A DNA stretch of 64,000 nt from Forficula auricularia. Its lineage: Eukaryota; Arthropoda; Insecta; Dermaptera; Forficulidae. Under the pieces are notes generated by a model. The model had not been told where the DNA came from, made no database searches, and was given only the letters and a program-made list of their open reading frames with translations. Made by a program: the position numbers and the translations under genes. This document shows positions 1-64,000 of this stretch, piece by piece. Each line of letters starts with the position of its first letter. The first letter of the stretch is position 1. Location of the stretch: assembly GCA_024734495.1 (NCBI GenBank), contig JALMQS010000826.1, forward strand, positions 62,001 through 126,000, read 5' to 3'.

Positions 1-975
1 AAAAAATAGTGAAATAATGTAGTATTCTAAAAATAATTATAAAAATTGGCATTCCCAGTTGTTTATTTTTATATCAAAACCTCTAAAATCAAGATTGTAT
101 AGATATCGCGGTTCAACGGAGAAATTATTAAAAACACCCATACAGACATACTTTTTGTAAAAAACATTTTTTGGACTATGGGAAGCTTGAAAAAAAGAAG
201 GTATTTCTAAATTTTTGATTTGATTTTTTTTTTAATAAAACAAGATTTACATTATTTCATATAAAAATCTCCATATCTATTTGTTGGGTAATGAAAAAAC
301 AATCTTAAATCATTGTAATCAATGTTTTAATTTTTATAAATAAAAATTTAAGGTTTATAATAAGTAATATTATAATAAAAATAATTTATTACCTCCATTT
401 TCATTCCTTACATTCCATTTTTCGCCATTTAGAGAAAGTATTTCTGTTTTTAATAAGGCCGGTAAAGTGAAAATATATACAATAATAAATAAACTCGTCA
501 TTGTAAAAGAGTCTGAATTTCAGTTGAAATCAGTTAGCAGTTGCCTGAAAGAAAGAGTGAAAAATAACTTAGTTCCATATCAGAGCAAGAGAGATAATGA
601 ACTAATAAGAGATAATAAATAGTTTATTTAATAAGAAGAGAGTAATTGGAAGTTCCTGAAGTGGGAGAGAGCGCTTACATTCAATTCATCGCAAGGCAAG
701 CTATTATAAAATAAAATTAGAAGAAAACGAGATCGGTGCACGTTCTAACAATTATGGAGATATGCTAATTTTTAGTCAGCAAATGATAGGAAGCTAAAAT
801 TTGACACGAAGTTTCAGCTTATTAATAAGAGCTTAATATGTGCCGATTTCAGCTTGTCTTTTTCAGTTTCTGGATTTTTCATCTGCAGTAGAAAAACTAG
901 AAAAGAGAAATTTATAGTTTATAGCAACCTAAAAAGAAACAGAGGAAGGCACAAAATTAAATTAAAGAATTTTCG
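1..975. other. AT-rich, nothing recognised
   Basis: No coding frame, RNA gene or recognisable transposon end was found. The stretch is AT-rich with many homopolymer runs. Confidence 0.5.
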
Positions 976-1190
976 AATTGAAAGTTTTTGTGCCGAGGGT
1001 AGCAGAATTTTTATATATTGAAGGAGACAATAAAAGAGTGTTTTCTGCTGGAATTATAAATTTTATTTATAACGAGACTATAGTTTCGAGGGTTTCATCA
1101 GTCAAGCCCTCGAAACTATAGTCTCGTTATAAATAAAATTTTTAATTCCAGAAAAAGACACACTCTTTTATTGTCTCCTTCAATGAAAAA
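976..1190. repeat. Foldback element, subfamily 1, decayed hammerhead
   Basis: The two arms are near-perfect inverted repeats. The outer boundary carries GCCGAGGGTAGCAGAA, followed inward by a block beginning TTGAAGGAGACAATAAAAG. The same block opens or closes the elements at 50.7, 52.6 and 57.0 kb. The centre retains CTGATGA and GAAACTATAGTC on the minus strand, but stem II has collapsed, so this ribozyme is probably dead. Confidence 0.7.
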
Positions 1191-1705
1191 TTTTCATTTC
1201 AAGAAAGCTGAAATTTGCTATGATAGACTGTTAAATTTAAAAGAAGGTGTGAATATTTATTAAGTTGTGCAAAACCTAGAAGGGTTCAAAAAATAAAATT
1301 ATTGCTATAAATGTTATTTATATACTTTAGGGGGATCACAACGGTTTGATTTCATCCTCATCTCCTCCCCGAGATTTCCGTTAAAGTGGGAAAAACTACG
1401 TAGGTAAATGTTAATAATTAAATGACATTTTATATGTACTTCGCCTGCATTTATTCTACAAAATTGATTAAAAACATATCTCAAAATAAGATGGTAAGTA
1501 GAAAATTTTTAACAAACAAATAACCTCGCCCCCCGAATTTTTTTTCCCTGGCTACAGCCCTGGGGGCCAGAGATTCCAAAAAATAAAATAAAAAATCTCC
1601 AAGGCCCGAAAAAATAATTTATATATTTTATTTGGTTGTGTTTCAATTTTGTATTGTTTATTTTGTTTTATATTTTTACTGACTGATGATTGTACAACTC
1701 TCTTC

Positions 1706-1903
1706 AGGGCCGGTTGTATGTCGGTTGGTAAACTCTTTTCAAACGTTGACAAAGGGTAAAACCTTTTTATTCACCTGGTGGCCGGCGGGATGGCCAATCA
1801 GATGACAGACACTTTCATCTGATTGGCCATTCCGTCAGGCACAAAGGTTTTACCCTTTGTCAACGTTTAAAAAGAGTTTACCAACCGACATACAACTGGC
1901 CCT
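1706..1903. repeat. Foldback MITE (about 200 bp)
   Basis: Arms of about 80 bp are inverted copies of each other: AGGGCCGGTTGTATGTCGG at the left and its complement at the right. A short unpaired centre lies near 1785-1800. There is no coding capacity, and the superfamily is not identified. Confidence 0.75.
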
Positions 1904-2094
1904 CTATGACAATAAAAGAATATTTAAAAAATTGATATTATAAAGTAAAATTGGCTATCCCCCACTCATAGAGAAATTTACCACTTAAAGTTTTGACAGT
2001 ATGATAATTTATATTTTATTTAATTTTAACTACCTGACAGACCGAGCGTTGATAGGTAATTTTTTACTTTAGTTAAAAACTTCTTCTTCTTTTT

Positions 2095-2726
2095 CTTTTA
2101 TTGTAGGATATTAGCCTGTTTTTCTTCACAGTGCCTCAGGTCTCTGTGGGGGAGGATTCCCAGCTCTAAGTCCACCTCTTCGGCGGACTGCCTCCAGGTC
2201 TCACTGCCGCTGGTTTTCCATCCCTGACTATTCTCAATATCCGCTCTATGCTGGCTCTATCGAGGTGGTTGCTCCATTCTTTTCGGCGCACTCGGATCCA
2301 TTTATTTATGCCCTGTATATTGCACTGGTCCCTCACATCTTTGTTTCTCAACCTATCCCACAATGTGACACCAATTGCAGATCTTAATGTTTTCATTTCT
2401 GTTGTTCTCATCAACTGCTTGGTTCTTTAGGTTTCAGCTCGAGTTTCAGCCCCATAATTTGTAATGGGCCTCACAGTCGTTTTGTATATCTTCATTTTGG
2501 ATTCTATGGTCATAATGGATTTCTCCAGACCATATCCAGATATTTTTGAACCCTTTATAGTTTGTTCTTTCACTTCGTTGTATAAATTTCGGTCACTGGT
2601 GATGTGACATCCGAGGTATTTAAATGACATCATTTGTTCAATGATGTTTCCTTCCAATTCTAGTTTACATCGAATCCGTTCTTTTGAAACAACAAGTGAT
2701 TTGGTTTTCTCGACTGAGATTGCCAT
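2095..2726 (-). pseudogene. RTE-type LINE, 3' end of reverse transcriptase ORF
   Basis: Two minus-strand frames (2427-2726 and 2166-2414) together read as the C-terminal end of a non-LTR reverse transcriptase. Recognisable blocks are FKYLGCHITSD, KMKIYKTTVRPITNYGAET, RTTEMKTLR and the RRKEWSNHL region. These are typical of the thumb and connection part of RTE-like polymerases in insects. A frameshift or stop separates the halves and the catalytic palm is missing. The element ends in an A-rich AAAAGAAAAAGAAGAAG tail near 2085, consistent with a 5'-truncated insertion. Confidence 0.75.
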
Positions 2727-3445
2727 ATTAAATTTCTTAAACGTAATGTTGAACCTATAGAGTAATCTTTGCAGGTTTAAAAACGATATATTAAATTTAT
2801 TTTTTTACCAAGGTTTTGACCTGCTCCAACCATCATCAAGGAATCGATGTGCACAAAGTTTTGAACTCTATTTCATTTAATAATAATGCATTATATTGTA
2901 TATACGGAGGTTCTATCGTTAGCCCTTTTAAACCTTGAAGGTGAGATGATTCTCCGAATTATCCGGTTTTTTAAGAGGATGAAAACGATGTTTTAATAAA
3001 TTATTCGGAATTTATGGCTTTTATTTTCCTTGGGCTGCCTTTGCATCAATTCAGCATCAAGTTCTACAAGTCGGTCTTCAATAGATTATAAGGAATATAG
3101 CTCCAATTAATTAAATTTCTTAATTTTAATTTATAGAAATATTTTTAATGAATATTAGTGAGTTTAAAAAAAAGATGGAAATTGAAAAAAATTTAATTAA
3201 ATTTTTTATTGACTCAAATTAGTGATTTTCATCGAAATCGTTATAGGCGTTTTCGAGAAACTGATTATATATATAAGGTGTACAAATAAGTTTCCGCCGT
3301 TTGACAAAGCTGGTCCCACGAGTAAGTTATGATTAAAATTGTCAGAATTAAAACTTAATTATCGTAAGGTTGTATATTTGTTAACAAAATAACCTTGAAA
3401 TCTGAGTGAATTTTCATCAGTATATTATATTTTTTGTGTGCGAAA

Positions 3446-4105
3446 ATGTCGAGTTTTGAGCCAAATAAGCGTCATTTGCGGGAGCTTTTGATTTACTTCT
3501 TCAAATTTGAAAAAATCTGCAGCTGAGGCGCATCGATTGCTTGGAGAAGCATATGGTTGGTGAGGCTGCTTTAAGTGAGACAGGTTGACGTGAGTGGTTT
3601 CAAAAGTTTAAGAAGGGTGAATTCGACATCGAAGATAAAGAACCTCCCGGAAGACCGAAAGTGTACGAAGACGCGGAATTGAAAGCATTATCAGACTAAG
3701 ATTCGTGCCAAACGCTAGAAGAACTTGCACATACATTAGGAGTGATTAAAAAAGCAATTTCACATTGGAAGAAATCATTGGGAATGATTCTAAAACAAGG
3801 AAATTGGGTTCCATATAAACTGACGCCGAGAAACGTTGAATGCCGATTTTTCACAACACTCAATTGGGAAGTTGTATCCCACCCGCTATATTCATTCACC
3901 AGACATTACTCCTTCTGATGTCCACTCGTTTCGATCGATGGCTCATGGCCTGTCTGAGCAATACTTCACATCAAATGAAGATTCCAAAAATTGGGTCGAT
4001 TCGTGGATAGCCTCAAAAGATGAAGCATTCTTCCGAAGCGGTATCCGTATGCTGCCAGAAAGATGGAAGAAAGTAGTGGCCAGCGATGGAAAATACTTTG
4101 AATGA
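3446..4105 (+). pseudogene. Mariner transposase remnant
   Basis: The frame starts MSSFEPNKRHLRELL and continues, with stops and frameshifts, through the two helix-turn-helix regions (RLLGEAYG, CREWFQKFKKGEF, then EELAHTLGV). It reaches WVPYKL and then jumps to the end of the catalytic domain (SPDITPSD, the third acidic residue of a DD34D triad). It ends WKKVVASDGKYFE. The middle of the catalytic core, with the first two aspartates, is deleted. Several in-frame stops show that it is dead. It is a member of the mariner family; the subfamily is not fixed. Confidence 0.85.
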
Positions 4106-4107
4106 TA

Positions 4108-4372
4108 CATGTGCCCATAATTATGAAAGTGCTCTAAGTCATTGATAATGATTGTTAGTTTCGAGATATTTAAAGTTTTATAAAATAAACAAGATTTGAA
4201 TTTTGTATAATGAGAAAACTAGAAATCCACTTAACGGTTCAATTTTATGCGATTTTTAAAACCGACATCTTATTACTGTACTTTTTATATGGATGGAACA
4301 TAAAATATGAAAAAAACTAATTTTTTAATTTTTTTGACTTAGTCCACTTTCATAATTATGGGCACACATGTG
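4108..4372. repeat. MITE with TGTGCCCATAATTATGAAAG ends, copy 1
   Basis: Terminal inverted repeats read TGTGCCCATAATTATGAAAG. The interior matches the element at 14434-14682 in inverted orientation. It lies just after the transposase stop, within the 3' non-coding part of the mariner, so it inserted later. Confidence 0.8.
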
Positions 4373-4492
4373 TAACCAATTCTTTTCATTAAAGCCTCAA
4401 ATTTTGGGGGAAAAACGGCGGAAGCAAAGTTGTACTCCTTGTATATATATCTCAAGCAAAGAATTGCTCATTTAATTTAATAGTATAAGATA

Positions 4493-4649
4493 ACGAAAGA
4501 GGGGAGAGTATGTGAGACATGTGGGTGGTGACTTCTGGCTTTGTCATTTATTTTTTGATGTTTTAAATATAAATTCTGTTATAGATTTGAACAAGTACCG
4601 TGTCATAAGTGTTTCCGCAATTTTTTTATTATTGTTAATCCGAAACTGT
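4493..4649. other. Spacer, nothing recognised
   Basis: AT-rich sequence between the Helentron-like end and the 3' end of the next LINE. Confidence 0.4.
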
Positions 4650-4779
4650 GTTGTAGGATAGTTTTACTTTCGGACTTTTATTCGGCCTTCTCGGCTATTT
4701 TTTTTTACATTTTATGAGTTTACATTTATATTTTACATATAGTTTGACATATTAATTTACAGTTATTAGGTACAAACAA

Positions 4780-6700
4780 TGTAATTCTTCGCATTAACAG
4801 TTTCTAATATTAATAGGACATATTAGTGAAAAATACGATGTGTAGCTACAGTAGCTAACTGAGGGTTATTATCTTTGTAAAATGTATTCTTTTAGTTTTC
4901 GTTTAAATATTATATAGACTGTCACATTGTTTCAACTCTGTTGGATATGTCACTACACATTTTTATGCCTTCATACACTAGGCTTGACTTTTGCGCACTT
5001 TGTCGTTCTTCGACATTGTATCATGTATATTGTCTGCTTGCCTCGTTCGACCCTCCACTAATACTATTTTATTTCCTAATTCTATGAGGCAGCATTCCCT
5101 TTATAATTTTAAAACATAAAAATACAAACATTATAGTACAACCTTTGCCTTATAGACATAAATTGCAATACTTTGTAGCATTTCTTCCACCTGTGTCCTA
5201 TTACACTGTGTATTACTCTCATAGCTCGATTTTGCATTATCTGCAGCTTGACAGCTGAGTCTCTCCCATTCCACTATACAATGTCATTCAATCATTCAAA
5301 ATCGTAAGTTTACTCATTGATTCTATAACTCGTATCAAATTCAGATATTTCTCTTCTGTTTGAAAAGCTTCTATTTTTCCTATTTCTTTTAGCATATGCT
5401 GATGTGATGATGTCATCAAATTTAGGATTCCCTTTATCGATATTCTTTAGATACTTCTCTTTCCGCGTTTCTGTTTGTGCCATCTGTTCTTTTAAATATT
5501 TGTTTCTCGGTTCTTTTCACTTTAATTAACCTTCATACTATTTCGTCTTGTTGCTGTTGTTTTAATTCTTCTTCATTATCCACTTAATAATGTGCTGTAC
5601 TTCAATGATGTCTCAATCGGCACTGCACCTTCACCTTCTCTAATTGTATCATCTGCAAACATTTTTATCATTGCATTTCTCTTTAAGCCGTCGATTATAT
5701 TTATATGGCGAAACGTAACGGTATTCGTGAATATATGGATACAATACTCTGTTATAATAGATTTGGCATTAGTTATTAAATTTAACTTTGCGATTCTATT
5801 ATTTAGATATGACTTTAACCATTTTAATACCATTCCTCTCATTCCATATTGATATAATTTATCTAATAATATTTCCCTATCTACTGTCTCAAATGCTCGT
5901 TTCAAGTCCAGAAATATGACTCCTATTATTTCTCCTTCACTTATTGTGAGTTTCCAATCATCAATAACAGTTTGTATTGCCGTTTCACAAGAGTGATTTT
6001 TTCTAAATCTCGATTGGTGTTCCCGTTATTATTTGTTGTTTTCTATATGATTTCTATTTGGTTTTTACCACCAATTCCAATACTTTTTCGCAAATCGGCA
6101 ATGCATTTGTTGGCCTATATTCACTTGCTTTGTTTGGTTTTGCCTATCTTTGGAATTGGTGCCATTGTTGATGTTTGCCATCCCGGTAGTATGCCCCTAC
6201 TTAGCGAATCATTTAATATACCCAGTAATTATCTCTTATAACTAGACGCGTGCTTTCATTGAAGTCACTACTTATTCCTTCATCGGTTCCTTTCTTGTGT
6301 GGCAAGTTCGTAATGATTCGTTCAGCTTGGTGCGCTGTCAACCAATTCAAGTTCTTCTATCATTCCCTTGTTTTCTATAGTATAAATAGTTTTTTGACTG
6401 TTGCTTTCTCTATTTATTGTCTTAGTTATATCCTTAATACTCTTTGTATAATATAAATTAAATTTATCTGCTAACTCACATTCCTCTGTATTATTTAATA
6501 TTTCAAAATCGACATTATGTATCTTCCTTTGTCCCCGTATCTTCTCCTTTTATTATTTCTTTTAGAGTTTTCACATCATTCTCGATCATTTTTATTCCTT
6601 GTCATCATATCTTCATAATATTCTTCCTTTTCCTTCTAATCAATTTGACTACATATTTCTTTCAAATTTAAACTTGGAAGCTAAGCTTGTTCGGTATTCG
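4780..6700 (-). pseudogene. LINE ORF2, RT and C-terminal part
   Basis: The minus-strand frames, broken by stops and shifts, read WQTSTMAPIPKIGK, EYRPTNALPICEKVLE, FLDLKRAFETVDREILLDKL, GMRGMVLKWLKSYLNNR and FADDT. These are the fingers and palm blocks of a CR1/Jockey-like reverse transcriptase, with the YADD-type catalytic box as FADD. A deletion joins the SYLNNR block almost directly to FADD. Farther down, LQIMQNRAMRVIHSVIG and the MSIRQRL/FKIIKGMLPHRIR blocks mark the C-terminal domain. The upstream linker (ELADKFNLYYTKSIKDI) is also recognisable. It is non-functional. Confidence 0.8.
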
Positions 6701-6839
6701 TATTTAGCGCCGTAGTATATGATTCATTGCAATCGCTCTCGGGGCAAGCGTGGCTTCAAAGGGTCCTCAGGTAAAGACTACGGAACCCATGGACTCAAAT
6801 AAAGTCACAAATTGTAGTATTCAATTAGGTTGAATTTTA

Positions 6840-9410
6840 GCACGTGACGGTTTTGCCAAAAATTACATGGGGTCTCGTCGAGAGGCCAAAAAGTGCGATT
6901 TTTTCATTTAGTGCGTGCGGATGTATGTATGTATGTATGTATGGATGGATGTATGTTATCGCTTTTTTGGCCCACGATTTTTTCCACACCTTTGCGCTGA
7001 TTGAAATGAAATTGAAAACCTACCATTAGTTTAACAAAATGAAGCGCTGATTAGTTTTTGGTACATATCGGCCCACAAACATTAGTACTTTATTTCAGTA
7101 CTTTTTAGTTTTTTCTAAATATCTTGAAAATGACTTAACCAATTTTGATGAAATTTAATATCCTAATTAAGTACCTTGGGGACCACAAAAAAGGTTAAAT
7201 AAAGTTTTTAGTAAAATTATATTTTAAAGTACTTTACTCTAGAGTTAGATGGTACTTTTTTAATTTTTTAAATTCTTTAAAATTTATTCATTTGAAAGTT
7301 TTAATATAGCTCATTTAGCCTTGCTTAAGTAAGAATGGATAGGCTTCTCTCTGTGAAATGCTAAAAATTTGGGAGGAATTTTTATGAGTAACCATAGCAA
7401 CTGCGTTGTTTTCTTATCCGTTACCTTTGCTGAAGACAGAGAAATCGATTTTAAACCAAAAATAGCGATTGATTCTCATCTAGTACTTGAGGAATAATCA
7501 TTCTATATTGGATTTTTGACGTTTCGGTTTTTATTAGTAACCATTGCTGAAGACATAGAGAAATCGATTTTAAACCAAAAATAGCGATTGATTCTCATCT
7601 AGTACTTGAGGAATAATCATTCTATATTGGATTTTTGACGTTTCGGTTTTTATTAGTAACCATTGCTGAAGACATAGAGAAATCGATTTTAAACCAAAAA
7701 TAGCGATTGATTCTCATCTAGTACTTGAGGAATAATCATTCTATATTGGATTTTTGACGTTTCGGTTTTTATTAGTAACCATTGCTGAAGACATGGAGGA
7801 ATCGACTTAAAATCAAAAATAGCGATTGATTCTCATCTAATACTTGAGAAATATCCATTCTATATTGGATTTTTGACGTTTCGGTTTTTATTAGTAACCA
7901 TTGCTGAAGACATAGAGAAATCGACTTTAAACCAAAAATAGCGATTGATTCTCATCTAGTACTTGAGGAATAATCATTCTATATTGGATTTTTGACGTTT
8001 CGGTTTTTATTGGTAACCATTGCTGAAGACATAGAGGAATCGACTTAAAATCAAAAATAGCGATTGATTCTCATCTAGTACTTGAGGAATAATCATTCTA
8101 TATTGGATTTTTGACATTTCGGTTTTTATTGGAAACCATTGCTGAAGACATGGAGGAATCGACTTAAAATCAAAAATAGCCATCGATTCTCATCTAATAC
8201 TTGAGGAATAACCATTCTATATTGGATTTTTGGCGTTTCGGTTTTTATTGGAAACTATTGCTGAAGACATAGAGAAATCGACTTTAAACCAAAAATAACG
8301 ATTGATTCTCATCTAATACTTGAGGAATAACCATTCTATATTGGATTTTTGACATTTCGGTTTTTATTAGTAACCATTGCTGAAGACATAGAGAAATCGA
8401 TTTTAAACCAAAAATAGCGATTGATTCTCATCTAGTACTTGAGGAATAATCATTCTATATTGGATTTTTGACGTTTCGGTTTTTATTAGTAACCATTGCT
8501 GAAGACATGGAGGAATCGACTTAAAATCAAAAATAGCGATTGATTCTCATCTAATACTTGAGAAATATCCATTCTATATTGGATTTTTGACGTTTCGGTT
8601 TTTATTAGTAACCATTGCTGAAGACATAGAGAAATCGACTTTAAAACCAAAAATAGCGATTGATTCTCATCTAGTACTTGAGGAATAATCATTCTATATT
8701 GGATTTTTGACGTTTCGGTTTTTATTGGTAACCATTGCTGAAGACATAGAGGAATCGACTTAAAATCAAAAATAGCGATTGATTCTCATCTAGTACTTGA
8801 GGAATAATCATTCTATATTGGATTTTTGACATTTCGGTTTTTATTGGAAACCATTGCTGAAGACATGGAGGAATCGACTTAAAATCAAAAATAGCCATCG
8901 ATTCTCATCTAATACTTGAGGAATAACCATTCTATATTGGATTTTTGGCGTTTCGGTTTTTATTGGAAACTATTGCTGAAGACATAGAGAAATCGACTTT
9001 AAACCAAAAATAACGATTGATTCTCATCTAATACTTGAGGAATAACCATTCTATATTGGATTTTTGACATTTCGGTTTTTATTGGTAACCATTGCTGAAG
9101 ACATGGAGGAATCGACTTAAAATAAAAAATAGACATCGATTCTCATCTAATACTTGAGGAATAACAATTCTACATTAGGCTTTTGACGTTTCGATTATTA
9201 TTGGTAACCATTGCTGAAGACATGGAGGAATCGACATAAAATCAAAAATAACGATCGATTTTTATCTAATACTAGAGGAATAACCTTATTGCATTCCATT
9301 TTTGATGTTTTGACCATTAATGGCAACCTCTATTGAAAACGTGGAAGAATCGACTTAAAATCAAAAAGACTAAATTCTTTTTGGTAAACAACTCAATATG
9401 AACTACAAAT
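6840..9410. mobile_element. Insertion carrying a tandem array, inside the LINE
   Basis: This block separates the endonuclease part from the RT part of one LINE, so it is younger than that LINE. It starts with a non-coding lead of about 550 bp containing an ATGT microsatellite (6921-6955), continues into the 119-bp array, and ends near GAACTAC at 9410. The final 60 bp recur at 42688-42750 outside any array, which suggests a dispersed element whose interior expanded. Boundaries are approximate and the superfamily is unknown. Confidence 0.5.
7430..9370. repeat. 119-bp tandem satellite, about 16 copies, higher-order
   Basis: A unit of about 119 bp repeats head to tail. It contains TTGCTGAAGACAT, a GGAATCGACTTAAAATC or GAAATCGATTTTAAACC variant block, ATTGATTCTCATCTA, and TTTTTGACGTTTCGG. 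Variants occur in a fixed order: six consecutive monomer types from about 7786 recur in the same order from about 8496, giving a second-order period of about 710 bp. The outermost copies on both sides are the most diverged. Short frames across it are by-products of the repetition. Confidence 0.92.
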
Positions 9411-9449
9411 TGCAAGTGATATCTGATTAATAATAAAGGAACAAACATA

Positions 9450-10227
9450 TTAATATTTCAAATGAATTTGGATAAAGTTTAGCAACGATCCGTTGTCGTC
9501 GTTATGTTCGAGACTTGTTTCCCCACTGTACTGAGGAATTCCCATGTGAAATTTACTATAATCTCTACTGGTAATTTCTCTATATTTTTCATATTTTTTG
9601 TTTATAACAAATTCAACGCTTATACATGAATGATCTGTTATCTTTGGTTCATCATGTACCCTACAATTTATATTACTATTAGCGAAAACTACATCTATCA
9701 ATGTTTTACTATCTTTCGTAACTCTCGTTGGTTTATCAACATATTGTTTCATACCCAAACATAGCATTTCTGTTTTTAATTTTTTCGTATAAAATGAGTC
9801 TGTCAATAAGTTTATATTAACGTCCCCCATCACTATACATTTTTTTTACTATCAGAGTGTTCACTATATTCTCTAAAAAACGTATAAAATCACCATCTGA
9901 TGCACTCGGCGAGTGGTATACAACCGCGATCACTCCTTTATACATATTACTTTTTACTTCCACCGCAATACACCAACAGTTAGATATTATTTTTTCTTTT
10001 AATATTACTTGATATATTATGTCGTTTCTTACATATAACATGACTCCCCCTGTGTTCCTGTTTTCCGCATCACATCTAGCGACACTATAACCCGGCACAT
10101 TCACTTCACTATCTTCAATGTCCTCTATCAATCTTGTCTCCGAAAGCGCCAAGAACGCCGGCTTCATCTTCTTCATAATCTGGTGTTGAATTTCATCTTT
10201 ATGCGCCATCAGACTTTGAGCATTCAT
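9450..10227 (-). pseudogene. LINE ORF2, APE-type endonuclease domain
   Basis: Starting at MNAQSLMAHKDEIQHQ (10227), the frame shows LSETRL, GGVMLYVRND and VVYHSPSASD. It continues in a shifted frame with MGDVNINLL, IDVVFANSNI and KITDHSCISVEF. These are the signature blocks of the exonuclease-endonuclease-phosphatase nickase used for target-primed reverse transcription: the ET metal ligand, the GDxN block and the terminal DH. The frame breaks at an A-run near 9840-9848, a likely slippage indel or sequencing artefact. It stops at about 9450, where the satellite insertion begins. Confidence 0.85.
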
Positions 10228-10254
10228 GTATATAATTGATTCCCTCTGTTGTTG

Positions 10255-11562
10255 CTATTTTGTAGACTCCCATCCTGTTCTCTTTTTCTCTTCTTCTAAC
10301 GCTCTGATATATGTCGGGCATTCCACACTCACAGCCTCATGTTCATCATTCAGGTTCAAGTTGTATGCTCTGTTTTTGTGTAGGCAATTCACACACCTCT
10401 TTGTTGTTGTCGTACAATCATTTGCTTTGTGATTACCCGCACATTTGTAGCATGTCTCTTCCCTTAAACAATTTTTGGCAATATGAAAATATCCCCAGCA
10501 TTTGTAGCACCTTTTAACACTGAAGTAATCAAATACACGACATTTTTTCCATCCCATGCTTACCTTTTCTTTTCTTATTATTTGTTCATGCGTCGTTTCA
10601 TCTACCTCGAGTATTAATGAGCCTTCTTTTCTTCTTTCTCCTTCTACTGTTCGCGTCCTCCCGTTGAACTTCTCCTTAACAATTTTTTTCACTATTCTTA
10701 TATGAAATCCTTTTTCTTTTTCATTGATTTCATTCTGTTTTAGAATCGTATCTACCAGGTTTTCATCTTTCAGGTTCATTTCTTCTTCACTTACATTTAT
10801 AATTTTTATTTTTGGTCTTCTCTTCTTTGGTTCCGTGATGTCGAATTCATTGCCTAGCTTCTCTTGTACTGTGTCTTTCAGTTTTTTTATTTCATTGTCA
10901 TTTTCGCAGCCCAGAATGATCGATCCTTTGCTTCCTTTTTTGATTTTTGTTATCCCTATCGCTAGGTTTTTTATGTCCACTTTTTCTTTAATCAATTTCT
11001 TAGTCGTTTCACTCTCTTGTTCTGTCCTCGGTTTGACGATCAAAATACTTTCATTATTGCTACCTTTCGCTGTTTCACTGTAACTTTTCACTTGACTTTC
11101 TATGATTTCCGTGGTTTTCACATTTATAATTTTCTTCATAGTATCTTCTAATTCCTGTTTGAAGGCTTGTAGTTCTTCGTGAATTATTTGTTTGATCATC
11201 GTCTTTATTTCACTCTTGCATGTTACTTCATCTCGCACTTCCTTCAATGTTTCCACCAGCCAGTCTATTTTCGTGTCCATATTTTGTTTGTCGGTACTTC
11301 TCGGCACGTTTGTTGCTGTCCCTACGGCTCCAGTTAATCCTTTATTGTTGTCCGATTTCTTCGTCTCCGTTTTATTCTTCTCATTAGTAATTTCTTTGAA
11401 TGGGCCTTTACATGGTATCATTTCGTTATCCTTATTGATCTTGTGCTTAGTCATACAACCAGGATGATAAAAGGAATTCGCACACTTTTCGCATTCTAAT
11501 CCACTGGTCTTCACTTCCTTCTTGCATGCCACGCAGACATAATTTTTACGTTCTGCACTCAT
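10255..11562 (-). CDS. LINE ORF1 nucleic-acid-binding protein (435 aa)
   Basis: This uninterrupted 435-residue frame is the gag-like ORF1 of the LINE. Residues 10-36 form a PHD-like zinc-binding module (C10, C13, C24, C27, H33, C36). Residues of about 90-150 are Lys/Glu-rich and probably coiled coil. The middle (about 170-330) resembles the RNA-binding fold region of insect LINE ORF1s. The C-terminal part has two zinc knuckles, CYKCWGYFHIAKNC (CX2CX4HX4C) and CYKCAGNHKANDC, and a third cysteine cluster starting CVNC. It ends 27 bases before the first methionine of the endonuclease frame. An open ORF1 beside a dead ORF2 suggests fairly recent activity. It is transposon-encoded, not a host gene. 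Confidence 0.85.
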   Translation of the reverse strand: MSAERKNYVCVACKKEVKTSGLECEKCANSFYHPGCMTKHKINKDNEMIPCKGPFKEITNEKNKTETKKSDNNKGLTGAVGTATNVPRSTDKQNMDTKIDWLVETLKEVRDEVTCKSEIKTMIKQIIHEELQAFKQELEDTMKKIINVKTTEIIESQVKSYSETAKGSNNESILIVKPRTEQESETTKKLIKEKVDIKNLAIGITKIKKGSKGSIILGCENDNEIKKLKDTVQEKLGNEFDITEPKKRRPKIKIINVSEEEMNLKDENLVDTILKQNEINEKEKGFHIRIVKKIVKEKFNGRTRTVEGERRKEGSLILEVDETTHEQIIRKEKVSMGWKKCRVFDYFSVKRCYKCWGYFHIAKNCLREETCYKCAGNHKANDCTTTTKRCVNCLHKNRAYNLNLNDEHEAVSVECPTYIRALEEEKKRTGWESTK

Positions 11563-11794
11563 TTCGTATTTGCCGCGCCCAATTAGTTACCTTGGTCGCC
11601 GTTTCTGTCAGCGCCAGCACTATGGCACTTTGCACAAGTTCGGCTATGCGGCAGTTTACTGAACTAGGTTGCTATTGAATGCTTAGACAATGCGCCAACT
11701 TAGTGTAGATTATAGGTTATGTTACTCACATTTTTGTTGAAATTTCCAGTTAAAAATTTATAATTAACAATAATTATAAAAAATTTTGTATTAT

Positions 11795-11894
11795 NNNNNN
11801 NNNNNNNNNNNNNNNNNNNNNNNNNNNNNNNNNNNNNNNNNNNNNNNNNNNNNNNNNNNNNNNNNNNNNNNNNNNNNNNNNNNNNNNNNNNNNN
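11795..11894. other. Assembly gap (100 N)
   Basis: Exactly 100 unknown bases. This is probably a default-size scaffold gap, so the real distance between the LINE 5' end and the SYVN1 promoter region is unknown. Confidence 0.99.
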
Positions 11895-12183
11895 AGGGAT
11901 TCACGAAATGTCACCTTATGTCAACATGAGTTAGTGAGTGACGTGGCTCGTCCCCCTGGCGGAGTTCTCTTGAACCTCGACAAATCTCCGCCGATGTTGC
12001 TTCTGCTTGACCTTCGTCTTTGGCCTGGGTCGCTGGATCTCTGACAGTTGACTTTAAAAGAATGACGTGTTGTTTTGTTTTCATTGGATTTTAATTCTGC
12101 TCTTTTCGGCTTGGTCTCGAAATTATTCTAAATTGATTTCGTTGAATTGTTCTAGTCATTAAGCGAACGAATTGTTTTCGAAA
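11895..12183 (+). promoter_or_regulatory. SYVN1 5' flank and 5' UTR
   Basis: About 290 bp upstream of the SYVN1 start codon is markedly richer in GC than the surroundings and free of recognisable repeats. It should hold the 5' UTR and core promoter. I see no convincing TATA box at a sensible distance. Part of the promoter may lie in the assembly gap. Confidence 0.4.
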
Positions 12184-15100
12184 ATGAGAGGGCTGGGCGT
12201 AACACTGATAAGTCTCGGTTTGACATCAGCCGTCATTGGAAATGCATATTATCAGAAAAAACAATTTTACCCTTCGGTGGTTTATATCACGAAATCGAAT
12301 CCTAGCATGGCTGTAATAATCTAAAACTATATCTTAAAAAATAATAAATCAAATTCTATCATTAATTTTAATCTCTTTTAGGTTATATATATTCAAGCTT
12401 TTGTTATGGTAATATTAATTGGAAAATTAATGCGGAAAGTTTTCTTTGGCCAATTAAGAGCTGCAGAATTTGAAGTAAGAATTAAATTTGATTTTTATAA
12501 ATAATTCAAATATATAAGAAGTTATAATTATAATATTATTTAATGTAATCTATTTGGAAAAGTTATACTTTCATTTTCAGTCCAGCTTTGATAATTCCGA
12601 GGGGTGAACCGCGATTGGAATTAGGTGTACATCGTCTTTGGAATTCATTAGATAATCTATTGTCTTCTACTTGGAAGTGGAAGTAGGTGTACACGATTTT
12701 AGGTCGCGGTTCACCCCTCGGATAATTCTAAACCCAAGAGAAAAGCCTTTTTCTTCGAATTAATGCAATTTCATTTTTAGAGTTTTTTTGAATTGGGGAG
12801 AACAAATCAGCCGTTGATTTTGAAAGTGTGAGCCACAAGTCCATTTCCCCCAAAAAATTGAGTTAGCAATAAAAATATTGACAATTCTATATAAATTTTT
12901 ATTTTAAACAATTTCACCTGATTACTACCTTTAATAATATTTTCTAAACACAACATTACTTGGTTAATAGAATAATAAAAAAAAACAATATTTTGAAAGT
13001 AACTTAAGTCTACTTTGCAAAGTTTCAAATTGATTTTTAGTATAATTTTATTTTTAATAATACCTTGTGTTGCTTGGGAAAAATATATAATTTTTATATT
13101 TATGTACATTTAAAAGATGAGTAATTATAAGAGAAAATTAAGTGGATATCGATGAGGCAGTCCAAAAAAGGAGATAATTTACACTATCTTTTTATTCATA
13201 AAACCTGTGTAAATTATCTTCTTTTTTGTGGAATGCCTCATCGATATCCACTTAATTCACTTATCAGTCTTGTCTCCAAAAATTACTCCAATCTTATAAG
13301 AGAAAATATTTAACAAAATAGGAAATTAATAAAAAAAATCATATGCTATCTAATACAGTCGATAATTCGAAATCCAAGGGACTACAAAAAAAATTCGAAT
13401 TATCAAGATGAAAAAAAAATTCGAATTATTAAGAGTTTTTATTATATCTTTGAAAATATGTATGAGCTTACATAAATTTTATATATATCCTCAAGCGAGG
13501 GGTGAACCGCGACCTAATATCCTGTACACCTACTTCCATTTTCACTTTCATTTCCAAATAGAAGACAATAAATAGATGAAGGGGCATTATCTAATGAATT
13601 CCAAAATAATTCCACATAATTCCAAAGACGTGTACACCTAATTCCAATCGCGGTTCACCCCTCGGCCTCAAGTAAAAAAGTAAAAATAATGAAAACGAAA
13701 AAAAGAACAAAAAATTACATTGAAAAGTTTTTGTTTTGCCGAGAGTAGCAGAGTTGTTGATTCACAAAGAGAAACAAAGAGGTTGTCCTCTGCTTGATGC
13801 AAATAAACATACACACATATATATCGAGATGATATATCTGTATAACTGTATATATATACTATTTATTTGTTTGAGACTATAGTTTCGAAGACTTGGTCTT
13901 CATCATCAGTCTTTTTTAATTATAAATGTTTTTCATGGAGTCAATATCGTATGGATATTGAAAATTCGTCACTAGTAGTCAGCTTAGAACTCCTTCTAAG
14001 TTCTAAGCTGACCACTAGTGACGAAGAAATTTCATCCAAATATTGACTCCATGAAAAACATTTATAATTAAAAAAAGACTGATGATGAAGACCAAGTCTT
14101 CGAAACTACAGTATCAAACAAATAAATAATATATATACAGATATATCATCTCGATATATGTGTGTATGTTTATTTGCAGCAAGCAGAGGACAACCTCTTT
14201 GTTTCTCTTTGTGAAAAAACTACATACATTACGCGGAAAATGACGAGTAAACATTTCTAGGAAAAGTTCGAATTATAAAAAGGTGAAGTGACCTAGTTCG
14301 AATTATATCTCCCCCTCTTGTTACAAAAAGGATTGCGAGTTATCGAGCGTATCAAAAAATACACAGCATTTTTTCGATTTACCGAAGTTAACAGCTGAAG
14401 GGTTCGAATTATAGAGAGTCGACTGTACATATATATGTGCCCATAATTATGAAAGTGAACTAAATGAAAAAAATAGTTTTTTCATTTTTTATGTTCCATC
14501 TATTTAAAAATTACAATAATAAGATGTCAGTTTTGAAAATTCGCATAAAATTAAACCGTTAAGTGGATTTCTAGTTGTTTCATTATACAGAATTCGAATC
14601 TTGTTTATTTGATAAAACTTTAAATATCTCGAAACTAAGAATCAATGACTATGGTCTACAATTTCATAATTATGGGCACATATCAGCCAAAGTAGGGATG
14701 CACCGGGTCCCATAAAATTTCCAGAGTAAAACGTTTCAGCCTAATTGAATTTAGGGAACGCGGTGTTGGTTTATAGTGAAACATTATTAAAATTATATTA
14801 GGTTGGAGTTGTGGCGTTTCACAAGGAGAAAAAATTTAAATACAAAGATTTTTTTAAATTTACTCTATATTTCGAGCTCTTAACTCATCATCAAGAGAAC
14901 ATTGACTGAAATCTTTGTATTTAAATTTTTTTCTCCTTGTGAAACACCACCAACTCCGACCTAATATATTGTAGTTTCAGCCTAAGTTTATTGGGCTACA
15001 GAAATTTATAAATGGTTGTTAACATTAGTAAACATCATTATTATATCAATTTAAGTTGTTAAGTGTTGGTTTTTAACTTACAATTTTTTTTCTTGTTTGT

Positions 15101-18100
15101 TGATTTCTTGTAATTGATTTGTATTGATGTTTGGTTGACCTAGCCACCGAGGTCTTGTGCCTTTAAGCAGGTCGAATAATAAAGATTTATTTACTATTAT
15201 TATAATTATACATATATTGCGATAGACACATGGGATTGAACCTAGTTTGCTCAACAATAATAACTTTATGTAGTTTGCGTCTTGCTTGCGCCCAAGGTTC
15301 ATAGATGATGATGGTTTATACAAATTGTATTATATATATATATAAAAATAAATCATATGACTCTTATTAGAGGTCATTTTTAATCGCATTATCATTTATT
15401 TATATTCAAATGGACCAAATTAGGTTTAATTACTATACTTTCATTATTTCATTAAACTATAATATATATCTTCCTGTTTTTATATATCTCATTATTTACT
15501 TTAACTTATGTAGACATTTTTTTAATTTTTAATTTAATAAACCTCCAAAAAAGCATTTTTTAACCCAATCAAGAGAATAGATGTATAGATATTGGACAAC
15601 CCTATGCAATCTCTTTGAAAATTGACTGCTTTGTCTCTTTTTTTTGTTTGTTTTTTATGATAATGATGAGAGAAGGAGTTACACCAAAAGGTGCAACCCC
15701 TAAAGGCCTGGGTTGGCCCCTCCATCGTGAAAAGAAGAAAGAATTTTATGGGTTGGGCGGGGGTCGAAGGTATCTGTGGATACGTGTCTTAAATAGCTGA
15801 AGGTTATAAGTCGCGGGAAAGATTTTTTTTTTTTATAATGATACTGATACAAGAAGTTGCACCAAGAAGGTACAACCTCTGAAGTCCGTGGTGGACCCTT
15901 ATAACGTGAAGATAATAGTAGATTTAGTCATTGCGTAGCAGTCCAACGTATCTGTCCATGCTGGTCTTGAAAGATTGAAGGTTATAAGTAGCTGGAAAGA
16001 CGGTTGGGGGAAGAGAGTTCCAGTCTCTAGATGTCATAGGGATAAATGAATTGGCGAATGCGTTTGTTCGATTAGTATCTAGTTTAAGTGCGTAGGGGTG
16101 TTGAATTTTAGAAAATCGTGTATTTCGCGCAAATGAGATGGTGGCAGGGAGCGAGTTCCAGTCTCTGGAGGTCATAGGGATAAAAGAGTTGGCGAAAGCG
16201 CTTGTTCGACTTTTATCCAATTTTACAGCGAAGGGGTGCTGAGCGTTAGAAAACCACGTCTTTCTCGTAAAGAGGGCATTAGGGGGGATAATTGATTTCA
16301 GCTCGACTGAACAGACACCGTGATAGTATCTGTAGTACAGGGAAAGGGCAGAAACGGTTCTTCGGTGAGCCAGGGAGTCGAGTGAGTTGGTTAGAGCCGG
16401 GTCTCCTATTAGTTTAATTGCTCGCTTCTGAATTGCATCCAGTGTAGCAAGAGAATGCTTGGAGGCACCCCTCCACAGATGAGAGCCATATTCGAGAAAG
16501 GGACGAATTTGAGCCTTATACAGTATAATAAGTTGACTGGGAGTATAACAGCGTCTAGACCTAAATAGGAGACCTAGCTTGCGCGCTGCAGCTTTAGCAG
16601 TGGTTGAGATATTTTTATATATATAACATTTCAGCTTTAGATGTTTTACAGTAATTGTCAATTTAACCATGCATTATTTTCAAAGGAGATTGATTCTGAT
16701 TTTTATAAAAAAAAAAAATTATTTGAATGTTTTCTTCTTTTGTAGCATTTAATGGAGCGTTCCTGGTATGCTGTGACTGAGACATGTTTAGCTTTTACAG
16801 TTTTCCGGGATGATTTTAGTCCGAAATTTGTTGCACTATTCACGGTGTTGCTATTTTTGAAGTCTTTTCATTGGCTAGCTGAAGATCGAGTGGATTTTGT
16901 AAGTATATTTTTATTTTATTCAACAAATATAAATAATGTTCTCACAATGATAGCTATTGTGTAGGATGATCACTTTTTACATTGGTCTAGTGGACCTTTT
17001 TGCCCTGGCGGACAATTTTTAGGGGTTTTGGTTAGCGAGCCGCCATGCAGCTCCTAAGGTGACTCATTAGGCCTATACTGGCGTTGCAATCTCTTGCGCA
17101 GTCAAGACAAAGAAATGATTATATAATTTAAAGGAAAATATGAAAAGTAAAGAATATTCAAGATTTGACCTGTAAGGATATAAGGAGGTTCGACAGGACG
17201 TGCTCCAATCCAGGTTAACAAAATAACAATGGTAACCATAGTTTAAAAGAGACTTTGGTTCAAAGGGTAAAACTCAATCCCTTGGAGGAACCAAGAGTTT
17301 TCGTGGCGTCTCCTCTTTTTCTCTTCGTGAATAATTTGCCTGCGCTCATCGGCTTTAGACATAGCAAGCTGGATTTCCGTTCACCATTTCTGCCGATCCC
17401 CAGGTCTTGGGATCGATGCTTCCAGGGCCAAAGTCTCTGAACCAGACATCTTTGAATCTCAGGAGGGTCGGCCACGGGGACGAGTGCCAGTGGCTAGTTC
17501 GCCGTATAGCAGATCCTTGGGAATGCGCCCATCATGACCAAGCCACCTCAGCCGTCGTTGGGTCAGGAGGGCCTGAAAGGTCGGCATGTTAGCCGTATTT
17601 AAGACTTCAAAGTTTGTTTTGAAGGCATCCACTGTATCCCCGCTTTAGGCAGCGGATATGAAATGTATTTAGGCGTTTTTTGTGTCTCGAATACGTAGTC
17701 CATGTCTCTGCTCCGTAGATAGATAGATTTTAATTTGCTCTGAGAATGATATTCTCCTGGAACATAAAAGAGACAAATTTTATTACAAATTAATTTAGAA
17801 TTCCGCGGAGTAAACTCGCGAGCAAATCCACTCAACGGAATTTTTAACAAATTATAAGTAAATTTGTTTTTCTAGTATATTTATACAAATATAGAAAATT
17901 ATCAAATTAATTAAATTAATCTTAAGAAATTCAAAGAGAAATTCAAAGATGTTTTTATAAAGCGAAATTTTGAGAATACTTAGCGCTAAGTATTCTCAAA
18001 ATTTCGCTTTATAAAAACATCTTTGAATTTCTTAAGATTAATTTAATTAATTTAAATTTTATTACATTCAAAATCTGCTTTCGAAATTCAACCAAGAGAG

Positions 18101-21100
18101 TATAAAAAATATTAAAATTTAACATTAAAAAAAATAAAAGGAAAAATTTCTAAAATTAATTGATAATTTGAAATCACATTACAAAAAAATAAATATATCA
18201 CAGAATGATCAGCATGAATAAAAGATTTAAAATATAACATCTCAGCCTCACTCCACCCATCATCTGCTGACTCATTAATAAATCAAAACACTTTGCTTTA
18301 AAAGCGCCGATCGACTTAGCCCCCCTCACACTGGCTGGAATTTTATTCCAGAGCTTCGCGGAATAGACAGAGAATGACCTATGCATAGGATAATGTCTAT
18401 GTATGGGAATTTGAAGGTCCAGACCATAAGTCCGCAAAGCTCTGGAACTTACAGAGTTTTTAAACAGAAATTTACTATATAAGTACTCAGAGGACTTGCT
18501 TTTAAACAGATTGAAGAGAAAAATTCCTAGAATATAGTCTCTCTTCTTAGGAAGCCTTAACCAACCCAGTTCATTGTAGTAGGGCGTAATGTGTTCATCA
18601 AAAGGGACATAAAAAATGAACCTAATGCAGCTGTTCAATAATATCTCGAGCTTAAGTGTTTAATTCCTGATTTTAACTATTATATACAAGGTAACAGTAG
18701 TCGATCAGAGGAGCAACCAAAGAATTTATCAGAAGTTTTCTGATGGATACTGGCAGACAATCCTTAGATTTTTTAAATTGATAAAGTGATTTAAATACTT
18801 TATTTGATATGTTAACAACACTGTCTCTCCATGAGAGAGTTTGATCGAACTCTACGCCCAGGTTTTTCACACTATCTGAAAACTATGACATTTCTATACA
18901 ATAAGAGGGATGGAAAGATGGCAATACTGTTCAGATAAACTCTGCTGCCAAACATGATTGCCTTAGTTTTGCCAATGTTATCAATCTCCGAATCAATAAC
19001 AACAGAATCAGTGACGATAGAGCCCAAGTATGTGAATCTGTCTGTTCTTCTAATGTGTGTTCCCTATCTGGATGCTAAATGAGGGGTCCCTACCGAGGCA
19101 CATAACTTCAGTCTTCTGTAGGCTTATTGTCAGGCCGAAGGACACATTGCTCTAAACTGAGATACTAATAAATCTTTCTATGTACACAGTTGTGCATAAA
19201 GCTGGAGATAAGATTCTTTAATTATTCTTTTTTTTCTGCATCTATCAATCTCTCTATCTCAATCTTTTTTCAGATGGAAAGAAGTCCGGTAATAACTTGG
19301 CTTTTCCACATGCGTGTTTTATGTAAGTAAAAAAAATCATATTTTTTAAATAAATAATAATAAAATACTTAATCGTTATGCCATTCATCATGTAAGTATA
19401 CTACAAATAAAACACGGAAACCTAAAAAGCCGGCAAGTGCATTGACATATAAGTGCTTGATTGAGAAATAAAATAAAAATTACAAGATAACAAGTTTTAT
19501 AGGTATTCAAAAGAACTAAGAACTATTTACCGGACCCTATTCAATGAAGTGCTTATTTATTATAGCACTTTATGTTTTTAAGGAAGGCTTAAGAATTTTT
19601 TTACTATCGGCTAATAAAAATTAAACTACAAGCCCAATTTCAACTTTAAAGCTTTAAAACTTTTGGACAAACAAAAAACAAAGTTTCACCATAGGTGTTT
19701 TTTCATTTATTTACCAATTTTAGTTAGGAACCTTAAAAACTATTTAATAACTTCTAGATTTGATAGGTGGGTAATTTAGATCTTTATCAAGTCTCGGGTG
19801 GAACCACCTAGATTACATTTTTATTGAGATATTCTTATCAGAATGCACAAAGTATCAACACAATTAGGTTGTCATATTCGAATGTTTGAGAACTCATTTC
19901 AAGAGGTAGACTGAAAGCGTTATTAAATAAAATTATTAAACAAATTCCCTCATATTAGTAGAAATTTAAAACAAAAAAATTTAAATATATTTATATATCT
20001 AAAATAAATTATCAACATGGAAAATCACCATCAGATTTATGTACATTTTCTTTGTTTTTATTGATTCTTGAACTGAAAATAGTTGTGAAACACTGAATTA
20101 TACTAGTTAAATACTAGCTGCAAGGCCCGCCTTCGGTGGGCCTCTTGCTAGCCAAGGGGCTTCGCCCCCTGGACCCCCCGTCACTTGAACACTCCCTATC
20201 CTCCATCTCCAACAACTATCCATTCCACCGACCCTCTCTCCAACCCCGGAACTTCTCCCGGCCTCTGATCACCCTCCAACCCAGTAAACCTACCCCCCTG
20301 GACCCCCACCTTTCCCCTGGATCCAAACCTTCACCACTGGACCCCACCTCCCAACCCCACATAGATATATATATATATAGGTACAGACATAGGCACAAAT
20401 CCCCCTTAGTAGCCCCCTGAACCCGCACCCCCTGGACCCCAACCCCCACCCCTGGGGGAACGGACATACAAACATAGGTACATACAGAGACAGGGACAAA
20501 TTCCCTTTATTAGTATGTGATGATATAGGTACAGACACAGAGACAAATGCCCTTTAGTAACCCCCTGGACCTCCACCTTTCAACCTCTGGTGGGCGGGGG
20601 GGCATAGGTAGGTAGGTAAAGTAGATAGTTACCGAGGCAGGCACAAATGCCCTTTAATAGTATGTGATAAATAAATAATTTAAAATTTGTTTAAAATAAT
20701 AGTCAGGATTGAATGGAAGGTAGTCCAAGATTAAATAAAAAGAAAATTTCCAATAAAAGAAGTTTTATTATTTATTTGGAATCATCTTTTTATTTATCCT
20801 TTCAATCAATCCTCAATTTTATATCTATCGGCTCTGAGGAAAAAATCTAATATGAAATATTACTTTTTTTACAGCTCTTTTAACAATGTTGGGAGCACTA
20901 GATATCCATTTCGTTGGATTAGCCTACCAATCTACAATAACGAAAGGAGCTTCTGTTCAACTTGTTTTTGGCTTTGAATATGCCATTTTATTAACAATTA
21001 TTATCAATATATATATTAAATATATCCTTCACACCTTAGACATGAATAGTGAAAATCCTTGGGAAAATAAAGCAGTTTTCTTATTATATACTGAACTAGT

Positions 21101-24100
21101 TATGGGTAAGCTTATTATTATAATTATTTTTTTTCGAATACAACTAATTATTTATTTTATTTTAGGATTCTTTAAGGTACTTCTTTATATTGCTTTTGTG
21201 GCAATCATGGTCAGAATATATACCCTTCCATTATTCGCTTTTAGACCAATGTATTATACTATGAGGTGAGTTTACTAAATTTTTATTTATGAAGGTAGTT
21301 GTTTCGCGACAATACTAGCAAAAAGTTAATGCTAGAGTATATAGAACAGACAATATAATTCGTGATTCATAAGCCCAAAACTTTTTGCTGTTTATGTACC
21401 ACTACTAGCCAATCCCGTGCTCGTTTGACAAATCTGACAACATTGTCCGAGCTTGAATATTTTTATCATAGAAATGACAGATAAAATACATTATAAAGGT
21501 CGATTTATTAAACAAAAAGTTCTTAATAAACGATTAAAAGCTGTTGCGACAATGGCTGAAGCGAAAAACGTCAAAAAAGTACTAAAGTTAATCCACTTTT
21601 TAGGTTAAATATATGCGTTGTTGCCAGCTTGTTTTTAGTGTAAATTTTTCATTATACATTTTTCATTATTTATTCATTATTATCTCAGAAACTGTGTTGT
21701 AACTATTAATTAAAATTTTCTTAAAAAATCTATTAGTTATTGTTTAATGTTGGTTTAGTTTTTTATAACAATGGTAAGAAGAGTTTTTTAATTATAATTA
21801 AATATGTATGTAAACTTTCCGATATCCCGTATAGTGCAATGTATAAGAGTCTGAAAAACTCTATCTTTGGAATTTAATATCTCCGAACTATATTGTTCAT
21901 AAATTTCGTTTTGCCACCAATCGATGCAGAAGTATTTAAATAATAATCTACTATCTAAATTTCAAAAAAATCCTAAGAAAACCCATTTGGTGAAACAACT
22001 ACCTTGATTATTTTATAAAAGATTTGTATTTATTTTAATTTTATAACAATCAATAAAAGCTTTTTCTATAATATTATATACATTATTGAAATAACTTTTT
22101 TTTTTCTTTAGATCATTTAAAAAAGCTTTCCATGATGTGATTCTATCGCGGCGTGCCATCCGCAACATGAACACCCTGTACCCTGATGCTACCGCTGAAG
22201 AATTAGCTGCTGCTGATAATGTTTGTATTATTTGTCGCGAGGAGATGCTTGCAACTGCTGCAAGTAAAAAGCTCCCATGCAACCACATCTTTCACACTCG
22301 ATGCTTACGATCCTGGTTCCAACGTCAACAAACTTGTCCCACTTGTCGTTTAAATATTTTGCGAACTCCAGCTCCGAACACTACACAACCGGCTCCAGCA
22401 GCTGGCGCTCAACCTCGTGCTGGCGGAATTCCAGCCGGGGCGCAAGTTCCTTTGAGACGTAAGTGAAAAATTGGAGATTTTTTTAGAAGTACAAACCATG
22501 TATATTTGTTTATGTTTTGTAATATCAATAATAGAAGCGACTGTGGGTCAGTGGTTAGAGTGTCGGGCCTCTGGCCTGAAATACGCTGGTTCGAGACAGA
22601 GTCTCGGCACATATTTGCAGGCGTCTCATCTTGGAAAGCAATGGCAACCTACCAAGAGTATAATTGTCTAGTAACCTCTCCAAACTAGCCGTTCGGAACC
22701 GGCGTTAAAAAGTAGGTCCCGTATATCTTTGTAAAAACTTAAAACACACTCAGCACATGTATACGGAGCTATGTGGTATGTGGAGAGGAGCCAAAACTTC
22801 AGGGAGATCTGATACTTAAAGGGCACTTAAAGAAGAAGAAGACTATCAATTATTATTTCTAATAAATCAGGGATATTGGCACCGCGCGTTACTTGGTTCC
22901 CACAAATCCGGTCTTTTTGCCGTCTCAAAGCCAAATCATTAAACAAAATCTCTTGAACCGATTCATAAGCGATGTTCAAGTTCGCTGCCATCTCTCCAAT
23001 GGTCAATTTACAGTTTTCGGCCATCATTTCTTTAATTTTATCGACATTTTCGTCCGTTTTCGATGTCGACTGCGTTCGTCATCCTCGACAGACTCCGAAA
23101 ACTTGGTCCACACATAAAAGTTTGTTTTCGATAGAGTAACACTTATTCAGCATTTTCGTACCGTTTTTAACTCAAAATTTAATACAAACTCGTTGATGCA
23201 AAGACGATTTCATTTTTAAAATCGTAAAAATAGGAAACGGGTCTGATAGTCCATACCGAAAACCGAATATAAAAAAATGTTTCGAGGATTGGATCAAGCT
23301 ATGACATAAGTGCACTGCAGTCGATGGGGAGTACTTTGAATGGGACAATATCGATTATGATCAATAAATTTGTATTTTTGATTTTCTGTATAAATTCCTG
23401 AAACTTTTTGATCAAGGTAGTATTATAAAAATAGATATAATTAATATTAATTTCGTTCTAGCTGGAGGTGATGGTATTCCTAATATTGCACCATTCCCTG
23501 CGATGATGTTTCCCTTCTGGCCACCTGCCTTTCAGCCCGGGCAAGCTCCTCAAGGGCAACCTCAAGCACAGCCACAACAACAACCATCGAATAACAACCA
23601 AAACGCTTCATCCAACCAACCTGGACAAAACACAGGACAACCGAGTAATTTTTTTATTTAAGAATTTCTAAGTAATTAAGAAATAGTTACTAAGCTAGGG
23701 CCTTCTAGCTGGGCCGGATTTAGACTTAATAATGCCCTAAGCTATTTGAGATATGGGGCCCTTTATAAGTCCAGATATTATATGTCAGTGGCAAATATGA
23801 TTTTCGGATACCTAGAGGTTTAAACTAAAATACATTTAAGAAGTATATAGATAGTGAAATAATAAATATTTAACTTAAAATCATTTTTACTTTACCATAC
23901 AGGGTATGTATGGTCAATTATTGTAATCGTGTATGAAAAAAGTGGTTTTTTGCTTCTTTTTTTCGAAATATCTCAAAAACGGCTGAAACTACTTTGATAA
24001 AAAAAATTGGGTGAAATCATGGCATTTCGGTCTACAAAAAAGCTCTAATAAGTGAACATCGAAAAAATTATATCTTTCTAGATAATAATTGTTTTGTCAA

Positions 24101-27100
24101 GATATCTGTTAGTCTGTGCGTTGTCAAATAATAATATTCTATCATGCTAATGAATTGGTCGTGTCTTTACCATATTCCCGCAGAAGGGAAAGCAGGACCC
24201 CAATCCCATGCAAATGAACATTGCATTTTTCGTAACATTTGAACGAAGTTTTCGCCATGGTATGATGCAGAAATATTCGAAGGCGGGATAGGGTGGTCAG
24301 AAGAATCAAATCTTCGTTTTGCTTCTGCTGCTGGAGCAATAAAACGTATCTCTAATTGATTATCATAAGCCTAGAAGAGATTATCAAATATAGTAATTAG
24401 AAGACGATAAATAAGGAAAGTTTTCAGTTCAAAAATTTTATAGTTTAAAATGAAGATATAGTTATAATTAATCATAATTAATGAACCCAATTTCCGGGAG
24501 CAGTTTGTGTTTAGTGTAAGTAGTTTAGTAGTTTTTCAAAATGGTGAACATTTTCTCATTTCTCAAAAACGACTTTAATTAGAAAATTTAAATGAAGTGG
24601 TCTACAAAAAAGCTTTTTATCATATTATATTTTTACTTTACCACACAGGGTATGGTCAAGTATTGTAATTGTGCATGAAAAAAGTGGTTTTTTTCCTTCT
24701 TTTTTTCGAAATATCTCAAAAACGGCTGAAACTATTTTGATTAAAAAAATTGAGCTAAACCATGGTATTTCGCTTCACAAAAAAGCTCTAATAAGTAAAC
24801 ATCAAAAAAATTATATTTTTCGAGATAATAATTGTTTTGTCAAAATGTCTGTTAGTCTGTGAGTTACCAAATTTTTATGGACGAGCTAGCTCAAAAACTA
24901 GTGTGAATATCAAAACCAAATTTCACACGTAGTTTTGGTGGATTGAGATTAAGAGCTGATTAGATTTTGGTGCATATCGAACCAAAATTAAGGGGGGGAG
25001 AGGAAGGGTTAAAATTTAAAATTATATTATTTTCAAACTAAAAAAACAAGAAAAATGAAATATACTATAAAATGAACCTATAATAACATAATTTTTTTTC
25101 TGGCGCCAAAATTAGGGGGGGGGGGGGGTTAAAAAATAAAAATCTAGGCCATTTGAGTAAACTCAACCAAATCTGGTATACGTAATCAGTGGGCCCCCAG
25201 ACACTAAAAATGCAAAAACTAAACGCCCAAAATGGGAGGGGGTCAAAAAATTTAAATCTAGGCCTTTGTACCAAACTCAACCAGAAGTGTATGGTAAAGT
25301 CAAGTAGATGGCCACATCAGAACGTGTCAATTTATTTAAGTAACTAAAAATGTTTTGAATGTTTTAGGTTCTTCATCAACCAGCGGAACTGCAAGTGGCG
25401 CAATGCCCGGAATTCCTCCGCCTTTTCCCTTTGGCAATATGCCCCTATTTTGTCCTCCATTTGCCCCCTTTTTGCCTTTCACCATGCCGGCTCCTCTACC
25501 TCCTGCTGACTATACTGGCCTGACAGACGAGGATCTTCGTCGAATGGAAACTGATACCCGAGAAGCTCTTGAAGCACGTCTTAGCTGTTTGCGCAACGTT
25601 CGTCTTTTGCTGGACGCAGCCTCAACGCTGATGCAGCAGCATGCAGCTGCCGCCGCTGCTGCAGCTGCAGCTGCATCCGTTTCTACTTCTGCTTCAGCAA
25701 CTCAACCAAATACTTCCACCGCTGCAGATAGGTAAAATATTAAATAACGATTTTTCAGTACATCTTGATTTTAAATGATATCTCAATAAGAAGTCTTTTA
25801 ATAACAAATTTAGACAAAATTATTTAATTACATAGAACCTCGTTTATCCGGACTAATTGTGACCAAAGACAAACCGGATAATCGAAAATCTGGATATATG
25901 GGAAATAAAAACAAAACAATTCCTCAAATAAACGAATTTGAATTTATTACGATAAAAAAGAACATATTTATATCAAAATCACATAGAATTGTTTAAACAA
26001 AATACATACTTTAAAAAAAATTAACTAACTTTTTAATTTTATTTATTTTCTTAGAAAGACGGACTGGTAAGCGAAATAAGTAGGTTATAATGAAAAGCAG
26101 TCCAAATTATTTAAATTTTTTATTCAAATACCGACGTTTCGGAGACCTTTTCTCTCCTTCTTCAGAATAATGAATAGTTATTGATGGGTGAGTATAACTC
26201 GGCTCCCATTTGTCTCTCTTTTCAGTGATAACAACAATATTACAATACTTTTCACCATTATATCACAAGTGTATTAGTATACTCACCCATCAATAACTAT
26301 TCATTACCCTGAAGAAGGAGAGAAAAGGTCTCCGAAACGTCGGTATTTGAATAAAATATTTTGACTTTTCTAATACTAAAATTTTAGATAAAGAACAAAA
26401 TTTAGGAAAAAAATTAATTTTATAAATGATCGAAATTTTATGCAACAAAAATTAAATTAACAAAAGGTCAGATATGACTTTTTTATGGCCTTCGGGAACT
26501 ATAGCCCATTGGCCATTCGTGTTCGTCTATGTGTGTGTAAATTAGTGTAGGAATCATATTATAGCCGGTAAAATATTTGCAGTGAGTCAGGCTTGTGAAC
26601 CCGCACTAGCTTGATTAGTATTTTTAAGATTTATCTGGAATTTTTAGAGAGAAATTCATTTTTGTAAATAACTATACTCTCTACAAATATTTGACCGGCT
26701 ATAATCTGATCCCTTCAGGGAAAGGGAATGGGAAACCACCCCTGTGAAAAATTTCCCCTGGAAAATTACAATGGAGAAGATCTTTCCATAGTAATAGCCG
26801 ACGCTCAGAAGTGAGTATGGCGCTTGAAGAAGTACAAAATTTGGTTTAGATCGGTCAAAGGGTCTAGCAAACTTCTCAAAAACTTCCTTTTATATATGTA
26901 TAAATAGATAGATAGATAGTTATATTTAATAATACATAAGGAGGTAATATCTAATAATTTTTTTTTTTTTTTTAGTATAAATCAACAAGCAGAATCTTCT
27001 GCTCCAGTGAATACTAGCACAACAAATAACGAAAATACCGTTGAGCCAGATGCTTCTACAACAGTGTGAGTAATATTTATGTTAAATTCTATATTGTTGA

Positions 27101-28597
27101 TATTTAATAATTGCACATTGAAAATGTAGAAATACAGGGTGGGGCATAAAGATCTATCTACCACATTTTGAAGAGGTATAAAAGATGAAAAAAATTTAAC
27201 TAGAAAAAAACTGAATATATTTTTGAAAAGAACATCAAATAATTTTTTTTTAAATGTGTTTTAAACATTATCAGACAAAAAAAAGGGGGAGGGGGGCTAA
27301 AAGGGTAAAAAATGAAAATTCTTGCCCTTTTGACCAAACTCAACCAAATTTTGCCTACATATTCTGTGGACCCCCAGAAGGCTAGAAATTCAAAAAACTA
27401 ACCAAATTTTGTATACATATTCTGTGGACCCCAAGAGAGCTAGAAATGCAAAAACTAACCACCCAAAATGGGGGGGAGGGTAAAAAATGAAAATTCTAGC
27501 CCTTTTGACCAAACTCAATAAAATTTTATATACATATTCTGTGGACCCCCAGAATGCTAGAAATGCAAAAACTAACAAAATTTTGTATACATATTCTGTG
27601 GACCCCGAGAAGACTTGAAATGCAAAAACTAACCACCCAAAATGGGGGGAAGGGTAAAAAATTAAAATTCTAGCCCTTTTGACCAAACTCAACCAAATTT
27701 TGTATACATATTCTGTAGATCCCGAGGAGACTTGCAAAAAATAACCACCCAAAATGGGGGGGGGGGGGTAAAAAAATGAAAATTCTAGCCCTTTTGACCA
27801 AACTCAACCAAATTTAAAAACATATTCTGTGGACCCCCAAAAGGCTAGAAATGCAAAAAATAACCAAATTTTGTATACATAGTTTGGTCGAAAGAGCTAG
27901 TTTTAATTTTGGGTGGTTAGTTTTTGCATTTCTAGCCTTCTGGGGGTCCACAGCATATGTATACAAAATTTAGTTGAGTTTAATCGAAAGTGCTAGAATT
28001 TTCATTTTGCCCCCCCTTTTTTTTTTTTTGCCTTATTATGTTTTAAAACACATTACAAAAAAAAATATTTTATATTAATTAACAGGAATAGCAGCGAATT
28101 GGACAAAAATTAAAAACAGAGTTTTTATTGAATGGGCCAGACGTTGACAAAGAGTGATAGAATGAGCCACTGAGGAAGTCGAAATTAATCGACGAAACGT
28201 CTGGCCCATTCAATAAAAACTCTGTTTTTAATTTTTGTCCAATTCCCTGCTATTCCTGTTAATTAATGCTTATTATGGATACGAGTGATTTACCGTTATA
28301 TTTTATATTCTTTTCAAAAATATATTCAGTTTTTTTCTAGTTGAATTTTTTCATTTTTTTATTCCTCTTCAAAATGAGTAGATCTTTATGCCCCACCCTG
28401 AATAAAGACTATCAAAAATAATTATCTCGCCCAACTAAAAAAATTTATTGAATAAGTAATATTTGTGAAAATTATCTTCTAGGGAAGAGGCGGCTTCAAC
28501 GAATTCCCCAGTAGATCAAAATCAAGAAGAATTACGACGACGGAGATTGCAGAGGTTTGAGAGTAATAATACAAACGAAACCCCGGTACAGGACTAG
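12184..28597 (+). CDS. SYVN1: SYVN1/HRD1 ER E3 ubiquitin ligase, 11 coding exons
   Basis: This is a complete spliced gene. Coding exons are 12184-12312, 12382-12474, 16746-16898, 19274-19322, 20875-21105, 21166-21265, 22112-22458, 23462-23644, 25368-25731, 26976-27065 and 28483-28597. Every intron is GT-AG, phases match throughout, and the product is 617 aa. The protein is the membrane RING ligase of ER-associated degradation, which passes ubiquitin to misfolded proteins during retrotranslocation (Drosophila name sip3). Exons 1-6 encode the multispanning domain (starting [12 protein letters not shown], then [21 protein letters not shown]-type and [10 protein letters not shown] blocks). Exon 7 encodes the RING-H2: C290, C293, C308, H310, H313, C316, C327, C330. 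Exons 8-10 encode a Pro/Gln/Ala-rich cytosolic tail with a poly-Ala run in exon 9. The C-terminus keeps the conserved ELRRRRLQ motif. All key residues are intact, and introns 2, 6, 9 and 10 contain transposons. Confidence 0.97.
12598..12720. repeat. CGAGGGG MITE copy 1 (SYVN1 intron 2)
   Basis: Terminal inverted repeats are CGAGGGGTGAACCGCGA and its complement. The exact 8-bp target duplication GATAATTC flanks it (12590-12597 and 12721-12728). It is a non-coding foldback of subfamily I, with a short interior containing GGAATTCATTAGATAAT. Confidence 0.93.
13137..13257. repeat. Small foldback MITE (SYVN1 intron 2)
   Basis: Arms of about 45 bp beginning TTAAGTGGATATCGATGAGGC are inverted around a short spacer. 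The superfamily is not identified. Confidence 0.75.
13496..13664. repeat. CGAGGGG MITE copy 2
   Basis: It has the same termini as the copy at 12598. The target duplication is TCCTCAAG on the left and GCCTCAAG on the right (7 of 8 identical). Its interior carries the subfamily I block GACAATAAATAGATGAAG. Confidence 0.92.
13875..13909 (-). ncRNA. Hammerhead ribozyme (left arm, minus)
   Basis: On the minus strand the core reads CTGATGA, one unpaired T, stem II GAAGAC/GTCTTC with loop CAA, GAAAC, loop TATA, then GTC. A15.1-U16.1 and C15.2-G16.2 make a two-base-pair stem III, and C17 is the predicted cleavage site. The orientation is antisense to SYVN1. Confidence 0.75.
14079..14113 (+). ncRNA. 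Hammerhead ribozyme (right arm, plus; SYVN1 intron 2)
   Basis: The core is CTGATGA, T, stem II GAAGAC-CAA-GTCTTC, GAAAC, loop TACA, then GTA. H17 is therefore A, which hammerheads allow. It lies in the sense orientation within the SYVN1 pre-mRNA. The complementary left arm could sequester it by forming a long hairpin. Confidence 0.75.
14434..14682. repeat. MITE with TGTGCCCATAATTATGAAAG ends, copy 2
   Basis: Same terminal inverted repeats and interior as the copy at 4108-4372, but inverted. TA flanks both ends. Confidence 0.82.
14796..14966. repeat. Foldback MITE with hammerhead-like centre
   Basis: Arms of about 60 bp begin ATATTAGGTTGGAGTT and GTTTCACAAGGAGAAAA. On the minus strand the centre reads CTTGATGAT, GAGTT-AAG-AGCTC, GAAATATAG, which resembles a hammerhead with one extra U and an altered stem III. 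It is probably decayed. Confidence 0.65.
15645..15923 (-). repeat. Jockey-type LINE 3' ends, two tandem partial copies
   Basis: Two stretches (about 15645-15800 and 15830-15923) contain the same 3' end: a protein C-terminus followed by the GGTTGCACCTT / TGGTGTAAC block and a T-rich or ATAATGAT tail. A third copy lies at 61137-61345. The duplication suggests repeated 5'-truncated insertion or partial duplication. Confidence 0.6.
15924..16670 (-). pseudogene. Jockey-type LINE, C-terminal ORF2 fragment (248 aa)
   Basis: The open frame covers the region after the RT catalytic core. It shows [63 protein letters not shown] blocks and DWNSLP. The final part ([19 protein letters not shown] and [12 protein letters not shown]) occurs twice in a row, an in-frame duplication of about 45 residues. 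No catalytic YADD box is present, so it is a 5'-truncated remnant in SYVN1 intron 2. Confidence 0.85.
17240..17740 (-). pseudogene. Non-LTR RT C-terminal fragment (SYVN1 intron 3)
   Basis: The minus strand, in two or more frames, reads [61 protein letters not shown] and LRFKDVW. This is a well-known conserved 3' segment of an insect non-LTR retrotransposon. Frameshifts and the absence of the palm show that it is a dead 3' fragment. Confidence 0.8.
17903..18057. repeat. Foldback MITE
   Basis: A near-perfect palindrome of about 70-bp arms centred on TTAGCGCTAA at about 17984. It is AT-rich and non-coding. Confidence 0.75.
18198..18890 (-). pseudogene. Non-LTR LINE C-terminal fragment (SYVN1 intron 3)
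   Basis: Two minus-strand frames (18870-18673 and 18638-18198) read [29 protein letters not shown], then [49 protein letters not shown] and AFKAKCFD. These are typical of the region following the RT domain of Jockey/CR1-like elements. A stop separates the parts. The order is preserved, so it is one 5'-truncated insertion. Confidence 0.78.
18945..19170 (-). pseudogene. Second LINE fragment abutting the first
   Basis: The minus strand reads [17 protein letters not shown] and [16 protein letters not shown] across a frameshift, the block just downstream of the YADD box in an RTE-like RT. It belongs to a different family from the fragment at 18198-18890, so the junction is a nested or rearranged pair. 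Confidence 0.65.
19330..20107. other. SYVN1 intron 4, nothing recognised
   Basis: AT-rich intron sequence without recognisable repeats or frames. Confidence 0.4.
20108..20690. repeat. GC-rich Helitron-like fragment (SYVN1 intron 4)
   Basis: It begins with CTAGCTGCAAGG and the hairpin GGCCCGCCTTCGGTGGGCC, resembling Helitron 3' ends. A C-rich segment with several CCCCCTGGACCC repeats follows, then tandem GACAAATTCCCTTTATTAG-type units that end in TAGTATGTGAT. It stands out from the AT-rich surroundings. The proline-rich frames across it are a composition effect. Confidence 0.4.
21294..22003. mobile_element. TTAA-type MITE family 1, copy 1 (SYVN1 intron 6)
   Basis: It starts GGTAGTTGTTTCGCGAC and ends GTGAAACAACTACC. 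The interior is closely similar to the elements at 29305-30024 and 55384-56076. The flanks here are TGAA and TTGA rather than TTAA, one substitution each. It fills most of the 846-bp intron 6. There is no transposase. Confidence 0.82.
22540..22830 (+). repeat. tRNA-derived SINE A, full length (SYVN1 intron 7)
   Basis: A pol III A box (TGGGTCAGTGGTTAGAG) and B box (GGTTCGAGACA) are about 40 bp apart. They are followed by a conserved body that ends GGAGAGGAGCC...CAGGGAGA and by an AGAAGAAGAAG tail. The B box has mutated from GGTTCGANNCC by one base. A 3' fragment of the same family is at 30661-30725. Confidence 0.82.
22827..23120 (-). pseudogene. Mariner-like transposase, DNA-binding fragment
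   Basis: The minus strand reads [24 protein letters not shown] and continues [11 protein letters not shown], a helix-turn-helix characteristic of mariner-family transposases. The rest of this strand is lost. The C-terminal end of such a transposase lies only about 160 bp away but on the opposite strand. Confidence 0.7.
23275..23370 (+). pseudogene. Mariner-like transposase, C-terminal fragment, opposite strand
   Basis: The plus strand reads [20 protein letters not shown] followed by WDNIDYDQ, the standard C-terminus of mariner-type transposases. Facing away from the DNA-binding fragment, it shows an inversion with internal deletion, or two separate insertions. Confidence 0.7.
23896..24130. 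repeat. Dispersed repeat R1, partial copy (SYVN1 intron 8)
   Basis: It starts TTTACCATACAGGGTATG and runs through the conserved TTCGAAATATCTCAAAAACGG block shared with 24636-25330 and 60127-60690. Confidence 0.65.
24636..25330 (+). repeat. Dispersed repeat R1, long copy (SYVN1 intron 8)
   Basis: The left end is TTTACCACACAGGGTATGG and the right end has TATGGTAAAGTCAAGTAGATG and CACATCAGAACGTGTCAA. The interior includes TTCGAAATATCTCAAAAACGG and two G-tracts (25107-25118 and one near 25235). A reverse-orientation copy lies at 60127-60690. No transposase is seen; the class is unknown. Confidence 0.7.
25832..26095. repeat. Tigger-like terminal fragment (SYVN1 intron 9)
   Basis: ATAGAACCTCGTTTATCCGG followed by CCGGATAATCGAAAATC resembles pogo/Tigger-type ends. 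The opposite terminus was not identified. Confidence 0.35.
26125..26175 (-). ncRNA. Hammerhead ribozyme, family B (left arm)
   Basis: On the minus strand: CTGAAGA, one unpaired A, stem II GGAGA/TCTCC closing GAAAAGG, then GAAACGTC. The ACGU after GAA is self-complementary, so a stable stem III would need dimerisation, as proposed for minimal retroelement hammerheads. Stem I pairs across CGGTAT with partial complementarity. Confidence 0.72.
26301..26350 (+). ncRNA. Hammerhead ribozyme, family B (right arm, sense in SYVN1)
   Basis: Same core as the left-arm copy: CTGAAGA, A, GGAGA/TCTCC, GAAACGTC. ACC before the core pairs with GGT after C17 to start stem I. It is in sense orientation in SYVN1 intron 9. 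Confidence 0.75.
26550..26710. repeat. Foldback MITE (SYVN1 intron 9)
   Basis: The ends ATCATATTATAGCCGGT and AAATATTTG are repeated in inverted orientation at the right (CAAATATTTGACCGGCTATAA). It is short and non-coding. Confidence 0.6.
27300..27990. repeat. Tandem G-tract repeat
   Basis: About five imperfect units contain CCCAAAATGGGGGG, AAATTCTAGCCCTTTTGACC, AAACTCAACCAAATTTTG and ATATTCTGTGGACCCC. The last unit (27885-27990) is inverted. The 120-aa minus-strand frame across it merely reads the repetition (TEYVYKIW recurring). Confidence 0.8.
28075..28268. mobile_element. Hammerhead foldback, family B2, nested
   Basis: Inverted arms begin TTAATTAACAGGAATAGCAG and share TAAAAACAGAGTTTTTATTG. 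The right arm carries a hammerhead; the left arm keeps only CCAGACGTTGAC, a deleted antisense remnant. It lies within the CAGGGTGGGG foldback. Confidence 0.75.
28161..28210 (+). ncRNA. Hammerhead ribozyme, family B2 (sense in SYVN1 intron 10)
   Basis: AATGAGCCA, CTGAGGA, unpaired A, stem II GTCGA/TCGAC around AATTAA, GAAACGTC, TGGCCCATT. The outer flanks form a nine-position stem I with one mismatch, and all core positions fit (N7 is G). This is the best-formed hammerhead in the window. Confidence 0.85.
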
Positions 28598-28667
28598 ATA
28601 ACAAATTTATTAATACAAAATATGATATCTATATAATTAAAATGAGCCCGGCAGAGCTCCCAAACTA

Positions 28668-28673
28668 AATAAA
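28668..28673 (+). terminator. Candidate SYVN1 poly(A) signal
   Basis: AATAAA lies about 70 bp after the SYVN1 stop codon and is followed by a T/G-rich stretch (TTGTGTATGGG region). A second AATAAA-type signal occurs near 28995. Position and context fit a polyadenylation signal. Confidence 0.5.
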
Positions 28674-29159
28674 TATTTTGTACTCTCGAAGTGTGTTCTA
28701 ATTTGTTGTTGATTTGTTTGAATATCTTTCGATTTTTGTGTATGGGATTTGAAAGAGAATTTGAGTGAGTGATCTCAAAACTTATAAATCAAACTATTTG
28801 TTTGTATACCTAATTTGTGTTTCAATGAAATTTAAAAATATCAATTTAATTTCTTTTTATAAAATTTCGTTGTTTTTTTTTTTGTTTTTTTCTACTGTAG
28901 TCTCAAATCTTACAAATGATAAAATATATATCATAATAAATCTTAATGTAATATAATGTATCATATAAATATATATATATATCTATCCCTTTATAATAAA
29001 AGTTATTTCTATTTAATTCATTTATACAATTTCTTTTTTATTCATTCTTAATTAAATAATAAGAAAAAAAATCAGCTAAGTGCAAGCCTGGCTTGCACAA
29101 CTACAGATGCGGTCACACAGCGAGACAACGTTTAGGATCAAAGCTTATAACGGAATAAT
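28674..29159. other. SYVN1 downstream flank
   Basis: AT-rich, with several possible poly(A) signals. No frames or repeats were recognised. A short CAAGCCTGGCTTGCA palindrome occurs at about 29080. Confidence 0.4.
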
Positions 29160-30510
29160 ATTATAATAAATTTATAATTTTCTCATTAATAAATCAAAGA
29201 ATAATTAACATATTAACGAGAATTGTTTTGATCGCGCTTTTTAAACAAGATATATATCGCGAGACTACTGCTGGTTGAAGCTATTGGAGTCTGCTGAGTC
29301 TTAAGGTAGTTGTTTCGCGACAATTCTAGCAAAAAGTTAATGCTAGAGTATATAGAACAGACAATAAGGATTCATAGTTCATAAGCCCAAAACTTTTTGC
29401 TGTTTATGTACCAATTCTAGCCAATCCAGTGCTCGTTTGACAAATTTGGCACCATTGTAAGAGATTGAATATTTTTATATTAAAATGATAGATAAAATAC
29501 ATTTTGAAGGTCGATTTATTTCTATAAAAATCGTTTTGTTATTTTTTAACAAATGTAATCAACGCCTACGTTAAATTATAATTTTGAAAAAATCTAGCGC
29601 ATGCGGGCTTTATACATCTTTCGCTGGTTAAATAAATGCGCTGTTGCCAAATTGTTTTTAATCTAAATTTTTTTTTATACATTTTCCATTATTTATTCAT
29701 TATTATCTTAAAAACTGTGATGTAACTATGAATCAAAATTGTCTTAAAATATGTATTGGTTATTGTTTAATGTTGGTTTAGTTTTTTATAAAAATGGTTA
29801 GAAGGGTTTCTTAATTATAATTAAATATGTATGTAAATTTTCCGATATCCTGTATAGTGCAATGTTAAAGAGCCTGAAAAACTCGATTTTTAAAATTTAA
29901 TATCTCCGGAACTGTATTGTTCATAAATTTCGTTTTGCCACCGATCGATGCAGAAGTATTTAAATAATAATCATTCTAAATTTCAGAAAAATCCTAAGAA
30001 AACGCATTTGTCGGAACAACTACCTTAAGTCTGGACTAAGAGAGAATGAAAAAGATATGATCCATTTAGCTATAATCCAACGTCATTTCGCGTTTAGCCC
30101 GCATGATGTTTTTTATATCAAATACTGATATGTATCATCAAATGAATTTGAAATCTGAGATGTTATATACTCAATCTCCCAGTCCAGCGCGCTAGATCTG
30201 TTAACACGTATGTTAGGTGTTTGCTATTAATTAATCATAAGTTTCCTGTATTTGATACAATCGCGAATCGAATGCAGATGATTTTTGTCAAATATTAAGT
30301 GAAAATAATATCCGCTTTTATATATTTCTAACTTGAATCTTTTCCATTCTCTCTTGGTCCAGACTCAAGACTCAGCCGACTCCAATAGCTTCAAACAGCA
30401 GTAGTCTCCCGATATATTACTTGTTTAAAAAGCGCGATCAAAACAATTCTCGTTAATATGTTAATTATTCTTTGATATATTAATGAGAAAATTATAAATT
30501 TATTTAATTT
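29160..30510. mobile_element. Long foldback element D, filled by a TTAA element
   Basis: The left arm (about 29160-29300, containing GAATTGTTTTGATCGCGC, GAGACTACTG and AGCTATTGGAGTCTG) is inverted at about 30370-30510. Inside the left arm, at TTAA, sits a 720-bp element. A related copy without that insertion is at 54255-54440. A further inverted pair (about 30220-30345 against 30510-30630) surrounds the right arm, so the locus was rearranged more than once. Confidence 0.7.
29305..30024. mobile_element. TTAA-type MITE family 1, copy 2
   Basis: Starts GGTAGTTGTTTCGCGAC and ends GGAACAACTACC, flanked by TTAA at 29301-29304 and 30025-30028. The host sequence GAGTC-TTAA-GTCTGGAC is recovered by removing the insert and one TTAA, matching the paralogous site at 54393-54409. 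Confidence 0.9.
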
Positions 30511-30660
30511 ATTTATTATTTCAAGTTAGAAATATATAAACTCAGATATTATTTTCACTTAATATTTGACAAAAATCATCTGCATTCGATTCGCGATTGA
30601 ATAAAATACAGGAAACTTATGATTAAATATTATAATAAGTAGAGTTTGGATCGATATGCA

Positions 30661-30725
30661 CTAAAAAATGTGGAGAGGAGCCGAAACGTCAGGGAGACCA
30701 TCTTTGGCACTTAAAAGAAGAAGAA
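30661..30725 (+). repeat. SINE A, 3' fragment
   Basis: TGTGGAGAGGAGCCGAAACG, CAGGGAGA and the AAGAAGAAG tail match the 3' end of the SINE at 22540-22830. The tRNA-like head is missing. Confidence 0.75.
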
Positions 30726-30889
30726 TAGTCCAATTCAGGTTTGTACGAAAAGAAAAATTGGAAAAGTTACCCGAAAAATTTAAAAATTCTGAAAAATAAC
30801 GAAATAACTGTTTATACATACCTATTATTAAGCTGATTTTATTGCACTTTCTCAGCATTGCTGCTGAAAAACTTTCACCTATTCCTTAG

Positions 30890-31400
30890 ATGGAGTGGGA
30901 TTAGGCTAGGTTGATGCGGAAAGGAAATTCATCCTGGCCCGCATGACGTTCCCGATGGTCTTAATTCAGAAATTTCCGCACATTGTGGCATGTTTGTAGA
31001 ATCTTCAGGGTCGTTTTGAAGGTCCAATTTGGCATGCCAATCTTCTCTAAATTCCTTATAAAATTAGGAGTAACAACTGTCTCTGCGGATATTACTAGAA
31101 GAATGGTTGTGACCTTGTTTAATTTCCAGATGTTTTTAATCTCTATCGCTAGGTCTTCATATTTTCTTATTTTTTCGTCCTCAGTTGACTTGATGTTGTG
31201 CGTCAAAGGGATGGCGATGTCGATTAAGATGGCTGTCTTCTCGATTTTGTTGAGGATGACAATATCTGGTTTGTTATGGGCCATTCGCTTATCTGTGAGA
31301 ATGGGTCTGTCACAATACATCACTATTATTATATATCCGAGTTGTTACACTTACTCAGCACTAGTGCTGGTAAACTTTTACCTACCCTGATATTTCTTTT
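30890..31400 (-). pseudogene. R4/Dong-like LINE, restriction-like endonuclease fragment 1
   Basis: The 120-aa frame (31323-30961) reads DRPILTDKRMAHNKPDIVIL, then ILIDIAIPLTHN, KIRKYEDLAIEIKNIWKL and TCHNVRKFLN. The KPD...LIDIAIP arrangement is the PD-(D/E)XK-like core of the C-terminal endonuclease of R2/R4-type non-LTR elements. The N-terminal RT is absent. It is a 5'-truncated copy with its 3' tail downstream towards 30890. Confidence 0.75.
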
Positions 31401-31905
31401 TCTTCAAGGGTTAGGCTCGGACGATGGGAAAAGGAAATTCACCCTGGCTAGCATGCCGTTTTTAGATAATATGTTAGTTGAGAAACTTGCGGACTATATG
31501 GCATGTTTGAAGTAGTATGGCTTTCTGGTCAATCCTTGCTATGCTAGATGGTAATGCAAGTTCCTCGACGGTCTTGGTTATTTGTTTTGATATTACACCT
31601 TCCGCGGAGATTATTATTGGGTGTATTGTTACTTTGCTTAGTTTTCAGATATTTTTTAATTGAATAGAGAGAGAGTTCCTCATACTTTCTTTGTTTTTCC
31701 ATTTCGGTCTTCTTAATATTATGAGTTAGAGGAACTCCTATTTCAATTATTTGTGCTGTTTTTGTTAAGATGTTGATTAGCATAATATCTGGCCTATTGT
31801 AGTTGATTGTTCTATCTGTTAGCACGGGCCTGTCCCAATAGAGGATTGCATTTGAATTTTCGAGTACTGGTGCTGGACAATACTTATTATAGTATGGTGG
31901 TGTGT
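31400..31905 (-). pseudogene. R4/Dong-like LINE, restriction-like endonuclease fragment 2
   Basis: The second copy of the same region (31825-31544) reads MLTDRTINYNRPDIMLIN, IIEIGVPLTHNIKKTE and KQRKYEELS. The expected LIDIAIP aspartate position is IEIG here, and later frames are shifted. The 3' end, 31400-31460, resembles the 3' end of copy 1. The two copies are in tandem, same orientation. Confidence 0.72.
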
Positions 31906-32408
31906 CTTTTGTGTCCAGGAGGCCGTGTTTTATTCCTAGTTGTTGATGGACTAACTTTGCTAGCTGATTGTGTCTTCCCAGTTATGCAGTTTCAGCGAGA
32001 GTCGAGCACTCTTATATGCTCAATCGTTTCTCCAATATTTATTATATTATTATTATTGATAGTATTACCAAAAGGGTATTATTAAAATTTTAAAAATAAA
32101 TAAAAATTCGCCTATTTGACTGATAAAGAAAGTATTTTTATAGCTCTTGTATAGTTGCACCTTTTCCCTAAAAGGTACACACTTTTCCACCATAACTGGT
32201 GGTTGGAGATGACAAGCTGCATCAATAATTCAAAATTTGGTTAAGTTTGGTCCAAGAGCCTAGATTTCCATTTTTGGACCCCCCCCCCCCCCCCTAAATG
32301 ACAAGCTGCACCATAATGTTTTTCGTCAGTCGATTCTACGTGACTTGAAGCCCTTGTAGTTAAATTTTCACCTCGTTTGGTCAACTATTGAAGGAGGGGA
32401 GGTTTCGA
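31906..32408. other. Unassigned repeat debris
   Basis: It contains a long C-tract (32279-32294) and sequence resembling the G-tract repeat flank (AAGTTTGGTCCAAGAGCC). No gene is evident. Confidence 0.4.
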
Positions 32409-32644
32409 CGAGGGGTGATCCGCGATTGGAAGTAGGTGTACACCTCTTTGGAAGTATTTTGGAAATATTTGGAAGTACTTGGAAATATTTGGAAGTACTT
32501 GGAAATATTTGGAAGTACATGGAAATATTTGAAAGTACTTGGAAATGTTTGGAAGTACTTGGAAATATTTGAAAGTGCTTCGAAATATTTGGAAGTACAA
32601 GTGGAAGTAGGTGTACAGCATATTAGGTCGCGGTTCACCCCTCT
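32409..32644. repeat. CGAGGGG MITE copy 3, subfamily II with internal microsatellite
   Basis: The terminal repeats are as in copy 1. The target duplication is an exact GGTTTCGA (32401-32408 and 32645-32652). The interior is an array of a roughly 20-bp unit (TTGGAAATATTTGGAAGTAC), giving the artefactual YFQ/KYFQ-repeat frames. Confidence 0.93.
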
Positions 32645-32652
32645 GGTTTCGA

Positions 32653-33585
32653 TCACGTTTTTCGGATTCTAAACCACTGTGGGACGGTTCCAGGTTCTTG
32701 CATCATAATTCTATTAAAAAAAGCCTTTTTACCGGGTTCATGAGTCTTTGTACATTTGTTGCTAGAAGATAAGTCTAAGTTTGTATAAAAAACATTTTAT
32801 TTCGCTATATTTAATACTTCATTAAAAATAAATAATATATTTCAGATGATACATTATTTAAATTATAGTATATATATAATTTTTCTAATTCTTAAATAAT
32901 AATAATAAAATTTTAAATAATTTATTATGGTTTCAATTCGGATAATAAATTGAGAAGGGAATTGGTTATAATATTTCATCTAAAGAAATGAAAAAAAAAT
33001 TACAGCAATGCAAGTATAAAAATGGAGATTTAATTTTGGACTTTTTATATTTGATTATTTATATTAAAAAAAAAAAAAAATCAAAATAATTTTTTATGTT
33101 CGATTTTATATCACATGAGAAAGCAATTAATATCCTAATATATGCGAGCGTTTCTTAACCTGAGATCCATTAAAAAAATAAAACTTATCCATATAAAAAG
33201 TTGGGAAAATATAAAAAAACATCATAGTACTCTATCTAAATAAAAAAATAAAATTAACTGACATGAATTAGTTCTTAAACGAAGAAACCAGACATGGCTT
33301 AGTTAATCATAATTTTTTTATTTTAGTTTACCATATGCTATATGGGGGAATCATTGCAATGATAGTGGAAAAATAGGCGTTTTTGTTGATTAATTTATTT
33401 TTTGAGAAATTTCTCAAAAACAGCTAAAACTATTTTAATAAAAACAGTTAGCAAAATCCCTGTGTAAATAAATTCCTACAAAAAATGCATATATAGTGAA
33501 CATAGAAAAAAATGACATTTTTTGAGATTTTAATTTCCTCAAAATTTCTTTTAAGTGGTGTTTTATTGGCCAAATTTTGGGTAGA
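32653..33585. other. AT-rich, nothing recognised
   Basis: Only low-complexity AT-rich sequence and a weak match to the AAATTTCTCAAAAAC block of repeat R1 (about 33405). Confidence 0.4.
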
Positions 33586-33593
33586 CTCTAGGT

Positions 33594-34413
33594 CAGGGGT
33601 TCCCAAAGTGTTCCAAGTAGACCGCTTGGGGGTCGATCCAAGCGTGCACTACAGGTGAAGTTTTTTGGGTGCAATTATTAGTATTATGATTATATTGTAT
33701 ATTATAGATAAGTACCTGGAACACCGAGCGATGCTCGGTAATTTTTTGCTTCAGTTAAAAGCGATATATTAATATTATTTTTAATTTTAAATAAAGGTAA
33801 AAAGGTCGATTTTTATTCCCACTCAAAAAAATAAAATTTATTTACACCCGCTATGGCCATCATCAAGACATCACTGGGCACAAAGTTTTGAATGTTATTG
33901 CAATTTAAAATAACATTAATATACACGGAAAGAAGGAGGGATGATCCTTTGAATTGTCGGATTTTTTAAGAGAATGAAATTGATATATTCTAATAAATTA
34001 ATTTATTGAAAATAGAAAAATACCTTTAATTAATTAATTTAATATATAATAATATTTGCTATATACTATTTGCGGAATTTAAAACTGAAAAAACCTATTA
34101 ATTGTTAAAAGGAAATTGAATAAAAATGTATTTATAAATTTTTATTCAAACAACCACCCGTGGATAATTAATTCAATCAACAAAAAACCCATCAAAATCT
34201 ACTTGAGACCGTGACAGATTGAAATGTCAACCCAAAAACCCCTTTAACCCGTGAATTTCATTCAAATCGTTAGAGCCGTTTTCGAGAAACCGATTCTATA
34301 TATATATACAAGAAATTCTCGTTTAATATAATAAGATAAGAAATTTAAGGGGTCGAGGAAAAAAAATCATTCTTTTAAAAGGGCTGATGTAGGAAAAACG
34401 TTGAAAACCCCTG
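33594..34413. mobile_element. hAT-type non-autonomous element, split by Helentron-like copy 2
   Basis: Ends are CAGGGGTTCCCAAAGTG and, read inward from the right, CAGGGGTTTTCAACG, the hAT consensus. The 8-bp flanks are CTCTAGGT and CTCTAGAC (6 of 8 match). No transposase. The 33713-34340 element is nested inside. Confidence 0.85.
33713..34340. mobile_element. Helentron-like element, copy 2
   Basis: Left end TACCTGGAACACCGAGCG with the hairpin ACCGAGCGATGCTCGGT. Right end TCGTTAGAGCCGTTTTCGAG, ATATATACAAGAAATTCTCG and AATATAATAAGATAAG. AGATAAG occurs on both sides and may be a chance match or a target duplication. It is inserted in the hAT element. Confidence 0.6.
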
Positions 34414-34421
34414 CTCTAGAC

Positions 34422-36057
34422 CAAAAACCAATAGTAATGTTATAACAAAATTTCACATCCATATTTATAAGTTTTATATTGAAATTAAGAGTTGAATCGA
34501 TTTAGATTGAAATGCATACTAGACGTTTACTCCTTATATTTTTTTTAAAATAATTAATATATCTAGAAATAACATTTTTAAGGTGTTCACTCTATTAATG
34601 CTTTTTTGTAGGCCTTAAAGCCATGATTTATTATTAATTTTTGATCAAACTAGTTTTAACCGTTTTGTAATGTAATATTATGAAATAACTAAGCGAAAAC
34701 ATCAATTTTTTCTGCACCATTTCAATTATATTACATACTTATATCTATTTGTTGTGTGTAAGAAAAATAAAACTATATAAATTTAAGAAAGAGGGAAAAT
34801 AAATGGTAGTCAGGTGGTTGGTATGTTTTAAGTTGAGCAAGATTTTTAGGCTTAGACTAAAGAAGGTTTGAGAAACGCTGCTAATGCGATATTAAATAAA
34901 TACTTTTTTCCCACACAAAAAATATAAACAAAATAGTATTAATATTTGTTTAGTAACAGTAATTTTAAAAGTAAATAGAGATTTAGCAAATTTCTGTTTA
35001 CATTGGCTCCCAGATCCAAATTTATTTGAATTATTAACTTATGAACACATTTTTCGACTCTCAACAAATGCCAAATGATTTTTTTTTAATCGAAATAAAA
35101 CTACTTAATTGTAAATATTAATTTAATCTTTTTAGAAGATAAAAATAAATTAATTTCAGAAACTTTCATTCAAAAAATTGAAAATATTAAAATATTCATT
35201 CTTAAAAAATGGAAATAAAAATATACCTATAAGTAGGTATATAATTTTTTTTACATATAAAAAATATATTGGTGATGTTGAGAAATGTAAAATTATATTA
35301 CAATTAATTTTAATGTTTTTTTTTTTTAATTTAAACCACATAATCGGGAATAAAATAAATTTTAATCGATAACATGTGTGATCTAAACAGAGAAAAATCA
35401 TCATGATTTTATCTTTTAAACAAAGTAGAATCTAGAAAAACTAAAAATAAATAAAATCTTTACTAACAATAGTAAAATAAATCATCTTCATTTAAATATA
35501 AATATATATATGACATTTTTAATAAATAAAAGATATAATATATGGAAAGAAAAAAATTAGGAATATTGTCAGATTTTTACAGACCTTTTGGTTTTAGGGC
35601 CCCTGAGTCAAAAAATAGTATTTAGAAAATATCCATGTCTATGTGTGTGTGTATGTTATCAATTTTCTACCTAGACTGATAATTATGAAATCTTGAATTT
35701 AGAGGTTTTAGCTAAAAAGTAAGAAAGTTATTTATCTTAGAATACTTTATTCAAAAACACATTTAAGGATTTAAAAATTTTTTGGAATAAATAAATAAGG
35801 TCAACAAAAAAATCGTTTTTGGTTTTCAGTAGACCTTTGATATAGCTTTGGTATAGCTTTGATACCTCGATTTGTTTTTTTTTCAAAATTAAACCCTTTT
35901 TTTGAGAGATTTTGAAAAAATTCCAAAAGGACTAAAAGTACTGTTAAAAAAAGGTGAACCACGGAACAATGGGCGAATTTCCATTAGAGATTTATGTATA
36001 ATAAATTATAATAAATTTCATTAAAAAAGCAAGACAATAAAATCGTTCTTAATACCT
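34422..36057. other. AT-rich intergenic sequence
   Basis: No coding frame or RNA gene recognised. A GTGTGTGTGTATG run is at 35645-35656. The lysine/isoleucine-rich short frames near 35200 are composition artefacts. Confidence 0.4.
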
Positions 36058-36402
36058 CTTATATCATAGAGTAAAATAGAGTGGAAGGCTACGGTATTTT
36101 GAAAAAGTGCTCTCTAGCGACTGCAGGGCGAAAACTCTTAGTTCTTAAGAGCTATCTAAAGATCATAGAACATTCAAAGCCTTTGTCATAGATTCATACT
36201 CTTTATGTATATATATTTAGCGCATTTTTTACTCTTGATAATGTCAACAAATTTGTCCCGAAGAGAGCGGTTTCCGCCATTTTATTGCCCAATGGTCTCG
36301 CCCTGGTCTCGCCAGAGAGCTCTGTAACTCGTATATGCTAAAATACATTGGCTCCTCATGGAGCCTTCCACTCTATTACTTTATGCCTTATATAATGGAA
36401 AT
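36058..36402. repeat. Foldback MITE
   Basis: TATATCATAGAGTAAAATAG and GAGTGGAAGGCT at the left return inverted as AGCCTTCCACTC and CTTTATGCCTTATA at the right. The interior includes a GAGAGC motif in both orientations. No coding capacity. Confidence 0.65.
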
Positions 36403-36584
36403 TAGTCCATTTTTGGGAACCACCTTTTTTTGTCCTATCCATTTTCAGCAAAAACTCTTCAATTGATAAACAACACAGCCACTGTAGCATGAAATCTACG
36501 ATTTAAATGTTTATTTTAATCAGACAACATTCATAATTAATTTCTTTTCCTATTAACAAGTCTCATATTCTAGACAAGGATTTT

Positions 36585-36828
36585 TATTAATTGAGCCGTT
36601 TTATTTGAATGTGGTATAAGTCTAATTTTGAAAAAAAAATCAGTACTTACTTATGCTTGTTTTATAGTAGTTATTCATAGATGTCTTATTTCCATATTTA
36701 TAATAACACAGTCAATGGTATACAATATAATAATAAAATGGTCAAAAGAAATATCAAAAATATAATTATAAATATCTCGATAATTAATAAATGGACTTAT
36801 ATCACAATCAAATAAAACGGCTCAATTA
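36585..36828. repeat. Foldback MITE, GAGCCGTTTTATTTGA ends
   Basis: Inverted ends ATTGAGCCGTTTTATTTGA and GGTATAAGTC recur as GACTTATATCACA and TCAAATAAAACGGCTCAAT. Confidence 0.75.
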
Positions 36829-36894
36829 TAAAAAATAAAATAAGAAAATAAAACTACATAAAAAATTTTCCTCAACCAATATATAGTTTTGATC

Positions 36895-37745
36895 TAAGTC
36901 TAAAGCTCGGACCTTACGACACGGACTTTTGCCTGCGCAGCGCTTATGTGAATTTAATCCGTCAAAGTACACCGTTATGCTGTACAAATAGATGGCAATA
37001 CAATAAAGTTCGAGGCCGTTTTGACGAGATAGTCCAGTCAAATAGGGCCCTTTGGGGAAAGCCCTGGGGTAGTTCTGATTTCCTACATATATATGTTTTT
37101 TGGGGCGCCGAATCCAAATCTGAGGTCTCCCACCAAAACTTCGTGAAGCAACATTGTAGAAAATGCAAAAAATGGTGAAAATTTCCATTTTTTGGCGGTT
37201 TTTCGCTTATAACTCAAAAACTATCAACCTTTCGTAAATAACCTTCCTATTCAAAATGAAAGTTCATAAAATTTCCTACAAGTTTTGTTATTAGGTTTTT
37301 TTTCAGACCAACCGTTCGGGCGCAAAATCCAAGTTTTCCACCTCGGCAGTCCCCACGGATCACCCAAAAACTCGCACTTTTTTCGATATTTTCCCATCTT
37401 GTGCCCGAACGGTTGGTCGGAGAAAAAAACCCAAATAATGAAATTTGTAGGAAATTTTATGAACTTTCATTTTGAATAGGAAGGTTATTTACGAAAAGTT
37501 GATAGTTTTTGAGTTATAAGCGAAAAACCGCCAAAAATGGAAATTTTCACCTTTCTTTGCATTTTCTACAATGTTGCGTCACAAAACTTTGGTGGGAGAC
37601 CTCAGATTTGGATTCAGCGCCCCAAAAAACATATATATGCAAAAAATCAGAACTACCCCAAAACTTTACTGATAAAACACAATTTGACTGGACTAAGACG
37701 GTCTTGGCAGATTTTGTCTGCGTAGACATTTAAGTCAGTGCCAGG
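36895..37745. repeat. Large foldback, arms of about 350 bp
   Basis: The arms meet near 37350 and are inverted copies: GGAAATTTTCACC, AACCGCCAAAA and ACCAACCGTTCGGGC are all found in both orientations. The outer parts have diverged by indels. Six short frames on both strands here are mirror images of one another and have no known domains, so I do not call them genes. Confidence 0.85.
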
Positions 37746-38420
37746 TGAGCGCAACATGGTCAAAAATACTAGAAATAATAAATTGCTATTCCAGTTTCCC
37801 TTTAAATAATTTTAAATATATATATTTTATAATTATTACTCTTTCTCTCTATCTATCTATATAATATAAAGAGTAAGTAATAATTATAAAATTAAAAAAT
37901 ACAAGGAAAATATATATAGAAACATAAATAAATTTAAACAGACATTATCGAATTAAAATATATATATATATATATAATTTATTTTCAGCTTTTAACCAAA
38001 TTTTTCAATTGACTAGAATTAAATAAAAATAAAAATATATATAGAAGAATTATTTAAAAATAAAAATAAAACTAAAATATATATTTATTTATAATGAATT
38101 TCAAAATAAAAAATAAACTAATGGCATATTTTGTAAAATATATTATATAATATATGGAAAATTCTCCCAATTTCGAACCATCTCTAAGCTCGGACATTAA
38201 AGTCTTCTTCTTTTATAATAACAATTACCATAAACCCAAAATGGCAAGGTTTAGGATTCTCAAGGCCCACTCCAGAATATCAAAATAGTTTAAAAAAAAT
38301 CATTATATTAAAATAATTATATAATATAATTTAAATTAACTTACACTTTATGTTCCGTTATTTTAAATTATTTTGTTTGATAAATTTAACGTAGCTAGAG
38401 AGACATGTAAATATCTATAC
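37746..38420. other. AT-rich, low complexity
   Basis: TA-rich tracts (37960-37976 and others), nothing else recognised. Confidence 0.4.
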
Positions 38421-38567
38421 CGAGGGGTGAACCGAGGCCTAATATGGTGTACACCTACTTCCACTTCCAAGTAAAAGACAATAGATGAAGTGGCATTATC
38501 TAATGAATTCCAAAATAATTCCACATAGTTCCAAAGACACCTAATTCTAATCGCGGTACACCCCTCA
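38421..38567. repeat. CGAGGGG MITE copy 4
   Basis: Subfamily I. Exact target duplication ATCTATAC (38413-38420 and 38568-38575). The terminal repeats carry a few substitutions (GAACCGAGG for GAACCGCGA). Confidence 0.92.
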
Positions 38568-38575
38568 ATCTATAC

Positions 38576-39339
38576 TATGATGCGAGCTTCGTTTCATGCA
38601 TATTCTAAAGACATTTTAGTGACGAGCTTAGGGTCAGGCCGAGATTATGAGCGTCCACACCAGTCAGTATTTTGTGATGCTTAAGTTAAATTAATGTTTG
38701 ATGAATTATGGCCTCTTTTGGTAGTTGAGAAAAATTCTTTCAAATTGGACCACATAGAGTGCAATGATGTCATTTGTGAATCATTATATTATATTATATA
38801 TTATAGGCTCATTAAAAACGTTTTATAAAAAAAAAATTAAATAATATTCATAGATGAGAATGTGGTTATCTTTAAAGGTAGCTTTACGCGATGCCTGTTT
38901 TTTTATCCCATGAGGCATGCGGCGGGTTAGAACTCGTGGTATCACGCTAATATCTATCGACTGTGGTTTAGTTGATTCTATATCTATTGAAAATAGCTTC
39001 AGAATTAGAATCCGGAACTTTAGGAATAATTTGGGTTGTTATCGTCCATCTTTGAAAATAATTAGGCTGAATATTGGGATCTTGGACTTGAGAAAATAAT
39101 TAAAAGGTAAATTTCTAATAGTTTCGTCGTATATTTTTCCACTTCTTCAGTCAATTTTTGAGATCAGCTTTCTCGTTAATAGATATATAGAGACCATTAG
39201 ATTAGATTTTGCAATGTCAAAATATATAATTTTACCATGGATGTCCAGAAATGAAATAATGCTCCACTTTCCAAATCGATTAACTCCATAAAACAAAAAT
39301 GTGGGGAAATGCGATAATGTACATTATTCCATTATTTAT
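38576..39339. other. Unassigned sequence with hammerhead-like remnant
   Basis: A 60-aa plus frame at 38917-39099 has no recognised domain. At 39118-39160 the minus strand carries CTGAAGA, a weak stem II, and GAAACTATTAG, a decayed hammerhead. Confidence 0.4.
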
Positions 39340-39720
39340 TATTCAATGGACAAAAGATTGGAGGTTTTTGAAATAGGGTGCTACAGAAGAAGGATGAATG
39401 TCAAATGGATGGATAGAATTACAAATGAAGAAGGTCTTGAAATAATCGGAGAAAGAAGAACCTTGTGGATGATTCTGAGGAAGAGAAGAGGTCAGATGGT
39501 GGGGCATACACTGAGACATGGGGGATTGCTTAGGGATATCTTGGAGGGGGGGGGATAGAAAAGGAAAGGCCTAGATTAAAATATTTCGACCAAATAATTA
39601 GGGTTATGGAATGCCAGACATTTAGAGAGGTCAAAGAGCTGGACAGAGCCGAGTGGAGACGGGTGGTATGTCAAACCAGTCTTAGGACTGTGTACTCAAT
39701 GATGATAGATTTTTTGTCAT
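39340..39720 (+). pseudogene. RTE/BovB-like LINE 3' fragment, copy 1
   Basis: The plus frames read RLEVFEIGCYRRRMNVKWMD, RITNEEGLEIIGERRTLW, RRGQMVGHTLRHGGLLRDI and, after a frameshift, CQTFREVKELDRAEWRRVV. This is the C-terminal end of a non-LTR RT also present at 41700-42350. Confidence 0.8.
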
Positions 39721-40159
39721 TTAGTGGTGTTAATACTTTTATTAAAGAAATTTGTTTTGAACATATACAGTTAGGAGTCAATCAAGTACTTTGACATTAA
39801 AATTTAATAAATTTCAGAAAGTGGAGTTAATCAATTTGGCAAGTGAAACATTCATATATAAACCTGACCAACAAGCAGATAGAACAAATAAATGTATTAT
39901 TTATTGACCGTAAACCCCATAGAAACCAACAATAGGGAATAACACGTTCGCTCTAGAACAGAATTTCTCAATAGTGGTCAGTAGAAAAATTCCACAAAGA
40001 GATGATATAATAATGATAAATAAAAATAATTGAAGGAGACAATAAAAGAGTGACTTTCATTTTAATAAAAATAATATTTGTGGCTATATTTTAACTAAGC
40101 AAAACTTATGAAGTTGTTTTACAACAATTATATAACGGATTTCGAAAATATTTTCCACG
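39721..40159. other. Unassigned, with foldback end fragment
   Basis: TTGAAGGAGACAATAAAAGA at 40031-40050 is the end block of hammerhead foldback subfamily 1, here solitary. Otherwise nothing recognised. Confidence 0.45.
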
Positions 40160-40372
40160 AGATATAAAGAAAAAGAGATGAATTATGGATTACTAAATCC
40201 AATGGCAAAATATAATTACAAAACCTTGAATTTAACAAAAAGTGAAGAAGAGTGTCTTTCGGAATTAAGTTTTGATTTAATATTAAAAGCGACCTGTTCC
40301 AACAAAAATTTAAACAAATTTTGGATTTCTATGAAAAAAGAGTACCCAAATTTCCATTCCATTACCTAGCTT
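40160..40372 (+). pseudogene. hAT-like transposase C-terminal fragment
   Basis: The 63-aa frame MNYGLLNPMAKYNYKTLNL continues to KFWISMKKEYPNFHSIT. The NP...L..EEE..L..L..D...K...FW.S.K.EYP pattern is that of vertebrate and insect ZBED-type hAT transposases just before the dimerisation region. It is very short. Confidence 0.5.
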
Positions 40373-40664
40373 TGTCAAGCAGAAAAACAAAATAAATAGA
40401 TAAATAATAAAAAATATCTATTATATTTAATTAATTTCACAAACTTGACCGGTCCATGTAAAATAATTTTATTTCTACCGGTCTATCATAAAGAAAAGTT
40501 TAAGAAAGGCTGCACTGTCTTTTAGCATCTCTTTTGTTCTTTAAGATGTATATCTTGGTTTCTAGAAGACATTTTCTAGACTCTAGAGCGAGCGTGCCAT
40601 CAGGGAGTAATTAAATTTAGATAAATAAGCGCCCATGCTATCATTTTTAGACATTCATGTGTGT

Positions 40665-40848
40665 CGAGGGGTGAACTGCGACCTAATATGCTGTACACCT
40701 GCTTCCACTTGTACTTCCAAATGTTTCCAAGTACTTTCAAATATTCAAGTACTTTCAAATATTTTCAAGTACTTCCAAACATTTCCAAGTTCTTTCAAAA
40801 TACTTCAAAAGAGGTGTACACCTACTTCCAATCGCGGATCACCCCTCG
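40665..40848. repeat. CGAGGGG MITE copy 5, subfamily II
   Basis: Exact target duplication ATGTGTGT (40657-40664 and 40849-40856). The interior is the same TTTCAAGTACTT-type microsatellite as the 32409 copy, in opposite orientation and shorter. Confidence 0.93.
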
Positions 40849-40889
40849 ATGTGTGTTAATCTTTTAATACTAAAAAAAAATATTTACTA

Positions 40890-41060
40890 CCAACGACTGC
40901 AAATCAAATACAATTTTATACAATTATTAGACAATTATAAAGACTATAATTGATTTGCAGTTGCTGAAGAAGTCACAAATAAAGTGACGAAAAGTAAGTC
41001 TTATTTAATATAAAACTCTGTGATTAATTTATTTATCCAATTTCCTACCATCTTTTAAAC
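40890..41060 (+). ncRNA. Decayed hammerhead (40974-40996) in a foldback remnant
   Basis: CTGAAGA, unpaired A, stem II GTCAC/GTGAC around AAATAAA, then GAAAAGTA. Stem II is perfect but C15.2 is A. GACTGCAAATCAA on the left and TTGATTTGCAGTTG on the right are inverted. Confidence 0.55.
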
Positions 41061-41386
41061 TAATTAATACGATTAACCAAACAATATTTTCTACCCTTTA
41101 GTGCATTTTTAAATAAGAACATTTTTAAAGAGACAAGTTTGGTACGAATCCTTAGCCTCATTTCTTCTTGAAAAGGGAATAAAAAAACGGTGATGAAATT
41201 ATAGTCAACTAGGTCGAATTAATCTGTTAAAACCGATAGTGTCGATGAGCGTGAATTAAATTAATATCTAAATAGTAATACCTCAAGAAGTACGAAAAGG
41301 TACATCGTGTAAAGCTACCTTCTGGCCGGCCGTTCATTTTCCAAATTCGAAAACAGAATTGAGGATTTCTTGTACACACCGCACAC

Positions 41387-41540
41387 ATTCTTTCTTTCTT
41401 TTTTTGGCTTTTCGGCCCTTCTAGCCACTAGCCAATTTACGATACTGATATTAAATTAAGACTTGCAGTGATCAGATGTTTGACGACATAGGATTGCCTC
41501 TCGAGTCGAATTCGGAAGCCCGAGTCTGGTGAAGTCTGGC
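41387..41540 (-). repeat. SINE B, copy 1
   Basis: The 3' end (on minus: CGTAAATTGGCTAGTGGCTA, AGGGCCGAAAAGCC and then an AAAGAAAGAAAG tail) matches 52665-52798. The tRNA-like head is degraded, with only a GACTCGAGAGGC-like remnant. Confidence 0.7.
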
Positions 41541-41699
41541 ATTACATATAAACTAACCCGACCCCCATCCTTTCTTTTATCTTTCGGAATTTAAGGGATC
41601 AGAACAGTGATCGCAAGGTATTAATCACATAATACGTGCGTCTTGGAAAGTTCAACTAGATGAAAATTTCAGCACGTATACGGATAAGTATGTACAAAA

Positions 41700-42350
41700 A
41701 AAGAACAAACGAGACAGGAATGCATCAAAATTAACCAAGAAAACCTAGAAGGAGTTAAGGAATTCCGCTACCTAGGAAGTAAAATAACATGGGATGGGAG
41801 GAGCAAAAACGAAATTAAATCAAGAATTGCCCAAGCAAAAATGGGGTTTAATTCAAAACAAAAACTACTATGCTCCTCCTCAATCAGCTTAGCAAACAGG
41901 AAGTTGCTATTGAAGACATATGTATGGAGCATAGCCATGTACGGGTGTGAAACCTGGACAATTGGAAAAGCGGAGAGAAAGAGATTGGAGGCTTTCGAAA
42001 TGTGGTGCTACAGAAGAATGATGAATATCAAATGGATGGATAAAATCACAAATGAAGAAGTTCTTGGAAAAATCGGAGAAAGAAGAACCTTGTGGAAGAA
42101 GTCTGAAGAAGAGAAGAGGTCAGATGATGGGGCACACACTGAGACATGGGGGACTGCTTAGGGATATCTTGGAGGGGAGGTGGGAAAGAAAAGGGGAAGG
42201 GGAAGACCCAGATTAGAATATTTCAACCAAATAATTGGGGATATGGGATGCCAGACATTTAGAGAGGTTAAACAGCTGGCGGAGGACAGAGTCGAGTGGA
42301 GACGGATTGTTGCATCAAACCAGTCTTAGGACTGTATACTCAATGATGAT
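41700..42350 (+). pseudogene. RTE/BovB-like LINE 3' fragment, copy 2
   Basis: Plus frames read LEGVKEFRYLGSKITWDGRS, IAQAKMGFNSKQKLLCSSS, LLLKTYVWSIAMYGCETWT, RLEAFEMWCYRRMMNIKWMD and KITNEEVLGKIGERRTLWK. Then, after a frameshift, CQTFREVKQLAEDR-type. It begins after the YADD box, so it is 5'-truncated. It is less decayed than copy 1. Confidence 0.85.
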
Positions 42351-42535
42351 GACGGATAAGTGTTCAGAATTATCGGTTCGAATTTTTACGTTTCGAAATC
42401 CCGAGCCCAAGATTTGCATTTCAAAACTAAAGTCGGGAATATTAATTATTAACCTCCACTAAAAAAATGAAGGCATGCGGCTTTTTGTGTGAATTTCGTG
42501 TATTCGTTTGTTTTGATTTGAAAAAACAAATAGAT

Positions 42536-43045
42536 CAAGAGCCCACGACTGCCAGACCTTCGTTATTTTATAAAAGCTGAAAGTTTTTACAAGCATCTAT
42601 ACGAGTAAGAACGACCAGCGACTATAGGTTTGATTGTGGTTACTTTGCTTTGATGGCACCAATTAATGAAATTTATAAAACATACTGAAAACGTGGAAGA
42701 ATCGACTTAAAATCAAAAAGACTAAATTCTTTTATGGCAAAACACTCAAGCAGGAACTATGTCGCGTTGGAATTATTATACGGCGGGGGTAACTGTCATG
42801 CTTGTCTGACAATGGTGGCGAGATTTCTAAAGTTATCGAAGAAAATATAAAAAAATTGAGTTTTATACTTTAACGAATTTAAGTACTATTTTATACACAT
42901 ACATTACACCTGTTACCTGCCAAAGCAACCACAACCCAAACTCTATAGTCGCTGGTCGTTCTCACCTGTATAGGGGACATGCACAGAAAAACTTTCAGCT
43001 TTTATAAAATAACGAAGGTCTGGCAGTCGTGGGCTCTTGGGCTAA
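42536..43045. repeat. Foldback with satellite-edge fragment
   Basis: GAGCCCACGACTGCCAGACC and ACGACCAGCGACTATAG in the left arm return inverted in the right (about 42940-43040). At 42688-42750 is a copy of the right end of the 6840-9410 insertion (AACGTGGAAGAATCGACTTA, AAATCAAAAAGACTAAATTC). Confidence 0.75.
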
Positions 43046-43900
43046 AACGTGAGGCCGGCCTAAAATCTATTTATCTTTTATCAAACTTATAAAAAAAAAC
43101 AAGCTTTAATTAGCACTTAATCATTTGAATTATAAAAATAATTCAAATAATTTTCATCACAGGATGCCCAATTTAACAATTATAAAGAATTTTCTCTTTA
43201 AAAAAATAGATCAGTGAAATAAATAGGCATTTAATAATAAATTACTTTATAAAACTCTGCTAAAGGTTAACAACTATCTTAAAATGCATATTGTTTTATA
43301 CGTCAATGCTGATTATTATTATTATTTATATGAACAATAAGCTTGGACTTTAATAATAATAATTTTTTCAGTATTATTCATAAATAATTAAATAAGTTGA
43401 ATTGATATATTTTTCAAAAATTTGTACTTTGAACAAGTAAATAAATACTTATAAATGAAAGTTGTATTTGCAGTGGCTTAGGAACTTATTTTTAGATTTA
43501 AGGGAATTTTTTTTTATTTATATCTCTATGTACATATATTATTTATGTACAAATATCTATTATGCTTAAAGAATTTTATTATTTAATATTTTTTTTTTTT
43601 TTTTTGAAAAAACTAAATGGCCTTAGGGATGCCATTAAATTTTCAATTCTTGGATAAATATATTATTTAGATGAAAAAATAATGTTTTCTATATGAAAAA
43701 GAAGTATGTTTATTTGAATCAAGCAAAGGACATCCTCTTAAAAATAGTTTTCATTGAAAGGATTCGCAGAAAACTACAAGGATTTTCACCGATTTTAAAA
43801 TCAAAGGGTTGGAAAGTTTGAAGCGACTTTGTAGGCTCATAGAGCGCGACTGGCATGCTAAAATAAAAATTACAAGATAGTATGTTTAATAGGATTTTAA
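43046..43900. other. AT-rich, one foldback-end fragment
   Basis: TATGTTTATTTGAATCAAGC at about 43707 is a solitary end of hammerhead foldback subfamily 2. No gene is seen. Confidence 0.4.
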
Positions 43901-44562
43901 GGACGTTCCCTAATAAATCGATTTTCTTGAAATCCTTTTAAAAATTTGAATACACATATTTATAAGTGTTCTTTATATGTAGAATTTTTTTCAATAGACC
44001 TTGCGGGACTAAATTTGTAAATATTGACCATTGAAATTTGCATATTTAACACATGAACCCTATTCCGATTGATGTAAAGAGACTATTTCATTAAATAACG
44101 ATCGTAATTTTCTAGAAATTATTTTGAAAAACTGAGAATCATTAACTGAAGATATAAAAAATATTTTTCTGTTAAAATAATTGTATCAAGCGGTATTCGT
44201 TTTGTATGAAAAATGTTAAAAGTTAGGTACTTTTGATGGTTTTCATTCTTTCTCTCATGGCATGGCAAGTGAGAAATGGCGACTTGGCAACGTCGCACTA
44301 AAATCACTCAATTTTTCTATATCTAAAAAACTTCTGGTGTATTTGAGATTTTTAGCTAATTCTCTCAACCTAACAATACTGTTCTCATCTGGAAATTCGC
44401 ATTGAGCTGTTTCATGAAATTTTTTTTTATTCTTTGTCTTTTAGCGTCGGTAAGAATGCAATGTTGCCAGATCCGAGAATCGACGCAATCGATTTTTGCC
44501 TTCTGCGCATGTGAGAGTAGGGGAAAGAGTGAACTGCATCTGAGCTATATTAGGGAACGTCC
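43901..44562. mobile_element. TTAA-type MITE family 2 (662 bp)
   Basis: Inverted ends GGACGTTCCCTAATA and TATTAGGGAACGTCC, flanked by TTAA at 43897-43900 and 44563-44566. No transposase. The interior differs from family 1, but both start with GG after TTAA. Confidence 0.82.
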
Positions 44563-44566
44563 TTAA

Positions 44567-45399
44567 GAAAAATTAAAACTAACGTTTAAAAAGTTAATTT
44601 GTCTAATGGAATATTATTTTATTTTATTTTTTTGTTTTTTTATTGATGATTCTGGCAAGAAATAACAATATTCGAGAACTGTTGCTGAAGGAAAGAAGAA
44701 ATAAGTTTTTTGTATGATGATTTTTAAGAAGATAAATAAATGGCGATCCAATAAATTCTTTTAATCGGAATTTTATTTTTCATTATCCTTGCCCTGCCTT
44801 TCCGTCAATTCTCCATTCAATTCTACCAGTCCGTCTCAAAAAGAAAATACTTCTAAAATGTTGTTGTTTTTTTATTTTCAGTCCGATTACTCAAAGAAAG
44901 ATTGAAACACTTTTGGTCTTCGAGATAGGGAAGTCCGACTGTCCTAGCTGTTCCTTCGCCACTGCATTTTTTTTAAGCGAAGTATCTGCAAGTTGCAATT
45001 AAAATAAACCCGATCGGAAACAAATACTTTTAAAAATAAAACTAATATTTCTTTAAATAATAAATATAACACGTAGTACCTCTTAAATTAATAACAAAAT
45101 GTTTTCGTTAGGCATAACAGGCTCAAAAAAACAAATCTCAATAACGATAAAAAGATTTTGGCATTCTATAAAATTTTGTTTATAGAAGTTCTTATTTTTT
45201 TTTTTTAGTGTAAATATTAATTTGTTATATTTTTTAACTTGTCAATCAACTATAATTTCGTTTATTTTGTAAATATAAATTTAATAGTATAGGGAAGAGA
45301 TTTTCTACATAAGTTTTTTAATCATAATTTAAAAATGAATTAGTAATTAATTATGATTAATTTTTAATATATTAATATATATATGTATATTGTATATAT
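44567..45399. other. AT-rich intergenic
   Basis: Nothing recognised apart from TA microsatellites near 45370-45400. Confidence 0.4.
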
Positions 45400-46430
45400 A
45401 TAATTTCTTTTATCAAACATTATAAAATAAAGAGAAATCAATGAGTGTGTCCTCTGCTTGATGCAAATAAAAATATAGGTACATACTAGTATATAACGAA
45501 TATAAATATGTATACCTATATATAATTAATTTGTTAGAGATTATAGTTTCAAAGATTTGACCTTCATCATTAGACTCTAAAAAAATAGTAAATCTGTCAT
45601 TTCTCATGAGTTCAAATACCCAACATTCGAATTCATTTGCTATGTCGCCAACTAGATCTTAGAAGAAAACAATATTTACCTACACCTAACCGGGTATTTG
45701 AACCCATGAGAAACAACAGATAGAATATTTTTAATTAAAAAAACTGGTGATGAAGGTCATAACTTCGAAACTATAGTCTTCAACAAACAAATTATATACA
45801 TATACACATATTTATATTCGTTAAATATATGGGGCATTCCATGCCAAATCGACCATTTTCGATTTGGATGAAACTTTTTTATCTTTTTCTACCCTATCGA
45901 AAACATTTTTCAGAATTTCCAGGATTGCGAAAAAATAAGAAAAATATTTTTCAATTAAAAAAAAAAAAATAGAAAGAAAAGTCCAACCAACATGGGGTTT
46001 GCGGCATTCTACGCAGAAAATAAAAAAAAAATTTCAAAAATGTCAAACTTCAAAAAATTGAAAAATGTTATTGAATATGAAGTTGAATATTTTTTTTGGA
46101 TTTTTTTCTCAAAAGCACGTTTAAAAACGAAAAAACACCATTTTTTTTTTTTTAAATAACTTTTTTTCGGTTGAGTAGAAAAATTTGAAAAAATTCTGAA
46201 AAATGTTTTCGATAGGGTAGAAAAAGATAAAGATTCAGCCAAATCGAAAGGGTTCGGGATCAAAAGTGGTCGATTTGGCAGGGAATACCCTATATATATA
46301 TATATATATACACGTATATATATATACGTATATATAATCATTTGCATCTAGCAAATGACAACCTCTTTCTCTTTATGAATCAACAACTCTGCTACTTACG
46401 GCAAAACAAAATCTTTTCAATAAATTATAT
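45400..46430. mobile_element. Hammerhead foldback subfamily 2, decayed, with nested foldback
   Basis: Outer arms carry TGTCCTCTGCTTGATGCAAA at the left and its mirror at about 46345; the right terminus ends CTGCTACTTACGGCAAAACA. The left-arm motif (minus, about 45545-45580) has CTAATGA. The right-arm motif (plus, 45744-45778) has CTGGTGA, GAAG/CTTC, GAAAC, TATA, GTC. Both have a core substitution. A separate foldback (45831-46290) lies between the right ribozyme and the right end. Confidence 0.72.
45831..46290. repeat. Foldback MITE, GGGGCATTCC ends
   Basis: GGGGCATTCCATGCCAAATC and CCCTATCGAAAACATTTTTC are inverted at the right. The 112-aa minus frame over it is an artefact of A/T-runs. Confidence 0.75.
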
Positions 46431-46516
46431 AATAAATAATTATAACAATGATAACCCACACATTTAAATAAAAGGAAAAAATGACCCCCATCATTATATT
46501 AAATATATGTAATTGA

Positions 46517-46763
46517 GGCTATGCGCGCAATAGTGGACCAACCCACAAAATTACAATTTTGGTTTATCTGGGGAAATTAATTAGATGTACAATATTGATA
46601 CCAACCAACTGAAAAGTGGACCAAATCAGCATTTGCAATCAAAAGCTGGTTTGATCCACTTTCCAGTTGGTTGGTATCAATATTAGTACATATCTAATTA
46701 ATTTCCGCAGATAAACCAAAATTACAATTTTGTGGGTCAGTCCACTATTGCGCTCATAGCATC
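46517..46763. repeat. Foldback MITE (near-perfect palindrome)
   Basis: Arms of about 110 bp, with GCGCAATAGTGGACCAACCC and GATACCAACCAACTG in both orientations. The centre is around 46640. Very low arm divergence suggests recent origin. Confidence 0.82.
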
Positions 46764-46844
46764 AATTGAACGATTTATGATTTCGGGTAAAATTAATACT
46801 TTTAAATTTAGTCTGTATTTTATATTTACTCTATGAGCTACAAT

Positions 46845-46925
46845 ACTGTGACAGACAGACAGATAGACAACTCAGAAACACTAATATGGTTCCATTTTAC
46901 GTTCGTACGGAACCCTAAAAATTGT
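46845..46925. repeat. Insect LINE/SINE 3'-end motif
   Basis: GACAGACAGACAGATAGACA followed by ACTAATATGGTTCCATTTT and CGTACGGAACCCTAAAAA resembles a very widespread insect retroposon 3' end. Only the tail is present. Confidence 0.55.
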
Positions 46926-47168
46926 TTTTGCTTATTCCTCTTTAATATTCAAACGTCTCGCCAATCTACTATAATATAATCTTAAAATATATTGATTGCT
47001 TGGAGTCTAGTTTACGTTTTTTTTGTAGACGACAAAAGAGATACTACAATGGTTGTACAAGTTTACAGATATACTATAAATGTTCAATAACCATTTATTT
47101 CAACAAATCAATTATTATAATCAGAGTATAGCCTTCTAGTATTCTTTTCTTCGAGTGATAATGACGAG

Positions 47169-48132
47169 TACCTGGCCACCGAGCGATGCTCGGTAACTTT
47201 TTGCTTTAGTTAAAAGCTATATATTAATATTATTTTTAATTCCTCGCCCGCACCCCCGCCCCCGAAACCCCGCATCTCGCACCACCACCGAACCCCACCT
47301 CCTGCACCCCCACCCCAGTTTTTGCATTTCTAGGCTTCTAGTGGCCCATAGATTATGTTTATATGTATAGGTATATAAATAAATACCGTACAATTATTTT
47401 GTTTAATTAAATAACAATTTATCGAGTTTGTGGAATTTAAAACTATATTTAAAATCAATTAAATTGCCTAACCTTTAATAAAGATAAGAGCAAATAGATA
47501 TTTCATCCAATATGGATCCACTATGAGTTAAGGATACTGGGTCACTTATTTCACATTAAAATTAAAAAATTAAAAGATATAAACATTTTTCTTTTTCAAT
47601 ATATATATTTCGGGCTATCAGCCCCAATCTTCAGGAAATACAAGAAGAGTAACTTTATATACTAAAATTTTTATATCTTTTAATTTTTTAGAATTTATAA
47701 TGTGAAATAAGAGACACTCAGTATCGCTTTTTAACTCATAGTAAATCCATATTAGACAAAATGTCTATTTTACTCTTATCTTTTATTAGAATGTTTCTAC
47801 CTTGCACAACACCACAATCTCTACTGATTAATAACCTTTAATATATAAATATATTTATAATGATCTTTTTGTGGGATTTAAAATTAAAAAACCAATTATT
47901 TATTAAAAGTAAATTGAATAAAAATGTAAATATACATTTTTATCGAGACAAACACCTGTGAATAATTATTTCAATTAACAAAAACCCATAAAAAACAACT
48001 TAGCCGAAGATGAGACCGTGACAGATCGAATGTCCAACACAAAACCCTCCTAACCCGTGAATTTCATCCAAATCGTTAGAGCCGTTTCTATATATATATA
48101 TATACAAGAATTGCTCGCTTAATATAATAAGA
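47169..48132. mobile_element. Helentron-like element copy 3, with nested foldback
   Basis: Left TACCTGGCCACCGAGCG with hairpin ACCGAGCGATGCTCGGT; right TCGTTAGAGCCGTTTCTATA, ATACAAGAATTGCTCGC and AATATAATAAGATAAG. A C-rich segment (47243-47325) follows the left end. A foldback with a hammerhead-like motif is nested at 47480-47792. Confidence 0.6.
47480..47792. repeat. Foldback with hammerhead-like motif
   Basis: Inverted arms share ATAAGAGCAAATAGA, TTATTTCACATT and AAAAGATATAAA. On the minus strand 47600-47645 reads CTGAAGA, UU, stem II GGGCT/AGCCC with loop GAT, then GAAATATATAT. It matches the core except at stem III. Confidence 0.65.
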
Positions 48133-48764
48133 TAAGATAACGCGTTGATTGGCGAAACAAGGAAAAAGAAGGAAATTTTAAGAAAAAATAACTGGAAAGT
48201 TAATTTAACACAAAAAATATATCCTCTAGCCCCCTAACCCAAGTAGGAAGAATTGTAGCAGCTGAAGTGGAGACTACAGTACTACAGATAGTTGTTATCC
48301 ACTCTTTGGTCAGCAAACCCAACTTTTAGGTCTCAAGAGTTGAAATTGGGATTGAAATTAATACACCAGCCCAAGCTATGTCATACTATTTACATATCCA
48401 TTAGTTTAAGATTCTAAGACAATCTTAAACAAAAAACTAACATTTATTATGAAAAATAAATTCATAATATACGTATTTTGAGTTTTATCAATAAAAGTAC
48501 AAAAATGTTCTATTAAACTATCTGTCTTCTAATTATTTAATGTTTAATTCTTCTAAGTGTACTTTTATTTAATAATATATTTATATTTTTAAATATGAAA
48601 CAAGAACTTCTATAATAATATATTATATATTAGTACCTTAGATAGAAAACTAGCAAGTTATAAAAATTTGAAAAATGAAGTTTTTATGTTATGTAAATAA
48701 ACGAATGGAGTGCTTAAAAGGCAATGCTGCTAATAAGATAGGTAAGTCAGTATTAGTATTAAAT
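48133..48764. other. AT-rich, nothing recognised
   Basis: No coding frame or repeat end recognised. Confidence 0.4.
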
Positions 48765-48823
48765 TATAGAGAGAAACAAAGAGGCTGTCCTCTGCCTGAT
48801 GCAAATAAACATATACACATATA

Positions 48824-48860
<37 letters not shown>

Positions 48861-49562
48861 CTTATTTGTTTGAGACTATAGTTTCGAAGGCCTGGCCTCC
48901 ATCATCATTTAATTATAATAATATTTTTCATGGGATCAGTATCAGTTTATATATTGAAAATTTGTTCCTTCTTTCTCAGCTTGAGAGCCAGGTAGAATTA
49001 AATAAAGTAAAAACATTTTTTGGAACACATCCTTCTTAAATATATTTATCCTTTCCTAACAAAGAACGGCCGAACAATGGGGGGGGGGGCTTTTTCTACT
49101 TTCCTTTATCTAAAATTGTTTGTTTTGACAGTAAATTTTAAGTAGATTGCTATTTGTCAATTCAAATTTTCTATTTAAACACAGGTCAGAATTCCTGTTA
49201 TATGACTAGAATTTCTAAAGATTCAATGGCGCTTATTAATTTTGGATCTCTTTCTGCTTTAATTAATCTAATTCCTGTACCTTCTGTTTTTTTAAAACTA
49301 TCTGGCTCACAAGCTGAGAAAGAAGGAAAAATTTTCAATATCCAAACTGATACTGATCCCATAAAAAATAATATTTATAATTAAAAAGACATGATGAGGG
49401 CCAAGCCTTCGAAACTATAGTCTCAAACAAATAAATAAAATATATATATATTTTATATATATGTTTGTATGTTTATTTGCATCAAGCAGAGGACAACCTC
49501 TTTGTTCTCTCTATGAATCAACAACTCTGCTACTCTCGGCAAAATAAAAACTTTTCAATTAG
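48765..49562. mobile_element. Hammerhead foldback subfamily 2, another copy
   Basis: The left end begins AGAGAAACAAAGAGG and GTCCTCTGCCTGATGC; the right ends CTGCTACTCTCGGCAAAATA. Inner arms share TTCTCAGCTTGAGAGCCAGG. Hammerhead cores are partly lost: the left (minus) lacks the initial CU, while the right (about 49389-49424) reads ATGATGAGGGCC-AAGCCTTCGAAACTATAGTC. The centre (about 49005-49270) is non-inverted, and its 76-aa frame has no known domain. Confidence 0.7.
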
Positions 49563-50534
49563 TATTAAATTAGGTTGTAATTTAAAAACAAGTATTTTAA
49601 ATTTTGAAGAAATAAAGTATCTTTCTAAAATTCAATCATCACGGGAAGATATAGAAACGTCACAATTATAAATGATAGAAAAAATGAATTTAAAGACCAA
49701 ATCAAGAATGTTGTTGAATACATTCCGAAATACTACAGAAGAAACGCCTAAAGTGTCGAGAGGCTCTGTACTTTTTTTTACTATTTATGCTTCCCAGTTT
49801 TTTTACATGGTCATTTTATGTAGAAAATAACATTTCTTTGACAATTTTTTGTTAAACAAGTACATATATAAAAACACTTATACTACAACTACCCAGTTTT
49901 GGATCTAAGGTATCTATATATAATAGATCAAACAAAATATCAAAATCAAAATTGATTTGTAATATATATTTTAATTTTCTTTGAGATTTATCTTTTTTTT
50001 TTCTTCTACTTTATACATACATTTGTTTGTTCATTTAAAAATCGATTTGTACCATATAAATTTCCTACATTATCTATTTTTCTTATTGTGATGTTCATAA
50101 AAAGAGAATATTATAAAATAGATAAGGTTATAATATATTTATGTATATACCATATTAACTAATATTTATATATTAAATAATTTTTTTCTAAATAATTTTA
50201 AAGTTTATAAATTTAAAAGTGATAATAATTATGTATATATTATAATATAGAAAATAATACTGGCTTCCTGTATAGATGGATTCAATTTGTAACCTGCTAG
50301 CTGGAGTTGTGAGCAGCGACGCGTCTGAGACCTGGCCAAGCCCATTGAGCCACTGCTTGGAGCTTCTCCCATACCCACTGTGGCAATTTGCATGGCTGGG
50401 CAAGCCGAGAGCCTGCCCATCCAATATAGTGTTTCAAATAATCAGTACTAGCATTAAGGAAAACACTTCAAACGTTTGGATTTGATATCCTAAAAAAAAT
50501 ATATATAAGATTCTAATTAAAGTTTTTTGCCGAG
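49563..50534. other. AT-rich with an isolated GC-rich block
   Basis: A GC-rich segment at 50255-50425, containing GTGAGCAGCGACGCG and AGCCACTGCTTGGAGCTTC, looks like a retroposon fragment, but I cannot place it. The rest is AT-rich. Confidence 0.4.
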
Positions 50535-50538
50535 AGTA

Positions 50539-50745
50539 AAGTAACGGCAGCAGTAGTTGACCATTTCGACATAAAACTTTAATTAATAAGGATCCAGATG
50601 GAAGGATTCCCTTAAAAAAAAATCTATGGACACTAGACAACAGGACCTGTCCATATATTTTTCAAGGGAATCCTTCCATTTGGATCATTATTAATTAAAG
50701 TTTTATGTCGAAATGGTCAACTACTGGTGCACGGTCCCGTTACCT
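50539..50745. repeat. Foldback MITE nested in a hammerhead foldback end
   Basis: Ends AAGTAACGG and CCGTTACCTT, with TA on both sides. Arms share TTGACCATTTCGACATAAAA. It interrupts the GCCGAGAGTA|GCAGAATTT terminus of the element that continues from 50746. Confidence 0.78.
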
Positions 50746-51053
50746 TAGCAGAATTTTTTTATAAATTGAAGGAGATAATAAAAGAGTGTGTCTTCTGCTG
50801 GAATTATAAATTTTTAATTTATTTCTAACGAGACTATATAGTCCCGAGAGCTTTGCCCTCTTCATAAGTCTATTACAATTGATACACAGGAATTAATGTA
50901 TGAATGGTAAGTGAGATTTACATGTGGTCTGGGCAAATTATGATTCACCATTTATACTTGAAAATGAAACAAGTATAAATGGTGAATCATAGTTTGCCCA
51001 GACCACATGCAAATCTCACTTACCATTCATAATTCCCGTGAATCAATTGTAAT

Positions 51054-51310
51054 CAGGCTCGGATCCAGACCTCTGATTGGGGGGGGGGGGGGGGCGGTCG
51101 CCGGTATATAAGATCTACTTTTGATCTCGGAAGTGTGTCGCGATCGAATTGTCCAAGCGGGGGGGGGGGGCGTCAGATATTCCTCCCCCTACATAGAACT
51201 TTATTTTCTTCAATTTTAAAATTTAATGTCATAAAAAAAAAAGAATTAAATAAACATATGAAAAATGTTGATCTGCAATGCTTTGGGGGGGGGGGGGGGG
51301 GCGGTCGTAG
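51054..51310. mobile_element. hAT-like insertion with G-tracts
   Basis: It begins CAGGCTCGGATCCAGACC and is flanked by an exact 8-bp duplication ATTGTAAT (51046-51053 and 51311-51318). Sister elements have only one ATTGTAAT at this site. It contains three G-tracts of 10-17 bases, which will be error-prone in sequencing. Confidence 0.8.
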
Positions 51311-51321
51311 ATTGTAATAGA

Positions 51322-51356
51322 CTGATGAAGAGGGCAAAGCTCTCGAAACTATAGTC
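51322..51356 (+). ncRNA. Hammerhead ribozyme, subfamily 1
   Basis: CTGATGA, unpaired A, stem II GAGGGC/GCTCTC with loop AAA (one G-U pair), GAAAC, loop TATA, GTC. All core bases present. Confidence 0.78.
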
Positions 51357-51435
51357 TCGTTAGAAATAAATTAAAAATTTATAATTCCATCAGAAGACAC
51401 ACTCTTTTATTGTCTTTTTCAATATAAAATTCTAA

Positions 51436-52235
51436 TAGCATTTATGTTTGTATTTTACAGTTGGGAGTTTGATGAGCAGTGAAAGGTTTTTTTAGTCCTG
51501 GACCAGCTATGTTGAAATTAGATAACTTTTTCAATTGGTGATTTGTGAGCAAATAATTTGAGGTTTGAGAAGGTTAAAATCTAGCAGAAAGTTTCAGGCA
51601 GGGTCACAAGAGGGGCTGCTGACCCGGAAATCATAACTGGATTTATTAATGTTGAAGCGCGCAGAGCCATGTGTATATTTACACGAACCATTTCAAGCTA
51701 CTTTCGACCCCCCCCCCATAACTCAAAAACTATCAGACCTACACTCTTGAAATTTTGCATGCCTAATAAGGCCCACTTGAACACCTAGAATCCCAAATTT
51801 CATTAATACACCTATTATAGTTCTTGAGTTATTAAGCTCTGAAAAGTGCTATTTTTAACACTCATTCACTGACTGACATATCAAAAACCTAAAGTACTTC
51901 CGCTGATCCTAGAATGCTGAAATTTGGCATACTGGTAGAGTTTAGGCTACAATTAAAGGAAAAAATCGAAAAAGTGAAACTTTCCCTTTTTCAAGACCTA
52001 AAATGAAAGGGTGAAGTTTATTAAAGGTTTAATTAACATATAGTGAAAATACAATCGAGCTAGAATTCTGAAATTTGGCATACTGGTAAAGCTTGGCACA
52101 TTAATAAAGGAGAAAATTGATAAACCGAAACTTTCCTTTCTCCGGGGTCCGAAATGAAGGGTGAAATTATGTAAAACCGACGGGTTTTTAACAGATATTT
52201 TATGAGAAATATTTAATCATTATTAATATATATGT
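51436..52235. repeat. Unclassified repeat with an internal direct duplication
   Basis: A block containing GAAATTTGGCATACTGGTA and GAAACTTTCC occurs twice (about 51900-51990 and 52065-52135). It is preceded by CATAACTCAAAAACTATCAG after a C-tract. Similar phrases occur in repeats elsewhere in the window, but no terminal repeats were found. Confidence 0.5.
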
Positions 52236-52664
52236 TTAAATGTAATTATTTAGATAAATTAAAGGAAAATTTTTTTCAAAAATTAATGATATCTGACCAA
52301 AAACATAAATGTGAAAAAGAGGCCAATTTCGGTGCAAAGGGCTTCGCCGACAAAATAGTTGAGATCTAAACGGGTACCAAGTTCCATAGCAGTTGCTTAA
52401 ATCATAGCTATAATATAATAGCGAACGTTCTTCAATTGATTTAAAAGAAAATTTGTTACGTTCATTGATATTAAATTTATAACTTGGCAAATTTTATATC
52501 CAACTAAATTATTTGTATTAATAGTATTAAATAGAACAAATAGCAAAGCTAAATTTTAAGCTTGTATTAAATAAATATCATCACGTTAAACGTAAGTTAT
52601 TGACTATTATAGCTTGCCAAGTTATAAATTTAATATTGAAGGAGACAATAAAAGAGTGTGTCTT

Positions 52665-52798
52665 TTTTTTTTTTTTTTGGCTTTTCGGCCTTTCTAGCCT
52701 TAAGCCATTTACGATACTAATTATTTTATTTAAATTTGTCTCTACCTCGGGGGTCAGATTTTTAGCCGGATGCCTCGAGTCGGATTCGAACTCGGGTC
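52665..52798 (-). repeat. SINE B, copy 2, with 13-bp target duplication
   Basis: Minus strand: CGAGTTCGAATCCGACTCGA (B-box-like), body, GGCTAGAAAGGCCGAAAAGC, then an A-tail (plus-strand T-run). AAGAGTGTGTCTT flanks it exactly at 52652-52664 and 52799-52811. The A box region is missing. Confidence 0.88.
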
Positions 52799-52918
52799 AA
52801 GAGTGTGTCTTCTACTGGAATTATAAATTTTATTTATTTATAACGAGACTAACCTAACCACATGAAAGATTTTAACCTTTCATTCATAAATTAATTCCTG
52901 TGAATCCATTGTAATAGA

Positions 52919-52953
52919 CTGATGAAGAGGGCAAAGCCCTCGAAACTATAGTC
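52919..52953 (+). ncRNA. Hammerhead ribozyme, subfamily 1
   Basis: CTGATGA, A, GAGGGC-AAA-GCCCTC, GAAAC, TATA, GTC. AGA before the core pairs with TC after C17 to start stem I. An internal loop separates this from the outer UAA/UUA pairs. Confidence 0.8.
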
Positions 52954-53386
52954 TCGTTATAAATAAATAAAATTTACAATTCCAGCAGAAGACACACTCT
53001 TTTATTGTCTCCTTCAATATATAAAAATTCTGCTTCTCTCGGCAAAAACTTTCAATTTAATATAAATTTAATATCAAAGAACGTAACAAATTTTCTTTTA
53101 AATCATTTGAAGAAAGTTGTTCATTCCTATAGCTATGATTTAAGCAACTGCTATGGAACCTGGTACCCGTTTAGATTTCAACCCTTTTGTCGGCGAAGCC
53201 GTTTGAACCAAACTTATCCCCTTTTTCACATTTATGTTTTTGGACAGATATTTATTAAAATAATAACCGCCTATTTCTTAGGAGAAAATTACACCTCTAA
53301 AAATAATAAGTAGTAATTAGTAATAATTTGTCCAAAAAGGAATAACAGGTAAAAAAATTAATTATATTATATTATAAAAAAGGATA

Positions 53387-56300
53387 TTATAGTCCCCAAG
53401 GCGGATGTCCTCCATTGATATACAGAACATAGGTGAATCCATCTTTACATTTACCTTTGATGCTATAATAATAGGGCAAAAATGAATGAAGTCTAAAACA
53501 AAACAAATATAATTCATTAAAATTTTGAAATCAAACTAGATAATATAAAGGTGGATTGAAGGTAAGAGTATACGTGGTGGGACCATTTAATTCCAGGAAT
53601 ATACCTATAAAAAGCATGTTCGGAATTGTGGAGGGGGATTCTCGAGACCCAAGCAATCTGAAGGGATCTAGATTATTATATATATATATATTTTTTTTTA
53701 CAATAGTTTTGGTTTTAAAATTTCTTTAATCTCTGTTAATAGGTCTAACTCCACTACTTTATTTAACTATACAATTTATTTTGGATTTAACAATATTTTT
53801 GGGTTTTAAATCGATTTTACAGGGTCTTCAGTAAAGATGACAATCGACATATTTTACAAATTAGACCTAACTGCTAAAGTCTAACTTATTTGAATAGTAT
53901 AAAGAAAGGTAACATATGGGTATTACCTAGTGATGGCAACATGTTGGCTCAAAAATTTCTCATATAAACCAGTTGAGTGAATAAATTTTTGTAATAAAAA
54001 ATATTTAAATAAGGTTTTATAAATTAGAAACAATAAAAATTTAATATTTTATTATATATTATTTAATCAGTGGTCTAAGACATGTCTAAGAGGGTGTCAC
54101 ATTTTTGGAAATAGACCTAAAGTTATTTTTCCCGAATAATTTTGAGTTCTTTTACCCGTTATTTTGGATATTAAAGATGTCAGAAAATCTTCGTTCTTTG
54201 TTTTTAATTTTAGCGAACATGCAGCAATTAAAGTGGGCTGAGTCGGATAAATATTAATTAATCAAATTTATAATTTTTCTCATTAATATATCAAAGAATA
54301 ATTGACATATTAACAAGAATTGTTTTGATCGCGCTATTTTGAAAAAGATATATATCGCGAGACTACTGTGGTTGAAGCTATTGGAGTCTGCGGAGTCTTA
54401 ACTCTGGACCAAGAGAGAAAAAGATATGGATATTCAGAATTTGAATAAATAGAAATACAAGTTAATATAAAATTATACATATTTAGGGCCCTACTGTAAA
54501 TAAAAATTGTTCAAAAACATTTACGTGTTGTGTCCTAGTTCGCTTATCCGCGGTCGCCGAGCCACCAGATTATCGAGAGTTTAAATAAATAAATTAATCT
54601 CTGGCTCGACAACCCTTCATGGGTCTTGGCCTACTGAATTGGTTGCTGTCCTAATTGGAAACAGTACCGAGGGGTCAAGTGGTTAGCTCAACGCACATCT
54701 ACAACCTTCGTTTCAGTGTTCTTAACCGAGATTCGCTACTTCTCAATCAAGCAGCTACTCATTTATCCTCACGAGGCTGAGTGAACCCCGTTCCAGACCC
54801 TATACTTACAGAAAAATTTCTGAGCATAGCCGGGAATCGAACCCGGGACCTCCTTGTTGGCAGCTAGCCATGCTAACCACAACACCAATGAGGCGGCTAT
54901 CGAGAGTTTACTGTATTTAATTTGTAATGAATGCAATATTACCTAAAATGTCGATGTTCATAAAAACGAATGGCAGCTGTATTGGTCGTTAGCACATGAA
55001 GAAAGACTGCTTTGCATCCAGCAGCGTGATCAGCGCTTGTTAGGTGATTGATCAAGTTATCCAAGAGCAATGATGCGATTCCATTTCGACGATGTGGCTT
55101 CGAAACGCCCAGGGATAAAATATATCCTACTTCGGTATGTTTACAACCAGATACAGAAAGAATACCTCGGTCCTCAATATGCAAAAGACAAAACAACATA
55201 ATCTATTTATTTATTTTATTTTTTAATTTTGGATAATACAGTCGAACCTCTTTAAATTAAAAAAACCTCTAAGTCAAAAGTCACATGCTTGAAAAATCTC
55301 CAACATTTAGAAAAAATTTAAAAAGTTAAGAAAGGTTATTTAATCTCTGTGAATGGAAATTTTCTTTACAAGGGCCTGTTTAAGGTAGTTGTTTCGCGAT
55401 AATACTGGCAAAAAGTTAATGCTAGATATAGAACAGACAATAAGGATTCATAATTCATAAGCCCAAAAATTTTTGATGTTTATGTACCACTACTAGTCAA
55501 TCCCGTGCTCGTTTGACAAATCTGGCAACACTGTCCGAGCTTGTACATATTTTATCATAGAAATTTCAGATAAAGTACATTATAAAGGGAGATTTATAAA
55601 ACAAAAAGTTCTTAATAAGCGATTGAAAGCTGTTGCGACAATTGCTGAAGTGAAAAAACGTCAAAAAAATTACTAAAGTTAACTAACTTTTTAGGTTAAA
55701 TAGATGCGTTGTTGCCAGCTTGTTTTTAGTGTAAATTTTTCATTATTTATTCATTATTATCTCAGAAACTGTGTTGTAACTATGAATTAAAATTTTCTTA
55801 AAAAATGTATTAGTTATTGTTTAATGTTGTTTTAGTTTTTTATAAAAATGGTAAGAAGGGTTTCTTAATTATAATTAAATATTTAAGTAAACTTTCCGAT
55901 ATCCCGTATAGTGCAATGTATAAGAGTCTGAAAAACTATTTTTGGAATTCAATATCTCCAGAACTATATTGTTCAAACATTTCGTTTTTCCACCAATCGA
56001 TGCAAAAGTATTTAAATAATAATCTATCTAAATTTCAAAAAAATCCTAAGAAAACCCATATGGTGAAACAACTACCTTAAATCGAAAAATCAAGACTTCA
56101 ATTCGAAACATTTCGTTATTTGAATAATAAAATTATGTTCAATAATAGTACTTAAATGACATATATCTATATGGAAATTAATTATCCCACTTTATGAGTT
56201 ATTTTTTGCCCCAGACCGGAGGTTTCACGGTCATGCATGTTGCACGGTTATCGTCTCCAAGTAAATGAGTTGTATAATGGAAAATTTGTCAATGTACTTA

Positions 56301-59014
56301 ATTGAACAAATCTGATAAAATATCAATCAACACATTTATTTATTTATTTACTCGTATATTGTAATGTAGATCTGTTACTCAATTGTATAAATATTTGAGA
56401 TATTTGATGTGTCATTTTGTTTTTAGACTGAAAATATGGTGATGAGTTATCGCCGAAACATGTATCATGATTTTTAATTATTAAAAGAAAGACATTTTCA
56501 ACCAACATTGGAAAGAGTTTTTATTTTACATCGAGGGATCTACAACTACATATACAATAACTCATGAAGTGGGACAATTTCCATATAAAATTGGATTTCG
56601 AAGTTGCTGTATCTGAGCAAATGATCGATATGGACAAGTGTTACTAGAAATTCCAATTAAGTTAATGAAGAAGGGGTAAAAATAATTTTTTGGTAGAAAA
56701 CCACTAAGCCTAAAATGTGGGATTTTTCATAGAAAGCAAAGAACAGACGGAGGTTAGAGTATTTTCCACATTATAAGATATTGAAAACAAAATTGATTGT
56801 CACAGACACGAACACAAATTTTTTGATTAGGGGGGGGGGCAAAAATTTTATAAAGGAATCTATAATAGTTTTATTTTCAGTTTCAATTTTACTTTATAGA
56901 ACCATATGTAAGTAGATAAAGAGCGGCATGTGGCTCGCGAGCAGTGCAAATGTATTATTTACAGTACATTTTTGAAGGAGACAATAAAAGAGTAGTCTTC
57001 TGCTGGAATTATAAATTTTATTTATTTATAACGAGACTATAAATTAATTCCTGTGAATCCATTGTAATAGACTGATGAAGAGGGCAAAGCCCTCGAAACT
57101 ATAGTCTCGTTATAAATAAATAAAATTTATAATTCCAGCAGAAGACACACTCTTTTATTGTCTCCTTTAATATATAAAAATTCTGCTACTCTCGGCACAA
57201 AAACTTTCAATTTAGTAGATTTCTCCTTGAAAAGTACATTAACATTAAAATAATTTAGTTTCTAGTACATTCCATAAAATATCTTAAAGGTAGGATATTT
57301 ATGATACATTAAAGAAAAACATTTATGTGAGAATGTCCAAATTATATTGCAAGTGAGAGTGATTTCAGCCCTATTGAATTACATGACTTTCGCTTGAAAA
57401 AGTTAAATTTTTATATTGAATTATGCACAGAAATAAGAAACCGATTTCCTTTCGATAATGAACTGTTTATTTAATCAATTGACTTGGCTAGATCCGTTAA
57501 ATATATACTCTGAAAAAAGAGCTGTTTCGATCGTTCCATTGATCAAAAAATTTCTTAATATGGAGTTAATGAGTCTGATTTCGAAAATATTAACTCGGAG
57601 TGAAGGTTAATATTAAATAATAAAAATGATAGATTTAATAACAAGATGAGTTTTGAGGCATTAATTATTTTTTAACAAATTACAGAACATTTTACTAAAA
57701 TGAATAGTACATTCAAATAAAATAAGCTCGTGAGCCACAGTTTGCCGATTATACAGGCTAACGATGAAAAAACTTTTTCAATAATTTTAACTAATTCCTG
57801 TCTTATTTGGTGTGCTGTTTCCGAAAATAATAATAAAAAAGTCGTATCACCCTCCAATTTCTCATATTTTGGAACATAATGGAAATGGAAATACTTATTT
57901 ATGCTTTATTGCCTGTTGCTCATTCAGTCGATATGAAGGAAACTTACAAAAATCTTAATATAATTTTACAGAAAATTAACTATACAGCTCATGATTGGAT
58001 GCTCTGTCGAGATTTAAAAGTTGACTCCATGCTCCTTGGTCAACAAATGGGATTTACAAAGTTTTCATGTTTTATATATGAGTGGGACAGCAGAGCAAGG
58101 GTATAAAAAACAATGGCCCGTAAGAAAAATTACTATTCGCATTTTAGTAATTTAATATTATTGTAATTAAAATTCTAATTTAATAAAAAAAAACTATGAT
58201 TTTTAATTTTTATATATCAAATTTTCCCTATTTTTTAAAATATATAATCGATGTCTTTATGTGAGAAAATTGTGGGTGATAAAAAAAACTGATACCAAAT
58301 ACGGTTTCGGAACCCAAAAATACATAAGATTAAGGCAAATTAGTTTAAAAAATTTTACAAACATTTTTTTTGTTGGCCTGTGTTATTGCGTGATACAGCG
58401 GGACTAGAAGATGTAGATGAGTAGAATATTGATTTATTATCTGTTCAGTTTTTAGGAACACATCCTGAGCGCTAAAACGAAGTCTTAATGAATTAAATAA
58501 AATTTTATACTTATGGGATTTTAAATAATAAATAATTTTATAATATAGCTAGATGAATTCGGAAAGGTTGAAGAAGAAAAAGGCTTTTCCCATGAATTTC
58601 GAATTATCGAGGTTTAACGGTAATAATAAATTAATAAAATAAAGTACAATAGTAAATATACCTCACGGCTTAGTTTAGTAAATGGTCTCAGTTCAGCCAC
58701 AACTAGGCCGATTATTTCACCCTCCAAAACAGCAGCAAGGGCATAAAATCTAGGATCTGATGTTATATCCTCATACCATGAATGTGGATAATCAATAGGA
58801 AACCAATCTTGACAGAGAGCACGAACCTAGTAAGTTCATAAAAATTAATAAAGTAAATTTTAATATTTTAAATAAAAATAATAAGATTGTAATAATTTAA
58901 AATATAAAATAAAAACATTTCCAGATGATCTAAAAATACCTCTTCCAAATCAGATGGACAAAGAAAACGGAGTTGTAAATTAGTAAGACCACAAAGAGGT
59001 ACTGGTTTCGTCAT
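53387..59014 (-). CDS. NAA60: NAA60 N-alpha-acetyltransferase (NatF), 4 coding exons
   Basis: Minus-strand exons are 59014-58940 (start codon; the exon continues upstream to about 59045), 58826-58662, 55172-54943 and 53492-53387. All junctions are GT-AG with matching phases (0, 0, 2), giving 191 aa. The family acetylates N-termini of transmembrane proteins facing the cytosol, at the Golgi. It shows WFPIDYPHSWYEDITSD, AAVLEGEIIGLVVAE, YILSLGVSKPHRRNGIASLL (acetyl-CoA motif RRNGIA, residues 108-113), FLHVLTTN, RFYEHRHF, LPYYYSIKG, KDGFTYVLYINGGHPPW. Y97 and H139 correspond to the catalytic pair reported for human NAA60. Exon 3 is set by the acceptor ending TTGAG before GACCGAGG. The product stops at HPPWGL, whereas relatives continue with membrane-binding helices. 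No GT donor is seen there, so this is real truncation, allele loss or assembly error. The 3.5-kb second intron is full of transposons. Confidence 0.93.
53510..54254. other. NAA60 intron 3, 3' part
   Basis: AT-rich. GACCTAACTGCTAAAG and GGTCTAACTCCACTACT may be a short inverted pair (53745-53885). Nothing else recognised. Confidence 0.35.
54255..54440. repeat. Foldback D fragment, empty TTAA site
   Basis: It matches the left arm and following sequence of the element at 29160-30510, without the 720-bp insertion: GAGTCTTAACTCTGGAC, with a single TTAA at 54398-54401. It lies in NAA60 intron 3. Confidence 0.85.
54530..54930. mobile_element. Pogo-like terminal fragment, split by a SINE
   Basis: TTCGCTTATCCGCGGTCGCC, CAGATTATCGAGAGTTTA and, beyond the SINE, TTTACTGTATT. 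Read on minus, CAGTAAACTCTCGATAATCTGG resembles pogo/Tigger ends. The other end was not located. Confidence 0.45.
54584..54898 (-). repeat. tRNA-derived SINE D, 12-bp target duplication (NAA60 intron 3)
   Basis: Minus strand: GTTGTGGTTAGCATGG (A box) and CGGGTTCGATTCCCGG (perfect B box) about 35 bp apart. The body then runs to an A/T-rich tail at 54584-54610. ATCGAGAGTTTA flanks it (54572-54583 and 54899-54910). In NAA60 it lies in sense orientation. Confidence 0.9.
55220..55320. repeat. Pogo/Tigger-like end fragment
   Basis: TACAGTCGAACCTCTTTAAA with a second CCTCTAAGTCAAAAGTC resembles Tigger-type terminal repeats. No second end is seen. Confidence 0.4.
55384..56076. mobile_element. TTAA-type MITE family 1, copy 3 (NAA60 intron 2)
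   Basis: Starts GGTAGTTGTTTCGCGAT, ends GTGAAACAACTACC, flanked by TTAA at 55380-55383 and 56077-56080. Its 87-aa frame (55817-56080) is also present in copy 1 only in broken form, so it is not a gene. Confidence 0.88.
56120..56560 (+). repeat. Foldback-like repeat with a decayed hammerhead
   Basis: At 56428-56470: CTGAAAA, stem II GGTGAT/ATCGCC, GAAAC, AT, GTA. The core G8 is A and two bases are inserted before stem II. CATATAATGGAAA-like ends (ATGGAAATTAATTATCCCAC at 56170 and GTGGGACAATTTCCATAT at 56568) are inverted, so it is another foldback with the same polarity. Confidence 0.55.
56975..57215. mobile_element. Hammerhead foldback subfamily 1 (NAA60 intron 2)
   Basis: Left TTGAAGGAGACAATAAAAGA, right its mirror then CTGCTACTCTCGGCACAAAA. 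The left arm is deleted right after ACGAGACTATA, removing its ribozyme. Confidence 0.8.
57072..57106 (+). ncRNA. Hammerhead ribozyme, subfamily 1
   Basis: CTGATGA, A, GAGGGC-AAA-GCCCTC, GAAAC, TATA, GTC, identical to the 52919 copy. It is antisense to NAA60. Confidence 0.8.
57330..57620 (+). pseudogene. hAT-like transposase fragment (NAA60 intron 2)
   Basis: Broken plus frames read EIRNRFPFDNELF, then LDPLNIYSEKRAVSIVPLIK and KFLNMELM. The xRFPF-xN...LDP pattern followed by a helix is typical of insect hAT-like frames just before the C-terminal dimerisation region. It has stops and shifts. Confidence 0.5.
57879..58120 (+). pseudogene. Transposon-derived frame (KINYTAHDWMLCRDLKV)
   Basis: The 75-aa frame MEMEILIYALL...HDWMLCRDLKVDSMLLGQ..GFTKFSCFIYEWDSRARV ends in a stop. 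I recognise the DLKV..LLG.Q.G.TK..CF...WDSRA pattern as one that recurs in arthropod transposon-like proteins of uncertain superfamily. It is only a fragment, antisense to NAA60. Confidence 0.5.
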
Positions 59015-59045
59015 GCAGGATTTTTGACTTAGAGATTCTGGATAC

Positions 59046-59246
59046 CTAGAAATAGGAATAAAATTTTAAAAATTAAATGAAAAAATTGTTGAAAATCACT
59101 TAAAAAGTGAATTATTTGAAAAATATTATAAATTACTGAGTATTTAATTAATGAATCAAGGCCTAAGCTGCGAAAAATGAACGAGGAGAAGATTAAAAAG
59201 AAATTCCATAATTCATATACATAAAAGGTATTAGTTTGGGTTCGGG
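59046..59246. other. NAA60 upstream or 5' UTR intron
   Basis: The acceptor before 59045 implies an upstream non-coding exon. No promoter signal was identified here. Confidence 0.35.
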
Positions 59247-59345
59247 GATCAGTAGCTTAGTGGATATAGGAGGTAAACCTCTTATGACAAAGCATTTGCA
59301 GTACATATGCAAAGATCCCGGGTTCGAGCCCCGGCTGGGGAGTAC
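59247..59345 (+). repeat. tRNA-derived SINE C head
   Basis: A box TAGCTTAGTGGATATAGG and B box GGGTTCGAGCCCC within a 95-bp tRNA-like head with GGGGATCAGT at the start and ACTCCCC-like pairing (CTGGGGAGT) at the end. A 100-bp body continues to about 59450. The variable region is too long and the anticodon arm does not fold cleanly, so this is not a tRNA gene. Confidence 0.75.
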
Positions 59346-59528
59346 AGATGTATCTTTTTGGTACATCTTCTTGTATGAATATCATTAAAAAATATATGAT
59401 ATGGTGATCTCATGAGTTTACCATATACTGCAAACAAATTGATTTTTTTTTTACCCAATAGTTTCATAGGGTCTTAAAGAGTGACTGTGCAAAATTCGAT
59501 CCAAAACGGACAAAAGGTTCAAATTTTT

Positions 59529-59891
59529 TTAAAAACAGTTTAAAAAATATGGTATATGGTTGGACATGTTAGCTCGGTCGATAATCATGATCTTAGTTTT
59601 GGTATGATTTATCTCCAGCCCATACTCTCTGCTTACTTTTTCAAGTCTCCCAAGGAGCTGGACTAATTCTTCTTCCGAGTTTGCAAGCAGGGCTGTATCA
59701 TCTGCATATCTCAAGTTAGTCAACTTCACCCCCCCCCCCCCCCCCCCCACAGAGACGCCACCATTCCATCCCTCCAAGACCATCCGCATGACATATTCTC
59801 CATATATGTTGAAGAGAGTAGGCGACAAAATACAACCCTGACGCACCCCTCTGCCTATGCTGAACTCATCTGACAAACTGTTTTCTGCCAT
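59529..59891 (-). pseudogene. Non-LTR reverse transcriptase palm fragment
   Basis: The 120-aa frame reads RGVRQGCILSPTLFNIYGEY, NLRYADDTALLA, LVQLLGRLEKVSREYGLEIN and HTKTKIMII. The QGCxLSP and YADD boxes, with both catalytic aspartates, are intact. A G-run (C-run on plus, 59730-59748) encodes a glycine stretch before YADD. The flanks (fingers and thumb) are missing. Confidence 0.85.
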
Positions 59892-59999
59892 CTCATAACT
59901 TTAGCATTAATATCTCTTAAAAAGTAAATTTTTAGATGTTCATTATAAACAGCTTTATTGTTAATGTTGTATATATAATACAATATTATTAATTGAAAT

Positions 60000-60125
60000 G
60001 AATTCAAAACTCTGTACACAGCTATGCCTTGATGATGCTTGAAACCGGTCATAACGTTGGCAAAAAAATAAATTAAATTTTATTTCACTTAGTCTGTTAG
60101 TCTGGCTTCAAATAAAAATCGACCT
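60000..60125. repeat. Repeat end with CTTGATGATGCTTGAAACCG
   Basis: CCTTGATGATGCTTGAAACC followed by GGTCATAACG resembles a degenerate hammerhead lacking stem II. Related phrases occur on the minus strand at 2815-2865 and 33850-33890, both inside or next to Helentron-like copies. Confidence 0.4.
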
Positions 60126-60126
60126 T

Positions 60127-60690
60127 TAAATTGACACGTTCTGATGTGGCCATCCACTTGACTTTACCATAGACCCTGGCCCCTATCTTATATATTTAAT
60201 ATTTAATAAAATTATTTATAATCATGTAGGGGGATTAGTTTTTGTATTTTTAGACTACTGGGGGCCCACTGATTATGTATACAAAATTTGATTGAGTTTG
60301 GTACAAGGGCCAAGATTATCATTTTTGACCCTCCCCCCCCCACCAAAATCTAATCAGCTCTTAATCTCAATGCACTAAAACTACGTGGGAAATTTGGTTT
60401 TGATATTCACACTAGTTTTTGAGCTAGCTCGTCCACAAAAATTTGGTAACGCACAGACTAACAGACATTTTGACAAAACAATTATTATCTCGAAAAATAT
60501 AATTTTTTCGAAGTTTCCTTATTAGGGGTTTTTGTAGACCGAAATGCCATGGTTTCGTGGTTTCGCCCAATTTTTTTAATCAAAATAGTTTAAGCCGTTT
60601 TTGAGATATTTCGAAAAAAAGAAGAAAAAAAACACTTTTTTTCATACAATACTTGACCATACCCTGTATGGTAAAGTAAAAATATTATAA
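60127..60690 (-). repeat. Dispersed repeat R1, copy in reverse
   Basis: The left end GACACGTTCTGATGTGGCC and the right end CATACCCTGTATGGTAAAGT are the mirror of the 24636-25330 copy. Confidence 0.7.
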
Positions 60691-61136
60691 TATTGATGAC
60701 ATTTAATATATACATAATAATCTACTAAGATCTTTGATAAAATTGTCCTTAAATAAATAAATTCTCATTATAATTAAAATACAGGTATGAAACCTGGAAG
60801 TTATTCTTTTTTTGAAAAAAATTTTCCATTAACTTTTTCAAAGAGATAAAGTTGATATTAAAAGGGCCAGTGTACGATTTGTGATGTTCTGGGAAACTGC
60901 TTCATAAATCATGTACTTATCTTAAAAGTGATTAACAAAAGTTCATTTACCCTTTTAAAATTCATAGTAGATTTAAGCTATCCATGGCTGTTTTTAGAAT
61001 ATCAGTGGCGTAATTAAGGTCACCTGCGCCCCCGCCAACACCCTAGGTGTACCACCTCCCCAAACCCCTATATTAAAAATTTTTGAGCTTCTTCTCACTG
61101 TGGGGACGTTATTTACGCAGCTGTTACAGCGTTCTT
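60691..61136. other. Unassigned, partly C-rich
   Basis: A C-rich patch (61020-61070) and AT-rich flanks; nothing recognised. Confidence 0.35.
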
Positions 61137-61345
61137 TTTTAATGATTTTGATACAGGAAGAAGTTGAACAAAAAGGTATAACCACTGTAGTCGGTGGTGA
61201 AAATAATAATTTTCAGGGATTGGGTCGGAGTTAGGTATCTGTGGATGTGGGTTTTAAAAATTGAAGGTTTTATGTAGCGGGGAACATGGACGGGGGAAAC
61301 GAGTTCTAGACTCTAGAAATCATAGGGATAAACGAATTGACGAAT
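61137..61345 (-). repeat. Jockey-type LINE 3' end, third copy
   Basis: It contains TTTTGATACAGGAAGAAGTT, GGTATAACC, GGTATCTGTGGATG and AATCATAGGGATAAACGAATT in the same order as 15645-16170. Confidence 0.65.
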
Positions 61346-61399
61346 GCTTGATATATATACATAAAAACAAAGCAAAAAAAAACTTTTATGCCATTTTGC

Positions 61400-62980
61400 G
61401 ATATACTTAGTCAACTCCTCTCCCTAATTTCAATTGGAAATAAATATTAAGTCCGTCAAAGATCTTGTTCATAGAGACAACTAATCTGAAAAAAGTATTT
61501 TTAGTCCAGGCAAATTAAGTGAAAAAATAGCATAAACAGGAAATAATCCCCAGTAAAGATTTTATTGCTGGAACACCCTTATTGGTACTCCAATATTACT
61601 ACCCTAAGTTTTCCTCCAAATCTGTGTTGTGGAAATTTTTCTACGCGCCTCAATGAGAAAATTTCTGAGTTTTTTCAGTTTTTCTTTAATAACTTTAAAA
61701 CGGCTTATCAAATCATAAAGAAATCTAATAGATAAATTAAAGCTCTTTAAATTACGCATAAAATGATAATAATTTCATCTATTTAGGTTCAGTAGAACCG
61801 GTACTAGCCCCCGGGATCACTTGTGAATATCCCTAAATTCCCCTAATTCCCAATTTTGACAATGAAGGAGCACATTTTCGACAAAGACGACTCTATACAT
61901 TTTTAAACTAGATTAAATTTGCTACAATTTAAATAAAGTTTTATTCTAATAGGATAATGGTAACATGAGGTTGAAGTTTTGAAAAAAAATGCAATTTTTT
62001 GCAAAAAATCCGTTTTTCCTTCGTAAAATGGAAACCACTCATCCTAGAAACTTGACTCCCATCTCATTATCTAGGAAATTTTATTTACTTGGACCACTTT
62101 TTTGATACAACACTTAGATTTATAGATCTCCAGCATTTTGAGGATTCGGATCATATCCTGTCAGGAAAATATAGATCTATAAATCTAAGAGTTTTATCAA
62201 AAAAGTGGACCAAGTAAACGTTCAAGTCAATAAAATTTCCTAGACAATGAGATAGGAATCAAGTTTCTAGAATGAGTGGTTTTCATTTTATGAAGAAAAA
62301 ACTGCGATTTTTTGAAACAATGGAATATTTCCTGTCATGGAAAATACAGGATATCTATAAATCTAAGGGTTTTATCAATAAAGTAGTCCAAGTAAACGTT
62401 CAAGTCAATAAGATCTCCTAGACAATGAGATAGGAATCAAGTTTCTAGGATGAGTGGTTTTCATTTTATGAAGGAAAATTGCATTTTTTTCAAAACTTCA
62501 ACCTCATGTTACCATTATCCAATTAGAATAACACTTTATTTAAATTATAGCAAATTTAATCTAGTTTAAAAAGGTATAAGGTCGTCTTTGTCAAAAACGT
62601 ACTCATTCATTGTCAAAATGGGGAAAAATCGAAAAAAGTACGAATTTTATGGATATTCAAAAGTGATCCTGGGGGCTGTTTTTTGACAGCCGTTAGTACC
62701 GGTTCTACTCAACCTAAATAGATAAAATTGTTATCACTTTACGCTTAATCTAAAGTGCTTTAATTTATCTAGTGAATATCTTTTTGATTTGATAAGCGGT
62801 TTTAGGTTTATTCAAGAAAAACTGAAAAATTTTCTCATTTTGAGGCGAGTAGAAAAATTTCCACAACACAGATTTGGGGGGAAATCTTAGGGTAGTAATA
62901 TTGGAGTACTAATAAAGGTATTCCAGCAATAAAATCTCTACAGGGAATTATTTCATGTTAAAATAGTAATTTGCCTGGAC
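61400..62980. repeat. Large 1.5-kb foldback
   Basis: Arms inverted about a centre at 62135. Outer: CAATATTACTACCCTAAG and CCACAACACAGATTTGGGGG. Inner: CCTAGAAACTTGACTCC and ACTTGGACCACTTTTTTGAT. A segment of about 150 bp in the right arm is duplicated in tandem (62150-62280 and 62330-62455). Non-coding, unclassified. Confidence 0.85.
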
Positions 62981-62999
62981 TTTAGCGTCACGCCTAATT

Positions 63000-63061
63000 T
63001 ACTTCTCCCCAACCTTACTGATGATGAAGGTCAAACCTTTGAAACTATAGTCGCTAAGAAA

Positions 63062-63117
<56 letters not shown>

Positions 63118-63175
63118 TTAGATTCGTTATATAAATGTAAATGTTTATTTGCAACAAACAGAGGACTAGCTCATC
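63000..63175. mobile_element. Hammerhead foldback subfamily 2, solo right arm
   Basis: Hammerhead, then TCGCTAAGAAATTAATTAT, a TA microsatellite (63068-63112), and TTTATTTGCAACAAACAGAGG. The left arm is not visible here. Confidence 0.7.
63018..63052 (+). ncRNA. Hammerhead ribozyme, subfamily 2
   Basis: CTGATGA, T, stem II GAAGGT/ACCTTT around CAA (one G-U pair), GAAAC, TATA, GTC. Compared with the 14079 copy the stem has changed on both sides, preserving pairing. Confidence 0.78.
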
Positions 63176-63179
63176 GAAG

Positions 63180-63770
63180 CGATTGCAATACTTTCACTTA
63201 TATAAACTACATTATTGCAAATGGAATTAAGCCTAGTCTTATTCAAAGTAATGTAATGTTTGTATTTCTCCAATTTCCGTTCGATTATTCAAATTGTCTA
63301 ATTAAAGCTTAAAAATAATATTTAAAAAAGTGCCACTATTTTCGTAGAATGGCATATATTATAATAAATTTTGAATTCATTAACAGGAAAGAAAAAATTA
63401 AAAATGAAGGTGTTATAAGGAAATGTTAAGAAAAATATATTTACCAGTTAAAGGCAGCCATGCATAATAATTAAATACATAATTTACTATCGAGTAAGAC
63501 CAATAGCTTTATATTAAGCAAATATAGTTGTAAAATAAATATTTAAATAAAAAAAAAAATAATAGACATATATATTTATGTTCTGTCAATTTTAATGTCA
63601 AATGACAGATTAATTAGTTGTTACCAATAGACAAGAGAAAAAAAGAAATTGATTAAAACCGAAAAATAAAACATAATATTATTGTTATGAATACATAAAT
63701 ATATATATTTAAAAACATTAATGAATTTTAATTGATAAAATTAACCTAATTTATTATATTTTTTTTTACA
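63180..63770. other. AT-rich, nothing recognised
   Basis: No frames or repeats recognised. Confidence 0.4.
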
Positions 63771-63781
63771 CTAAACATTGT

Positions 63782-63862
63782 CACTGCGCGAAATTCAAAA
63801 GTTGGAGTTAAAACTCAATCAAATCAATGAGGCTTATCAACAATTTATGAATTTTAATAGAA
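63782..63862 (+). CDS. Possible exon fragment (unidentified)
   Basis: An open stretch reads LREIQKLELKLNQINEAYQQ, then FMNFNR, with heptad-like leucines and less AT bias than its surroundings. No clear AG acceptor or GT donor is seen. A second possible exon begins after TTTTTTAG at 63973 and runs off the window. It is a weak candidate for the next gene. Confidence 0.15.
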
Positions 63863-64000
63863 AAATAAAATTTAATTTATTTGAAAATTTTGATATTATC
63901 TTAATAAGTATTTCATATTGTGATGAATGAATATAATTTCATTGAAATATCTTTAAAATAATTATTTTTTAGACCCTTCAAAAAAGAAGACAAGTAGGTA

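Follow-up and report, generated by a model that had tools for sequence, protein, structure and literature searches.

Hammerhead-bearing foldbacks in the Forficula auricularia genome as probable head-to-head copies of Penelope-like element terminal repeats

Introduction

Why should hammerhead ribozymes recur within inverted repeats of the Forficula auricularia genome with the sense copy in the 3′ arm whichever strand is read? The initial annotation of the stretch of DNA analysed here (64,000 nucleotides, hereafter the window) listed nine complete cores in what were taken to be unrelated foldback elements, and proposed a self-limiting RNA in which the opposite arm disables the ribozyme.

Penelope-like elements (PLEs) reportedly carry minimal type I hammerheads, said to have been described by Cervera and de la Pena in 2014 and by Lunse et al. 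in 2017. Such hammerheads are also cited for PLEs in the available text of PMC7761336. For rotifer Penelope elements, the available part of PMC3846280 documents head-to-head inverted pseudo-LTRs (pLTRs) with palindromic junctions and proposes self-priming on an antisense template. The inverted arrangement is not, then, the departure that it had been taken for, and foldback polarity was in this sense already known, since PLEs have been shown to carry pLTRs head-to-head. The purified protein of Poseidon cleaves both strands and extends each of them, from two start sites that delimit the tail, and later steps of PLE integration were left unvalidated (PMC11167929).

Hammerhead cores and their polarity

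A strict type I descriptor recovered eight of the nine listed cores in the window, and the ninth, 63018-63052(+), was found by a looser scan; the strict descriptor gave 2 hits in total across 30 Markov-resampled windows. The looser scan also added two degenerate pairs, 45539-45573(-)/45744-45778(+) and 48874-48908(-)/about 49388-49422(+), and a core with a shortened helix II at ~1076-1101(-), all absent from the earlier list; several of its further matches look like chance. The cores combine the conserved type I hammerhead core with helices II and III, from which self-cleavage is predicted. A palindromic UAUA loop characterises the cores of families A, B and E; those of families C and D and of a third PLE family are loopless (GAAACGTC or GAAACGTT).

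Among 32 distinct genome copies, two-sided changes were seen at four of the six helix II pairs, a count equalled in 46 of 500 shuffles, and the helix II covariation score was 0.244 against 0.148 for shuffled alignments, with none of 500 shuffles reaching it. Helix III is invariant by design in this set, 30 of the 32 rows having been selected by a pattern that fixes it. The motif is not certified by Rfam: RF00163 scored 12.4 bits at 57069-57113, below its gathering score of 34, nothing hammerhead-like was reported at 28150-28230 (the family D core region), and the whole window gave no hammerhead match at E ≤ 1. The Rfam matches reported for the window at E ≤ 1 were for the most part to microRNA models scoring below threshold, and many fell on foldbacks.

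Across the 1.06-Gb genome one core pattern matches 27,690 times and a minimal pattern 30,684 times, with 0 and 7 matches for the respective reversed-pattern controls; a core pattern gave 2 matches each in viral and GTDB contigs, which look like chance. Neighbours within 1 kb, taken from the first 100 matches listed for each pattern, were ordered (-,+) 21 times, (+,-) never and (+,+) once for the first pattern, and 19, 1 and 3 times for the second. The single (+,-) pair seems to span two adjacent elements and the three (+,+) pairs all come from one tandem array. Pooled over these listed matches, the antisense-then-sense order outnumbers its reverse by 40 to 1. Read by eye, all nine foldbacks of the window in which a core can be recognised likewise have the sense copy, or what remains of it, in the 3′ arm. 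Elsewhere in the genome, one array of direct repeats of ~120 bp each looks retrozyme-like.

Foldbacks of the window and their link to PLEs

At 13719..14223 lies a family A pLTR foldback with 93% identity to the pLTR of an 858-codon PLE, cores at 13875-13909(-) and 14079-14113(+) and a tail in its left arm (13720-13761). A second family A foldback (48758..49561) has its two degenerate cores, a tail in the right arm at 49517-49558, the direct repeat ATTAGTATTAAATTA near its ends and, within its centre, the C-terminal end of a family A PLE frame (49128..49284, minus strand, residues ~806-855). Related pieces are a family A-like foldback at 45419..45831 with the other degenerate pair, which falls outside the tail scoring, an isolated, tailed 3′ part of a family A-like pLTR (46292..46424, plus strand) and a lone family A-like pLTR arm (63017..63172, plus strand), which contains the ninth core and has no palindrome partner.

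Family B contributes four foldbacks. That at 976..1193 has its tail in the left arm (~976-1009) and the antisense core with shortened helix II, its sense arm starting inside the core; that at 50746..51433 has a core at 51322-51356(+), an antisense remnant at ~50832-50869(-) and a left tail split by another foldback. At 52627..53062 (core 52919-52953(+), tail 53026-53059) and 56972..57217 (core 57072-57106(+), tail 57179-57214) the left arm ends ~4 and ~6 nt past the cleavage site, respectively. The family C foldback (26049..26361) has loopless minimal cores at 26133-26165(-) and 26309-26341(+) and a tail in the left arm (26049-26078), the outer end of its right arm being missing. It abuts a decayed C-terminal, GIY-YIG-side fragment of a PLE frame (26360..26491, plus strand), which has two internal stops and whose best match is a PLE protein at 55% identity. 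The family D foldback (28074..28267) has a loopless minimal core at 28170-28201(+) and arms that end alike. The fragments at 49128-49284(-) and 26360-26491(+) correct the earlier statement that no Penelope RT or GIY-YIG frame is visible.

Elsewhere in the genome the association is direct. The 858-codon PLE frame contains RVT_1 and GIY-YIG domains, 110 relatives were found by similarity, and the family A pLTR lies beside open frames that include both RT and GIY-YIG domains. The family A core adjoins a PLE frame in 15 of 15 loci examined, these having been picked, mainly for long or paired frames, from the genome's 150 scored matches to GIY-YIG. At locus L043, copies lie in tandem with a period of 2909 bp and the core in the pLTR, and the frame opens with INNSATLGKTKTFQ, encoded by the tail. 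Of 30 GIY-YIG loci tallied, 15 had an A core or a decayed form of it, 2 a B core behind the GIY-YIG match (L028 and L039, the family B frame being recognised by that match), 10 a third core (..GCGAAACGTTG), and 3 none. Around the few family C and D cores examined, no intact PLE turned up.

Families A and B are not the unrelated elements that had been supposed: both adjoin PLE frames and carry the hammerhead of this genome's PLE pLTRs, and the tails of families A, B and E are mutually similar. Families C and E are likely to be of the same kind, E by its similar tail and C by its tail asymmetry.

One tail in each foldback

Of the 47 two-armed copies that could be scored, 46 bear the tail, which consists of 14 codons of the PLE frame, in one arm and one arm only. 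This one-tail regularity is the new part of our findings. It comprises all 38 pLTR foldbacks (A 13, B 18, E 3 and C 4), drawn from the first contigs listed with at least one intact core required, and all eight frame-bearing copies; on rechecking, 45 of these 46 keep the pLTR end in both arms, and the exception, C26, has lost an end. Six further PLE loci include one with one tail (L051), one with two (L047) and one broken at one end (L049); a second arm was looked for and not found at L045, L050 and L057, of which L050 and L057 look one-armed. Family D lacks the asymmetry, both of its copies (D28 and L091) having arms that end alike. Measured from the cleavage site, the two family A ends lie at ~+101 to +108 and ~+144 to +154.

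Near the predicted ends of 30 of 40 scored copies there are direct repeats no shorter than 9 bp and mostly of 12-13 bp, compared with 2.9% of 1560 mismatched pairs; the other ten have none of that length, and AT-rich runs account for some of the repeats. Such repeats mark insertions of families A, B and E.

The inner ends of the arms vary between copies. The arms keep frame residues 39-858 and 588-858 at L048, and 42-858 and 808-858 at L054; both arms of L046 keep a nearly full-length frame. The centre differs across the eight frame-bearing copies and most mapped family A foldbacks, several family A heads lying near -85 to -93, at a short inner palindrome of the pLTR. No placed inner end coincides with the cleavage site in this small sample chosen for intact cores.

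Differences between arms

We compared arms within insertions and after re-pairing between insertions; some window arms were 3 or 10 nt off register, a shift absorbed by the alignment. The difference was 0.068 within against 0.105 between insertions for family A (n=10), and 0.098 against 0.124 for family B (n=10). Arms of one insertion agree at most segregating sites examined, and those of L046 are identical across 2,905 nt. At L052, L054 and L055 the arms differ at two or three sites for which both alleles are present in other copies. Arm similarity by itself is indecisive as to template identity.

Two copies have clustered changes. L056 has a cluster of T>C changes in one arm only, and the A>G changes of L054 lie mainly in one arm, with one of five clustered changes shared by both. 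These ADAR-like clusters were chosen post hoc: among the matches, the longest runs of a single change type were taken, plus L053. Because adenines outnumber thymines on the sense strand (1307 A, 760 T), the overall A>G excess was left unused.

Origin of the foldbacks

We consider it probable that the A and B foldbacks are head-to-head copies of PLE pLTRs, probably with one cDNA primed on each target strand. The PLE enzyme would cut both target strands and prime a cDNA on each, one starting from the tail end and the other from the shorter end of the pLTR. Each arm would then be a separate target-primed cDNA copied in the direction of the RNA 5′ end, the two being joined at the foldback centre. 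If both arms start at the pLTR 3′ end, the sense hammerhead must sit in the 3′ arm of either strand. The tail, the direct repeats, the varied inner ends and the edits fit two target-primed reverse transcriptions better than snap-back. Against two-sided priming stand the likeness of arms within an insertion, which a single template also predicts, the identical arms of L046, the clustered change shared by both arms of L054, the two tails of L047, the apparently one-armed L050 and L057, the ten scored copies lacking a direct repeat of 9 bp, and the equal-ended arms of family D. It also leaves the strict alternation of start sites without explanation, because in vitro the start site was no different between strands (PMC11167929).

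There is about an even chance, in our estimation, that the process is two-sided by design, with a cDNA for each strand, obligatory starts on the RNA ~43-47 nt apart, and separate RNAs as templates, some having passed ADAR as double-stranded RNA; the thousands of hammerhead palindromes would then be its frozen products.

Snap-back would instead have the 3′ end of one target-primed pLTR cDNA fold over, in many cases where there is a small palindrome, so that the cDNA copies itself into a head-to-head palindrome. The self-priming proposed in the available part of PMC3846280, the greater likeness of arms within insertions and the family A heads at the inner pLTR palindrome all speak for such an event, which nevertheless predicts equal outer ends, contrary to the single tail of nearly every scorable copy. 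The changes confined to one arm of L056, or mainly to one of L054, and the sites at which arms of L052, L054 and L055 carry alleles known from other copies also argue against it, and we regard it as unlikely.

Less probable still is that the whole foldback is transcribed and reverse-transcribed from its tail as one retrozyme-like unit, tail and arms being inherited together. This would account for one tail per copy, and in L056 the edits are oriented as expected if the antisense arm of a foldback RNA had been edited; the edits of L054, however, are in the opposite orientation, and the differing centres, which seem to have been made anew, led us to reject whole-foldback RNA as the usual template. 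The retrozyme class was rejected because the arms are inverted: the metazoan non-LTR retrozymes treated in the available text of PMC7229834 share a type I core with weak helix III, but are coding-free direct tandem repeats, whereas the foldbacks here are inverted and have PLE ends.

Another alternative is that the polarity was selected as a self-limiting RNA switch in which the antisense arm disables the ribozyme; of the earlier reading, the motifs, their polarity and, in part, the predicted burying of the core are borne out. Folding models bury the core in the full palindromes A13.7, C26 and B50-51 (mean pairing probability 0.90-1.00), and leave it free in the other three of six folded elements, B52, B57 and D28, where the core is not covered by the antisense remnant (0-0.14). 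Cores are decayed in several window copies, PLE integration already accounts for the polarity, and no support was found for a regulatory use of the palindrome; we think such a switch very improbable. That the elements are MITE-like TIR DNA transposons that acquired hammerheads is scarcely credible and for A and B is refuted: long inverted repeats, short direct repeats near the ends and the matching arm ends of family D would suit it, but A, B, C and E lack symmetric inverted ends, the tail being in one arm only, and in A and B this tail is PLE coding sequence and frames with RT and GIY-YIG domains bear the same ends.

Comparison with known PLEs and significance

Rotifer Penelope (in the available part of PMC3846280) and Anolis Poseidon (PMC11167929) resemble the elements described here in that one frame encodes both RT and GIY-YIG, the pLTRs are arranged either in tandem or head-to-head with a tail on one inverted pLTR, and insertions have direct repeats; Poseidon also has a hammerhead around the pLTR-frame junction. 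Unlike in these systems, the family A core has a 2-bp helix III with UAUA and ends ~104 bp before the open stretch of the frame, hammerhead core matches far exceed GIY-YIG candidates in the genome (27,690 against 3,423), and tails were here counted copy by copy. The loopless cores of C, D and the third PLE family are like the minimal type I hammerheads of PLEs, from which the UAUA-looped cores of A, B and E differ, being nearer to animal retrozymes as far as the available text of PMC7229834 describes them.

Hammerhead foldbacks of one polarity require no new regulatory device. The palindrome itself is likely a by-product, and its transcripts would form long double-stranded RNA. For PLE integration and the origin of head-to-head terminal repeats this genome provides a very large sample: the single tail, the 12-13-bp repeats and the arm-specific edits make two-sided priming and snap-back directly testable against one another. 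Were integration two-sided by design, the palindromes would record the asymmetry of the enzyme, insertion by insertion.

Predicted hammerhead ribozymes in the window

Eight of the nine hammerhead cores listed in the initial annotation were recovered, each at the same coordinates, in a scan of the window with a strict descriptor (CTGANGA, then a helix II with 4 or more base pairs, GAAA, helix III, plus the start of helix I) that gave two matches in total in 30 Markov-resampled windows. The core at 63018-63052 and several decayed copies were recovered by a looser scan, which also yields chance-looking matches alongside decayed cores. Two core types are present: GAAAC-UAUA-GUC in foldback families A and B, and a loopless GAAACGUC core in families C (at 26.1 and 26.3 kb) and D (at 28.2 kb). 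Covariation is present in helix II among 32 distinct genome copies, in which helix III is invariant, the pattern used for choosing them having fixed it. Rfam gave a sub-threshold match to RF00163 and nothing better, so the ribozyme label leans on the core, the covariation and the Penelope-like element (PLE) setting; from these, the motifs are predicted to be hammerhead ribozymes.

The long inverted repeats at 61535-62959, 37030-37695, 29165-30632 and 50547-50730 contain no core detectable in our scans. At 22095-22466(+) lies a host-gene exon encoding a RING finger (PF13639), presumably HRD1/synoviolin-like, in keeping with an animal host.

Abundance and polarity of the cores

The window (G000:C734:62001-126000) belongs to an assembly of 1.06 Gb, in which the pattern CTGATGAN{6,30}CGAAACTATAGTC has 13,720 + 13,970 matches (none with the reversed control pattern) and CTGANGAN{6,30}CGAAACGTC has 15,442 + 15,242 (reversed control, 1 + 6). 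Among the first 100 listed places per pattern, on contigs C1-C4, neighbours at most 1 kb apart were antisense-then-sense in 21 cases for the first pattern and 19 for the second, sense-then-antisense in 0 and 1, and both on the + strand in 1 and 3. The polarity that had been proposed, with the sense ribozyme always in the 3' arm rather than randomly oriented about the palindrome centre, therefore stands in this sample. At spacings above 10 kb, the first list gave (+,+) 15, (+,-) 21, (-,+) 8 and (-,-) 16. Four minimal cores at G000:C4:1022704-1023098 form direct repeats of ~120 bp, resembling a retrozyme array.

Cores beside Penelope-like frames

GIY-YIG searches of the genome gave 150 scored matches out of 3423 candidates, and a family A core adjoins the frame in all 15 loci fetched around some of these. 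Among 30 GIY-YIG loci listed, the A core, intact or decayed, is present in 15, the B core in two, a third core in ten and none of these in three. At one locus (L043) a unit recurs every 2909 bp, its open frame starting INNSATLGKTKTFQ directly after the pseudo-LTR (pLTR) and encoding RVT_1 and GIY-YIG domains; relatives of the PLE frame comprise 110 proteins from insects and other animals. The opening INNSATLGKTKTFQ is the sequence found at one end only of the window foldbacks, for example at 49517-49558 and 13720-13761. Pieces of PLE frame also remain at 49128-49284(-) and 26360-26491(+), contrary to the earlier statement that no Penelope RT or GIY-YIG frame was visible. At L052:3612-5531(+) a PLE tail frame stays open into adjoining sequence (INNSATLGKTKTFQIFFRRMDKFLSG...), for a total of 640 codons.

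Anatomy of an insertion

We scored 38 foldbacks for the tail, the 14 codons of PLE frame at the outer end of an arm: 20 in which neither core has decayed (all but one of the 21 antisense-then-sense pairs at most 1 kb apart in the first pattern list; L058-L077), eight single-core loci (those with both ends in reach among 12 fetched, L078-L089, of 57 listed; L084-L086 and L088 were left out), six window copies and four of family C. Every one of the 38 carries a single tail, in the left arm in 18 and the right in 20, as does each of eight frame-bearing copies. Six further PLE loci include L051 with one tail, L047 with two and L049, broken at one end; at L045, L050 and L057 no second arm was found, L050 (with a tail) and L057 (without) having apparent 10-11-bp direct repeats, judged by eye. 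On recheck, a pLTR end was present in both arms of 45 of the 46 foldbacks and frame-bearing copies (38 and eight), the family C copy at 26 kb having lost one. The single-tail total is thus 46 of 47 scorable copies.

In family A the ends map to about +104 and about +150 relative to the cleavage site (ranges +101 to +108 and +144 to +154), whilst in family D both arms end alike, in the 28-kb copy and at L091. Of 40 copies scored for direct repeats, with family C and two interrupted copies excluded, 30 have repeats of 9 bp or more close to their predicted ends (12 or 13 bp in 22 of the 30), some being AT-rich runs; among 1560 mismatched partner pairs, 2.9% reach that length. The inner arm ends are unlike between the two arms and vary among copies: on the 858-codon family A frame, the arms span residues 17-858 and 16-858 at L046, 39-858 and 588-858 at L048, and 42-858 and 808-858 at L054. 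L046 comprises two nearly full-length PLEs head to head; their arms are identical across 2,905 nt, and the direct repeat here measures 13 bp.

It had also been suggested that the opposite arm could disable the ribozyme. Folding predictions agree with this in part: the core would be buried in the opposite arm in the full palindromes at 13.7 (A), 26 (C) and 50-51 kb (B) and free in those at 52, 57 (both B) and 28 kb (D). The left arms of the 52- and 57-kb copies extend ~4 to 6 nt beyond the cleavage site. Because none of the arm ends placed, in a small sample chosen for intact cores, falls on that site, there is no sign in these copies of self-cut RNA as template.

Clustered changes within arms

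Private changes in the young copy L056 are T>C at 10/10 sites in the + arm and 0/1 in the - arm. In L054, also young, they are A>G at 5/5 in the - arm and 1/2 in the + arm, that one site being common to both arms; the third, partial unit of L043 has A>G at 7/7. Across these clusters, which were selected after the fact, the base 5' of the changed A, read along the strand of that A, is G at 0/22 sites. One study describes a lizard Penelope massively edited in RNA, with G depleted at the 5' neighbour of the edited A (PMC5625713). To judge by their sequence, the clusters look like ADAR editing of RNA or a hybrid prior to insertion.

Origin of the palindromes

Head-to-head pLTRs, tails and both-strand extension are already published. 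With a Poseidon protein in vitro, cutting and extension occur on both strands of the target, synthesis begins at two internal positions of the RNA, these positions bound the tail, and insertion does not require the hammerhead (PMC11167929). Head-to-head pLTRs with junction palindromes, a tail optional on one pLTR and direct repeats of 8-10 bp are described in PMC3846280, which suggests self-priming. In the full-text literature searched, which covers few subscription papers and includes PMC7229834, PMC7761336, PMC11167929, PMC3846280 and PMC5625713, we found neither a per-palindrome tail count nor an account in which two-sided priming yields the palindrome.

Taken with the PMC11167929 data, the insertion anatomy is most simply accounted for by two target-primed cDNAs joined head to head. 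One would be primed on each target strand and begin at each of the two RNA start sites; each would halt at its own point before the two were joined. Snap-back self-priming, in which a single cDNA is copied back on itself, would instead give equal outer ends, contradicted in those 46 of 47 copies, and would share clustered changes throughout, whereas the L056 and L054 clusters sit mainly in one arm.

Two observations count against separate templates for the two cDNAs: arms within one insertion are more alike than arms re-paired between insertions, and they agree at most of the segregating sites looked at. If two cDNAs are joined, both RNAs would therefore usually come from the same or a similar source. 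In vitro, moreover, start sites did not differ by strand (PMC11167929), whereas on the two-cDNA account they would alternate strictly in the copies scored here. Two cDNAs joined head to head would necessarily place the sense core in the 3' arm, whichever strand is read.
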